A stretch of 64,000 nt of DNA from NCBI GenBank assembly GCA_031213475.1, contig JARUPZ010000020.1, positions 1,674,001 through 1,738,000 of the forward strand. The letters are read 5' to 3'. Positions 1 to 64,000 of this stretch are shown piece after piece. Every line of letters starts with the position of its first letter. Position 1 is the first letter of the stretch. The notes under the pieces are model-generated. The model was given only the letters and a program-made list of their open reading frames with translations. It had not been told where the DNA came from and ran no database searches. The DNA is from Nereocystis luetkeana (lineage: Eukaryota > Sar > Phaeophyceae > Laminariales > Laminariaceae). The position numbers and the translations under genes were made by a program.

Positions 1-109
1 GAGTAGGAACGATGATCCGTCTCGAAAGGGGTGCGTGGTCAATGGTCAAATTGCTGAGGGAAGCAACAAATGAGTACGCCCCCCCTCCGTCCATCGGCTC
101 ATCGCTGAT

Positions 110-1045
110 CGCTGATTTCGGTGAAACTCATGGAGACAGCGCGCGGCAAGAGCTGTCCTTCGGAGCAACGTCGAGATCACGCCGCAAGCAGGGGTGATCA
201 AATTCTATCCTCGGATCATAAATCTTTCCGTACCTCTACAACTCCATCAACCCGGGGCCGAAAGCGGACGCCCCCTAGGTAGATACCGCCCTGCAAGATG
301 TGGAAACCCCAACCCTACTGGCTGGTTTTTAAAAAAAACTAACAAAACACGTCAACTGTGAGTTCAACCGATCGGTAGATACTCAACTTGGCAAGATGCG
401 TGACAACCGCTCGCGCGTTTTCCCTTATTAACAGTCGGCTGTGGGGCTGTGGGCTGTGGGGCTCACGGAGACAGCGCGCGGCAAGAACTTTCCGCCGTTG
501 CCCCGGCGGTGGGGTCCCACCGCACCCGGGGACAATAAGATATTGTCCCCTGGTCAGAAATATATATATATATACATCTACACATCCAACGACCCGAGAA
601 CGAAAATGAAGTTCCCCGAGTCGATACTGGTGTGGAAACTCTATCCCTACGAACTCATCTACGATTGACTAGGGCTCATCGAACCAACGCGCGGCGAGAG
701 TTTCCCCTCGGGACAACGTCGAGGTCCCACCGTACCGCCGCACCTGGGGACGATAAGATCCCATCCCAGGGCCAGAAATCCCGACCACTACAACTCCAAC
801 AACCTGTGTACGATAACGGGCATCCCCTGGGTCGATACCGCCCCGCAAGGTGTGGAAAACCCTACACCACCGAGTATTTTCAGGTTGACTCGGGACTCGG
901 GGTCATCGTCGATGTCCCGCCGTACCCAGGGATGATAAGGCCCCATCCCTGGATCATAAATCCTTCCATGGATGTACAATTCCAACAACCTGGCGACAAT
1001 AACTGATACCTGGTATCCCGCGAGTCGATACCACCCCGCACGGTG
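110..1045. repeat. Degenerate tandem repeat array, about four diverged copies
   Basis: Similar blocks recur at about 110-325, 455-575, 668-860 and 890-1045. Shared words are 'gacagcgcgcggcaagag', 'aacgtcgag(g/a)tc', 'ggatcataaatc', 'acaactccaacaacc' and 'tcgataccgccccgcaag'. The copies differ by many substitutions and length changes, so the array is old. Short open frames across it have no recognisable domain. I see no gene in positions 1-1060. It may be decayed mobile-element sequence, but I cannot name a family. Confidence 0.6.
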
Positions 1046-1060
1046 GTTGTTAGGGCCTTT

Positions 1061-2078
1061 TTTAACGACACTGTGAAAACTTTCCAAAATATCAAGTTTT
1101 TGGAAATTCGGGCTTTCAAGTCTTCTTGCTAAAAACTTGCCAATTGAAATAGCAAGTCCAATTTTCCAAAAACTTGTCACTGAAGAATGAAGGGCTTGGG
1201 GAATATCCACAAGAAAGGTTGGCTAAAAACTTGCTATTCGGCAAATCCAAATTTCCCAATACTTGCTATTTTGGCTAGTTTTCTGCCAAATATTTAATGC
1301 TTCTCGTAGTAAACGACCCTTCCTTATAGTTCCGTTCAGAGTAGGACAGCACAACCAACTATTTATACGAGTACTATTAATACCACGCACTTACTCGTAC
1401 AAACTACCGTACTGTGGGTAACGCGGGAGTAGCGAGCGCCATGGGCGGAGCCGTGGCCGTACCGCTACCGTAGCTTGAGATGAAAGTCCGACAAAACTAA
1501 ATTGAAAACATACTGCAGTATATAGAAATGATTCTCGGACCTCGAATCTGATTCGAAAGGCAGTCAAAGCTGAGCGAGATACCTGGTTGTCTCTACCCCA
1601 CTAACTTGGAGATAAACAAAGCACCAGTGAAACGAAAAACTTTTAAGAAAAATGAACAGGTGTGGATTTTCAAAGTTCGAGTCAGAATCGAAAATCACAT
1701 CTAGCGAGATGGCCGCACGATGCACACCCGAGAAACAAAATAAAAAAAAAGCAAAACAAGCGATTTTCGGAACTTGAATCTTAATCGAAAAGCAGGTAAA
1801 ACTGAACGAGATAGTCGGTACCGCACGTCTTCAAAATCAAAATTCCTATACTAACTTCAATATAAAAAATCCGAAAAATGATCGAAATAAAGTAAAACAA
1901 TCGATTTTCGAAAATCTATATATTAATACCAGGTAGTCGAAATCGAAAAACCGCCAAAAAAAAGCGAAACAGTCGCTCCCACACTATAGGTTCAAGTTCC
2001 AAAATACTGCTTACAGCAGCAGCAGCGACGCGTCACTCGCTCCCCCGAGGATCATAAAAAACAAGCCCAATTTCCAGT
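1061..2078. repeat. AT-rich intergenic DNA with a cluster of diverged repeats
   Basis: Positions 1070-1310 carry repeated 'aaaacttgcta' and 'caagttttt' words. From about 1529 to 1935 a unit of the form 'gattttcgga.cttgaatct.aatcgaaaagca' followed by 'gagcgagata' recurs at about 1529, 1663, 1762 and 1900. No coding potential is visible. Confidence 0.45.
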
Positions 2079-2139
2079 GTGGTGGTACAACTCACCGCAA
2101 AAGCAACAAAGTGTCTCTTCGTACCTACTCAACTACCAG

Positions 2140-2430
2140 GCCTACTGCTGTACGTACGCTGTACCTGGTACTGCTGTACATGGTGGGTGAGCAGGTCGGT
2201 GGGTGGTGGGTGGGTTGTGGGTGGGTGGGGGGTGGGTGGACGGACGGGCGGACGGGACGCACGTATTACAGGAGTACCAGGTAGCTGGCTGTGTGGGTTG
2301 CCTGGGTCTGGGTGTATCTTGCTGTATGTACGTACGGACTCACTTGTTGCTGAACGTATAGCTGTACTGTTGTACATGGTGGGGCGTGGGTGGTGGGTAG
2401 TAGGTGGTTGGGTGGATGCACGTGCGTGTG
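2140..2430. repeat. G/T-rich low-complexity tract with GGGTGG runs
   Basis: Positions about 2180-2250 are nearly all G and T on the plus strand, with repeated GGTGGG and GTGGGTGG words, and a weaker block follows at about 2380-2420. Tracts of this type can fold as G-quadruplexes. Open frames across it on both strands (for example 2079-2519 plus) have low-complexity translations and are probably not genes. Confidence 0.6.
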
Positions 2431-2531
2431 TCGGGTGTACAGCAGCAATTCAGATGTACTTGCCTGGGTGGCAGGGTGTCTTTGGTTCGCCGTGTTGGTA
2501 CGGTACGTTGGGCGAGTAGTTTTAATTCCAC

Positions 2532-2747
2532 TATTACGGGGGACCACAGTAAATAGGACCTACGGTACACACAAAAACCTGTATATTTACCTATTTACCA
2601 ACAATATTTGGTCCTCTTTACTATTACGGGGGACCATAGTTAATAGGACCAAATATTGTTAGTAAAAATGGTTTAATATATAGGTTTTTATGTATACCAT
2701 AGGTCCTATTAACTACGGTCCCCCGTAATATATAGTCCGTCGTAATC
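2532..2747. mobile_element. MITE copy A, interrupted by MITE copy B
   Basis: The left part (2532-2621) starts with the inverted-repeat end TATTACGGGGGACC and continues with an interior like that of copy C. The right part (about 2731-2747, reading tatagtccgtcgtaat) aligns with the right end of copy C. Copy B sits between them. The two parts together are about 106 bp, close to the 109 bp of intact copies. This is a short non-autonomous DNA transposon with no coding sequence, and it is more diverged than the copy nested in it. Confidence 0.75.
2622..2730. mobile_element. MITE copy B, nested in copy A
   Basis: This 109-bp element has perfect ends, TATTACGGGGGACC at the left and its reverse complement at the right. 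The subterminal inverted repeat extends through 'atagttaataggacc'. If the terminal TA on each side is the target-site duplication, the inverted repeat starts TTACGGGGGACC, as in TA-targeting (Tc1/mariner-like) MITEs. That class assignment is an inference. It has no coding capacity. Confidence 0.85.
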
Positions 2748-2799
2748 ATAGCTGTTGGGCCGTGCCACCAGATAAAAAAAGCAAAATCTATACTCGTAG

Positions 2800-2908
2800 T
2801 ATTACGGAGGACCATAGTTAATAGGACCTATGTTGTACATAAAAACCTATATATTTAACTATTTTTACCAACAATATTTGGTCCTGTTAACTATGGTCCC
2901 CCGTAATA
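2800..2908. mobile_element. MITE copy C
   Basis: This is a 109-bp copy of the same family. Its left end TATTACGGAGGACC has one mismatch to copy B, and its right end GGTCCCCCGTAATA is intact. The asymmetric interior lies in the opposite orientation to copy B: the 'caacaatatttggtcc' block is on the right here and its complement is on the left in B. The flanks are consistent with a TA target duplication. Confidence 0.85.
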
Positions 2909-2976
2909 GTGGTTTGTACCTCGTGCATCAATTATTAAATACCTGGTGGTGAGAAAAAAGTCATGACAAACGCAGA

Positions 2977-3002
2977 GCTCGAACCCTCGACCACAAGATT
3001 AA
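2977..3002 (-). pseudogene. Fragment of tRNA-Lys (T-arm to anticodon 3' side)
   Basis: These 26 bp are identical to positions 3027-3052 inside the adjacent tRNA gene, offset by exactly 50 bp. They cover part of the T-arm, the variable loop and the 3' half of the anticodon stem. The acceptor and D-arm are missing, so this is not a functional tRNA. It looks like a local partial duplication. Confidence 0.85.
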
Positions 3003-3003
3003 T

Positions 3004-3011
3004 AAAAAAAA
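3004..3011 (-). terminator. RNA polymerase III terminator of tRNA-Lys
   Basis: Eight A residues on the plus strand give a T8 run on the transcribed strand, two bases past the 3' end of the tRNA gene. Runs of four or more T are the usual polymerase III stop. Confidence 0.85.
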
Positions 3012-3013
3012 TG

Positions 3014-3086
3014 CACCGAAGGAGGGGCTCGAACCCTCGACCACAAGATTAAGAGTCTTGCGCTCTACCGACTGAGCTACTCCGGC
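3014..3086 (-). tRNA. tRNA-Lys (anticodon CUU)
   Basis: Read on the minus strand, this is a complete 73-nt cloverleaf. It has acceptor GCCGGAG paired with CTTCGGT (including a G.U at the first pair), D-arm GCTC/GAGC with loop AGTCGGTA, anticodon stem CAAGA/TCTTG with loop CTCTTAA (anticodon CTT), variable loop TGGTC, and T-arm GAGGG/CCCTC with loop TTCGAGC. The discriminator is G. CCA is not encoded and there is no intron. The internal A box (TAGCTCAGTCGG) and B box (GGTTCGAGCC) match RNA polymerase III promoters. It decodes AAG lysine codons. Confidence 0.96.
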
Positions 3087-3239
3087 AGCTTGAAACGATT
3101 GCCAATTGTTTGACCTACAAATAGTCGGCCGTATTACATACATCCACCCCCCAAGCTATGATTGCCTGGTGCCTGGTCGGTGAAAAACTCGACATGCTCC
3201 ATCCCGAGTCCCGACATTGTCTTCGTATCATAGGTACAT

Positions 3240-4130
3240 AGGGAAGGTTCTGAACCGAAAATGAAAAATGATTCGGTCGCTTTTTCGGGTTTTCCACAAA
3301 GTGTTGGTCGGTTTCAGTCGGTTTTCATAACAAACCCGAAAAAAATGACACCGAAACCAAAAACCTGGTACTTCTCGGTCGGTTTCTCGGTTAAACCAGC
3401 TTAAAAGTCAACGTCTCAAAGGATCCAGTGTGCACGGGTTGGTATGGCATGTCACAGCATGATCATATTATGGGGTCAAGCGCATACCAAATTCTATCGG
3501 GGAACTACGTGATACGAGTGAAGTACATATATATACCGATCACGTAGTACGAGGTCGTGTGAAATACCAGGGTATCATATAAAACATGTTGTATACTAAA
3601 TCCTAGACATTCCAAATAAGCAGTACGAGGCCATTCTCACTCCTACATAAAAAACTTAATAAACTTAATCGAGGCCATACTCGTACTATTTGCTATATAA
3701 AAAATGCATCCTACTGTAAATCCTATATAAACAAATGGGGGGTACGAGGCCATACCAATTCCTGTAAAAGTATGATCTGTGATGTACTGGGGCCGTGCTA
3801 AACCAGGTAACTGGTAGGCGGTACGAGCCCATACCAATTTCTGTAAAATAACGATACACACTGGTAGCGTGCTGCTCTGCTGCGTGCAGCTGTGTGCCTG
3901 GCCTAGAGGGCGGTCATACGCAACGAGGTTTCCTTACATACCGGTAAGCGTTATTGGCGTAGGGGACAGAGGGGGAAAACATATTGAAAAAACCCAAGTC
4001 GGTTTATCGGTTTCGTTTTTTTGTTCAATTTGGGCAACCGAAAACCGACTAAAAACAACTCGATTTTTTGGTCGGGAAAAACCGGGGAAAAAACGACCGA
4101 GAATAATTTATTTCGGTTTTTGGTTCACAA
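3240..4130. repeat. AT-rich repeats of two kinds around the tRNA's upstream flank
   Basis: Two blocks rich in CGGTTT/AAACCG words (about 3255-3405 and 3985-4130) flank a set of diverged direct repeats. The latter have the core 'gtacgaggccataccaattcctgtaaaa' at about 3620, 3670, 3737 and 3822. No open frame here has a recognisable domain. Confidence 0.45.
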
Positions 4131-6668
4131 CCTCGTACGTAGGGATGCTAGGGTCTATTTATGGTCATACGACTATATACGGCCATGCATGACATTGGGT
4201 ATAAGCCCTAGCGTCTGAGGCACACCGTAAGCTAGTCAAGGCACGAGGCATAAAGGGCGCCGCAGGCAAGGAAAATCGGAGAATGCGGCCTGTACGTCAA
4301 AATATAGAGTATACGTTCGGAAGCAGGCGCCACATGGCATTTTAAAGGCAAGTCCAGTGCATTTTGTCAGACATTTACCTCGATATAAATAAGGATTTTA
4401 GGGCGTAACAAGAAACGTACGGCAAACCTTTGCCTTACATCGTGCCTGTAACTCAACCACAGCTTAGGTGGCCCCGAACAAGGGTTGTAGGGAGTTCATA
4501 TATACGGGCGTTATTTGGTGCACGATATGTGCCTTACTCCCCCTATTCAATCGCAAGTACGTTGCCTTACGCAAATAAGGCATTTGAAGCATCAAATAAT
4601 GTCCAAGGCAAGCCTCTGCTGGGATAGAGCCCTGAAACATTATTTAAGGCATGTCTTAGGCGCTTGGGCTTACATGAGTGCCCCCCCCCGCCCCTCCCGC
4701 ACGAAGTTTGCGGTAGGTCACGCCAATCAGTACGCAGTCGCCGCCATCGCGGGGAGCAGAAACTACTAAAAAAGCACATGCCGCACGCCACGACAATGAA
4801 CGGTCCTCCCTAACAATCGAACAAAGATGCCACGGATCGTGAAAAACACTCGGGGGCATTTTCGCGAATAATAGTGATGATTGTCACGAATTGATACCCC
4901 TGAAAAGTTTAAAATGAAATGATGTCATCATTCATGAAAAAACGATGTGAGATGTACTTGATTTCGAGAACGTGGCAACACCGTGCGGGTTGGTATCGAC
5001 ACGGGCGACCGCCTTTTTCGTCCCCGGTGCGTTGAAGTTGTTGAACCAGCTGCTGATCTACTGTTTAAGGTGATAACACTTCAAGGGGAGCAGTGGGTAG
5101 CGGATCGGTGTGAATGTGCTCTACCTTTGTATTCGATGAAATTGACGCGTAGCGGGGATGTCGAACCTTCCGCACGACAAAAACGAAGGTATAAAGCGGC
5201 GGGGAGAAGGGGAGAAACCTGTTGCCACCGCTTTGTCCAGAATGTCGCTGGGCGTAATCACTCACGCAAGATGAACTCATGAATAAAAAAATGACGACAG
5301 TAAATCAAAAACGTAGAGCGCGGCGCAACAGACACCCATGCGGGGGAGTTGGGGTAATTTATGAGGGGTTGAATGAGGTTATGAGGAGTGGAGTCTAGAT
5401 GTTGGGACAAGGTGCCTTGCGATGAAGAAACTAGACAGCACCCCGCGGGGAAATTTCCGCTCTTCGGGAGTCGAGAGACGCAGTGGGGTCTTGCCGTTGT
5501 GGCGTAGAAAATTCGGTTTCCGACAGCAATTTCTCAGTCTTCGATGAGTCGTGGAGTACACTGCGGCATACCCTGCAGGGTTAGCGGTGCGTCATGCCTG
5601 GTTGAAAATACTGACGTCCCTGCGGATGGCGCATGTCAATGATATCATTGTTCACAAACATTCTTATTGAGTGTATTGAGCACCATTAACACTCAGACCT
5701 AGCAGGAGGGAGATGGGTCGTTCTGCTTTGCGCAGCTAGGAAAACCTGGTAAAAACGGTTCGCATTGCCGGAATAACCCATGATTACACGATGCGGAATA
5801 TCCTACGTCGAAAACATAAGAATCCACGGCCCACCCTCGTTGATTTGTGTTTTTGTGTGTTTTTTATTTATCGAGTAAAAACATCTGTTCAGGTGTTTTG
5901 TTCAACAGAAGTTATACTATTTCTAGTGTATACATTCTAGCGATAGGAAACATGCCTGACGGAAAACGTCGTAGCCCCCGAATCAAACCTGTTCTGTGGG
6001 ACCTATGTTGGAAGAAAGCTCACATTTACTGTATACGTTCTGGTACCACTGCCAGATCATTTCGACGCATTTAACTAAAAAAAAAGCCCCAGAGACGAGC
6101 GCTATGTACAACACTCCGCCATCTACTAAAAGCTCTCGCGCCACCGATGCTGTGTAACATTCGGCGTCGGTTGCCAACAGCTCGCATACCGACCGGCGCA
6201 AGCTTCTATCGGCACCCCGTGTTCCGTAAAGCACGAGCGCCGCAGCGTAGTTATACGGGTTAAGGGCTGCAGAATGATCAAAACACAGGTACCTGGTACA
6301 GGTTTACGGGGTGCGAAGATAACAAGCAGCAGTTTTTGGTGATCTACTTGTGTAATAAACAGCACACAAGATCTGGGGGGTGAATGTAAGCCTTCTCTCA
6401 AGATCGGACGGATGGGCTCAACATACTTTGTTCGGGGGGTATGCCGTTTTCCGAAAGGCGTATTTCATACCAGGTACCTGGTAGGTCACAATCATACTGG
6501 AAATAGTATAAGAAGCTGCTGCGGAAAAGACTACATGAAAAAATGATAAAAAAAAGAAAGTTACACGAGGCATACAATATGACCGGCTAGGGCCCTCGTG
6601 GAACAACTGCAATGCATCTCCTCTCCGCATTTCCATCCCGAATTTTCCAGCTGTGGTCTTCTGTGCAG
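4131..6668. other. Intergenic or upstream non-coding DNA; no supported gene
   Basis: Short frames exist here, for example 4983-5282 plus, but none shows a domain, a signal peptide or a convincing splice context. Positions 4400-4660 repeat the words GCCTTA and TAAGGC, and a C-rich run lies at about 4681-4692. The giant gene to the right probably has more exons upstream, because its first visible exon starts with an acceptor and mid-domain. I could not identify them here. Confidence 0.5.
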
Positions 6669-7382
6669 GACTACGGGGAGCGTGACCCACGCGTTTCCCT
6701 CAAAGGCTCCGAGGTAGGCTTGATCGCCCTTTGGGGATTCGACGAAGGGCGTGGTACAGTAAGCGTTGACTCCGTGACTTCGCGATCGCAAGGAGGCACC
6801 ACAAGCTTCGGCGTTGTTCTTCCGGCAGCTGCAGTCAATTCTACCGCGGCGTCGCTTCCGGAAAACCCGGGGACCAATCGCTCCGACGTTTTTGGAGGGG
6901 TCGACCGCCCGGACGCGCCACCGGTTACGTGGGCCGTATCGACCGCCCCCGTCGGGGGCCTCGCGCGGTCCCACGACGGTCGACCGGTTTCTCTGCGAGT
7001 CAACGGGAGTGATGCTCACTTGAGGCCTCTGTTCGGCGTCCTGACGCGAGTGCCATTGGGCGGGTCCCTCCTGATGGCCGCTTCGATCGGAAATTCCGCA
7101 GACGAAGAAGGGGAAGAGCAAGTAGTGCTTGGGATAGGCGATGTGGTACCCGTCGGTACCAAGCTGATTTATCGACCGGTCACGGGAGCACACGACCCTT
7201 GGCTCGAGGAAAGCGTTGGCGAGTATGCAGGCGTCGCCGACTGGGCGGCGGAAGGCGAGCCATATGACTGGCTTGGGTATCGAGTGGAGACAGAGGCAGG
7301 GGAAGCGTCCGCGAACGAAGCGGTCGTCGCTCTGAGCGTGCGCCCGACCTTGAATGCGGCTCACGTGGACTGGCCGTCGAAG
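6669..7382 (+). CDS. Exon 1 (first visible): LamG-like fragment and Ig-like module
   Basis: Visible residues 1-238. The motif ALWGFDEGRGT...DS followed by WAVSTAPVGG resembles the start and end of a LamG/concanavalin-type module in shortened form. From about residue 120, VLTRVPLGGSL...YRPVTG...YRVETEAGEASANEAVVALSV matches bacterial-Ig/cadherin-like repeats. The acceptor is placed after TTCTGTGCAG (6668). An alternative in-frame acceptor lies at 6650. The donor is AAG|GTGGGT in phase 0. Earlier exons must exist upstream. Confidence 0.75.
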
Positions 7383-10300
7383 GTGGGTGTTTATGTGCAA
7401 GGCCAGGGACGAGGAGGGGAAAACACGCCGTTTTCGTATCTGACATCGATGTACACTATATATGGAATGTTGCATGAACTAAACTAGTATTCTCGCCACA
7501 TATTGTGTTTTTATCCGATACCCACATTATAATACTCAGTAGTATATTCGTGTACTGTGAATGCACATCAGCTTGATATGCATGGACCCCAATCGTCCAT
7601 GATTCGAAGTGTACGAAGTTCCACGCTCACGTCCAATAACGTGAGCAATCTACGGTAGACAAGCAGTTCGGGTAGGGGTAGTTTGAAAATAAAAACTACG
7701 TGCACGTCGACGGAAAAACTATTTGTGTGAATATCTTGTGCGATGCGGCGTCATCGCTTCCTCGAGAGGAGTTCCTCCTCATTGATTAAGTATTGTCGGT
7801 CGTATGAGCGTCTAAGCATCCGTTGACTAACAGCCAAAACTTCGCAGCTCTTCCGGAGTGCACCACAAATAGCCGCTAAGCCACCTGCATGTTGGCTGCC
7901 AATGACCGAAACCTGCGATGCTGCTACCGTCTTGTTTTTGCGTGCAGGACATAACGTTGTACGACTACGAAATTGTAGACGTTGACGCCTGGGAGGGGGT
8001 GGGTACCCCTCTTCGAGTATCCCTCGACGTGGTCGAAACACTCGGAACGGGCACACACAGCCCGACGGTGTCACTCTCCACCTCCCACACAGAAGGTCTT
8101 AGTTTTGCCGCCCTCGGTGTTGGTGACGGGATCGAAGACTCGTCGATGGCTTTCGTCGCCGGTCTCGACGACGCCAACGACGCCCTTTCGGCGCTGACAC
8201 TCCACACTTCCACAGCCGACGGCGCGGTATCTGCTTCCGGAGTACTTTTGCTTGGAGCTTGCGACTCGGGGGATTGGGCTTCCGACAACAATGGTGCCGT
8301 GGACATCGAAGGACGCGCTGCTTGGTGGGATCGGCGAGAGGGGTGTCCAACAGGAGGGTGGGGGGGGCAAAACGTGACGTTTGGATTTCGCATGGGGACA
8401 ATGCCCATTCTAGAAACCGTATGGCCGACGGCTGCTCCCGTCACCGGAGGGCTGACCATTGAGGTGAGGATGATGTTTGGGGGTACGATGTGAAGACGTT
8501 GACTGCATAGAGAGGCTAACGTGTGCCAGGTACGGCGGTAGGTGCTGATTTTGGTTGTCGCGAGCGTTTTTGGTTTTCAAAGTTTTCAACCCTCTGTCGT
8601 TGCATCGTGATTGCACGAATCATTTGGTCAGTAATATCTTAGATTACGTTCACCAAGAGCTATTCAGTATTTCATGAACTTCTTCCGATTCTCGCGCGGG
8701 AACACTAGACAGATCGCCTTCAGTGTCCGGCTTCAATTGTCACACTATCTATCTTTGAAAGCAATTTCGACTTTGGCCTTGTGCACGCCATATGCCCTGC
8801 GTTGTTGTCGACGCACTCTACCCACAATCACAATGACGACGGTTGTACCTACCGCTGCTACTATTCGGACTTGTCTGTTGGCTAACACCCTCTCAATCCG
8901 TTGTACCAGATCCGAGGGACACACTTTGGTACCTCTGACTACGTCTGCGTTTTCGGCGACCACGAGGCTAGCGCCACCGATGCGCACCAAAGCGCATCAG
9001 GTCTCCTTGAGTGCCCAATACCTCCAGCTCCGAACGATGATGGTAGTGTTCTGGTCGCTGGGCCGACTTCCCTGTATATCATGAGTGCAGTGGGCTTCTA
9101 TAGCAACCGCCTGCGATTCACATACTTCGCGCCCCCTAAACTTCTTGGCGCAGTGCCGAAGTTTGGCCCTCCAGACGGCGGCACCCGTGTGTTAGTGACT
9201 GGTATCGGCTTCGTCGATTACGGAGGCATCGCCTGTTCGTTTGGAGGAGTAGCGGTCCCTGGGAACATACTTTCGGGAACGGAAGTAGTGTGCACGTCCC
9301 CCGCAGTCCCTGTGACCGGTTTGAAAGCGGGAGACGTACACGGGGTACCCCTTCTTGTGACTGTGAATGGGTTTCACTATAGCACAAACGCGCCTGGGGG
9401 TTCGGAGGTGGTAATCTTTGAATACAGCGAAACCCCAGTGGTTTCCTTTGTCTCGCCGAGCACAGGCCCTCCCGCTCTCCACGTCAAAAGTGGAAACAGA
9501 CTCGTGGACGACGGTCAGACGACACGACTCTTGAGAGTCCACGGGGCGCACTTCCGCAACAGCAACGACTTGGCCTGCCGTTTCGGGATGTTATCGACAG
9601 CAGTAGCGTACGTTTCGCCTTCAGAAGTTGACTGTGTCATCCCACCGTACTCGCCTGCAACAGGAGACTCTCCCACTGTTTCGGTGTCAGTGAATGGTGT
9701 CGATTTTACCCGGGAGGGACCGCCCTTCGCCATGTTCACGTATGTTGACATCGCTGAGGTGTTGGGCGTTTCGCCCTCCTTTGGTCCTATCTTCGGTGGA
9801 ACCGAGGTAACCGTCATCGGCAACAACTTTGCCAATGGCGTAACGCTCACGCGACAAGCTTCTTTAATGTGCCGATTCGAATTACTAGTGGATGCTACCG
9901 CTCAGAACGATAATGCGAGCGAAGTAGGCAGTTTCTCTGTATGGGATGTTCCGGCGAATGTTGCTTCTGATAGCGCCGCGACCTGCGTATCGCCTGAGGT
10001 GGCGTCGACCACTGCTTCACGAATAGCATACGCCACGGTTCGCGTCTCAGCAGACGGAGGCATTAACTTTTCAACGTCCGCACCACGCTTTACCTTTTAT
10101 CCGGAGACTACGGTTTCATCTGTGATACCCGCCATTCTACCGGCGTCACAAGGCGGAATAGTCACCATCTCTGGGAGGGGATTTCTTCCAGGCACAGGAT
10201 TGCTTCGTTGCTTGTATGACGAAACCCCTATCATGTCCCACATCGGTCATCAGTTTGAGAAAAACACCTATGTGGGACAGCAGGAAGAATCGCTTGCTTC

Positions 10301-13300
10301 CTTCGCAACCACTGCAGTCTGGCTGTCGCCGGAGCTGCTTCGGTGCGAAGTCCCTGCCGTAGAAGTTCTGGCGGGGACATCCGTGGCGCTAGCCGTTCGT
10401 GTAACGAATAACGGAGTAGATGCATCTTCTAGCGCCGGCCGACTCCTCGTCTATGCTTCGCCGGTGTTGTCAAGCTTCCATCCAATGGCCGGTCCCCGCG
10501 CCGGAGGAACTACCGTCAATCTCACGGTTGATGGCTGGGGGTTACCGGATGACACGGGCGCTATGACTGCCGTAAGGTGTCAGTGGGGAACGACCTTGTC
10601 AACCCCAGGAGACTCGTCTACCGCAAATATAGCTGGACGTATTTTTGTCACTTGTAGATCACCGTCGGCGTCCCTAGTGTCGGCGCGCCATGGTTCCGAT
10701 GTCGCTGACAATTTAGCAGTAGTGACGCTTCAAATAGACGGTCGGAATGCGAGTGTTGCCACAGGTCAGCCTTTTATGTACTATGATGTACCCGTGGTGC
10801 TCAGTGCCTCCCCATCGGTGGGGGGGGAGCTTGGAGGAACCGATGTGGTCCTCAAAGGGTCTGGCTTCGGATTTGGGGAACCGGGGGCAGCTGGTTCCGG
10901 AAAGACAGTGTGCGCATTCGGAGACACGACGGTTGCCGCTGCTGTAGTATCAGACTCGGAGCTGCGATGTCGGTCTCCTATATTTAATGGAGAAAACACG
11001 ACGGCCGCGATGTCGCCGGTCGACTTAAAAGTCTCTTTGAATGGTGGAGTGGACTTCAGCCCTTCCTCTGCACCCTTTCAGTACATGTCGGCGGCGATCA
11101 CATCAGGTAAGCAAAGAGGAGGGCCAACCTGTGACCGTGTTAACGTTGTTCATCACTTGGAGTATTAGGTATATCGGCCGGAAACGATAGACCGCGCTGG
11201 CGAAAATTCCCCCTGTTGTGCATGTGCATGGCGTATCAGTCATGAACGTGATTAACCATCCATACCACCAACCTTGAGACTGCGGCCTACCATGTGAATG
11301 TTCTTTCCAGGCGACGTGCCGTTCATTGCGGCCCGACTAAAGTGTGCCGCATTCCGTCTTTCTTTCCACCCTCAGGAGTTCTTCCCGGGAGTGTCCCTCC
11401 GGGCTCTGTGTCCGAGATAGTTGTAACAGGTAGCGGATTCTTGCCATCGGAGTTGCTGTCGTGCATCTTCCGCTTAGCACCAGGTGCGAATGACTCGTCG
11501 ACTGGTTTTACCAACAGCGAAACGGCAACCGTACTGGCTGCACAAGCGCAACTGATATCTTCCGACGCTGTGGCTTGTACGACTGCGCTTGTGGTAGAAG
11601 CAATGTTGTCATCGTCAATGTCTAAGGCAGCGACATTTCCGTCCACTATCCAAGTCGGAGTGTCGAACAGCGGCGCTGAAACCGACGGCTCTTGGACAGA
11701 CTTGGTGTTGTCGAATGCCCCCGTTCTAGAACGAGCGACGCCAGCGGCAGGGTCTACTACAGGGTGCACGACTGTTACTGTTCGTGGCCACGGATTCCTG
11801 GACTCATCAGACCTCTTGTGCGCGTTCGGGACGACCACGACATCTGCCGTGTTTGTTGACTCCGGCGAGATTTCGTGCCGGACGCCACAATACCATTCCG
11901 GAGATGGAGACTTACCGGTAAGTGTTGCACTCACTGTTAGCAACAACGGCGTGGACTATTCGGAGCTGGCGCTCGACTTCTACTTCATTCCTGCGCCAAC
12001 CGTATCTTCGATATACCCCCGTGTGACCACTATTGAGGATGTTGAGAACGGCCGATCGGTTGTCAACATTCATGGGACGGGCTTCGTCCAGTACTTTGAC
12101 GAAGATTCTCGCGTTGGGGCCGGCAATGGCAAAAGCAGCGGCGCGATACTTAATACGACCTGTAGGTTTGTCGGTATCGGTGATTCTATAGCCGTCGTTG
12201 TGCTTCCAACGATCATTACATGCCCGGTGCCACGTGCTCCCGCCTCGGTGGGTATGGTGGTCGTCACCGTAAGCGTGAACGGACAGGACTTTACAGGTTC
12301 AGAAAGCGGCATAACTCTAGCTATAGTACCAGCACCTCTGGTTGGCTCTTTATTCCCAACAATGGGGCCGTCTCCCGGAGGAACCATGATTCAAGTGTCT
12401 GCGGACAACGTGAGCGAAGTTGACCCGTTGGTGTGCATATTTCAGTTTGGCAACGACACAAGGGTGGGCGTCCCTGCGGAATACGATGGCCGCGGGTTTG
12501 TTAGTTGCACTACCCCCCCTCTTGCATCGGTGGACACGGGCAGAACGGTTACAGACAGGGGAAGAGCAGTGGCGTTAGTGTTCGTTTCCGTTTCCTCAAC
12601 TGCATTGGCGCCAAACCCAGGCATCGGTTCGATGGCGGATTCCGCTGGTACAGAGTTCATCTACTTTTCTACGCCAACGATTTCGTACCTAGACCCCAGC
12701 ACTGGAGCTCCCGGTACAGTAGTGGATGTTGTCGGTGAAGGCTTTTTGGACGCGGTAGGTTTAGCCTGTCGTTTCGGCGGGACGATTGTAGCCGTAGCAT
12801 TCAAGAGCGTCAACCTTGTGACATGTAAAGCGCCTCGGCAAAGTATTTATGGGTCGACTGTGGCGGTTGAAGTGTCGAACAACATGGTCGACTGGACTTC
12901 CAACGGCGTTGCTTTCACAACTCGACCACGCAGCGTACTAGATAGCGTTACTCCCAAGGTTGGCCCGGTGAGTGGGAGCACAATCGTTCGAGTCACAGGG
13001 TTCGACTTTCCCAAAACAAGCAGTAATGATTTTGACAGCAAGATATCGTGCCGGTTCGGGTCGACGATAGTCGCGGCCGCGCCCGCGATGGACGGCGAGT
13101 TGTTCTGTGTTTCTCCGGCAAGTGATCAGGCCGGTTCAGTCAGCTTCGAGATCGCTGAAGATGAATCGGACTTGACCCACAGTGGCTGGCGCTTCCACTA
13201 CGTACCGGACGTCGAAGTGAGCGGAGCCTATCCTTTGACTGGCCCGGAGATGGGTGGCACCGCGGTAGCCATCACTGGATCTCAATTTCTAGGGATGGAG

Positions 13301-16300
13301 CCTGTTGTGTGCCAGTTTGGAGTTTCAGGCTTTCGCTCTGCCGGTCATTGGCTGAGTCGCACGGTGTTTGTGTGTCACACTCCTCCGCAAAGACCGGGAA
13401 CCGCGCGCTTGGCGATAAGCACGAATGGGCAGCAGTTCACGGACACGGGGTTGGCGTACATCTATCAGCCCGAGGCTGCCGTATTATCTATTTCTCCACG
13501 AGGTGGATCGGTACACGGGGGAACCTATATCACGGTGAGGGGGGCCGGTTTTCTCAACACAACTGACATAGCGTGTCGTGTGGGTGACCGCTTGGGAGAG
13601 GCGGCATACGTTGACCCCACGATGGTGCGGTGTAACGTACCACGTGCCGCGATTCACGATCGCGGTTCGTCGGCCGCCGTACGGATAGCAAACAATGGTG
13701 TCGACTTCACGGACAGTCTTGGCGTTTTGTTCGAGTACGTACCGTCCTTCGACTTGCGTTCCATTGAACCCATGGTCGGATCAACCGACGGCGGAACCCT
13801 TATTCGAGTCCATGGGGTGGGGTTCGACACCGCTCAAAACGTCAGCTGCGTGGTAAATGGCAGCGTTGTTCAAACACTCGTCGAGACGGCAAGATCGCTA
13901 ACGTGCACAGCCCCCCTGGCCGTGGAAGCTGGAGAGGTAAGGATCGAGCTTACTGTCAACGGGGTGGACATGAGCTCCTCCACGGCAAGCTTTCGGTACC
14001 ACTGGCCTGTTGAGGTCACTTCCGTGTACCCGATCTCGGCACCTGAGAGCGGGGGATCCAGGCTACTGGTGACGGGCTCGGGATTCACCGACACGGACAC
14101 CCTAGCGTGTGTTTTTGTCCTTTCTCCTGGTCGACATGAAAGCCGGATTATGAGCATCGCTGTTTACCTGTCGGACAATATTATTTCTTGCGCAAGTCCC
14201 AAGGGGAGCGTCGGCGGTGCGGAGTTACGTGTGTCCAACAACGGAATTGATGTATCGGTATCATTGGTGTATTTTACGGTGACTAGCAAGTCAACCGTTA
14301 CAATGCTTTGGCCATCGTCTGGTTGGACCGACGGAGGCACGGCAGTCCGTGTGGAGGGTACGGGGTTCATTGACTCGTCTACCGTGTTCTGTAAGTTTGG
14401 TGATACGATCGTTAGTGCTGACGCTGTGTTAGATACTACCAGCGTTGTGTGCACGTCTCCGCCGCGAGAATATCCAAGCCGTGTGGCCGTGGAGGTCACC
14501 AATAACGGCATGGATTGGACGTCTAGCGGCGTCGTGTTTGAGTATCTTCCTCCAATAACTATTTTCGGGGTGTCACCTAACATTGGCCCGATGAGAGGAG
14601 GGACGGTGGTCCGTTTGAGCGGCTCCGGCTTTGAAGCGTCAGCGGATGGTGGGAAGCTGGCGTGTCGATTCGGGCTAAGCGTGGTGCCGGCCGTCGTCAC
14701 AGGTGCCGGTAGCATCGCATTGTGTGTTGCACCAGCATCCGCGAAGCTTGGTTCTTCTTCCTTGGACATAAGTAGCAACGGGGCGGAGTTCATGTCGGAT
14801 GGGTACACTTTCTATTACAACGAAGATATCGTTGCCGAGTCTGCGTGGCCCCTTGCTGGCCCAGAATCTGGAGACACAGTGGTAACAATTGCAGGCACGG
14901 GCTTCGCAGATACCAGGGAAATATTGTGCGAGTTTGGACTAGGGGGAACGCTTGTACCGGGAACTTGGATCGACTCAAGCACGCTTTCATGCATTTCTCC
15001 ACCCCACATGCCAGGGGTGGTGCCGCTGAGACTGAGCATGAACAGGCAACAGTTCGTAGAGACAGGTCTGTCGTTTGTGTACCTCGTACACTCGACGGTG
15101 CGGACTATTACGCCTTCGTCTGGTCCTCGACATGGTGGCACTCTGATCGAAGTGGCGGGTACTGCATTTGTCAATTCGACCGCCTTGTCATGTCGTCTTG
15201 GAAGTAGGAACCTCCCGGGAGTCTTCATTGACAGTGAACATGTGCGCTGCACTACGCCCCCGTCGGTGTCGTCTTCCCCTTTATCGCTGGAAATATCCAA
15301 CAACGGCGTAGACTACACCAACAGTGCTGTTAAGTTTACGTTCGTACCTGGCCTAAGTATAAGGTACTTGTGGCCAACGAACGGACCCATAATCGGTGGC
15401 ACTAAAGTCGTAGTGCATGGCTCAGGCTTCTCTGGAGGGGCTAACGTTCTCTGTGTTTTCGACGGGAGAGATACCTTGGCAACTGTACGCAGCGACAACG
15501 AGCTTGACTGCCCAACGCCTGGCCGCAACGCCACAGGACGTGTTAAAGTGGAGCTTACGAACAACCAGGTGGACAAGGTATCATCATCGATAGCTTTTAC
15601 GTACGTGGAACCTATCCTCCTGACCAATGTGAGCCCGGCACAATCTGGCGAAGAAGGTGGAGCGGCAGTGGTCGTCACTGGACATAATTTTATCGCGTCT
15701 CCTTCTCTGAATTGCAGGTTTGGCCGGCAGGATGCTACACCTGCGTTGTGGATTTCTTCTACGCAGATCTCGTGTTTGACACCGTCATCGCCGGCAGGTC
15801 TGGGAGATATGAGCCTATCCGTCTCAAACAACGGTCAAGATTTTGCGCGAGGGTCGCTGCTCTTCACGTTTATTCCGGCTTTCACCGTGATAAGAAGCCA
15901 GCCTAGGACCGGTCCCGTCGACGGTGGCACTGAGGTCACGCTCATGGGTACAGGATTGAGCGAAACGGGTCCGTGGGCGTGTGTTTTTGGGGAAGCCGTA
16001 GCAGTTCTGGCAACGCAGCTTGCCACCGGACACTTGCGGTGCAAGTCGCCACCGCAGCCGCCCGGACGGGTGCCACTACGCGTATTCAGGTCCGGCTCTC
16101 CACTTGGATCCGCGGTATCGGGAGCAGTTGCTGCAGCAAGCACGAGCTCGCTTCGAGACTTTGGTATTACCTTTGAGTACCAGGGCACCGTGTTTCTATC
16201 CTCGGTAGAACCACGCAGTGGCTCTACCTCTGGGGGCACGCCCATAACTTTGCGAGGGTTCGGGTTCGCGAACGCTAGCATGCTCACTTGCGGGTTCAGC

Positions 16301-19300
16301 GAGCAAAACGGTCGGTTCCTCTCGTCACCTGCTGTACAAGCCTCAGGAAGTACGGCTGTTTGCTCTTCGCCCCCGCTTACTTCGGGAAAGGGATATGCTT
16401 ACGTCGCTGGCCCAACCGTGGTCACGGTCACGGTTAGTCTCAACGGGGTAGACTTTACTCGCCGAGGCCTGCAGTATACATACTACCAGCCAGTCGAGGT
16501 CTTCGGATTATTCCCAGCAATGGGATCCACCAGCGGGGGAACAGTCGTTACAATCGTGGGCCGAGGTTTCCTCCCGTCAGAGGCACTCAGTTGCCGTTTC
16601 GGAGCATTTGCGGCTTCTCCGGGAGAGTTCCTATCTTCGGATGCGGTCCGCTGTACTTCGCCTCCGTCTCCGCATGGCCCCACGGACGTGATAGTTTCAA
16701 TTACGAACAACCTGGCGGATTATTCTGAATCATCCGCGATTTTCGAGTACCGTCCACATGCGCGGCCGGAGCGGTTTTATCCTTCCATCAGCCCTCTATC
16801 CGGGGGAATGTTGGTCACTATCGAAGGGGGTACCTTCTTTGCGACACCGCAGCTAGCTTGCCGCTTTGGGGGGATTGTTGTGAAGGCTAATCTTGAGTCC
16901 CGCACGTCGATCACCTGCCAAGTTCCCAAGTCTTCCGTGGAGAAGGAAGTGCTTTTGCAGGTTACCGTGAACGGAATAGAGTGGGAAGACATTCAAACCA
17001 CAAACAACCCAGGGACTTTTACATACTACAGGCCACCAGAGGTCACCATGCTCCATCCCAGCACCGGACCGCAAGAGGGAGGAACACACTTGTCCATTTT
17101 CGGACGTTTTCTGAAACCAGCACTAATGGACGGCCCTGTACTCTGTAGAATGGGCAACGTGTCGGCGGCTTCCCAGCATGTGTCTGCGGCACTCGCGAGG
17201 GATCCGTCTAATATTGAAGGTGTTGAGGACCACGTGGTCTGCAAGGTCCCCGACCTCAGTGCGTACAACTTCATGGGAGTTGAAGTGGCTGTAAGTACTG
17301 ATGGAGGGCAGCATTTTTCTTCGCCAGCTTTGGTATTCACGTATGTTCAGGTGAGAAGTGGAGGTATAGGGCGCGAGCTCGAACGAGTATAATTCAATAA
17401 CGTAATTTTACGGTTTAACTCTCTGCCTGTCTGGCCCGAATTTTGTTGAACACGATCATTCTCTTGGCTAGCGAATTCTATCAAGTGAATTTGTCCAGAG
17501 CGAGCATAGGCTAACAACGTGAAACGAGTCCCTCTGTTGCCGCGGTAATACGTTCGATACTTATCCTCGGCCCGGCAAAAGCGCAGAATGACCGCGTAAC
17601 CCATCATTTCCACTCTGTAACATGTTAAGGGACAGGTGCGCTAGGGGAACTCATCAATACTTTGGGCTGCGGGACCGACTTTTATCCTTTTTTTTATCTG
17701 TATTTTTTGTTCAGGTTGGTCATTTGTTTGTTTCTTCTACAATGAGGTTTGGCCATGTACCTGGACACGCATTACAACATGCCCCTGCAAACCCTACAAA
17801 AACTCAGCAGGTGCCTATAATCCATTCTATAACTCCTACGGCTTCAATGGAACGGGGAGAGACCACGGTGACCTTGATGGGTCAGGGGTTCTTGAGCATT
17901 CCGACCTTAGCTTGCCGTTTCGGTCTCTCCAACAGCACACAACCCGCCCAGGTCGTTTCGAGCGAGCACATCAAATGCCCCACGCCGGCAGAATCAGAAC
18001 CAGGCGAGGTCTACCTGGAGGTGACTCTCAACGGCCTCGACTACACGGCGCAGCAGATACCATTCAACTTTTTGCCGATGGTAAGTATTTCCCGTTTAGC
18101 GCCCGAGACTGGCCTCGTGAGTGGGGGAACTCCTGTCATACTCGAAGGGTCAGGCTTCGCTGAAGTTGGGCGAGAGGGGGTACGAGCCTTCTGTCAGTGG
18201 GAACTTCCTGGTCCCGATCCACGAGAAGTGCTTGTGACTCAGGCATCGGTGACGTCCGATTCAACGCTAGGGTGTATGTCGCCTCCCGCCGGGCAACCCG
18301 GTGGTGCGCGGGTCTCGGTGTTTGCAAACGATGTCAATATCGCGAACGATGCTGACGTGACCCTGCTGTTTGATTATAGGATGCGAGCGGTCGTCAAAGA
18401 ACTGGTTCCTGCACATGGTCAGCCCCTCGGAGGGACCCGGATAACTGTTGTAGGTGACGAATTTGTAGACGACAGTGGGCTCAGTTGCCGCTTTCATCCC
18501 GTGTCCTCTGGGGGAAAGTCGGCTGCCGAGATAACTAATGGAGTTGATGTGCCAGCGGAATTCGTTTCAACGACAGAGGTGCGTTGCCTGTCGCCGGCGC
18601 CGGGTTTGCTCTGGCCTCAACAAGAGGATTCTTCGGACGTGGGCCACGCGCTGGTGGAGATTTCTAACGGCATGTTGTCTTCTGAAACGTTCGACACCAA
18701 CCGAGGAACTTCTTTCTGGTACCGTCGGCAGCCAAAGGTCAGCCCAAGTAATTTTTAGATGTGTCTGCTTTAAACTTTATTCAACGTGCATGTATGAGCA
18801 TACCCCAAGAGGAGGGTGGAGAGCGTTGTCGATGAAACCAAACCTACTGCCAGGTACGCTTGTCGGCTGTATTGTTGGCGTTTGTTGTTCGTGACGACAC
18901 CGTTCACCATTTGCGTGAGTACCGTCTCGACATGACTCACATTACCCTTTTTCTTCAGGTGATGAAGCTGACACCCACGTCTGGGTCGTCTAAAGATGGA
19001 GCCACTATTCATATCGCCGGAGAACTGTTCATGGCCAGCGACGCGCTTAGATGCCGCGTAGGTGATATCTCTGTCGTTGCAAAGTTCGTGTCGCCGACGC
19101 ACATTTCTTGCACGGTAATGGGGCCTATCGCTCCAGAATCGGTCGAGGTTACGGTAACCGACAATGGTGTAGACTTCATCGCAGCAGGTACCTTCATGTT
19201 CTTGCCGGAAACTACGGTGACGGACCTGAACCCATCCTCAGGCCCATTTTCCGCGGAAGGGTCTGTCGTTTTGAAAGGGACTGGTTTCTCCACCGTCGAC

Positions 19301-22300
19301 AGGCCTTTGTGTTCGTTCGGCGGAGACATGGTTCACGCTGAGGTGATTTCTCCCACCGAAGTTGTGTGCACAACCCCTGTTGTGGCGCGCCCGGCGTCCT
19401 CGCGGCCAATTCCGCTACCGGTGCCCGTACAATTCTCCAACCACGGATTCGACTTGAATGGCGAGTCTGACGGTGGTGCTTCCCCGGGACTTATGTTTAT
19501 GGTTTACGACGAGCCATTGGTGTCGTCCCTCACACCATCAGGAGGGGTGACAAACGGTGGAAAATCGTTTGTGGCCATAACCGGCACCAACCTCGCTATA
19601 CATGGCGCGGTAAACCCGGGCGAGGACCGGTTGGCCTGTCGGCTTGGAAAGGACGGCAACGTGACCACCGGAATCGTAGCTAACGCCACGCACGCAATGT
19701 GCGAAGTCGCGTGCGGAAACTTCAGTGGCCGCGCGAGTTTGGAAGTGTCGCTAAACGAGGGTGCTCACTGGACGCCGTCTGATGTGGGATTTGTTTGTGC
19801 CCATCTTCCGGAGGTTGATTTTGTTCACCCGCCGATCGGTCCTGTTCGTGGTGGTACGATCGTCACCGTACGAGGATCTGGCTTTATGCCCAGTGCGTTG
19901 CTGAGCTGTCGTGTCGGTCACGACACGTACGGCGTTACTCCGGTACCAGCTGTGTGGATCTCGAGCTCGGTACTCGAGTGCTCAACCCCTGCAATGTCGG
20001 GGGCACTCGGGGGTAATACGAATAGCAGCGTTGTTGTGACTAACGACGGTGTCCACTACTCCGAGCCGTCGTTGGGTACTACCTTCGCATATGTGTTGTC
20101 CCCTATGGTCTGGCGTGTGTTGCCAAAGTTTGCGCCCAGCTCTGGCAGCGGCATGAAGGTGATGGCCATTGGCACAAACTTTGTAAATGTTTCGACTTGC
20201 TCATGCCACTTGACATATTTGGTCAACGACAACGGCACTCTCAGTGATTATCGAAGCGTGCCTGCCCCAGCGACGTTTATTTCGCCCACGGCAGTATCGT
20301 GTATCGTACCGGGGGGAGTCTTGCCTCCTGGGCCAGTTCAGTTGGCAGTATCGGCGAACGGTGTGGATTTCGAAGATTCTGGGGCGTCCTTGGAGCTCGA
20401 TGCCTTGCCACAAGTTTTCAAGGTGGTGCCTGCGAGGGGTATAGCGGGAACCACGGCCACTCCTGTTGAGGTAAGAGCTATTATAGTAGCGACCTTCAGC
20501 ATCGTCCACCTGCCCAAACGTGACATGCGTGCCCTGCTACCGGGAGGTATTTTTCAATTGAATTGCATCATTTTATTGTTCTGTACTACGTTCGTCTTCG
20601 ATGTCTTGTGATGCCTTTTCTTATCAAGCTAATGGTGGATGTTGACCAGATTGCCACTACCTGTTTGGACCAAGAGATTTTAAGTGAAGATTTTTAGTCG
20701 TGTCAAATTGCTGCGGCGCCTAGCACATGTTAGACACCAATGTCACTCGATGCTGACATTGCTAGTGCGTCGTGATTCTGCTCAGATATACGGAGCTGGA
20801 TTTGTCAACCGCACTGGCCTCTTACGCTGCCGCTTTGGTGACAACAGCGCTGTGGAAGGTTCGTTCGCGTCTTCTCGTGTGTTGCGATGCTTAGCACCTG
20901 CACAGAAAACAACAGGAGCGGTCGATGTCACTGTGTCGATCGACGGCGGGGCGTCCTTCGGGGGAGGTTCTGGTTCGCTACCGACCCTTTTCCGATACCT
21001 GGAGCCCTCTTTTGTGACAGGACTGTCTCCCCGCAGTGGCCCGGATACGGGGGGTACGGTCATCACCGTGCTCGGTACGGGTTTCAGCGACGACTTCCTG
21101 TTCACGTGCTCGTTTCACAGGAAAACGAAAGCCGAAGAGACAGGCAGGGAGGGTGAGGCGGAAACATCTGCTGTAGTTGTGTCTTCGTCAGAGCTGAACT
21201 GTATCGCACCACGAATCGCTTCAGGTATCAAAGTCGGAGAAGAGGTGGAATTGGTGATCTCTGCCGACTATGGAGGTGATGTTTTAACGCCGGTCCCTAT
21301 ATCCGTTGGCGGATCAAGAGACCAGCCATATTTCACGTACGTAACGAGTTTGCAGCTTACTATGTTGAAACCAGACCGAGGGCCAGCTGCGGGCGGAACT
21401 GTCGTCGAAATCGGTGGAGCGAATTTTCTGCCGCCTGGGACGGGAAGTGACACAGCGACGGCCGGGGTCTCTACCTCCCACGCGGTTTGGTGCCAGTTTG
21501 GCACGGCTGTCACGCTGGGATCTCGTATCTCTGACACATTGATACGATGCTCTTCACCTCCAAGGGGCGCTGGGTTGCCTGCTCAGGCAGAGGTTGGCAT
21601 CAGTGTGAATGGTGGGGCCGACTTTGCACGAGGGGCGCCAGGGTCAGAACTGGTAAGTGCGAAGCTAGTACGAAATGTGTTTTGTTCTTGCCGGATGCCT
21701 GGCGTCCTTAGCCCCTTTACAGTTGCACGCGCGGTTTTGGCGACAGACTACTTGCAATTAGTGCGCATACAGGTTTGCAGCAACGAAGCGCGACAGGTGG
21801 GCAATGATTCATTGACAAATGTTCTTGTTCGTCCCGACCAGGCGCTACAGCCTGGTGGATTAAAGTCCAATCCCGGACGATTTCCCCCATTCCGGTCTCG
21901 GTCAAGTACCATGTAGTACCATGTGCTTTACGTCTCGCAGCTATTCCGAATAATACAGGCCAACGCATAAACAAATTGCAGACCATGATGTGCTATGAGA
22001 CAATCGAACAAGGTTTGCTGTTGAGCCTTTGTTTCGGGGCTTCGTTTACTTTCGTCCTTGTGGATTTGATAGCCCCCATCCCTGTGCGCCCATCACACCA
22101 GATATTCGTGTACGAAGGCTCGGTGCAAGTGGTTTCGCTGTCGCCAGGCTTTGTCATGTCGACCGGTGGTACGCGCATCACTCTGAAGGGGTCTGGGTTC
22201 CCGCGCCGAGGAGACATACGTTGCCGGTTCGGGGAGGCCACGGACAGTTCCTCTAACCCACCCCCAACATCCTACGCGTACGCGTTATCTCCCGGAGAAT

Positions 22301-25300
22301 TAGCGTGCAACGTGCCTTCAACTGGAATCGGTGTGGCGGAGCTTGGCTCCGCTCAACTTTTTCTCGCTACTACTGGTGATGACTTTCAACCGACGGAGAT
22401 GTTCGTCAACTACGTTCCGATGGTGGTGATCGATTCGTTCAGCCCGGTACGTGTCGACGAGCAGGGTTACCATAGCATATTAATTCGTGGGTCATACTTT
22501 CCGGACCTCCCAGATCTGGCCTGTCGGTTCGCAGGGGGCGTTAACTCTACGACTCCCGCCCTGTGGTTGAAACCTACGGCGGTGCGCTGTCTCACCCCGT
22601 CGCTGACCCCGGGAAACGCATCTATCGAAGTTACGTTCAACGGTGAGGACTTCATGGCAGCGCCCCAAACGTTGGTAGTAGATGCAAAACTGACTGTCTC
22701 CGGCGTCTTCCCTCTCTCGGGGCCAATCAGCGGCGGCACCAAAATTACCGTTACTGGCACTGGGTTCGGTGTTAATTACGGACACGAAAAAATCGAGAAT
22801 TACAGCGATATGTTCTGCTTGTTTGGAGAGTCTCCCGCGACCGCCACAATTCTTTCGCCGACAAGTCTTTCGTGCCGGGCCCCGCCTGGCTTCGACAGCG
22901 TCGATGCCAATGCGCATGGGTCGGTGCTTTTGACGATTGCTAGACGTGGCGACGACAGCCCCACGATTTTAACTCCTTCAGATTCGGCACCGTTTAACTA
23001 CCTCTACCTTAGAGACACCGTGTTGACAAGCATTTATCCCGGCAGTGGCTCGTCGGCTGGCGGTACTCGAGTGGCGCTTTCAGACATTCAGGGCGAAGTT
23101 TTCTTGGTACGAGCTGCTGGATTGGAGCCAGATATTCGATGCAGGTTTGGGCCCTCTGCAGACGCCGTCACTATTGTGTCTGAGGACTCTTCGGTGCAAG
23201 ACTACCTTTTCTGCGTCTCTCCGCCGTTGCTAGGAACAGCACCGACCAACGTCACCGTCGAAGTGTCCCTGAATGGCGGGAACGACTTCTTGGCGTCTGA
23301 AGCTGTGTTTGCCTACTATGATGATCCGAAGATCGATTCAGTGAGCCCTTCAGCGATTTCTGCCAAGGGTGGAGCGATAGTGGTGCTGGAAGGGGAAAAT
23401 TTCCCTGCAACAAACGGCTTCAATTGTACCTTTGGCCCGGAACCAACATCGGGGGTAGGTAAGTGGGTGTCGTCGACAATGCTGGAGTGCGTGTCCCCAC
23501 CACACCCACCGGGTTTTGCTTCGATATCCACCACATTCAATGGCGTGGATATTAGTACATCTACCGCTTTGTTGGAGTACTACGAAGACCTGTGCGTAAC
23601 ATCGATACTACCGGCATACGAAGTTATCGCGAGCGGTGCGGAGGTTACGCTTATAGGGACAGGGCTCGTGAACTCCTCTCTGATGTGCCTCCGATGGCGT
23701 AGTAATTCAGACGAAGGTACGAACACCAGCGCGTGGTATATAAACTCCCTGGACTTCGTCAACGACACTGCCGCAACATTTGTAGCTCCAAACGTCGGGA
23801 TGGACGAGGAGGGAGACCCCGTCGTTCTCAGCTTGGAAGTGTCGAACAACGGGTTGGACTTTGTTCCCGTGGAAGCATCCTTATCATTCGCCATATCGGG
23901 AAGCCCTCGAGTGTATAACGCTTTCCCACGATATGGTACCGTTGCCGGGGGCACATCAGTGCAAATTGTGGGCACAGGCTTTGTTCCACTGGCTACTTCG
24001 TGCAGGTTTGGAGTACGGCGATTGAATGACGAAATCGATGCCCGAGGCGAAGAGCCGCCTGTGCTTGCCAGCGCTAACGTGCACAACTCCACTTATCTCA
24101 CATGCGTGACACCACAAGCCCCGCCCGGTGAATATTTTATGGAAGTGGTGTCTGGTGTGGCGATGGATGCCTTCTCGACAGCCACGAGTGGCAGCAATTA
24201 TGAAGCGCCGAATATTAGAGCTACTATGCATTTCACCTACATTCCCGTGCCTGAGGTAGTGACCGTTGAACCCACGATTCTACTCGAGTCTGGTGGTGCC
24301 GACATCACCATCACAGCCGTAAATATGAGCCGCACAGGTCTAGAGACTTGCCGGTTTGGAGGCGACGTACAAGTCAAGGCGGTGTGGTGGAGTGCCCAAG
24401 GCGTAAGATGCCAGGCGCCTCCCTCACCGCCGGGGTTAACAACGGTGGAGCTGACATTGAACGGAGTGGAGTGGTTGACCCTACCATTTAGCATACGCTA
24501 TGAACCAAATCGCTTTGCCCACTCCTTAACACCGTCTATGGGGCCAATGAGTGGAGGATCAATTGTCGCAGTGTCAGGAATAGGATTCGCTGATTCCAAA
24601 GGAGAGGAAACGCGTGGAGAATACTCTTGTAGCTTTGGAGACATCGAGGTGAGCTACCGTGTGCTTCGAAATACAATCCGCCATCAATAGTACGTACGGT
24701 AAATAGTCGTTTCCGTAGGCAACATATTTAGTACTAAGAAATGAGGAGGGGGGGGGGGGTAAGATAGACGTTGCACGATGACTCCTAACTTTTGGCGTGC
24801 GATGGGATGTTCCTTCATTCGTTTCGCGCTCGAATATTCCTCTGCCACCTCGTGCCCCTTGACTGCCGGCGTATGCCTTGACCATATACTCAATGTCCCC
24901 TTCCCTTCACCAAGGTCACTGGCCGCGCCCTGAACGACTCGACGCTAGAGTGTGTTTCGCCAGCAGCTCCGATGGAAGGAATTGTGTCGGTGACCGTAGC
25001 TTTGCGGTTTAACAACACCGAACGCAACGTTCTTCTCGGAACCAACGGAGACACCAGCGGGTCCGGAAACGACCTTCAGTTCAACTTCTATGCCTCCGAA
25101 CTTGTGTCTGCGATTCGTCCTTCCGGCGGTCCCTCGCGCGGTGGTACCGTTGTGGCTGTTAGCGGGTCAAACTTTCGGAACACCACGAATTTAGTGGTAC
25201 GTTTCATTTTTTCGGGCATCTACAGCAATGAAGCCGAACAGGACCTCAAATTTGGTTCCGCTTCAACCACCGTTCCGGCGCGGTTCGTTGGTATCGGAGA

Positions 25301-28300
25301 ACTCATCGTGGAGGCGCCGAGCTGCCCGTTAGGTTCAGAGAGCGGTTTGTTTTTCGTCGAGGTCTCGTCGAACGGATTTGATTTCGGCCCATCCCGTGGT
25401 AGCCCGCTTTACTCCTATAACACCAGCGAGCCGTTCGTGGACGTGATACATCCGGTGATTCTCAGGGAGAGCGGCGGCGTCGTGCTTTCGATTCGAGGTA
25501 CTGGATTTCCGAAGGCCTACCCTAGCTCTCTGGCATGCTTGTTTGGGGGTGATACATCGGTGCCGGCCACCAGACAGTCTCCAGAGCTGCTAACTTGCAT
25601 GGCGCCATCGCGACGGCCAGGACCGGTTGTGATTACGGTGACATTTTACGGGCAGTCGATGGCTTCCGACAAGGACTTGTCCGTGGAGTATGTACAGGCC
25701 TTGCGGATATTGTCGTCTTCGCCGATTCTTGGTCCAGCCATAGGCGGGACAGCGGTTACTGTTCTCGGTGAAGGTTTCCACGCGGAGGAAGCGTACATGT
25801 GTGCTTTCGGGCTTTCACAACCGGCAGTTGAAGCCGCGTTTATGAATTCTACTGCCGTTATGTGCCACACGCCACCGGCCGTTGGCAATCAACACGAAGG
25901 AGAAGCCGGCCTCCAAGTGTGGGCAGTACAAGACAGAGACAGCGCGTCCGACAGTAGCAACGGCTATGGGTTTTCTCCCACTGGAGAACTGACGGATATT
26001 GTCCTGTCAAGTAGAGCTGAAGGCGAGGTAGACTTCGCGTCAACGTTGCTTACTTTTCGGTATCATGACGACATCGAGATTTATCGAGTGAGCCCAGCAA
26101 ATGGCCCCTCCTCGGGAGGCACCGTTGTGCGTGTGTCAGGATCGGGTTTCCTAGACCTTCCGAAGACTGCGTGCCAGTTTGGAGTCGGGGAACGTACCCC
26201 AGCCCGAGTCATCGATGCACAGACCCTAGTGTGCGCCACTACTTCTCTGGTTTCAGCTACGGGAGTTCCAGCAGAGATTGGATATCCATCGTTGAGAAAT
26301 GTGTCTCGAGTTGAAAAAGGAGCGGCGCTGCGGGTGACAATGAACGGGATTGATTTTGCACCCACGAATACCTCTGTGTCGTTCCTGTACGATGACGACA
26401 TGGCCGTCCTTGCCCTTGTCCCGAACCACGGGCCGGCGACAGGAGGTGTACGAGTTCTCGTGCGCGGATCTGGATTCCGGCCGGATGAACGACTGGCCTG
26501 CAGGTTTGGTCTGCAAAGTGTTACCGCAGAATATATCCGGGATGACACGATTGCGTGTCTGGCACCCCCTCAAGTTCGTATGTCAAACGTTTTCGTCTCC
26601 GTGACCCTCAACGGGCAAGACTTTACCCCTGAGCAAGCGCCCACGGTGGGTAGCAGCGGCGACGACGGGTATACAGAAGGGGCAATGTTTACCTACACAG
26701 ACCGTGCGTCTGTCTTGAGTCTGCAGCCGAACAAGGGCCCGACGCGTGGGGGTACAACGGTGCGAGTGTCGGGTGCCAACTTTGTCGGCACGTCGACCAT
26801 GCTCTGCCGGTTTGGCTCGGTAGTAACTACCGCTAGGTTCGACTCGGCGGAGGTGATCACGTGCATGTCTCCGGCTGTTCCCGTTGGCACGGGCCGCGTT
26901 CATCTTGATGTGTCCGAGACAAGTACACCCCAATCGCTGCCTGAAGACGTGCAACCACTCGAATTCACCTCAGATTCAAATAACAACCCAACTGTGTGGA
27001 CCGGTAATGGGGTGGAGTTCTCGTTTATGGATGATGCAGAGGTGCTGGCAGTTTTCCCTTCCTCTGGTCCTTCCTCGGGCGGAACAAACGTCAGCCTCAC
27101 CGGGTCAGGGTTCGAGGACCTGCCCGAGTTAGGGTGCCGTTTCGGTAACACCCTGCTCGAACAAGGAGGCGTCGACGAGCTAGGAGGAGCAATAGCCGAG
27201 GTATTCAAGGATACGGCCGTGGATATCCCAGCATTATTTGTATCTCCAACAGAGGTGATCTGTTCTTCGCCTCAGCAATTACCTGAATGGAGCACAGGCG
27301 AAGCACCTTCAACCATGGGCACGGTTCGGATAGCTGTTACGTTGAATGGACAAGATTACGGACTGAAGATGGCGCAATTCACGTACTACCCCACGCCGCA
27401 GGTGAAGGGGATTGGTGTGTGCGCGATGTAGATGCAACGTTGTGTACGACAACCAGCGTACCGTATGGTCCACTGCCTTGTTTCAGTTGGTTTGCGCATG
27501 GCGAGTTGTGTACCAGGTAGCTGATTGTTTTATTAGTGTACGTAGTTTTTTTGTTTTTTTCCTCTCACATTACTTCATCGCTATATATCGAGCTCGTGGT
27601 CACAGGACAGGCCTCAATAACTCCACGCAGGTGGTTGAATGCGACTACTGGTGAGCAAACAGCGAGTGCCATATTCAAAAGCGTGCGTGCGAGCAACGAT
27701 TGTTGCCCCTCCGACCCTCGCAAGTGATACTTCTTCACTACTGACGCTGAAAGTACACTACGTACCAGGTACTGATAGAGGTTTGCCACCGTATTGTGGC
27801 AAACTGGCAGACGAGTATGTGTTGATTTGATGAGCAACTAACGCACTCCTACTCACACACTCTTATGATAATACAACTAAAAACCGATACCACTTAAGCT
27901 ATCCCTTATTTCGTTTTCAACCCAGGTTCACTTTGTCACTCCTGATCGGGGGCCAACCACCGGAGGGACCGTGCTTACTGTTTCTGGGGCCAATTTCACC
28001 TCCGCTGGCGCCTATCCCGGTATCACTGATGGGGATCTCCTGTGCCGGTTTGGGGGATTCGGAGGAGAAACCGTCAAAGCGTCACCGGTTTGGGGTAGCG
28101 ACGCTGTGCAGTGTACAGCGCCGCCCAATCCTCGGCATGATAAAGGCAGCGAGGTGAGTCGACGAGGTTAAAGAAAGGACTGACGATCGGGTGAATACTA
28201 GAAAACTTCAACAGGAAGACAGGGGAGTACTTGCTGAGTATTGTGTACGACGTAAATAAACAGTGTGAAAGAGCAGCCATTCCGTGCGAATAGTTGGGAT

Positions 28301-31300
28301 CAGGACGTTTGTGTGAACGGTCATTCTCGTTCGCAAACTACGCTCTCGTTTACTTGCGATTATCCAACCTTCGCAGTTTCTTCATGGGCGGGGCTCTGCG
28401 GCAGTCTGTTCTGTAAATCGCGCGTCTTTAGATACATGGATGCCGATATAAAATGTACATCTCAACGTATCATAACTCAGTGCCTCCTTTTCTGACATGA
28501 TCCACTGTTACTCGTTGCGGTGCGAACGGTCCAAACTATGTTTCCGTACGTGAGTACGCTTTCTTTTTAGATCTCTCCGGCATGTTCTGCGTCGAACGGT
28601 TTCAAGCAGGTCCAAAGAGTATCCGTGTCTAGTCCGAATCGTGGTGGAGAGGTTCAGATCGTCGAAGCGCTTTCCCTTCCCGAAGGGGATCCCGTATATG
28701 AAGTCTCGGTACGGGGATGGGGTTGGCAGAAAGAGAGGCAACAGATTAGAGCCGGCGCGGCGCCGGCTTCGAACGAGACCGAAGTTCAGGTGAGTGCTGG
28801 CTTGTGAATAGGTGGTATGCCTTGCATCTGATAACTAGATCGAGGCATAGTGGGGCCCAGCAGGGGGTGTTCGGAAAACAGCGCTTACCGTAGTGTAATT
28901 TTGCTGAAGGGGGCGCGTAGGCTATGTCCGACCGCGATATACCTTTGGTTGGAATGTTATCCAGCCTACGATAGGATTTCGCTTTCACACACACGCGTGC
29001 AGTGTGCACAACCTTGTACCGTCAGCTTCGTGTTTTATAATTCAGGAGGAATATCGAGCTCCATGTTGAGGGTTAAATACTTTTTGCAGGGGGGAATGGT
29101 GCCTATCATCGAGAGGTATCGGTTTGAACGCACGATAACGTAGTGCCGCGCACTTAAACTACGCCCTTGTTTACCCTTCACAACTCTCAGGTGATCTACA
29201 CCTTGCTGGACCTGGCGCGCGAGGTGCAGCGAATAACTGTAGATGCATCAGCAAACGTTAGCGAGGTAAGTACTGTCACGTAGCTTGCCCACAGCAGTTC
29301 ACGATTTTCTGGACTTAGCCATACCTTTGGTCGGGTATGTCAGGTATTTGTACGTGGCTGTAGGCGAGTTGTAGACCCAACACGCCAGTGTAACTGCATC
29401 GATCGTCGGTTTTGATTCCTTCTCGGTGATACTCGGCGTTCTTTCAGGTTCAGCAGATAACGGTGGCGTCTTTGGATGCCTCTTCGCTGACGGGATCATT
29501 TGCTCTTCGACATGGGTATTACGTCTCGCCCTCAGTACCTTTCAATGCTACTGCTAATGAGGTGAGGTACTTGTTACACTTCCCCAAGAAATTGCTGTCG
29601 TCGCTCTCTTCATCTCCTCAGCAGCACTTACCAATCTGCGAGCCGCCTGGGCAAGGCCCATTGTTGTGAGATATTCCTGAACGCGTTTTGCATCAGCGGA
29701 ACGGTTTGTCATCAGCAGAAACCACTGACTTCGAAAAATTGCCTAGCTACCAAAGTTGGTCATCCGATGTGTCCGAACAGCGTTTGAAGACAACTTTCAT
29801 GGACATATCGGGTACGAAACGTCGCGCCTCGTAAATTTAACGACTACCAGATTCACGGCTTCCGTACGCGACAAAGCATGGGGTGACGGGTGTAAAACTG
29901 ATGTTTCGGCGTTTTTTTGGAAGGATAATGTCAAGGACGCACCTCTGTCAAGGTGTCTGTTTCAAGTCGACCACGGGCAAAGGTAATGCAGTCTCGGTAC
30001 CACTCGTACTACAGTGGAATTGATACCCACCTAACCTCGTACCTGGTAACGTTTACCATTGGGCTGTGGCAGGCCGATACAATGCACAGTCTCTTGAAAT
30101 TCTAAGCCCTGGTGAGCGGATGGCCAATTTTAACAAATAAATTAACAATGGAGAGCACACCCACACACCCTCGCCTCCACTCCAAAATGTTGTGACAATT
30201 CTTAGCTTGAAGAAGCACTGGCAGGCATTCCAAGCTTAGGAGGCGGTATCGTGGTTCGTGAGGACTTTTACGACCCTATTTCGGGTCTAGACGGGACACA
30301 ATACAATGTCACCCTGAGCTATGCCATCGGCGACCTGGCTGCGATCACTGTGATCACCTCAGGGCTATCAGGCATTGGTCTCAACGCCACCGTATCAGAG
30401 GTAACGTATAGCGAGGACGACGCAGTTGCTAACGACAGTAGTCGCAGTTCTCAATAGATTTCAAGAACACGATGCGGGAAACCCACACGTATATTCCGTA
30501 TTCCAGGCATATAGCAACGTTAGCTATCACGCATGCCTCAGGACTATATCGTAGATGACACATACTCGCGGTGAATGAATGCTAGGAAGTTACCGAGCGC
30601 AGCGGTGAGCGCCGGCCCCTGCGTTCCCCGGCGGGGAATATTCTGCTGTGCATAATAGTTCAACGATATTACCACCCCACGCCTGATTGCATAATCAGTT
30701 ACGCACGGTGACAAATCTGAGCGAGGCTAAACGATGCACTAATCGGCTCACGCGCTTCTACACCCCGATACGTCGAACAGATTGTTACGGGACGACCCTG
30801 TGAAGTGCAAGAAGTGTCCACAAGAGGCGTGGTGGGAGGGACGTTCACACTAACGTACGGGGGGGAAACAACGCCAGGAATCCCGTGGAACTCCACCTCG
30901 GACACACTCCAGGCTGCGTTAGAGGTGGGAGGAGAAGGCTGAACTACTGTAGGAGCAGGGTGTGTGACAGAGTTTTGTGTCACCTTTAAAATAGATTCTC
31001 GCTATTACAGAAGAGAACGTGCTATCTGCTTGGGGAAGCATACCTTTGGCGGTAGTTGTTCCCTCCAATACTTGTGAACCTCTCACGGTGAGCGTTGTGA
31101 GTATTAGGGGGCAGCCCAAACACGTTCGGTTCAAAGGCTGGTTCGAGCCTGGGTAAGCTGTACCAGTATACGTCCGCCAGCGCGATACATACACCGGGTG
31201 TTGAATAGGTCGGTCGCATGCGCAGCACACCACTCGTAAAAATACCCGGTTCGGAACACCGGGTTACATTCACGTGACCTCTACACCACACTTCGACGCC

Positions 31301-34300
31301 ATTTCTTATGCACTCAAACTGACGTCTGTGATGGTCGAGGGCTAAACGGCATACCCTCTCGTTCGATTTAGTGTTGCGTTTTACTCTCCTCGGAGGGTTT
31401 TCGTATAGAAAGCACACCCACATCTTGCACACTGCAGAAGCCATCGAACGCAGCCTCGGCGAAGAATGCTCAACGCGAAAAAGCGTTGTCGGAAGCAAGT
31501 CGACGAGTGGAGGGAATGCTGGACACGAATCAAAGCTATGCAACACCCACAGGATCTTAGCTATTTGCCCAAGATTAGTCTACATTTCGGACTGCACGTT
31601 GAAAAACGGGTAAAAACAGATGTTTGGCTCTAGCTATGCGCCCGTAGTTGTTTTGACCAATGTAGTTCTTGAGGATACAGGAGAATGATGGCCTCTGGTA
31701 GGACGTGACATATCAATGGAATATACATAGCTGTGCTTCTCTAACGCTTCGTCATTCAACCTTCCCGACCTCTACAAACGTCCGCCGGGAATTCCTTTCT
31801 TTCAGAGCCTTGACTCGGTAGGTCACTTGATGGTCAACTTGACCGATCCGAACTCATATCCTTTGGGTGGACGCACATGGGCCGTCGCGTTTATTGGGAC
31901 CGCTGGTGACCTTCCCCTTCTAGAAGTCAACGGCGAAGAGCTCCTTCCTGAGCCGTCCCCTGAATCGCGCACGCTCAGCAACGGCTATGTCAATGACACC
32001 GAGGAAAAAACGATGGCATACTGGCCGGCCGACGCTGCGGCAATCACTGTGTGGGAGGCGCAGCGAGGTGAATCGGCAGCGGAAGCGCAAACCAAGGGTG
32101 GCGGTCGGGCCTCGGGCACTGTGGAGGTCACGTTTGATGTCGATGGCGAGGGGTTAGTGTTCCAGACTGCTACCGTCAGTGTCAACTCTAGCGCGTCCGA
32201 GGTACAGGAAGCATTGCGTGCGCTCGGAGGTCTGCTTCAGGACGTTCATGTGTCTACGGGCAACGGCGTGTACCGGGCAAGGAATGGAGGTGAGGGTTTA
32301 TGGGCCGACGCCGCAAGGGTTCGAACATGATCAGGATATCCCAAGCTGGAAGGTGTGCCACGTCATCTAATGTCAGAATACGTGTGGTTAAGCCAACAAT
32401 GTTGGAGTGCCTTCAGCAGAACGATCGGGCGCTCTTGACCCACTTGTTTTCGTCGCTCTATCACCGAGCTAGCTCGAGGATGTAGGTGCTGAGGGGTTTA
32501 GCCAGCATCAGCACTCGATTATTTTGTGACTCGCCCGTTCACTTGCTTCCCACTTTCGCTCCCCGACGTGACTTTGCAGGTAGCACATGGTTAGTTACCT
32601 TCCCCGAGGGTCAGAATCACGAGCCGTTCGAAGTTACCACGGCGGGCATGGGAGGGACTTCTCCCTTCGCTCTGGTAGAGGAAGTAAGTTACGCAAGAGC
32701 ATGCAGATGTGAATACTGCTGTACACTTGAGTACTATGGTGGATAGCACCGACTTAGAATGCTGGGTAACTGATATGTTGTGCTGACCGGTATCACCGGC
32801 TAAAGTTGGGCAATCTAGCGTCGAGTGCACACCTCAACAGGAGCAGCACCCTATCTCGTTCTCTATTCGTAACCACTGCAGCCTTGAGGTTTGTATTGTT
32901 GGGCACCGAAGCTAACGATAGTACACGGAGAGCACACAAGCTGGGTTTTTCCCCGTGTTCCCAAATCTGTTCCGAGCGGTATGGCTTGAATAGCCGGATG
33001 TTCGTTTCGCCACATAACTTGTCGTACCCAGTATGGCATTTGTTGGTCTGTCGGTGAGGTGCACGCCGCATATTCTCGTCTGACAGCAGCACTATTACAG
33101 AACTCTAGTATAGTGCGCCTGTCCAGCTCCTACCTTTTCTGCGACGTTATCGCAACATCCTCAGGTGGTCACAGGCACGCAGCTCGAAGTGCAAGTGATC
33201 GAGACTCTGGGGACTCCCACGGGGTCTTTCTTCCTCGGCTTTGTCCAAGGTCAGGACAAGGGGTCAGGGATAATTTTACTTGGAAACAAGAAGCACCGAC
33301 GAAAAAAACAAACCAACAACACAATACATTCGGGCGTAGATCTTAGTCTTGAAGATATATCATATGCAGTCGTCTCTGTAGTACAGCATACTCATCAGGC
33401 GTTAAGAGCGACCCCTTCATAATAACGTGCGTTCTCCCAGAAAATCCGCTGCAGTATTTACCCTGATCAGTTGGGGGGGGGGGGGTTAGGATGCTTGCGT
33501 CGTCGTATCTATGTAGAAAAATTGTATGCTTACCCTTCCCTACGATTGGGCTTCGTATCTTTCGTGCGATCGACGCAGAGGAAACTGACGACCTGGCATT
33601 TGATGCCTCTGCCTCCGACGTCAAGAGTGCGCTCGAGACTCTCACCAACGTCGGGACCGTCAACGTTACTCGGGACGACCTCGGCAACGACCTCTACGCT
33701 TGGTCCATCACCTTCACTGAACCGACCACCTCTGCGTACGTCGCCAACGCTGACATTATCGAAGATGGTGACGGGAATGTCACATCCACGGGGCTCTCAT
33801 TCCCTTTGCTTTATGTGGGAGGCGCGGAAAGCGACGTGGGGCTCGGTCTCGAGACTCTGGGAACAGGAGGAGGAATTAACGTGACTAGGGTCAAGCGGGG
33901 AACGTTGGGACCGTTGTCTGGGCAGGTAACGCGTAGATCAACGTAGAACGGACGACTCACAGCCTCTATCTATTTTGTTTTGGGTCTGAGTCGTACGCAG
34001 GACTCTGTTGCGTTTAACGCAACGTGAATCCTTCGCAAAATTCGTGCCAACACTTTGGAAAGTAGCACAGCATTCCTATAGCACAGTCAAATGCCGCAGG
34101 TCTTTGTATGATCACACCCAGATCACCCCGAACTTGACGCACCAATAAAACAAACGTTTCTCGCCCAGTCATGTTGTCACCCCGAAAATATCGCATTTTC
34201 GCTCAAAACCCCTCGCCGGTTGTCTTCCATCAGGTTATCCTGTCCTTTGAGAACACGTCTTCTACAGTGATGTCGGCCACACTGGCCCTTGCGCACGACG

Positions 34301-37300
34301 TATCTGCGGATGAAATGAAGGAGGCCATATCTTCTCTCGCGGACGAATCATTGGATGGTTTTGTGGGGGACTTACACGTTTCAAGAGAGTCAAACGGGGC
34401 GGAGGGTTTACAGTCATACAGGTGGGAAATCCGCGACAAGTTTGTTTTACCAACACGTGACTCGCGCTTTACCGACAGGTAACTTCGTTCTTGTTTCTGC
34501 TCTGCGTTGGCCCCGTTGAACCGTAACGTACCGGATGGGGGGGGCTTTCAGGTACCTAGTGTGCTATTTCAACACCGACACTATTTTCAGCAGATTTGTT
34601 TTGGATCCCTGACAACAGCTTCCACCTTTGAGAACAACATCTCGATATCCTCGCATGCGCTTCCTCACTCAGTCGTAACCCTCCCGTTCCCGCGCGACCC
34701 GTGCATGATATTGTTTGCTTTATTTGAATAGATGGGCTGTCACCTTCCTGGATCTTGCGGGCAACCTGCCTAAACTCTCTATTAACGCAACATCGATGGG
34801 GGAGGAATCTTCCCTCGTGAACGTCCCTGGCGCTGTCGGAGTGGTGTCGCTGGGAGCGCAGACCATTCGAGAAGCCTCCGCACGGTGCTGCATCGGAGGC
34901 AACTTCTCGTTGACGTTTGACAGTGTATTTGTGTCTGATATCAATCTAGACGACAACGGAACGAGGCACGGTGACGATCTGCATGAGGCTCTTGAAGATG
35001 TGGTAACGCCAGGTAATATCTGGAAACGGCGAGACTGAAGGGTGCAAAGCGATGCATATCGCCACTACAGTTTCTTCCAGTTGTATATTATTTGTTAGAT
35101 ATCGGTTCCAGCCCTCAACTTGATGTCCAGATAAACCCTAGTTGGTGCGCACCATAGTGTCTCCTCTCCGGTTCCTGGCCTGCAACTGTGCGTTCGCGTT
35201 TTTTTTGTTCTGCTGGCTCTGTTTCATACTTATCTTCTGCTCGTCATTATTGCGTTGCGTTTGTCAGAGCAATGGGGCTCAATAACGGTCGACCATAAAG
35301 AACTTCTCGACGGGGGATATCTCTGGAGCGTACGGTTTGATGACTACTCTATGGTCGCACGAGTCGGCGGCGCACCACTGATTGAAGTTTCTCGTGATGC
35401 GACAACCAACGGAGCGGTCTCGATCGATCGAGTCGCGGAAGCGGCTAGTCCGGTGGTGCATCGCATCCTACTCACAGCTGAATCTACTTTGGATTCAACG
35501 GGCTCGTTCGAGCTGTCGCTGGAAGGCGTCGTGACCCGTTCTATTTCCGTGGGCGTATCAGCGTACCAGTTGCAGAATGTGAGTGTGCTGCCCGCATGAT
35601 TAGGCTTAAATCCGTTGTGCCTATTCTCAAATTGAAAATCACGATGGAAAAACAGAGGCTGCCAATCACTCGATTTTTGTGTACTCCCGCTCGATAGCTT
35701 ACACCTGTATTTGCTTACATTGGCGGCTTGTCGGAAAACTCGAAAGCCAAAGAAAGTGGAAAACTAAACCCGGTCTATCGATTGTGCACCTGGTCGTACG
35801 TCCGGCCGCACAACAGTCGCGTGCTGCAATAGGGGTATGCAGCATCTAATGTTTTTGAGCCTACTCACTTGAGGAGCTTCACACATACCTCACGTGCAGC
35901 CCTGATTTCGAGAACACACGCAGGCTTAGCCTGATGAACAATCTCAGGCCTACCGAATATGGTCTGTGCAACACACAATTGGTATACCGGGTATGTAGCT
36001 GCCCAGTTAAGGAGCTTCGTCACACAGAAATATCTCAGCCAAAACGTGCTAGCTCTATCGTATCACGCGCGAAAATATATTTTAGCAGTAACTACCGTGG
36101 TTTATATTTTTAGGGTTGTTAAACATGTTTCCACCCACCCGGAGCACCAGAACGCCTCCAGCGTAGTTACAGTAGTAGCATCCGAAGTAGAGGGAGGCAA
36201 GAGTGACTGACTGGAGAAATTCTGGAAATACAATTGTGTCCAATCGTCTCGAACGGTTTCACATACTTTGTGCCAATCGGGAGGCTCAAGCGGCACTGGT
36301 TGCCCGCGTTTGTGGCTGCTCGAGTCTCACGATACCTAGAGTCAAGCGAGCATATCATTTACCGCTGGTTGTGCTGTGTCGATATGAACTATGAGTATAA
36401 CAAGCCATGTTTCTGAAGTGTCAGTCTAATCCTCGGAGTATACTGGAACAGGTGCCTGTTAGAGGGGAACCAAGGGAGGGAAACGTGACGTGTATCGCAG
36501 ATTATGTCGAGGGTTAGTTCCGGTCAATTCGGCAAGCTTTTCAACTGTAGAAAAACTTGCAGGCATTTACGGCGCAGTGTTGATTTCGCGCTGATCTACA
36601 CACCTCACATTCGACGGTAAGCACGTCCTGCATTCCAACGCCTGCCTCCAACACTGCAGGTCCTTCGCGCAGATTTTTCCTCTCTCGGTGTCCAGCCAAC
36701 CGTCGCATCCGTCGGTGCAGCTGAACTTCGCCTTGCTGGAGACCACCTCGCATGGGATATTTCTTGGGTGTCCATCGCTGGAAATACGATGGAGAGCGCC
36801 AACTTCTCTTGCACCGGAAGCAACATTACCGCCGCTTACACGGGGGAGGGGACTTGCGCAACATCCATCATCGCGGCGTCAGCTGGTGGCTCTCCAGTTA
36901 CGGGCGCGTTCACGCTTACGACTGTATCCAACTCAAATTTGAGCAACACATACGCTTATCGGGAGACATCAGAAACGACTGCCTCCCTCGCATTTAATGC
37001 AACAGCGTCCCAAGTCCGGGCGGCGCTCGAAGCCTTGGGCGGCGTTGCTACCGCTAACGTGGAACTCCTGGAGTCGTTACCGGGGAGTCGAGGCGGGGGG
37101 AGTACCTATCTCGTCACATTCCCTGGCGCGTCAGGGGCTACATCTCCCTTGGGTGGCCTCTCTTTGACAGCTTCATCGGTTGACCTTAACGGGACTAGAG
37201 TGGGCGCGACGGTGCGTGAGGTATACCCAGGTTCGCGGTGGGGCGGCGAGTTCGCTCTATCGGTTGGTGGGCAGCAGGGGTCGTCACTGCCGTTCGATGC

Positions 37301-40300
37301 GCGCGCAGAAGAAGTGCGGGAGACCATCAGTACTCTGATATCTTCCGTCGGTGGAGAGGCAGGGGTCGTTACGGTGCAGAGAGAGGAGAGCGAAGCAGGG
37401 TTTCGTTGGGCGGTGACATTTTCTGGAGGCGACGTGGGTGGGAACGTTGATCTCATGGAGGTGAGGGCATAGGGGTTGAGCGGCGGGTTTAATGTGCTTT
37501 CACGGGAATACGTTACTATGCCCAGTGAACCTTGCGAATTCGAGATTGATCGTAAGAAAGGAGCGCACACATAGTGTTATTTAGCGTTGAAGTAGTTGCG
37601 GTGCCGCATTTGCGAACAGATAGGATATGTGGAGATTTCAATCTACGCCATCGGCAAATACTGTCCCACCACACAGCTTCTATTGTGTGAAAACATGGCC
37701 CATGAAAATACGAGGAATCCACCGGTACCTCTTTGTCCGATATGTTGCAGGTGGCATGGTCAGCACTTCATGGGACCGATGGCAGGACACAAGTTTATCG
37801 CTATACAGACGCTGCAGACTCTCCCGGAGGGACCTTTACCCTGGCGTTCGACGGCAGTACCAGCCCACCAATTTCTTGGAATGCGAGCGCTGCAGCCGTC
37901 GAAGCGGCATTGGAGTCTCTACCACAAGTGGGAGATGTCTCGGTTCTCGGACCTACGGGTGTTTTCTCTGGTGATACGTCCTCTGCAGTGGCAACCTGGC
38001 TCGTGGAGTTCACCACCTTGGGTACGCCTAGCAACATTGGAGATCTTCTATTGCTCGAAGCTGACGGGTCATTTTTAACGGGTACCGCGGTAAGCGTTGG
38101 CGTGGAGGAGGTGAGCGCTGGCTGTTGCGCCATCGATGTAAGCGCCAACGGTGGTGTAGACTACACAACGAGTGCATCCGACAGCGGGAGGAGCAGCGTC
38201 TTCCGCTATCAGGACAGAGCTGCAGTGAGTGCGGTTTTACCAAATGCAGGCCCCATATCGGGTGGAACTCAGGTCGTCGTGTCGGGTACCGGTTTTGATT
38301 TGCCCTCCGAAGCAACGTCTAGAGCGAACATTGACTTCGTTTGCGTTTTTGGCGGCCATCTTGAGTCACGTGCAGTGAAGGTTAACTCCACGGCCGCGAC
38401 GTGCACATCGCCGGCAGTGCCGCGCCGAGGACAGGGCGCAGTGTCCGTTGCTCTTCGCTGGCCGGGCTCAGTTGAACTGTCGGTGACCAACGCGGTGTTC
38501 ACATATTTCGAAGATGTTACGCTTGAGGACCTTGTTCCTCGTCGCGGGTCCAACGCTGGAGGCCATTCGATAGTAGTATCTATCGGTCGAGGCTCATTTA
38601 AGTCACAGGGAATTAATCCAACGTGTGCCATCGAGGTCCGACTCCCCAGTAACATGACCAGCGGCTACACGGCACACGACTTTTCCATTCCATCCTCGTC
38701 GCTTTCGAGTGCATTGGAATGGATGTCTATAGTGGAGGCAACGGGGAAACGCGTCTGGAACAAAGAGGTGTACATCTGTGACATCCCGGGTCTCGACGAG
38801 ATCATCGCGGGAGTCAAAATCGATGAGTGGCGATATAAAGATTGGGGTGCCATTGCCCTCATCCGACTGTCGGGAAACGGGGGAATTGACATCACGGCGC
38901 CGTTAACTTTTATGTATACTCCAATACCGACTGTGCTCGCCATTGAGCCAGGGCTGGGCGTGGATGGTGGTGGAACCTCGGTCATCGTGCACGGGTCACG
39001 ATTTCAGCCACCGCACGGTGGCTACGACACGTCCGAATTACTGTGCCGGTTTGGGGACATGCCGCCTATGCCTGCTCGATATATATCGGATAGTGCCTTG
39101 GCATGCACGTCGCCTCCCCATACCAACGCGCCAGCGATAATGTCCGTCGCGGTAGAGAGCTCTTTCGTTTTCCATGAAACACAGGAGGTGCTTCTCAGGA
39201 TGCCTTCGCCGATGGGGATGCCGCTGAATGATACGACATCTTCGCCCTTGTCAGTGACGGGGACTTGGACTCTCTCGCTCGAGGAATTTGAAACCTACCC
39301 TATGGGGGCAAACGTCACCGCCGAGGATATGTCCACTGCTTTGTCGGCGCTGCCAAACATCGGCAATGCCACCGTCATCGCGAACAATCGCTCATATTCT
39401 GACCCATACGCCGGGCTCTCATGGTCAGAGACGACGTTCCAAGTGCATTTCAGTGCTAGGAGCGGGGACGTTCCGATGCTATCAAGCAATCTGGCGCTGC
39501 TGGAGTTGAGTTATTCGGGCAAAACAGCAGTGGATAAATCAGACGAAGGCGTAATAGGTGTACCGGTGCTTGCACCTGAAGTGCTGGTTCGCGTACTGGA
39601 GGAAGGACACAGGGGAAATGGGAGCGTTCGCGAGGTGCAGGTGCTAAAAACAAACAGATCAGGACTGTCGTCGGAGGTTCAGGCGGTGACGGTCGCGATG
39701 GCTATGTCGCCAACTGCAGAGGTCAGAACTATCATTGCATATTCTCGGAAGAGCCAGTTTTATTAAATGTTTGATTCCTTACGTTGTAGCTTGGATTGCA
39801 CCTTGCCCTGGTAATAGCACAAGAAATGCGTTTCGAGAGAACGATTCCACCGTCTTCCCAGTTTTTATGCAGGCGTTGTGTTTTTCCGCACCTTTTTCTT
39901 CGGCGAAAGGTCGTCCGTTCTTACACATTTTCGATCACATGCATTACAAAAATGGTTTCCCCTTCCATCGGCAGGTTCAAATCGTGACCTTATCGGCCGA
40001 CGCAGCCCTCTCGGGGGAGTTTACCGTCACCTACCCGGGGATTGGCTCTACCGAACCCCTCGCACACGACGCCTCGTCGGAAGTGTTCACGTCCGCCATT
40101 CGGGCGCTGGGTTCCGACATCGGGAGGGAAGTCACCATATCCCGTTCCCGTACTGGAGTTCGCGGGTACGCCTGGACCGTAATGTTCGATGATCTCGAGG
40201 CTGGGAATCGCCCCCAACTAGTTGCCACTGCTAACAGCTCCTTAGAAACCCGCGCTAGCGATGGCGTGTTCCTCTTGGACGTAGAGACTGTGACGGACGG

Positions 40301-43300
40301 GGTGGGGGTAATACGTGGAACGTTCGACATCGCGTTTGGAGTGGAAGATGTCGAAGGCAGCGCCGAGTCTACAGGACCCTTGGCGTACGACGTGTCTGCT
40401 CGGGAGGTGGAGGTGGCAATAGAGGCTCTGTCCGGCGTCGGTGACGCGACCGTGGATGTTGAGCTATTGGACGGCGGAGACCGTGGCCGAATTTTCACCG
40501 TGGCGTGGCCTGCAAGCCGAGGGAACATACCCTTGCTTCGTGTAAACGGGTCGGGGCTGACTCCGACAGCTGATGAAACTGGGGAATCTGAAGCAGCGGT
40601 GGCCTACGTGAACGAGGTTGGTGACGGGATCACATAACGTTTGAAGATGTAGGCGTGATCCGTACCCTACAGGGAGGGGGCATACCTGTAGCAGATACGA
40701 AGAGGCCAAGCTCTGAAGTGTTCTCCGTCGTCCCATTATTATCATGACTACTATAAACGCCTAAACGAAAACACCAGTGACCGTACCGTCAACGTCGTTG
40801 ACTTCCCCCCATGTTCGTTTCACATACTTCGTCCTGCGTACATGCCTCTCAACAGACCGTCAACGGGACGGACACCATGGGAGGCGAGTTTTATCTCGTC
40901 GCCGGCATCAACGCGTCGACCCCTCTAGCTTACAACGCTTCCGCATCCCAAGTGGCGAAAGCCGTCAACAGTATGACCGACTGGGTGGGTCTTGTACTTG
41001 TGGATCGACGGGAACTCAGCGAAGAGGACATGTTCGAATGGCACCTGACCTTCTCCGCTGCGGATGAAAACGTGGAACAGCTTCGGGTGAGAGGGCGCTT
41101 CCAGGTCCTCGCTTCGGCCCCTTAAAAACTATCAAACTGACGGAATTCAACTAGTTCGTGATCGGTCAGACTTGTGTGCGCTCGGTGAAGGTACTATTCG
41201 GTGTGGTAGCTGTCCTTTCCACGGCCGATTTCATAAACTATTCAATCAATCCACCACCCTTGTTTAGGTATTCAACGATGACATCACCGGACCCGAAGGA
41301 TCGGCAATCGAGGTATACACTGCTGTCAACGGTTCGTTTGAAGATCTCTCCGGGAATTTTACCCTACGGTATGGGGTTCAAAACACCACTTGGCCCCTCC
41401 CCTTCAACGCCACGGCGGACGAAGTTGAGAGTGCTCTTGAGGTATGAAAAGCACCACGCACTGAGAAGGTAAAACTGCTCACATTACGTGGATGCGATAC
41501 GTCCCAAGCAGACCCTATAGAAACCTATGAATCGACCATTTGTTTCTGCGAAGTTGTATCGCGCACTAGTAGTAGCCTGAGCGCCGTACGAGCATACATT
41601 TCCCCGTGTTGTTTTTCTTCTAATTGCTCGATTGTTTTAGCTTACGCCAATCAGCTAGGGGAGTTTTTCCAACACAAACTGCCAGCGATTGTAGGCCTAC
41701 GGCTACACCACCATCAACAGGTGCATGTTTTGAGAGTAGAGGCATTTTGTCTACTAATAGCGTCCCACGGATATCTTATCCCATTTGGTAAAGGTGACGG
41801 CATTGTTTCTGGTCCGCTTTACCAGGCACTCGACGAGATCGGCGACATCAATGTTACGGTGCAAGAGAGATATGTGAGAGAAGAAGGGCGGATTGGACGC
41901 CAGTGGGTGATCGCATTCACCACTCTGGGTAGCCCCGCACACGTGGGTTCAATACAGGTGATACAATTGCGCCTTTTACCGTATGCACCAAGATTCAGCG
42001 TTGGAAAATCTGTGAAGCCTCTAAAATACCGCAGGACAGGCAAAGTGTATCGGTCCCGACCCTGATTACACCCTAGTAATCGTCTAAGGGCAGTGCTCTA
42101 ATATTGATGCTTCATCGCCACGCTTTCGTGCAGAATGCTATATCTCTCGTAAAAAAAGTGCGTTATATATTAATTCGCCCGGCGCTTCCACCAAACGCCC
42201 CTGGCTAGAAGAGAACGCGCGCAAACACAAAAAAAGTCGTCGCGATTACCTCCCAAGAGCATATAATGGCCTCACAACTCCATGCTGTGACAAGCCCCCG
42301 CTCCAACACGCTTTCCCCGCACAGACCTTGGGCATCGACGACGATCAACTTGTGGGCACGGGGGCTGTAGGAACGGTCGAGGCAATCCAGAAGGGCTATG
42401 GGCCTGCAGTTCATGTGTCGGTCAGCTCCAATGGGGGCTCGGATTGGTCCACTGCTACTGACAACGGTAACACTGCAAAGGACGAACAGCACGATATTGA
42501 AAGCGAACATTTACTGTTCGAGTACTACCCTGCCTTCGTGCTTGGAAGTTTGGATCCTCCTAGCGGCCCCGCCATCGGCGGGACTGCAGTTACCGTCTCG
42601 CTTGCACCGGCGACCTCCGCCGATGGTCAGAACAGTACCTCCAGCGGTACCGGCAGCCTATTGGACGCTGACTCGAAGTGGCGATTCTCGTTTGATTCCG
42701 TCCGAGATGCCTCGGCAAGCTGCTTGTTTAACGACACGGTTGTGCCGGCCACGGTAGTATCTAACTCGTCGTTGGAGTGTATCGCTCCGCCCACCATTCC
42801 TGGTGGTGGAAATTCCTTCGTGCGGGTGTCCGTCAATGGGGCTGAAGTGTTCGGTGACTCCGCCAACGCCGTTGCCGATGCTGACAAAGCCACGGACCAT
42901 GTAGGGGGCACGGTAGAATTCTTCTACCTGCCCGACGAGGAAGACATGGTCTTATTTCCGGCCTCTGGGCCCGTCAAAGGCGGAACGCTAATCGAGATAT
43001 CCAGTCGCCACATCGCCAATGCAGCAGGGGCATTACTCTTGTCCGAAACATCCAACACCGACGATTATTGGACGAGCGACAGCTTCTTCCCTTCTCTCTT
43101 ACCCCCGTCCTCGGTGATGTGCTTGTTCGGCGATGGGGCTGCCGTCGCGGCAGCGGGAATTACATTCCACTGGGATGGTATCGTCGACGCCGATGGACGC
43201 GAGACAGGCGTTGGTCGCATACTGTGCATGTCACCACCCGCCCAAGATGGTCTCCCTTACCCCGTCGAGGTCAAAGCGTCTCTAAACGGCGGCAAAGATT

Positions 43301-46300
43301 ACACCCTGAACGGGCCACAATTTCACTACCGGCCGGAGGCATACGTTTATAGTGTCGAGCCTGCGTACGGACCGGTCACTGGTGGAAACCCCGTGCGGGT
43401 CGAGGGCGGTCCCTTCAGAGACGAGGATGTTGGAAAAGGGAGCAAGAACGAAATGGTGCGGTGCCGGTTCGGGGACCACGAGGTTGAGGCAACGGTCCTC
43501 ACGCCAGCTTTGTTGTCATGCCGCTCACCGCCCATGACTTCCGTGCCAGAACAGCAAGATATCGAGGTACAGTATCTGCAAGACCGGTTTCGCTTGCAGT
43601 CCGAGCGACACGAGTTTCAACCTTGGTTGATGGTAATTTTAGCCTTGGGGGCAAGGGCAGGCTGTGCAGAGGCGTGCGGCGTTGTGATACGCGATAATAG
43701 ATGCTTCAGGTATCATTGCGGGATACTCTGTCACAAGGGTGATGGTATCCTACCTTGATCAAAATCCGCCGAGCGATCCCCGTGGGTATTCAATGGGTAT
43801 GGGTGGCCTTTTTTGAAGCGTATGGCTCCAAATGACGTATGAACCTAGCGATAGGACTCGGATTAGTCATAAACCAGATCCGAGAAGGCAAGCCTGGGGC
43901 TCAAAAACGCTGTTTCTCTAGGCCATATGTTTATTGTGTCAATCTCTCACACGCAATAAAAGTAATTCAATCAGAAAACGATCGCGTTGTTTCCGTTACA
44001 TGTTCTCGTTTTCTAATGTTTTCTGTACTTTCCCACGCCAGGTTTGGACTTTAGCATGGGCCCCCGAGATACAAACGATCTCGGTGCTGGGAAACAAGCC
44101 CACCCGCGAAGTCTTCAATATGTCCACGGGAAGCGACCGGGTGTTTCCTGAAGTGCAGTCAGTGACAGTCTCGTACGACGACGTGGATGAAGTTCAAACG
44201 ATCACGACACGGCAGGTATTTGGAACGAACCTTGCCGTGAACATGCTCTTGCCTTCCATAGAACCCGAGTGATTGGGTTGGGCAGGGACTTAGTCTCACC
44301 ATTTTGAATATCTCGGTAACAAAACGCGCCAGTTTGCATGATTTGGCACTCTCTTTTGACACCACTACACAGTCCGAACAACACACGATGCGCCGACTGC
44401 CGTAACGCTGCGGATAGCAGTCATAATGAACGGTCACACTTTGAATGGTCTGCTCCCGTTCGTTCAAAGGAAACCTTGGAGACGTAGCTGAACTTGGCTG
44501 ATTGGCATCACCTGGCATCATTATGGTAGTAGCGAGCGCGCGTAACGAACCAACCTCGAACCAAAGTCCTCGCCACAGTATCAAGGCGCGAGATTCAGGG
44601 GCTTGTCGGAGTGTGAACCATATCTACAATAGTGTCGAGAATATCGAGTCGCAGTGCTTTCATGAGCCTGCAGTCGTCATCTATGTCATTTCTAACGTTT
44701 GTTCCTGTATAGGAGGTCCTCAAGTTATCTGCCAAGCTTCAAACAGAGCTCATGAACGAGTTTTGCTAATTTTCCACCGTTGCGGGGGCTCCAGCACAAC
44801 GAGTAAGTCGCCGTCCTGCTGAAAAGTGCTACACACCCAACGTTGAACGTGTCACCCGCTGAACATCGATGTTGCCATTCTCGCATTACCTCATCGCCTA
44901 AACGGGGTCCGTGGTCTCAGAATAGGCTCCAAAAACTCTGGAGTGGAAGCATACCTCAGAAACAAAAATTAAAAACAACACTACACAAAATCGCGAAGAA
45001 ACTCGACCACCTTCGAAACTAAAATAAAAACGAAATTTGGGTATCAACCGCTGATCGTGTCGTTGTCGGCGCCAGAACCTTCTGTCTCCGGTGGAGGTAA
45101 CTGTGACTCTGACTATCGAGACATCACAGCCAGAAATTCAGGAGCTGCGGCTATCGGCAGACTACAGGCGCGAAGTTCAGTCGATCGTCGTGAAACCATT
45201 CGCCGTAGACGGATCGGCATCGGCGCTGACTTCAGAGGCTGCGGAACAGCAGCTTGTCACGGTCAAGGTGGGTTGTAAGGGGCTGCGGGGGCTAAGGTCG
45301 CAATGTTTAACATGCCTTAGACCGCGAGGCAGATATATCACGATGGCCGTCGTTTTTTTCCCCTAAAACATGTGTTTCGTTCGTACTGCCACCAACTCGT
45401 GGTAATGCTTGACAGGGTGATGGTTCGGGTGACGGCACGTTTTCACTAGAGTACAACGGTGGGGTGGCCTCTGTCCCTTTCTCCTCTGGAGCGGGTCTGT
45501 TGCTGGCGGCCATCGAAGCCAATTTCACCTATCCCACCGCCACCTCTCAAAGCCCGTTGGTTTCTTTGGAGGAAGCATCGTCTACGACAAGGTCGTTCTT
45601 GGTGAAATTTCCTGCCGATCTTGGAGACGTGGCGGCAATTGTGGGGTACGGCAACGGTGGGGTGTTATCGGTCACCGTCGAGGAGAAGATCCAAGGGAGT
45701 GTACAGGTGATAAATTACTGGCCGGACTCCCCCCAACTCAAGAGTATCACGATGTTGCGATACATAACGTGTCAGTACAACGCATAGGGTGATGAAGCGG
45801 TGAAATCATTCGCTTTTTTTCTCAGGAAACGATACAGGTGTACCGAATATACTATATACGTATAGAGTTACGAGGGAGCACAAAATAATGTTCGACATAT
45901 TTTAGGAGACGGTCAACGCATATTCACCAACATTGTCTTCCCCCCTGCTTATCATATGCTGCATGGGGTGGGTGTGCTGCATACCCTTCGTATAGGGGTG
46001 ACAAAACAATAGTTCGTTTTGGTTCAGGAGACGATCAAAGTATCTTCAACAACACGCCCCCCCCCTCGCTTGTCAAACAAAGGCTGCACGGGTTGAGTGA
46101 TGGGCCATTTGAGGTAATCTATTCCCGTGACGCTACTCGTTCGACTGCTGGGGCACGGTTAGTGTGGGGCCAGAAGGTAAATGGTGCGGGTGTTCCCTTC
46201 ACGAAGTGTTCGCTGTAAGTAAGTTGGAAATTCGAGCGCCAGCATTGACAACACGATTGTGTTCGAGGAGCTGCGGACGTTGCGTTGATATACTTGAGCC

Positions 46301-49300
46301 TCGCTCTCTATTAGTCGTCTTGTGAATCATCGAATGCAGGGACAGTCTGGCTCGTCCTATTCCGTCCGTTCGCAGTTCGCAACGTGATTAATTTTACATT
46401 TGGCATAAATATTTAAATATGGTCCTCATGCCGTGCCTCCCCGGTCATTTGCAGGAAGTCCAGCGCATTTACCAAAGCGGACCGGCAACTGGAGGTACCT
46501 TCGGGCTTTCATTTCTCGGTGAAAGTTCGCCGAGCGTCGCTTACAATGCGACATCCGAGGAGGTGATACCCAAACGTACATCGCAAAATAGATGAAGCCA
46601 TATGTCTTGCCCTAATGCAGCGGTCTCCTATCAATAGTCAAAATTCCTCAAACCGGTTCCCTATTGCACTGATTCCCCAATACAATACAGCTTGTCGCTT
46701 GTCCAAGTTAGTGGAGGGTAAATGTTTTTCCTGCAGTAGGCACATTTCAGCTTTACTTTGCCCATAACGACTGCTATGCTCGTTTCACTCTGGAATGCTT
46801 GGCTTTGACAGCGCTGTGGTCCACACCATTCTATGAAGGACGTCTCGCTTGCACGTATTCAACGTCTCTCTTTTTTTGTTTTGCATCCTCCGGCGGATGG
46901 GCTAAGATAAACTTTAACTCACCACACTTCCACATATATAATGCGTGGCGCGTCATTTCAACTCCCTTTTTCTGGCAAGATTCGCATGGCGGTCGAAGCC
47001 ATCTCTTCCGTAGGTGAAGTCTTGGCCTCGAGGAACGTTTCCACCTCCAGCGGAGGGCTGGAGTGGCTGGTAACGTTCATGAATAACGCCGGGGATCTTC
47101 CGCTCCTTGTAGCCGACAGCTCTGCCATGTGGGGCGGTGTTGCCGTTAGCGTTGCCGAGGAACGTATGGGAACGTCGATGTCGGTGTCCGGTTCGTTTGA
47201 GCTCGGGGTATCGGGGGACGAATCGAAGAGTGAGACGGTTTCGCATGACGCCTCCTCTGGTGAGGTATGTGTACACGGGTACGCTAGTTTGTGGGAGATG
47301 CGTGTGTGCCTCATAGGCGCAACACCTAAACCGTCTGAGCCTCCTTGTGTGAGCTCTATACGCAACCCAACGACAGGATTTATGGAAAATTATACGCTAT
47401 TTAGCGGAAATTATAAGCTAAGCCCGATATACAACCCCATGACCTACAGCAGCTATCTGACGATTGTAAAATATATCTGGTACATCGGATGCAAATGTTT
47501 TGGATAGCTCCTCAAGTCAAGAGCCCCAACGGTGAGAAATAGTTCGGCTCAAAACGGCAACCCCTCTTAAACCGTAGCAAGGCTCGGGGCATGCTTGGTA
47601 CATACATACGCGAATGGGGTTGTTTTTTGCTGCGCTGCTCCTAGCCTTGGAGTTGTAGGCCGGTTAGTGCCAGAGGTTTGTTTCCAGGGCGAAGAAGCTT
47701 GCGTACAACCAACGATAGGGCTTTATATCTTGGTACACCGACGCGTTGTTTGCTGTGGTACCTGCTTGGCTTGACATGGAATAGTTTTGATGTCGAAACA
47801 CAAAACATGGATCCAATCATAACCGAACTACACATACATGGGTGGTTATGCCGACGAAAACCTGAACTTGTGCACAGGCCAACTATCGATGAATTATCAG
47901 CATTGACAAAACAGTGGGCCAGCCAGCCTCTCAAAATTTTAAGTAGCTATTCAGACTCTCAGCTCCCCTTTCAAAAGTACGGCCCATGTCGTCTTCGCTG
48001 TCCTTGAAACATGCCTAGGTCGAGGCTGCCGTGGAGTCACTTTACAACATGTCGGGCGTCGACGTCTCACGGTTCAAGTTCTTCAGCGGAGGCTCCCTTT
48101 GGACCGTCACGTTTCCTACATATAGCGGGGACGTCTCTTCACTGTACATAAACTCGTCCGGTTTGGATGGAACGGGGTTGCTCGCATCAGTGGCCGAGGA
48201 CATCCAAGGCAGCGCCCTGGGTGGGTACTTCAGTCTCTATGCTACCGGTGGTTTCTCTTCAGGGTTTCCTCTCGATGTCGATGGCACGTTTCTATGGATG
48301 GGGAGCTCGGCCAATAACGGTAGCAGGCGCAGTGAACCCTTGGCGTGGAACGCGGAAGCGGACGATGTGCGGATGGCGATCGAGGACTTACTGCCGGACA
48401 GTGCTGCTCAAGGTGATGATGACAGAACCCAAACGAGATATCCAATACAAGAACGGATGTAGGTCCAGGCTTTATCAATAGGTGTTCTCGCCGCCTGTAT
48501 TGAGATCTGCACCATACATTATTACTTGCGCTGGTCGAGATATCTAATACAAGAACGGATGTAGGTCCAGGCTTTATCAATAAGTGGTCTCGCCGCCTGT
48601 ATTGAGATCTGCACCATCCATTATTACTTGCGCTGGTCCTCACTACTGCGCACCCTCCGCAATATTGGGTGTGTCACAAGGCAAAAATATTCGGGAAAAA
48701 ATAAATGTGCACGCGGTGTAATACGGGGTGTGTGTCGCTTGAGATATAACCCAGATTCGTCAAAAGAGAGTCAAGATGAAACCCCTACTGCCGTACCCTC
48801 CACTCATCCCAGCGGGGTATGTGGAGGGTGCATCGTTCAGACTGTTCGTTTGGCAGCGCTGACTGCGTAGCCCCGTGTTTAACCTTTATAAACAAACACA
48901 GACTATGGACCCATGCTCGAAATTCAACAATATCTTCCTTATCCCACTCTTGGAACGATCGTCGACCGGGAATCGATTCATGGGGATCACATCCCTGCGT
49001 GGCTATCTCGGAGTAGGCACGTTTAAAGACTTGTTTGATGCTCAGTATCACGTGGGGTATTGTTGAAACAACCACTGCTATTCGGTACTCCTTTTGGGGT
49101 GATAGAGCAAGGCGGGAACAGGTTCATAAATAAGCACATACGGTGGTAGGACACAACGAGAATGCTAAGTATCAGGCACTCGGGAGCATTATCGAGAAGC
49201 AGAGCTGGCACGTTCCGAGCCGTGACGTACACCACGCTCGCCCAATAACTGTTTACCTGTCCTTACAGGGGACATCACGGTCAGCCGTCGTAACACGTCA

Positions 49301-52300
49301 GGCACAACTTCCTCTTCAGAAGACGACGGTGGCGGTAGACACAGCTGGATGATTACGTTCCCTCTTGCTGCAAGGAACGCTGTCAACCTTGGTGTCGATG
49401 GCGCTGCCTTGGAAGGGGTGGGTGCGGCTGGAAATATCGTCGAGATGCAGCTCGCGCGGGCACCAGAGATACAACGAGTGTCCACTTCGGCAGGGTCTGA
49501 GGTATACGGGGGCTTTACGCTCGGATTCAATAATGATACGACGGAAGAGCTCGTGTACAATGCTACGGCCCATGAGGTGAGGACTTCCGCTACATGCAGT
49601 TATCAGTTTGATGTATGTGCGCGGAATGGTGGCACACACAGGGTAGACGAGCGTGCTGAAGCTCGGAGCTAGCTCGTTTCGGGGTCATCAAGCGCTGGTT
49701 TTACTAGCCGAACGAGATACTTCATAATTGGCGGGTGTTGGCTACTATTTGATAGCGATTCTACACGTGTTTGAAGGAGGTAATTTATGGTAGATAGATG
49801 AGCTAGCTCGTGAACTGCTCGCTGTGGGTGAATAGTTGGAGTTGTGGATCTCCATCCCGCTTCAAGCTGTAAGGGCCCAAATATAAGGACAAGAAGCTAC
49901 CCTGATAAATTTGACTCGTAGATAATACCAGGGTACGTAGTTACAATGTAACGTCCAAATGGGGCGATGGCAACACAGCCCGAAACTGCTGCAATATATA
50001 CCACGAGTGGGTTATTTAGCCTCCATGTATAACGGAAGTCGGTTTTCTACCGTACGTGGAAGCGGCGAGTGTTGTGGTCTAGGCTGATTCCTATGAAGTT
50101 TCGGTGTGGGTACCTAGGGGTACGTCTACAATCATTGATGGTTTTGGCACCAGGTATGTGCGGCCGAAACCATGTCGCGTGCGCTCTCAGCAGCCTTCTT
50201 TCTGGTGTGTATGCATAGCCATGCCAGTGGCATCATGCTGCTACTAATCCTTCACACGTAGGACAGATAGATCATCGGCAGATATATCCCTCACCGATAG
50301 ACCATCTAGATCATGAAAAACCTAACCTTACTATGATATGTTGTTCACTATACTTATAGTGCGGGTCTAGCCTAAGATTCATGCCCTATACTAAATCGTG
50401 CACGTTGTACGCTTCCTACCGGACAATGTATGAGGTATTTGATAGATCACACAGATCAGGACTGTGTTTGTCCTGAAAGATTTAGATCATGAAGTACTAA
50501 TCGTTGATATCCCCGAGGGGTAAAATCCCTGCAATGTATCAGGTAGTATGATTGATCTACGTACTCAGCAGTCCAGGCTGCTTCGTGCGTCCGATGCCGT
50601 AATCGTGTTTCGTTCGGTCAGGTTCTCCCTCTGAAGTTCTGAAATGTGTTGAAATCGGTTTTCTCGTCTTCCCCGTGATCCATCGTGACCAGGTCGAAAT
50701 TGCTTTGCAAAGGCTGCCGGGCCTTGCTAACGTGACGGTTAGTCGCGGCGATCCGAAGGGCGTGGCCTACTACCCAGCAGAAAACGCCGCGACTCGCTGG
50801 TACGCCTCGTCTCACCTGCGCAAAAGTCTCAACGTACAAACGTTTGATTGGCTCATCACCTTCACGGGGCTTGTCGGACTGCAGCCTTTGCTACAGGTGG
50901 GTCCCACTCATCTTAAGAAAACAAATTAAACAGAACTGGCTCCTTTATCCTTAACTACACGACGTATTTGTTGAAAAGGCCAACTTAGTTTAGAGGAAAG
51001 CTGACACCGCATGTCAGCGTAGGTTTCCGTCTTATGCATTGATCCTTCCAGCTACCACTTTTTTAAGTGTTTTGCTGGTAACGCTGATGTTCGTCCTGTC
51101 CTTACGCGTAGGTCTGCTGTGGTGAGGTCGGGGTCGGTGACACCAGTGTCGACACATCGGCAACGACGCTCAGGTCTAGGCACACTGGGGATGCCTCCAT
51201 AGGAGCGTCCCGCTTGTCGCACGGTACCGGGGAGCGTCTAGATGGGACGTGGTATCTCTCTCTAGACGGTGAGTTCAGCACACGGATAGACGCCGGGGCA
51301 CTTGCCGAGGAAGTAACAGGTGCAATCGTAAACCTTACTGCCGCTGGAAATGTTAGCGTCACTGATGGCACGGAGGGCGAAGGATACAACGGCGAACGGT
51401 CATGGGTTATTACTTTCCATGATTGGAATGACCCAAACCTTACGACAACACCCCCGGCTCTAACGATCGGGGACGAAGGTCTCACGGGTACAAGAGCGGC
51501 GGCACACTTAGAGGCTGCGGGCGTTTCCGCCGTTACGAGCGAAGGAGAGCTCGACGTATCCGACGTGTGCGTCAAGGCGGTGATACAGTTAACATCTCTA
51601 CTTTCGTCGGGTTTTATCGATGAGTGCTCCGTCGTTGCTAGTTGGGATAGCGGTGCTACGTACGCCATCCCCGCTTTTGCGTTCGATGCAAACGCCTCTT
51701 TTGTAAAGGATTCATTTGCTGCTGTTGATTCAAGTGCACTGGGGGAAGTGTGGGTGTCTAATGAAGGAATCGCAAGTAGCGGTGGCGGTGTATGGAGTGT
51801 AACCTTCGTCGGGAATGCGGCGGAGCGCCTGCCAGAGTTGGACTGTGGTTCGGATGCCGTCGTATCGCGGGTTGCGAATGCTTCATGCGACGCAATTGGT
51901 GGAGCCTTCGTGCTGAGCTTCGAGGGAAACTACACCGAACAAATTCCGTACAACGCTTCGGCATTGGAGGTGCGAAACTGAACTGACATTTGGTATTTAC
52001 TTTCTGGTGGCTGATGATTTTGTCCAAAACACGGTTGCGATTGGTGTTTATTGATTCTACTCGGCTGTCAAGTTGATATATTGTGTCGTCCCAAGCAATA
52101 CCTCGAAGACATTAAACCACCCGACGACCCCTAGACAGACATGTCCTTACCCCTCTTCGAATGACCGTCCAACGTTCTCCGCTTCATATTCTGTCTGTCA
52201 CTCTTATATGTTTCAAGGTCAAAACGGCGCTTGAATATCTACCAAGCATAGACAATGTCACAGTGTCTGCTGCCGACGACGGTCCAAACGGAGGCCGGCA

Positions 52301-55300
52301 GTGGAACGTCACATTTTCTGGAATTGGCGTAGAAGGCAATGTCAATCTCCTCGGCATTGACATGGCGCACCTCACAGGGGTCGGCGTGCAGGCGGAAGTG
52401 GCCGAGACAACACCCGGAAATGAGCCGGCTGGGCGATTCATGCTACAGGCAGATACCGCGCCTGAAGGCTGGCCGGAGCACCGTTCCGGGTGGATATCGA
52501 TCGGAGCGTTGGCCAGCGAGGTAGAGGAGGCGGTCATTCAGATTCACGGGGTTCGGGCAGTCGATGTTAGCGTCAACGCCTCATTACCGACAGTTGGGCC
52601 GATTGCGTGGGACTTAACATTCTCCCACCGCCAACTTGTATCCGAAAATGAAGCGGCTGGTGTTGCTGGCTTCGTTTCTACGGGGCAGTCTGGCAACCGG
52701 GCACCTCTCCACGTCGTTCGGGCTAAGCTGTCTGGCGAGGGGACCCAAGTAGAGGCCAACACCGTCCGGGACGGAAACCGAGCCATCCGCGGCATGTACG
52801 AAGTGCACTTCCGTGCAGAGAATGATTCCATAAATTCAACAACTATTGCAGCTGGCGCGTCAGCAGCCTCTGTTCGTCAAGCCCTGGTGGAAGACCTTGG
52901 CCTGCCTGAGACCACAAGTGTCGTCCGCGTGGGCCCCCTAGACGACAATCTAGCGTATACATGGACAGTGACCTTACCCGAGGGTACGAGCTTGTGGAGC
53001 AATGCTAGTGGCGATGCTGTCGGGGAACTCGCCGTCAACGCATCTCTACTTTCGGGCGAGGGGGCCTTCGTGAATATTTCTCTCGTGAGCATGGGGGCTG
53101 CTCCACTTGGCGGTGATTTCAACATCAGCCTCGAAGAAGACGGACAGTGGGTGTCGCTAGCGCACAACGCCACTGACATCGAAGTTGCCGACGCCATATC
53201 GCGTTTTTCTGTGTCTGGTGGAAATGTAACCGTCGCCTCCAAGGACATCACGGATACGGTTAGCGATGAGTACGGTGGTACACAGTGGACCGTGACATTT
53301 TCGGCCTTGGCCGGTGCTGGGGACGTCCCCGCGATCAAAGTCAACAGCTCGGGCCTTCTAACGGGTACGGGAGTTGACGTATTCGTGAATGAGACGTTGA
53401 AAGGGATCACCGCGGACGTCCAGGGAGTAACGATCGATGGCTTCAACGGAACGTTCAGTTTCTTCACACAACAGGGTGGGCTAACGGCTACCAACACCTC
53501 TGCAAACTATTCTTCAGACTCCGTAAATGCATCATACCGGTATACTTCATCATCGCACGTACGATGGGATGCGAGCGCGTCAGATGTTGCAACTGCCATG
53601 CTTGAAGCAACCGGAAAGCGCGTTTACGTGGAGCGGTCTGCTGTTTCATCGGCACGTGGCAGCATCGGCGGGTACACATGGCTGGTGCTGTTCGCCGAGG
53701 CGGTAAACGGAACCTGGGACGAGGTCTACCTCAACACGAGCTCGCTTGTACAAGATGATGATCTCCTAGCTGGCCAATACCGGCAGGCCAACATCACGAC
53801 AATAAAAAATTCGACAGCGAGTACTATCGGCGGCTTTTTCTCGTTGCATTTCGGCCAAACGTGCGAGGAAAGGGCAGCTGGGGTCTATTGTTCGGTGGCG
53901 GAAACTACCCAGCTGAGCTTCAATTCCTCCTCTGGCCAGGTGGCAACGGCGCTTCAGGCTCTACCGGCAATTCTCAACGTGACCGTGAGTGAAATCCATG
54001 GTCCCGTCTGGGATGGGATTGCCGAAGTAGCCCCCGACGGCTTTGGGGTTTCGTCTGCGGGTAGGCAGTTCCGAGTCACCCTGTCCGCAGTTGTCATTAA
54101 CGCGTCAGATTCAGCTGTGTCAGAGTTATGGCGCCGCACGTGGGCACCAGAGGACGCCGCGATAGAGTGGAGCGGAGGCCTTGCCACTGGGGGGGATTTG
54201 CCGCTGCTCGACGTGGACGTGTCGGGTATGGCAGGCTCGTATCCTACCGGACGGGTGGAAGAAGTCACGAAAGGGCTATCAACTAAAATCGGGGGAGTAG
54301 TGGCTCTGGAAATATCCCAGAATGCTGGGCGGGATTACACGTCTAGCGGTGTGGTATACGCATACGAATCGTTGGTGTCGGTCGACGCGCTTCTTCCGGA
54401 CCATGGGCCTACGTATGGTGGGACAGAGGTGAGGGATTTATGTGTATCGTGTGCGCTCTGTTACGTGTCGAGGTAGCAGTTTTAGGCCACAATATGTCTG
54501 ACTGACGGCCCTCGTTAACCGAGGGACTACCTGGTGCCCAAAATCGCTGGAATCCCCTTCGTGCCCTAAAATATTGTTGGTTGCCTCGTGAATACCTATG
54601 TTGTGGTATGGGGCATGGGTTTGTTTATTATTTTCTCAAACGTATGTGTTTGGTGAGGTATAGCGCTCCTCGAGTGAGGAAAGAAGCCTCGGAAACATGA
54701 GGTGCTGCCCCAACAAGGCAAGCACGCGTTTCCAGGCCGAGTGCGGTTTGCAGCCTACATAATAAGTTTATGTAAAATATTGCTGCAAAAGTCGTCCGGC
54801 AATCTGCTGTACGAAATGGACAACCGAAACATAGTGATCCATAAGCTAGAGGTTTTCGCCTCCCTCTTTTCGGGCAGGTATGCAACGTTTTAGCGGGCCC
54901 TCGCCTTTACCCTCTGTGTGCTGCGTGCTTTCTTGTTCTCTGGTGCCGGATGTGGTTTTTGGAATCGACTTTGCCGCAACTTTTCATGCCAACATGATAT
55001 ACATGCATACGGTATGCCATCGGAAAATCTAGCATCTATCGAACCGCGTTGCAATCATTGCCTTCTATGCTCCTTTGGCAGGTGCTCGTTCTCGGTGAAA
55101 ACTTTCGCCACTCCAGCCGCCTCGCTTGTCGGTTTGGTCCGTCGAGCGTCGACCCTCGGGTGGTCGTTCCCGCCATTTTCTTGAACTCTTCCGCGCTACT
55201 GTGCGTCTCTCCAGCAAGACTGGCATCCCCCGACTACCCAGTTAGCGCTTCTTCAATTGCCGTCGAGGTGACAAACAACGCGGCCGTCGGAGGGAGGGAA

Positions 55301-58300
55301 GCACCTTGGTCGACCTTCTCGCGTTCCGGTACGATTTTCCGGTATGAGGCTACCCCGGAGATCTACGATGTTTTCCCTCATCTTGGGCCGGCGTCGGGAA
55401 ACTTCAGTGTGCGAATAGCAGGCGGACCTTTCCCTGACACGCTGGAGCTAAGGTGCTTATACCGTGACATGGTGCTTTGTTTATTTATTTGTAGATATAA
55501 TCGAGGTGGATGTAGGCCGTCCCGGATATTGAGGGCTTGACAAACTGGGAAGCTTTGATTAGGTATGATTGAACGGTATGTGCTGGGTATCAATGTACAT
55601 TTAGCCAGAAACACCAGCTACAGTGTTGACTTTAGTCCGCGACCTGGTGTGTTGCCAGGACTCTTACACATTTGTTTACTGGTAGCGCACGGGCCAAACT
55701 TATCACAGTGTGTTTAGTGGAAGATTGGCGCCAAGTTCAAACATACATGACATTACCCATTGACCTGCTGCAGATGTCGCTTCGGGGGAGTAGCTGTCAT
55801 GGCAACGAGGTGGTCGCCTTCCGAGGTGCAGTGCTATGCACCGACACTTGAAGCTGGCACGTACCCTTTGGAGCTATCTCTCAACGACCAGGACTACACA
55901 GACAGGCGCTTCCCTTTTTTGTACTTTGACGACCAGGTGAGTTACGGCGTAGCCCCCTCCGAGGTTATCGGAAATATCAAAACCGCATTCGAGATGTTCA
56001 TTGACTCTCCAGTGCGCTTGACAACGGCTACAGCTCTCTGTGGCTGACGTGTCATGTATTCATTCCGGGGTTTCAGTACAGCATCGGTTGCTGTATCGCT
56101 TGGAAATTTCGTACCGTGGACCTTCGGTTCGGGTCTATCTGGGCATTGCTGCGGCACTAGAGTAGTACGTGGTATTGTGACGGCGATGCACGCCATAAAT
56201 CCCTAACCGATACCTACCTCTCCCTTTCTCCGGGAAAAAACAATAGGTACTTTCAAGGGTAACGCCTATATCTGGGCCTGCGGAGGCGGCAGGGACAGCT
56301 GTAACGTTCTACGGCCACGGTTTTGTCAACACCACCAAGCTGGCGTGTCGTTTCGCGTTAGCACCCCCAGTTCCGGCGACTTTCATCAGTCCGAACGAAC
56401 TTTCCTGCGAGGCGCCCCCCCTCTCTGTGGCGGTTGACGAGGGGTTGGGTTCTTTTGGGGAGAGCGGACTAAGATGGTCATCACTGAGCGAAATTTGGCA
56501 GCGGGACTCCAACCCGTTGACGGACTCCAGGCAGCTATTCCCCGATGCTCACTACTTTCCCCTGTTCTCACAGCGAGCTGTTGGAGTCGAGGTTGGTGTT
56601 GTTGTATCTCTGTGCTGTGATTTGTCTAGCACGAGTTTTGCATGTGGATTTTGAACAGCATAGGAAAAAAACACTTGGAGTTTGGTCATGCAAAAAAGAC
56701 ACGCAGACTGGGTCTGCACAATACGGTCGAAAAGTTGTCGTTGAGGTATTACTTTTTCACTATTGGGCAAGAAAAATATAATTATACTGTATCTGTAGGA
56801 GGTGACAGTTGCATGCATCCTGCTCACTTGGTTGCTGTTATTCAAACAGCGCGTGCACAAAGGGTTCGGCCAGTCGATACTTTCAGCCCTACACAAGGAC
56901 ATCCAAGGGTCTAGCTCTAGATGCTAAGCATTGGGCCTTTCTGATACCTGGTCGAATAACCAGCCTGGCGTAACCTATTTGAGGCTCCTGTTGATGAAAA
57001 AACAATCCAAGTAAGTTTGGCGCTTTCACGCTTGGTACTCAAACTTGTTGCGATTCGTGACCGGGGTCACCTCGGGCTTCCTGCTCGGCAGTATCGAAGG
57101 ACAGAACAAAAACAGCATTGTGCAAGCTCGATCTGGTGTCAACCTACTGGTCGGTACGGACAATCCAACGCCTCATCCTCGCTACAGGTCACCTGCAACG
57201 ACCAAGACTACACGGACAGCGGAATCTCCTTCCTCTATCAGGCCGACGCCTCCATACACAACATATCTCTCAAGAGTGGCCTTGACCCCGGAGGATTCGG
57301 GTTGTTCGTCACTGGGGAGAACTTCGTGAATTCTACTGCTCTGGCCTGTCGCGTCGGCGGCTCTAACACAGTGGCTACGTTTCTGTTGCCTAGTCTTGTC
57401 TTGTGTTTCGTACCGCGCACTGCGTTGACAACAACAATCAGTTTCCCAGAGGGTGCCGATGAGCGCCATGAAACGCGCGGACTTGGTCCCCGCGACGGGG
57501 ATGGGTCCTCCCCGGGCGTATGGCTTGGGCCGTACGATGGAGATGGCACGGAAATCTTCGTGGAGGTGAGCAGCTTGCTAGCAAGCACCGATAAGACACG
57601 CACAAAGTATTCGTACACCACAACAATGACTGGCTTGTCTCCACAACATTTCGTCAGCAATGCGCACACTTTCCCTCGTGCAATGGATGCACTCTTACCC
57701 TGCTAGCTAGCGTTCTGTTACCTGGTATGTGTTCTGTTCACGTTGTCCACGTGTTTTGCTTCCAACGCAAACGTCGCGCCGCTTTTATGTGCAGACCGAC
57801 ATATTTTACTGTACCATGTAGCGGGTTTGAAGCTATTGAGGTGGAAGGTTGTATTGAATATCACTGGCATTCACCCGTTACCGGCTCTTTAGAGACCACC
57901 GCGGTGTCCGTCGCGAATAACGTGAGCGCGATCTCACAAGCCTTTGATGCTCGTCTGCAGCAGCAAATTTTCCAAGGATCTTCGCGGGCTATGACGGAGT
58001 TTGTTTTATCCTCCTCACGGGTCGGGTCGGGTCGGACCGGGCTAGGAGGATTTCAAATTCTAACACGTCACTTCCGGTCAGTTCGGGTCGGGTCAGGAGG
58101 TATTCAAACATTCACGGGTCGCGTCGGGTCGGGTCACTCTTACCCGATCCGACCCGACCTTACCTGACCTGCGAGGCTTGACTCGACCCCGTGAACAGCG
58201 CTGCACTATTATATGTGGTGCTTACAGCACCTAAAAGCTCTGCATCGGCGTAGAACGACCGTGGGGTATTGGTATGACAAACAGGAATCCCATAACACGC

Positions 58301-61300
58301 GGACGCGCCATACTTGAATAAATTTTCCAGGTATCCAACAACGGGTTGGATTTCACGGCGGATCGGGTTTCCTACACCGTGGAGCAGGCGTGTCCTGGAG
58401 GCAGTTTCTGCGTAGGACCCAGCACCACGTCAATCCTACCTTGTCCTCAGGTACGACGTTTTTGTTTTCGGGCAATTTTAACAAAGAATCCACGGCACTA
58501 CGGTAGGATTCACACATCGATAGGCGTAGCGCTCACTCCCGCCCAGTCCATAGCTCGTTGCAAGGCTCACAAGATAACTTGTTGTGGCCTTCGTTAGGCC
58601 CTTTTACTGGCACAAGCAAAACTACACTGCCAGCTCTTCACGCATCGGACAGATTATATCTGTATGTTTCAGCTCATGGTTCCGGGTGGGAGCCGTAATC
58701 TCTGCATGATATCTAGAGCATGTAGCCTGGTTGGATCTGCTCCATCTTGCACACAAATCCTGCACAATTTGGATATTGTTCTATGTTTGGTACATATCCT
58801 GCACAACTTGGACATGTACTCTGTTGGTACACATCCTGTACAGCATGTCACAACGGCAGGTATAGGATCTGCCGCAATAGCGCGCGTCTCTCGCTTACTC
58901 TGACGAACGGAGTCTTGCTCAGGATATCAGGACGCACATGCCACATAACGCGTGCTCCAGACAGCAGCGCTGTCTACGTACCCCTCCGCATCGCTGTAAT
59001 GGCTCGAACGGCTCACCACCTGTGTACGTTTCCTTGTCCACTCTGCCTTGCACCTTCGTTGAGTATTCAGGGGGCGTTCTGCCCGGGGGACTCAAACTCA
59101 AACTTTACCCTGTGCCCGCTCGGTACGTACCAACCAAGCCGGGGCCGCAGTGCATGTCTGCGGTGTCCGATAGGGTTCCATTGCCCCGAGAGGGGCATGC
59201 CTGTCCCCCGTGTGTGCCCTGCGGGACGGGTGTGCGATGTGACGGGCGTATCGACACCCGACCAGCCCTGCCCGGAGGGTCATTTTTGCCTGGAAGGAAC
59301 TGCGACAACAGCCACGACGTGTGGGCACCCGAGGTATGCTGATGGTATCAAGGTTGTGTTTATGCGGTGGGTCGGTGATATTTCACGTCGTTGGGAGGTC
59401 ATGGAACGGCTTGCGAACTGGGAACCCTTGGTGTTTCATTTTTCTGGGTATGGATGTTTTATGAGTGATCAATGTTGAAGGTCATTTTACACGTTGTCGG
59501 ATGGCAGAGATAGTGGTAAGAAGGATAATCAGAATACTAAGTAACTGAAAAAAAAATGTTGATACGAAGAATATGAACAGCGAAATACAATAAAACAACA
59601 TTATCGTATATATGTAACACTTGGAGACACCGTCGGTGTCAGGAAAATGCTGCTGTGCTCACATCGAGTCAGCGCCGCAATCTAGTGCACGTTACAAGAT
59701 AGCAGCTGAAGTGACTCTGCATGTTTCCCCGAACCCACCTGGACGCAGGAAGAACTTGTACTGTATGGTAGCTGCTAACAACCCAGCATCACTCGCATCC
59801 CCCCCCCCCCGCCTTCCAAGACGACGTCGTATGTTCGTCAGCAACAGTTTTTGTGCGTGCCATCTCACATTCCTACGTTTGACCTCCCGAAATTCGCTCG
59901 CGTTTCAGTCCGAGTTCGCGGCTGTTTCCTACGGCTAGCCACGCCGAGCGCACATCGACACTCCGACCTGGATATGAAGCTCTTGGGAGGGATCTTGTCC
60001 TCGGGTCTAGGGCGGTTGCCTGCTGGAATAACGCAACCGAAGACTTCGGACTGCAGATGTCAGACATGCCATCGAGGTGCGTGACGACGCTTTCTGACTC
60101 CAATCCTAACGCCACAACAACAAGTAAGTATTTTCTCTCAACCGCCATACAGCTGGAACCGTTTCTTGGGGATAAAAGACTTGGACTCATACTTTCATAT
60201 ATTTCTCATTGGTCAGGGGGGGTAGTTCACACCCCGTCACTGCACGTGAGCCCGGCAAATATTGGAACGGATGGCCCCATTAACAGGGCGAAGGGGCAAG
60301 CAGGCTTAGATAACGTCTAACATCACCCAGTAGTAGTATCTATGCAGCGTACGATCTTGAATGCGGTGGTAGTTTCCACTCAGAGTCAACAAGACTTTTG
60401 AGCTGACCCCCGTCATTCCGAGGGTGCGGCATAGTGCGGCATACTATGGTCTCCCGATTTTCTTGCTCTGCTGGATTTCTGTACTACACCGAGGTCCCCA
60501 ATCAGCCTCTTGAGCTGACCCGTGATTATCGAGAATACGGTATACTGAATGGACCATGTTATGAGAGATCAGGAGCCGTTCGAGGAAAACATGTTGCTTG
60601 TTGTTGACGAGAGAATTCGACGTTTGATTCATACTCGCTGGCTAATGAGTTCACTTATGTAGCGGCAGCATGGATTATTTTGGTTGATAGCTTGAACGTT
60701 TTTCCCACCCTCGGCTACGTTTCTGCACTACGCAAAGGTTCTGGATGGAAGCGCATACCCGGCCCCTCTCCTACGACTCCCCCTTCACACCACTGCGGGG
60801 CCGTTACTGCCTCGACAGCTCGTGCGCTAGGCTCAAAGACGCGAACGACTACAGGTGAAACGAACTATCGCAGGGGGTGAACAGAGACGAGCCGCCGGTG
60901 ACGCATCGCGAGAGACTGCTGTGGGGTGCGACTGTGCCCGCTTCATGGTACCCATTTTCTATAAATGCCTACCTGGTACCTTATACCTGGGGAGGAGCAC
61001 GCCTTCATCTCTTTGCCGTTGTACTGCCTGCACGTGTACGTACATGCACTCCTGACGGGCCCTGCGCATCGGCGTCGTGTGATTCGGTTGTTTTTACTGG
61101 CTTAGCCTCGGCTAACCGAGCCTCTTGTCTGTCCTTACCTTTCCGGACAGAGTAGTGCCTGGAGAAATAAAACTACCTTCGATCAACAGTTTCTCGACGG
61201 TAGGTACCCACCGGCGAGTCAGAGGCCGTCATAGGTAGCCCTGGGTGAGAGCCTCCCGCAGATCACACCAGAGATGCCTCATTCGATCCCAAACTATGTA

Positions 61301-64000
61301 CCAAGTGCTCCATACGATACAAAACGACGACTGAATTTTTGCAACAGCTAGTACGGTTGGCCTCGGCTAACGGTAGAGTCTCTTGTCCCTACCCCTACTC
61401 GCCATGGTCCGCGTAGGGTTACAGACGCGTCAGGATTCGACTACTCCTCGTTTCGTCTTCGTCGGCCGGTGCCGTGTCCGGCGGGCACCTACTGCCACCC
61501 CGGGTCGGCTTCGGAAGATCTCGGGATGCACAATTTCACCATGCCACAACCATGCCTCGAGGTGACTGCGATAGTATGAGTCCTAATCTCGAAAATGTCT
61601 TGACGATACCCTGGTACGTGTGGTTGTTATTACGGGGGGCCATAGTTAATAGGACCAAATATTGTTAGTAAACATGGTGAAATATATAGGTTTTTATGTT
61701 TACCATAGGTTCTATTGACTATGGCCCCCCGTAATAGCATTTTGTCCCTCCTATTTCTTCCTTTCCTGTTTTTCGGTTGTCTTTTCTATTTATTTCCTGC
61801 CGTGGCGGGCAACCCGCCCTCTCTCTTCCTTCATTTTCAGTGTTCCTTTCGTTCTTTCTCTCCGTTTCGTTCTTGATGGTGTACGAGTATGTAGTCACCA
61901 GTGGCATCGCTACATGGTCTCACCAGACAAATCGGTTGCACCAAATACCAACACGTTCCCAGCTGTGAGGTAGACAGACATACTTGTTTGTCCTCACAAA
62001 AGAATGTCACCACGCAGCAGCGCACCACTTGTCGGAAATAATGAATTAACGCAAGCCAACTGTATGTAAACGTTCTCTATCCGCCCAAACTTGACCACTG
62101 CCAGAGCATGTTTTGTCCGGAGGGGAGCCCGCGCCCATCCGGGGTGGGCGAGTGCCCTTCAGGGTTCTACTGCCCTACAGGCATACGTCTTGCGTGTCCG
62201 GTGGGGACCTACTGCCCGCGCGAGGGTCACTGGGACCCGATGCCCTGTCCGCCGGGCGAGTTCAGCGCAATGGTCGGACAGGCGGCGTGCACCTCCTGCC
62301 CGCGAGGGTACATATGCCCCGGCTTCGGCCGCATCGACCCTACGCCATGTCCGTCAGGGATGGTGTGCAGCCGGATAATTCTAACCTCGCCCAATCAGCG
62401 ATGCCCGCCGGGTAAGGAGTACGCCCGCGACCACATGGGTAGAGTACGCCCGCGACCACATGGGTAGTAATTTTTTGGCTAATTTATTTCTGATTGGCGG
62501 GTGCTCCTTAAGGGCACTGCAAAACTGCCCAACGAGGCATATGCCTCATCGGCAATTCTTGTGCTGCTGCGTTCCATCGTATATCACTAAAAAACGATAA
62601 ATTTTCTCGGGGGGGGGAGCGATCATTTCTCAGCGCTCGACTCTTCTCGGCAGAGGCAAGAGGGCACTATTGATAAGCAAACTCGAACATTGTTTTTCTT
62701 CTCGGAAAGGCTCTCTCTCTCGACCAGGTCCCTTCCCGAAAACAGCACCCTTTGCTTGGCAATGACAACCTTCTTCCCGTTCTGGAAAAATTGTGCGCTG
62801 AACGAACGATCGTACCCCTGCCCGCGAGAAGTCAGCGCGCTTTGCGGTATGAATAGATAGACCGTGGGAGTTTTTATCGCGTTACACATTCCTGACTTTA
62901 TCTCAAGTCATGGTTTTGGATATGGTAGACAGCTCCTCAGTTGGAAATCCTCAGAAAAAAATGGAAAACATCGACCATCGCATGCGTGGGAGGGTACGTA
63001 GACGATGCATGTTGACCAGAACCGAATCGTTGAGAGAGTGCACCCACGATCGTAGGCACCCAACACTCGAAATTTGTTTCAGTGTAGGGTTACGTTTTTC
63101 ATACTTTGTAGGGAGTTGCATGGACACAGGGCTATCAACCCTACCGGGACTGCGGTCCCGTTTTTGGGGGAAAAGTACTTACAATTAGAGTGTTTCGTCT
63201 CCGGAGCGGGACTCCAGTTCTAAGCGGGATAAGGGGTGAAAAACGTTTCATGAGTTGTTTTTCTTCAGGAGACGGTAATCAGATACCAGGTATGCTTTTA
63301 TAGCGGGAATGATGATCCTGTTTCTTGCGAGAAGGGTGTTACCACTTGCTCTACACTGTAAGCTGGGGGTCACTGTGTACGATAGGAATGTAGCTGGCCG
63401 TATGCCGATCAGAATCGATCAACCATTGGCTAGCTCTGTAGTGTACCCCAACCATAGTTTCGAATAAACATTATTTAGGCTGAACCCTGCTACTGTTTCT
63501 TGCAGAGGGTTGAACTTCAAGATGTACAGTAGTATTAGATGGTAGTCTTTGGGTTCTACACTGCACACGTGGCAACGTAGCATCTCTGTGGCGTAGCTTT
63601 GAGACCACAGAACTTGTATCTCTTCTAGGATTGAAGAATCGGCACGGACACTGGTTGTGCTGGATGTCGACGGGTAGAAAGAACGGTTTAATGTGAAGAA
63701 CACACACACATTGACCTATCGATACTACAACCCTTGCCGGCAAAACCACGGGTGCGCCGTCCACAGCGAAACGTTTTGGGCCCAAAATATAGAAAGCACG
63801 TCTGTACCATTGCCGGGTCCGTTCGGTTCGTCTCTCCCTTAACCATGTTAACACCCCACTAGTGGCGTGCTGTGGACCTGGCAAACATTTACGATTTTGA
63901 CATGTGTCTTTTCTCTATGTGTGGCGTGCTGTGAAGGCTTTTACTGCCCGTCCGGGACCGTGACTTCGGACCCGTTCCGAAACGACACGACCTTGCGTCC
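6669..64000 (+). CDS. Giant multi-IPT/TIG extracellular protein gene (partial, 50 exons)
   Basis: One gene fills the rest of the window. I chained 50 exons by GT-AG sites with matching codon phase at all 49 junctions, giving 33,188 coding bases (about 11,060 residues) with no stop. Modules in order are: LamG-like fragment and Ig/cadherin-like modules (visible residues 1-400); IPT/TIG 1-56 (about 400-5990); a second beta-sandwich repeat, copies 1-10 (about 6000-7200); IPT 57-59; repeats 11-15; IPT 60-62; repeats 16-28; IPT 63-66 (about 10220-10680); then GCC2/GCC3-like Cys-rich modules to the edge. Domain counts are by eye. IPT/TIG is an immunoglobulin-like beta sandwich. Here most copies carry two cysteines (LxCRFG...CxSPP), and NxT/S sequons are common, so an extracellular role in adhesion or matrix is inferred. 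Both ends are missing, and there is no visible start codon, signal peptide, membrane segment or promoter. The introns hold repeats only, except where noted. An unrelated split into two genes cannot be excluded but no junction suggests it. Confidence 0.85.
7383..7947 (+). other. Intron 1
   Basis: A 565-bp GT-AG intron, donor GTGGGT, acceptor CGTGCAG. I see nothing else in it. Confidence 0.75.
7948..8463 (+). CDS. Exon 2: cadherin-like module and start of IPT 1
   Basis: Residues 239-410. The pattern DVDAWEGVGTPLRVSL...AFVAGLDDANDALSALTL is that of cadherin-like tandem repeats (DVD..., then LADxNxALxxL). It is followed by the first IPT start, PILETVWPTAAPVTGGLTIE. The exon ends GAG|GTGAGG in phase 0, cutting IPT 1 after its first strands. 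Confidence 0.85.
8464..8909 (+). other. Intron 2
   Basis: A 446-bp intron, GTGAGG...TACCAG. Nothing else is seen in it. Confidence 0.75.
8910..11106 (+). CDS. Exon 3: IPT/TIG domains 1-7
   Basis: Residues 411-1142. The exon completes IPT 1 (IRGTHFGTSDYVCVFG) and carries IPT 2-7, each starting like VLGVSPSFGPIFGGTEVTV and containing CxFG...CxSP. IPT 3 has an insert before its GGT-equivalent. The exon ends TCAG|GTAAGC in phase 1, a few residues into IPT 8. Confidence 0.9.
11376..17350 (+). CDS. Exon 4: IPT/TIG domains 8-28 in one 5,975-bp exon
   Basis: Residues 1143-3134, about 21 IPT domains in tandem with a period of about 95 residues. Each has a variant of P.V..V.P..GP..GGT.V.V.G.GF, then LxCRFG, then C.SPP, then a VSNNGxDFT-like strand and an aromatic (FxYxP) end. 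The acceptor CCCTCAG at 11375 is chosen because its phase (1) matches exon 3. The nearer upstream CCAG at 11311 does not fit the phase. The donor is CAG|GTGAGA in phase 0. IPT 12 lacks part of the GGT loop. Confidence 0.93.
17811..18737 (+). CDS. Exon 5: IPT/TIG domains 29-31
   Basis: Residues 3135-3443. It begins VPIIHSITP, a standard IPT start, right after CAGCAG. IPT 30 and 31 have LVSGGTPVILEGSGF and QPLGGTRITVVGDEF. The polypyrimidine tract before 17811 is weak. A stronger one ends at 17714, and an exon from 17715 would also be in frame and add 32 residues. The donor is AAG|GTCAGC in phase 0. Confidence 0.8.
18959..20470 (+). CDS. Exon 6: IPT/TIG domains 32-36 and half of 37
   Basis: Residues 3444-3947. 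It starts VMKLTPTSGSSKDGATI after CTTTTTCTTCAG. Five IPT units follow, then the first strands of IPT 37 (VFKVVPARG...TPVE). The intron cuts IPT 37 at E|I, the same place as in IPT 1 and IPT 63. The donor is GAG|GTAAGA in phase 0. Confidence 0.9.
20786..21652 (+). CDS. Exon 7: rest of IPT 37, IPT 38-39
   Basis: Residues 3948-4236. It starts IYGAGFVNRTGLLRCRFG, completing IPT 37. IPT 38 has SGPDTGGTVITVLGTGF and IPT 39 has RGPAAGGTVVEIGGANF. The acceptor is CTGCTCAG and the donor is CTG|GTAAGT in phase 0. Confidence 0.9.
22102..24648 (+). CDS. Exon 8: IPT/TIG domains 40-48
   Basis: Residues 4237-5085. It starts IFVYEGSVQVVSLSPG, so the first residues finish IPT 39. Nine IPT starts follow. IPT 43 has an insert (VALSDIQGEVF) in place of the usual GxGF loop. 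IPT 48 is cut after YSCSFGDIE by the donor GAG|GTGAGC in phase 0. The acceptor CACACCAG has only a modest pyrimidine tract. Confidence 0.88.
24915..27401 (+). CDS. Exon 9: end of IPT 48, IPT 49-55
   Basis: Residues 5086-5914. It starts VTGRALNDSTLECVSPAAP, giving IPT 48 its second cysteine. IPT 49-55 follow, with clear GPxxGGTxVxVSGSGF cores. The acceptor is CACCAAG and the donor CAG|GTGAAG in phase 0. Intron 8 before it contains a G12 run at 24748-24759. Confidence 0.9.
27926..28153 (+). CDS. Exon 10: IPT/TIG domain 56
   Basis: Residues 5915-5990. It starts VHFVTPDRGPTTGGTVLTV after TTTTCAACCCAG and holds LLCRFG and VQCTAPP. This is the last IPT of the long array. The donor is GAG|GTGAGT in phase 0. 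Intron 9 before it (27402-27925) holds two TACCAGGTA words. Confidence 0.88.
28571..28789 (+). CDS. Exon 11: transition from IPT array to second repeat type
   Basis: Residues 5991-6063. ISPACSASNGFKQVQRVSVSS begins after CTTTCTTTTTAG. The first 13 codons would be lost if the in-frame acceptor at 28609 is used instead. The word VQRVSV introduces the EVQxI-type strand seen throughout the next region. The donor is CAG|GTGAGT in phase 0. Confidence 0.75.
29191..29265 (+). CDS. Exon 12: 75-bp exon, EVQRITV strand
   Basis: Residues 6064-6088, VIYTLLDLAREVQRITVDAS and on to SE. The acceptor is CAACTCTCAG and the donor GAG|GTAAGT in phase 0. There is no in-frame ATG, so simple ORF calling misses it. 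Its fit rests on phase and on the EVQ-I motif shared with neighbours. Confidence 0.75.
29448..29561 (+). CDS. Exon 13: second-type repeat 1, first half
   Basis: Residues 6089-6126. VQQITVASLDASSLTGSFAL, then VPFNATANE. This is the GSFxL...FNATxxE half of the repeat. It ends GAG|GTGAGG, at the E|V/L junction where introns recur in other copies. Confidence 0.82.
30206..30400 (+). CDS. Exon 14: second half of repeat 1
   Basis: Residues 6127-6191. LEEALAGIPSLGGGIVVRED is the ALExLxxVxxVxV half, followed by DLAAITVITSGLSGIGLNAT, the strand pair that closes each unit. The acceptor is ATTCTTAG and the donor GAG|GTAACG in phase 0. Intron 13 before it (644 bp) holds nothing else that I see. Confidence 0.82.
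30781..30924 (+). CDS. Exon 15: first half of repeat 2
   Basis: Residues 6192-6239. It holds CEVQEVSTRG...GGTFTLTYGGETTPGIPWNSTSDTLQAALE (quoted in parts). There is no in-frame ATG, so it is easily missed. The acceptor is GTCGAACAG and the donor GAG|GTGGGA in phase 0. Confidence 0.8.
30925..31805 (+). other. Intron 15
   Basis: An 881-bp intron ending TTCCTTTCTTTCAG. Minus-strand open frames across it have no domain. I see no repeat or gene. Confidence 0.65.
31806..32289 (+). CDS. Exon 16: end of repeat 2, repeat 3
   Basis: Residues 6240-6400. SLDSVGHLMVNL continues from the ALE of exon 15. TWAVAFIGTAGDLPLLEVNG is the WxVxFxGxxGDLPLL strand pair. Repeat 3 follows with GTVEVTFDVDG, SASEVQEALRALGG and DVHVSTG. 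The donor GGAG|GTGAGG is in phase 1. Confidence 0.88.
32580..32683 (+). CDS. Exon 17: end of repeat 3
   Basis: Residues 6401-6435. After CTTTGCAG the phase-1 join gives G, then STWLVTFPEGQNHEPFEVTT, the WLVTF closing strand. The donor is GAA|GTAAGT in phase 0. Confidence 0.85.
33165..33249 (+). CDS. Exon 18: start of repeat 4
   Basis: Residues 6436-6463. VVTGTQLEVQVIETLGTPTG, then SFFLGFVQ. The donor CAAG|GTCAGG (phase 1) was chosen because it matches exon 19 and restores the motif spacing. GTCAGG is a weaker donor. The open frame runs on into the intron but loses the pattern. Confidence 0.75.
33579..33925 (+). CDS. Exon 19: repeat 4, with 5' part of repeat 5
   Basis: Residues 6464-6579. 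EETDDLAFDASASDVKSALE, then LTNVGTVNVTRDD, then YAWSITF. It ends RVKRGTLGPLSGQ. The acceptor is CGACGCAG in phase 1 and the donor is CAG|GTAACG in phase 0. Intron 18 before it holds a G13 run at 33473-33485. Confidence 0.85.
34234..34421 (+). CDS. Exon 20: repeat 5
   Basis: Residues 6580-6641. VILSFENTSSTVMSATLALA, then HDVSADEMKEAISSLADES and GDLHVSRESNG. The donor splits an Arg codon (phase 2), TACAG|GTGGGA. Confidence 0.83.
34732..35012 (+). CDS. Exon 21: end of repeat 5, repeat 6
   Basis: Residues 6642-6735. The join gives R-WAVTFLDLAGNLPKLSINAT. Repeat 6 has GGNFSLTFDSV and DDLHEALEDVVTP. The acceptor is TTGAATAG. The donor CCAG|GTAATA is in phase 1. An alternative phase-0 donor ten bases upstream (GTG|GTAACG) does not fit exon 22. 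Confidence 0.83.
35268..35578 (+). CDS. Exon 22: end of repeat 6, start of repeat 7
   Basis: Residues 6736-6839. QWGSITVDHKELLDGGYLW, then SVRFDDYSMVARVGGAPLI. Repeat 7 starts with TGSFELSLEGVVTRSISVGV. The donor is AAT|GTGAGT in phase 0. Confidence 0.85.
35579..36659 (+). other. Intron 22
   Basis: A 1,081-bp intron, GTGAGT...CACTGCAG. Short frames on both strands have no domain. I see no repeat or gene in it. Confidence 0.65.
36660..37460 (+). CDS. Exon 23: end of repeat 7, repeats 8 and 9
   Basis: Residues 6840-7106. It starts VLRADFSSLGVQPTVASVGA. Repeat 8 has GAFTLTTV, SLAFNATASQVRAALEALGG and STYLVTFPG. Repeat 9 has GEFALSVGGQQGSSLPFDA and FRWAVTFSGGDVGGNVDLME. The donor is GAG|GTGAGG in phase 0. 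Confidence 0.9.
37751..39721 (+). CDS. Exon 24: repeat 10, IPT 57-59, repeat 11
   Basis: Residues 7107-7763. Repeat 10 has GGTFTLAFDGSTSPPISWNA and AVEAALESLPQVGDVSVL. A VSANGGVDYT strand leads into three IPT domains (AGPISGGTQVVVSGTGF; a shortened IPT 58 with RRGSNAGGHSIVV; GLGVDGGGTSVIVHGSRF). Repeat 11 follows with GTWTLSLEEF and STALSALPNIGNATVI. It ends GAG|GTCAGA. This exon proves that both repeat types belong to one protein. Confidence 0.92.
39975..40616 (+). CDS. Exon 25: repeats 12 and 13
   Basis: Residues 7764-7977. It starts VQIVTLSADAALSGEFTVTY, then YAWTVMFDDLEAG. Repeat 13 has RGTFDIAFGVEDV, VEVAIEALSGVGDATVDV and FTVAWPASRGNIPLLRVNG. The donor GAG|GTTGGT is unusual, but its phase (0) fits exon 26. 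Confidence 0.88.
40856..41086 (+). CDS. Exon 26: repeat 14
   Basis: Residues 7978-8054. TVNGTDTMGGEFYLVAGINA, then LAYNASASQVAKAVNSM and FEWHLTFSAADENVEQLR. The acceptor is CTCAACAG and the donor CGG|GTGAGA in phase 0. Confidence 0.86.
41268..41441 (+). CDS. Exon 27: first half of repeat 15
   Basis: Residues 8055-8112. IEVYTAVNGSFEDLSGNFTL, then RYGVQNTTWPLPFNATADEV and ESALE. There is no useful in-frame ATG. The acceptor is CTTGTTTAG and the donor GAG|GTATGA in phase 0, cutting after ALE as in repeat 2. Confidence 0.82.
41826..41957 (+). CDS. Exon 28: second half of repeat 15
   Basis: Residues 8113-8156. ALDEIGDINVTVQERYVREE, then GRQWVIAFTTLGSPAHVGSI. The acceptor is CTTTACCAG and the donor CAG|GTGATA in phase 0. 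Confidence 0.82.
42325..43566 (+). CDS. Exon 29: IPT 60-62
   Basis: Residues 8157-8570. A closing strand (TLGIDDDQLVGTGAVGTV) and a VSSNGGSDW strand lead into three IPT domains: SGPAIGGTAVTV, SGPVKGGTLIEIS and YGPVTGGNPVRVEGGPF. IPT 60 and 61 carry long inserts before their CLF motif. The donor is GAG|GTACAG in phase 0. Confidence 0.92.
44042..44215 (+). CDS. Exon 30: EVQ-type linker strands
   Basis: Residues 8571-8628. VWTLAWAPEIQTISVLGNKP, then FPEVQSVTVSYDDVDEVQTI. Three E(I/V)Q-xI/V strands appear in a row without a complete repeat body. The donor CAG|GTATTT is only moderate. Phase 0. Confidence 0.78.
44216..45096 (+). other. Intron 30, with an exon-like remnant
   Basis: An 881-bp intron. 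At 44713-44760, right after CTGTATAG, sixteen codons read EVLKLSAKLQTELMNE, which looks like an EVQ-type linker, but no GT donor follows GAG and a stop comes two codons later. It may be a lost exon. Confidence 0.45.
45097..45267 (+). CDS. Exon 31: EVQ-type linker strands
   Basis: Residues 8629-8685. VTVTLTIETSQPEIQELRLS, then REVQSIVVKPFAVDGSASAL. It continues the linker style of exon 30. The acceptor is CCGGTGGAG and the donor AAG|GTGGGT in phase 0. Confidence 0.75.
45416..45706 (+). CDS. Exon 32: repeat 16
   Basis: Residues 8686-8782. GDGSGDGTFSLEYNGGVASV, then SGAGLLLAAIEANF and RSFLVKFPADLGDVAAIVG. The unit lacks the usual NAT sequon. The acceptor is GCTTGACAG and the donor CAG|GTGATA in phase 0. 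Confidence 0.84.
45707..46454 (+). other. Intron 32, with exon-like cassettes
   Basis: A 748-bp intron. At 45826-45837 a 12-bp block (GAAACGATACAG, E-T-I-Q) is flanked by CTTTTTTTCTCAG and GTG. Two diverged direct copies of an approximately 75-bp segment follow (about 45904 and 46028), each beginning with AG and then GAGACGRTCAA. None of them is needed to join exons 32 and 33. Short C runs occur in the second copy. Confidence 0.55.
46455..46562 (+). CDS. Exon 33: first half of repeat 17
   Basis: Residues 8783-8818. EVQRIYQSGPATGGTFGLSF, then SVAYNATSEE. There is no in-frame ATG. The acceptor is CATTTGCAG and the donor GAG|GTGATA in phase 0, at the recurrent E|V/I site. Confidence 0.83.
46980..47264 (+). 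CDS. Exon 34: rest of repeat 17, first half of repeat 18
   Basis: Residues 8819-8913. IRMAVEAISSVGEVLASRNV, then EWLVTFMNNAGDLPLLVADS. Repeat 18 has GSFELGVSGD and SHDASSGE. The donor GAG|GTATGT is in phase 0, again at E|V. Confidence 0.87.
47265..48018 (+). other. Intron 34
   Basis: A 754-bp intron, GTATGT...GCCTAG. I see nothing else in it. Confidence 0.65.
48019..48412 (+). CDS. Exon 35: rest of repeat 18, repeat 19
   Basis: Residues 8914-9044. VEAAVESLYNMSGVDVSRFK, then LWTVTFPTYSGDVSSLYINS. Repeat 19 has GGYFSLYATGG with a 20-residue insert before PLAWNAEADDVRMAIEDLLP. The donor CAAG|GTGATG is in phase 1. Confidence 0.85.
48434..48637. repeat. 102-bp tandem duplication in intron 35
   Basis: Copies lie at 48434-48535 and 48536-48637 and differ at four positions as I align them. 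The array begins 22 bases after the exon 35 donor, wholly inside the 856-bp intron 35 (48413-49268). The high identity means a recent duplication. Confidence 0.92.
49269..49576 (+). CDS. Exon 36: end of repeat 19, first half of repeat 20
   Basis: Residues 9045-9147. The phase-1 join gives G-DITVSRRNTSGT. SWMITFPLAARNAVNLGVDG is the closing strand pair. Repeat 20 has IQRVSTSAGSEVYGGFTLGF and VYNATAHE. The donor GAG|GTGAGG is in phase 0, at the recurrent E|V. Confidence 0.86.
49577..50692 (+). other. Intron 36
   Basis: A 1,116-bp intron, AT-richer than its flanks, with a few scattered copies of TAGATCATGAA between about 50300 and 50500. No gene or mobile element is recognised. Confidence 0.6.
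50693..50896 (+). CDS. Exon 37: second half of repeat 20
   Basis: Residues 9148-9215. VEIALQRLPGLANVTVSRGD, then FDWLITFTGLVGLQPLLQ. The stretch between them (PAENAATRWYASSHLRKSLN) is longer than usual. The acceptor is GTGACCAG and the donor CAG|GTGGGT in phase 0. Confidence 0.86.
51112..51969 (+). CDS. Exon 38: repeats 21-22 and first half of 23
   Basis: Residues 9216-9501. Repeat 21 has DGTWYLSLDGEFSTRIDAG and NVSVTDGTEG...SWVITF. Repeat 22 has ECSVVASWDSGATYAIPAF and WVSNEG...VWSVTFVGNA. Repeat 23 starts GGAFVLSFEGNYTEQIPYNA. The donor GAG|GTGCGA is in phase 0, at the recurrent E|V. Confidence 0.88.
52218..54428 (+). CDS. Exon 39: repeats 23-28 and start of IPT 63
   Basis: Residues 9502-10238. 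VKTALEYLPSIDNVTVSAAD completes repeat 23. Repeats 24-28 follow without an intron, each with a GxFxL start, an AxxVxxA helix-like segment, a VTV strand and WxVTF. Repeats 27 and 28 have inserts. The end is a VVALEISQNAGRDYTSSGVV strand and IPT 63 up to GPTYGGTE. The donor is GAG|GTGAGG in phase 0. Confidence 0.92.
54429..55081 (+). other. Intron 39
   Basis: A 653-bp intron, GTGAGG...TTTGGCAG. I see nothing else in it. Confidence 0.65.
55082..55452 (+). CDS. Exon 40: IPT 63, first part of IPT 64
   Basis: Residues 10239-10361. VLVLGENFRHSSRLACRFGP, then LLCVSPARLAS and VEVTNNAAVGG. IPT 64 starts PEIYDVFPHLGPASGNFSVR. The donor splits an Arg codon in phase 2 (CTAAG|GTGCTT), just before the CRFG motif. 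Confidence 0.87.
55774..55936 (+). CDS. Exon 41: rest of IPT 64
   Basis: Residues 10362-10416. The join restores LRCRFGG. Then WSPSEVQCYAPTLEAGTYPL and LNDQDYTDRRFPFLYFDDQ follow, the normal end of an IPT. The acceptor is CTGCTGCAG and the donor CAG|GTGAGT in phase 0. Confidence 0.88.
56247..56591 (+). CDS. Exon 42: IPT 65
   Basis: Residues 10417-10531. VLSRVTPISGPAEAAGTAVT, then KLACRFALAPPVPATF and LSCEAPP. A long insert rich in Ser/Asp follows. The donor GAG|GTTGGT is the same unusual form as after exon 25. Phase 0. Confidence 0.83.
57188..57565 (+). CDS. Exon 43: end of IPT 65, IPT 66
   Basis: Residues 10532-10657. VTCNDQDYTDSGISFLYQ ends IPT 65. IPT 66 has KSGLDPGGFGLFVTGENF, LACRVGGSNT and VLCFVPRTAL, then a Gly/Asp-rich insert before IFVE. 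The acceptor is CTCGCTACAG and the donor GAG|GTGAGC in phase 0. Confidence 0.87.
57566..58330 (+). other. Intron 43
   Basis: A 765-bp intron, GTGAGC...TTTTCCAG. It holds a TACCTGGTA word at 57719 and the GGGTC repeat at 58017-58190, listed separately. Confidence 0.7.
58017..58190. repeat. GGGTC-rich repeat with inverted end
   Basis: Runs of GGGTC units (cgggtcgggtcgggtcgg) alternate with 'aggaggtatttcaaa'-like spacers. The right end turns into the complement (cccgatccgacccgacc), so the strand can fold back on itself. Confidence 0.75.
58331..58450 (+). CDS. Exon 44: end of IPT 66, start of Cys-rich region
   Basis: Residues 10658-10697. VSNNGLDFTADRVSYTVEQA is the last IPT strand. It passes directly into CPGGSFCVG...LPCPQ, the first GCC2/GCC3-like cysteines. 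This exon links the IPT part to the Cys-rich tail. The donor is CAG|GTACGA in phase 0. Confidence 0.85.
58757..58850. repeat. Imperfect 37-39-bp tandem repeat in intron 44
   Basis: The word ATCCTGCACAA...TTGG...GTTGGTACA recurs at 58757, 58796 and 58833, about 2.5 copies. It lies in the 620-bp intron 44 (58451-59070), which otherwise shows nothing. Confidence 0.7.
59071..59333 (+). CDS. Exon 45: GCC2/GCC3-like cysteine-rich modules
   Basis: Residues 10698-10784. GAFCPGDSNSNFTLCPLGTY, then ACLRCPIGFHCPERGMPVPR, VCPAGRVCDV and CPEGHFCLEG. The spacing CPxGxxC...C..C follows the GCC2/GCC3 (ephrin-receptor-like) Cys-rich pattern. The donor splits a codon in phase 2 (CCGAG|GTATGC). Confidence 0.88.
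59334..59908 (+). other. Intron 45
   Basis: A 575-bp intron, GTATGC...CGTTTCAG, with a C12 run at 59799-59810. Nothing else is seen. Confidence 0.65.
59909..60123 (+). CDS. Exon 46: ACWNNATEDFGLQ module
   Basis: Residues 10785-10856. SPSSRLFPTASHAERTSTLR, then LGSRAVACWNNATEDFGLQM. The acceptor TTTCAG and donor CAA|GTAAGT are strong and the phases (2 in, 1 out) fit. The correct frame has no usable ATG near its start and would be missed by ORF calling. From memory, similar ACW.N.T..FGLQ text occurs in other large stramenopile proteins. I cannot check that here. Confidence 0.78.
60124..60751 (+). other. Intron 46
   Basis: A 628-bp intron. Two imperfect copies of 'cttttgagctgacccccgtcatt..gagggtgcggcata' lie at about 60394 and 60509. 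Nothing else is recognised. Confidence 0.5.
60752..60854 (+). CDS. Exon 47: SPFTPLRGRYC module
   Basis: Residues 10857-10890. HTRPLSYDSPFTPLRGRYCL, then DSSCARLKDANDY. The body and donor (TACAG|GTGAAA, phase 2) are convincing. The acceptor GGAAG at 60751 has a weak pyrimidine tract and was chosen mainly by phase. The left boundary may be wrong by some codons. Confidence 0.62.
60855..61416 (+). other. Intron 47
   Basis: A 562-bp intron. A short duplicated block, 'cctcggctaac...gtctcttgtcc.taccc', occurs at about 61103 and 61361, and TACCTGGTA at 60970. Nothing else is seen. Confidence 0.55.
61417..61561 (+). CDS. Exon 48: FDYSSFRLRRPVPCP module
   Basis: Residues 10891-10939. The join gives R-VTDASGFDYSSFRLRRPV, then PCPAGTYCHPGSASEDL and NFTMPQPCLE. 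The acceptor CCGCGTAG is the only nearby one in phase 2. Two later AGs are out of phase. The donor is GAG|GTGACT in phase 0. The correct frame has no early ATG. Confidence 0.78.
61628..61736. mobile_element. MITE copy D, in intron 48
   Basis: This 109-bp element belongs to the family seen at 2.5-2.9 kb and is closest to copy B. Its ends are TATTACGGGGGGCC and GGCCCCCCGTAATA, with paired changes in both ends that keep the inverted repeat intact. It is flanked by intron sequence 66 bases after the exon 48 donor, and intron 48 (61562-62104) holds nothing else. Confidence 0.9.
62105..62411 (+). CDS. Exon 49: GCC2/GCC3-like cysteine-rich modules
   Basis: Residues 10940-11041. SMFCPEGSPRPSGVGECPSG, then FYCPTGIRLACPVGTYCPRE and ACTSCPRGYICPGFGRIDPT. 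It has about 16 cysteines in CPxGxxCP-type spacing. The acceptor is ACTGCCAG. The donor CCGG|GTAAGG is in phase 1 and matches exon 50. Confidence 0.9.
62412..63936 (+). other. Intron 49, the longest intron
   Basis: 1,525 bp. Besides the 25-bp duplication it holds, at 63270-63290, a 21-bp block reading ETVIRYQ that follows GTTTTTCTTCAG and is followed by GTATGC, so it resembles a microexon. A TACCAGGTA word spans that possible donor. No gene is seen on either strand. Confidence 0.55.
62417..62466. repeat. Perfect 25-bp tandem duplication at the intron 49 donor
   Basis: Two identical 25-bp units (62417-62441 and 62442-62466) begin five bases inside the intron, right after GTAAG. The exon frame stays open through both and stops just after. 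Confidence 0.92.
63937..64000 (+). CDS. Exon 50 (cut by window edge): Cys-rich module
   Basis: Residues 11042-11062 and on. The phase-1 join gives G-FYCPSGTVTSDPFRNDTTLR, continuing CPPG from exon 49 in the usual spacing. The acceptor is GCTGTGAAG. The exon is open at the window edge. Confidence 0.85.

Follow-up and report, generated by a model that had tools for sequence, protein, structure and literature searches.

A giant intron-rich gene of the alga Nereocystis luetkeana predicted to encode a membrane-anchored surface protein with TIG and R2 repeat arrays

Among proteins with extracellular IPT/TIG domains, PKHD1L1 (Fibrocystin-L) is described as a coat protein of stereocilia; its 4,249 aa contain 13 IPT domains as well as G8 and PbH1 and a single transmembrane segment (PMC6707252). 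In Dictyostelium the TIG domains of the Tgr proteins are reported to be critical for cell-cell binding, as far as the consulted part of that work goes (PMC12324515). IPT and Fibrocystin-L entries are also present in an expression table of a marine heterotrophic flagellate (PMC7852580). In the literature searched, which comprised open-licence papers, we found neither giant TIG proteins of algae nor the combination of 65 TIG domains, 28 R2 repeats, a Cys-rich stalk and a multi-pass membrane tail that is described here.

The gene was found in a 64,000-nucleotide stretch of the N. luetkeana genome (C20:1674001-1738000, hereafter the window) from an assembly of 465 Mb and 1,987 contigs, among them C20, C12, C24 and C2. 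Coordinates are given relative to the window unless a contig is named, and all features described in it lie on the plus strand. According to the gene model, the window contains most of one huge, intron-rich gene for a predicted rope-like protein of the cell surface, whose length we put, as a very rough estimate, at 13,000 residues. We consider it fairly probable that the product is a membrane-anchored extracellular tether encoded by a single very large gene. Such a protein would resemble Fibrocystin-L/PKHD1L1 in its long extracellular IPT/TIG run, its membrane anchor and a role in a coat or in adhesion, and would differ from it in having 65 TIG domains, the R2 repeat, a Cys-rich stalk and a multi-pass tail (compared with the extract of PMC6707252). 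The transmembrane adhesion receptors TgrB1 and TgrC1, with extracellular TIG domains in cell-cell binding, are similar to our reading of C20 in the part of the source consulted (PMC12324515). Plexins have the TIG domains in common with the C20 product, the tail of which is multi-pass. The Dictyostelium Tgr proteins are far shorter and are not known to carry R2 or an Ephrin-receptor-like part.

The exon structure was modelled by splice-aware dynamic programming, independently of the exons proposed in a first-pass annotation of the same DNA. The coding score was frame-specific, took four bases of context into account at each codon position and was trained on long open frames of this region and of the relative on contig C12; the GT-AG splice-site matrices were retrained on the C20 locus. 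The resulting model spans 6669-57565 in 46 exons, and its 31,941 bases read as 10,647 codons free of stops, a continuity of frame to which the method itself contributes. All 45 introns were of the GT-AG type, which was nearly forced as the search permits little else; 36 of them were in phase 0. Each of the 45 contained an in-frame stop and none could be read through. The exon 30781-30924 was absent from the first model and was found since exon 31806 contained only half an R2 copy; its end joins exon 31806 in frame and completes that copy.

Guided by homology to C12, the model gave 53 exons and 33,020 coding bases for the part of the gene in the window (6669-64000), from where it ran on to the right. 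This agrees with the one giant gene, open across 6669-64000, that had been proposed earlier with 50 exons and 33,188 bases by hand count. A few exons of the homology-guided model are doubtful, e.g. 57895-58086, 59990-60076 and 63269-63289. The first-pass annotation had also placed both ends of the gene outside the window. For the right end this held, the gene extending to at least 117 kb, whereas no left end was found: position 6669 is an acceptor inside the gene, and the ATG of the model at 6274 is weak. Neither a start codon nor a signal peptide was found in the splice models. The two exons ahead of the TIG array (6669-7382 and 7948-8463, spanning 6669-8463) gave no Pfam family above cut-off, and the end of the second aligned weakly to the C12 paralog (E 0.012).

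The junctions were tested with profiles made from single-exon copies only, and the spliced domain was compared with the best single-exon piece and with mis-joined controls. Splicing raised the score above that of the best single-exon piece for all 14 R2 and for eight of the nine TIG domains with a junction inside them; the one TIG failure was the junction 56591/57188, which is doubtful. Only three of the 14 R2 and three of the nine TIG domains outscored every mis-joined control, partly because other exons start at the same repeat position. At the sequence level this semi-independent test supports real splicing, without proving each single junction. The same result bears on the rather unlikely alternative that the splice model wrongly joined two or more adjacent genes, with the TIG array, the R2 repeats and the Cys-rich membrane part belonging to separate proteins. 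That most of the junction-spanning domains do not exceed all controls would be in line with separate genes, as would the partly forced frame and a joined transcript that comes from the model alone; the TIG and R2 domains are, however, intermingled, and introns interrupt them. In the single-gene reading the whole would be expressed as one transcript. When the 45 introns were compared with each other by blastn no match at E<=1e-3 was obtained, and introner-like insertions were thus ruled out. As no intron resembles another, a recent spread of one intron type was not seen.

TIG domains were counted on the spliced protein with iterated profiles seeded from a few copies (domain E<=1e-3). With 65 domains the count came close to the approximately 66 IPT/TIG domains claimed before. 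The order in the protein was 56 TIG, 15 R2 with two TIG among them, three TIG, 13 R2 and four TIG. The first array of 56 domains (8404-28153; profiles and Pfam) begins in exon 7948-8463, which holds the start of the first domain, and continues through exons 8910-11106, 11376-17350, 17886-18737, 18959-20470, 20786-21796, 22102-24648, 24915-27401 and 27926-28153. By profiles, a pair of TIG domains lies inside the first R2 block at 38225-38509 and 38927-39157. Three more are found at 42544-44044 and the last four at 54381-57427, both sets by profiles and Pfam; three of the last four are split by introns in the model, which includes the doubtful junction above. All nine large exons or frames with TIG that were scanned matched the Pfam family PF01833 (TIG). 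Many stretches exceeded its gathering score of 20.9 bits, the largest frame with 609.9 bits, and the small exon 55082-55450 alone reached 19.7 bits, just under the gathering score.

Among pairs with at least 40 aligned columns the identity of TIG copies did not exceed 47% inside one gene or 49% between C20 and C12. An assembly artefact or a recent tandem amplification was ruled out by these values, and the array must therefore be old. The best match was in the same gene for 43 of the 65 C20 copies and for 30 of the 61 C12 copies. From the sequences we infer that the TIG array is probably older than the split between the two genes. The mean identity was slightly raised at a spacing of 3, 6 and 9 domains (0.308, 0.314 and 0.312, versus about 0.30), a pattern that may hint at an old three-domain duplication unit. 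Of the PF01833 matches listed for this genome, 98 of 98 were on C20 or C12 (115 candidates scored; these counts are lower bounds).

The second repeat, R2, is about 92 residues long. Iterated profiles (E<=1e-2) gave 28 whole or partial matches in the spliced C20 protein, the same number of copies, about 28, as had been noticed by eye; several were partial and two were just 25-27 aa. Profiles placed 15 R2, some of them partial, in the first block (29490-42396), mostly in small exons and with the two TIG domains inserted, and 13, again some partial, in the second block (45431-54275). Exon 52218-54428 contains five R2 wholly and the end of a sixth. The Pfam copy searched gave nothing convincing for R2, and NCBIfam gave no match.

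In the same genome R2 was found in at least two further large loci, on C24 and C2. The C24 locus (C24:9750639-9904743, minus strand) accounted for 21 of the 42 R2 rows listed for the genome, 10 of these 21 at E<=0.05, over approx. 154 kb. Frames of 2122 and 1460 codons there combine R2 with fibronectin type III domains, and the locus is perhaps a still larger giant gene, or a cluster. At C2:20434649-20445568 there were two R2 rows, with a 1228-codon frame that contains four R2 and cadherin-like stretches under the Pfam cut-off. In the stretches of C24 and C2 that were read no TIG was detected; of the two repeats R2 was present alone. An equally weak R2 match (E 0.49) was observed once each on C13, C377, C1731 and C1852, in 107-codon frames, as if carried by a repeated element. 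In the same assembly plastid rbcL gave the same top score on 103 contigs, and plastid DNA seems to account for a large share of the small contigs. The rbcL product has 488 aa, and the PDB chains closest to it are of the red-lineage type, a plastid type in keeping with a brown alga.

The paralog on C12 contains 62 TIG domains in open frames and 61 in its spliced model of 38 exons and 8,444 residues, which runs to the end of the stretch compared. No R2 was detected in it by profiles. The frame at C12:1987276-2002959 is open for 5,228 codons, and one predicted exon holds 15,595 bases of the array. The single exon on C12 and the many introns on C20 could be explained either by intron loss on C12 or by intron gain on C20. 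Frames that by eye resemble retroelements (reverse transcriptase or gag-pol, integrase) flank the paralog at C12:1965001-1975000 and C12:2034001-2038100.

The C20 contig from 30 kb left to 70 kb right of the window was compared by tblastx with 80 kb around the C12 relative. The matches followed the same order in both: the last TIG domains, then a Cys-rich part at 59.1-65.3 kb and then a tail with matches at 95.5, 101.8, 107.5, 109.9, 112.1, 112.8 and 117.0 kb (window coordinates). The Cys-rich exons (59071-59333, 61417-61561, 62105-62411 and 63937-64000 and on, to about 65.4 kb) are Ephrin-receptor-like by Pfam and collinear with C12. They correspond to the Cys-rich tail of the first-pass annotation. 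PF07699 (Ephrin_rec_like) scored 29.1 bits here, versus a cut-off of 23.1, and 28.3 bits in the longer Cys-rich piece of C12, the shorter piece giving no match; PF07699 is the former GCC2_GCC3. Both families that had been named for a Pfam search were found, PF01833 in the large exons and PF07699 in the Cys-rich part.

Beyond the Cys-rich part, six of the eight stop-free tblastx matches between C20 and C12 (E<=0.05) formed one collinear chain. Among the controls, one match was left with C12 reverse-complemented and none with C12 reversed, and no block shuffle out of 20 gave more than one. The other two matches were off the chain, and one of them also resembles other spots on C20 and is therefore probably a dispersed repeat. 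The single tail matches had 29-47% identity to the one diverged paralog. The homology-guided model of the C20 gene comprised 109 exons and 12,987 residues including the stop, of which 15 exons were shorter than 30 bp; with the weak similarity to a single paralog, this makes the tail model uncertain in detail. Its stop was near 127.7 kb, and beyond 117 kb the coding score alone supports the model. When a piece of the C12 tail was used as a whole-genome query only C12 itself was recovered and even C20 was missed; this search was thus too weak, and other distant copies may be overlooked. For the adjacent-genes alternative, the collinearity is a further objection: C12 carries a TIG array, a Cys-rich part of the same kind and the same membrane tail in the same order. 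That TIG occurs without R2 on C12, and R2 without TIG in the stretches read on C24 and C2, would on the other hand be compatible with separate genes.

Hydrophobic windows in the tails merged, where they overlapped, from 11 into eight segments in C12 and from nine into seven in C20. The multi-pass tail common to both genes lies beyond the window, and the product is thus probably an integral membrane protein and not a free matrix protein. The giant extracellular adhesion or matrix protein suggested by the first-pass annotation accordingly kept its extracellular character and lost the free matrix option, membrane anchoring being probable from the collinear tail. The topology of the C20 product would be that of an extracellular repeat region followed by this tail. 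Neither tail gave a convincing match to a Pfam family or a PDB sequence, and we consider that it may represent a further unnamed family.

The 7-8 segments in the C20 and C12 tails also differ from the single transmembrane segment that defines a fibrocystin. The large exons and tail pieces of C20 were scanned with Pfam, a set that leaves most small exons at 28-51 kb and the N-terminus outside; in it we detected none of G8 and PbH1, as in fibrocystin/PKHD1L1, and none of Sema, PSI and RasGAP, as in plexins. A surface receptor in the manner of plexins, with TIG domains for ligand binding and a tail for signalling, would fit the TIG domains and the membrane-attached tail. The missing plexin domains in the parts scanned, the several hydrophobic segments instead of one and an array far longer than a binding module requires make it very improbable. 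By the features tested in the parts scanned, the C20 product appears to be neither a plexin nor a fibrocystin.

Outside this genome R2 was found in phages and bacteria. Against PDB sequences the R2 profile built from the window alone matched the tail tip cage protein gp23 of mycobacteriophage Bxb1 with E 1.2e-25. With bacterial copies added, the profile gave 7.4e-37 for Bxb1 gp23, 1.4e-8 for the major capsid protein and 7e-5 for the tail tube, and its first unrelated PDB match was at E 0.0096. The window-only profile also matched two phage proteins with E 3e-18 and 6e-14. At E<=0.1 a single R2 copy matched 355 of 50,697 phage records, the best with 2e-5; Mycobacterium phages accounted for 333 of the 355, and tail sheath proteins for 12 of the best 15. 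PHROGs tail families were obtained for five of six R2 queries, and exon 52218-54428, the largest R2 exon, gave none. The single copy gave no confirmed match in the genome contigs and viral contigs searched. A consensus query led to seven bacterial loci, with frames that carry 1-11 R2 domains, and to no phage match. In Schlesneria sp. (G002:C139) a frame of 13,314 codons holds all 21 R2 matches (E<=1e-5) of that genome. Among 99 planctomycete genomes drawn evenly five had R2, the query genome being one of the five, and R2 is thus uncommon there. The same TIG profile detected no TIG in the seven bacterial loci.

For the predicted R2 structure of model 1, of medium confidence (pLDDT 75.8), the best Foldseek match was Bxb1 gp23 (prob 0.84, query TM 0.57), with an E value of 0.5 that is not significant, and for model 2 (pLDDT 73.0) gp23 was ranked fifth (prob 0.30, E 3.0). 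By sequence comparison R2 clearly matches an uncatalogued domain that also occurs in bacteriophage particles and giant bacterial proteins. The idea of a lineage-specific protein hence did not hold for the second repeat. Like the C20 protein, Bxb1 gp23, major capsid protein and tail tube and the Bixzunavirus tail sheath carry R2, but in phages it is appended to virion proteins singly or in a few copies, whereas in C20 it forms a long array in a predicted eukaryotic membrane protein. The giant frames of planctomycetes and other bacteria, such as Schlesneria sp., are similar to C20 in holding many R2 in a giant open frame and differ in being intronless and without detected TIG. The Ig-like domains of phage Douge bind mycobacterial glycans according to the part of the source consulted (PMC13033339). 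We do not extend such glycan binding to R2; no chain labelled Douge was noted among the PDB matches of the R2 profiles.

R2 profiles also weakly matched two mutually related chains of PDB 9ufe, OCM5 (E 0.16) and a 'Tubular mastigoneme protein' (E 0.067). These matches would suit a flagellar-surface or mastigoneme-associated protein of swimming cells, a reading we regard as improbable. With the widest R2 profile the two chains gave 0.64 and 0.19 and fell below unrelated matches (a designed helical protein at 0.0087, ribosomal protein L23), and profile comparison between R2 and the OCM5 stretch gave a probability of 40.9. The OCM5 stretch was unmatched in this genome, which shows little without a positive control. 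With E values of 0.067-0.64 among unrelated matches the mastigoneme link of R2 was not significant, and we treat it as a lead and not as evidence.

For the membrane-anchored tether, the reading frame, the exons, the domain counts, the collinearity with C12 through the membrane part and the hydrophobic segments were computed. From the outside inwards, the protein would consist of an N-terminal region, 56 TIG domains of Ig fold, two R2 blocks broken by five TIG domains, and four TIG domains. A disulphide-rich, Ephrin-receptor-like stalk would follow, then a large folded ectodomain, the 7-8 hydrophobic segments and a probably cytoplasmic end. Together the repeats may make up a rod some hundreds of nanometres long, which would extend across the wall or coat of the cell, or through it, and bind partner proteins or polysaccharides. 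It could serve in cell-wall anchoring, or in cell-cell or flagellar adhesion; a role in adhesion is suggested by the type of domain. The multi-pass tail would hold the tether in the membrane and possibly relay tension. More tentatively, we can imagine that R2 reached the alga from bacteria or phages and was amplified into wall- or coat-binding arrays on C20, C24 and C2. The C20 product might then belong to an undescribed class of giant multi-pass tethers with an unnamed tail, and R2 might be a travelling surface-binding domain, displayed on the capsids, tails and sheaths of actinophages and strung into giant proteins by some planctomycetes.

TIG and Ephrin_rec_like are known domains, and it is their joining with R2, the stalk and the tail that appears to be new. 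If expressed as modelled, the C20 product would rank among the very large proteins of algae and would carry five times as many TIG domains as PKHD1L1, for which 13 are given (PMC6707252). An ancient TIG array seems to have been kept in two very different gene structures, in many exons on C20 and in one exon of 15.6 kb on C12. Larger algal proteins exist, e.g. the PKZILLA synthases. Through R2, a surface protein of a eukaryote would be connected with a domain that occurs in bacteriophage particles and is absent from the Pfam copy searched. Multicellular algae arrived at cell adhesion by an evolutionary path separate from those of animals and plants, and giant candidate tethers such as this one would make that evolution testable.
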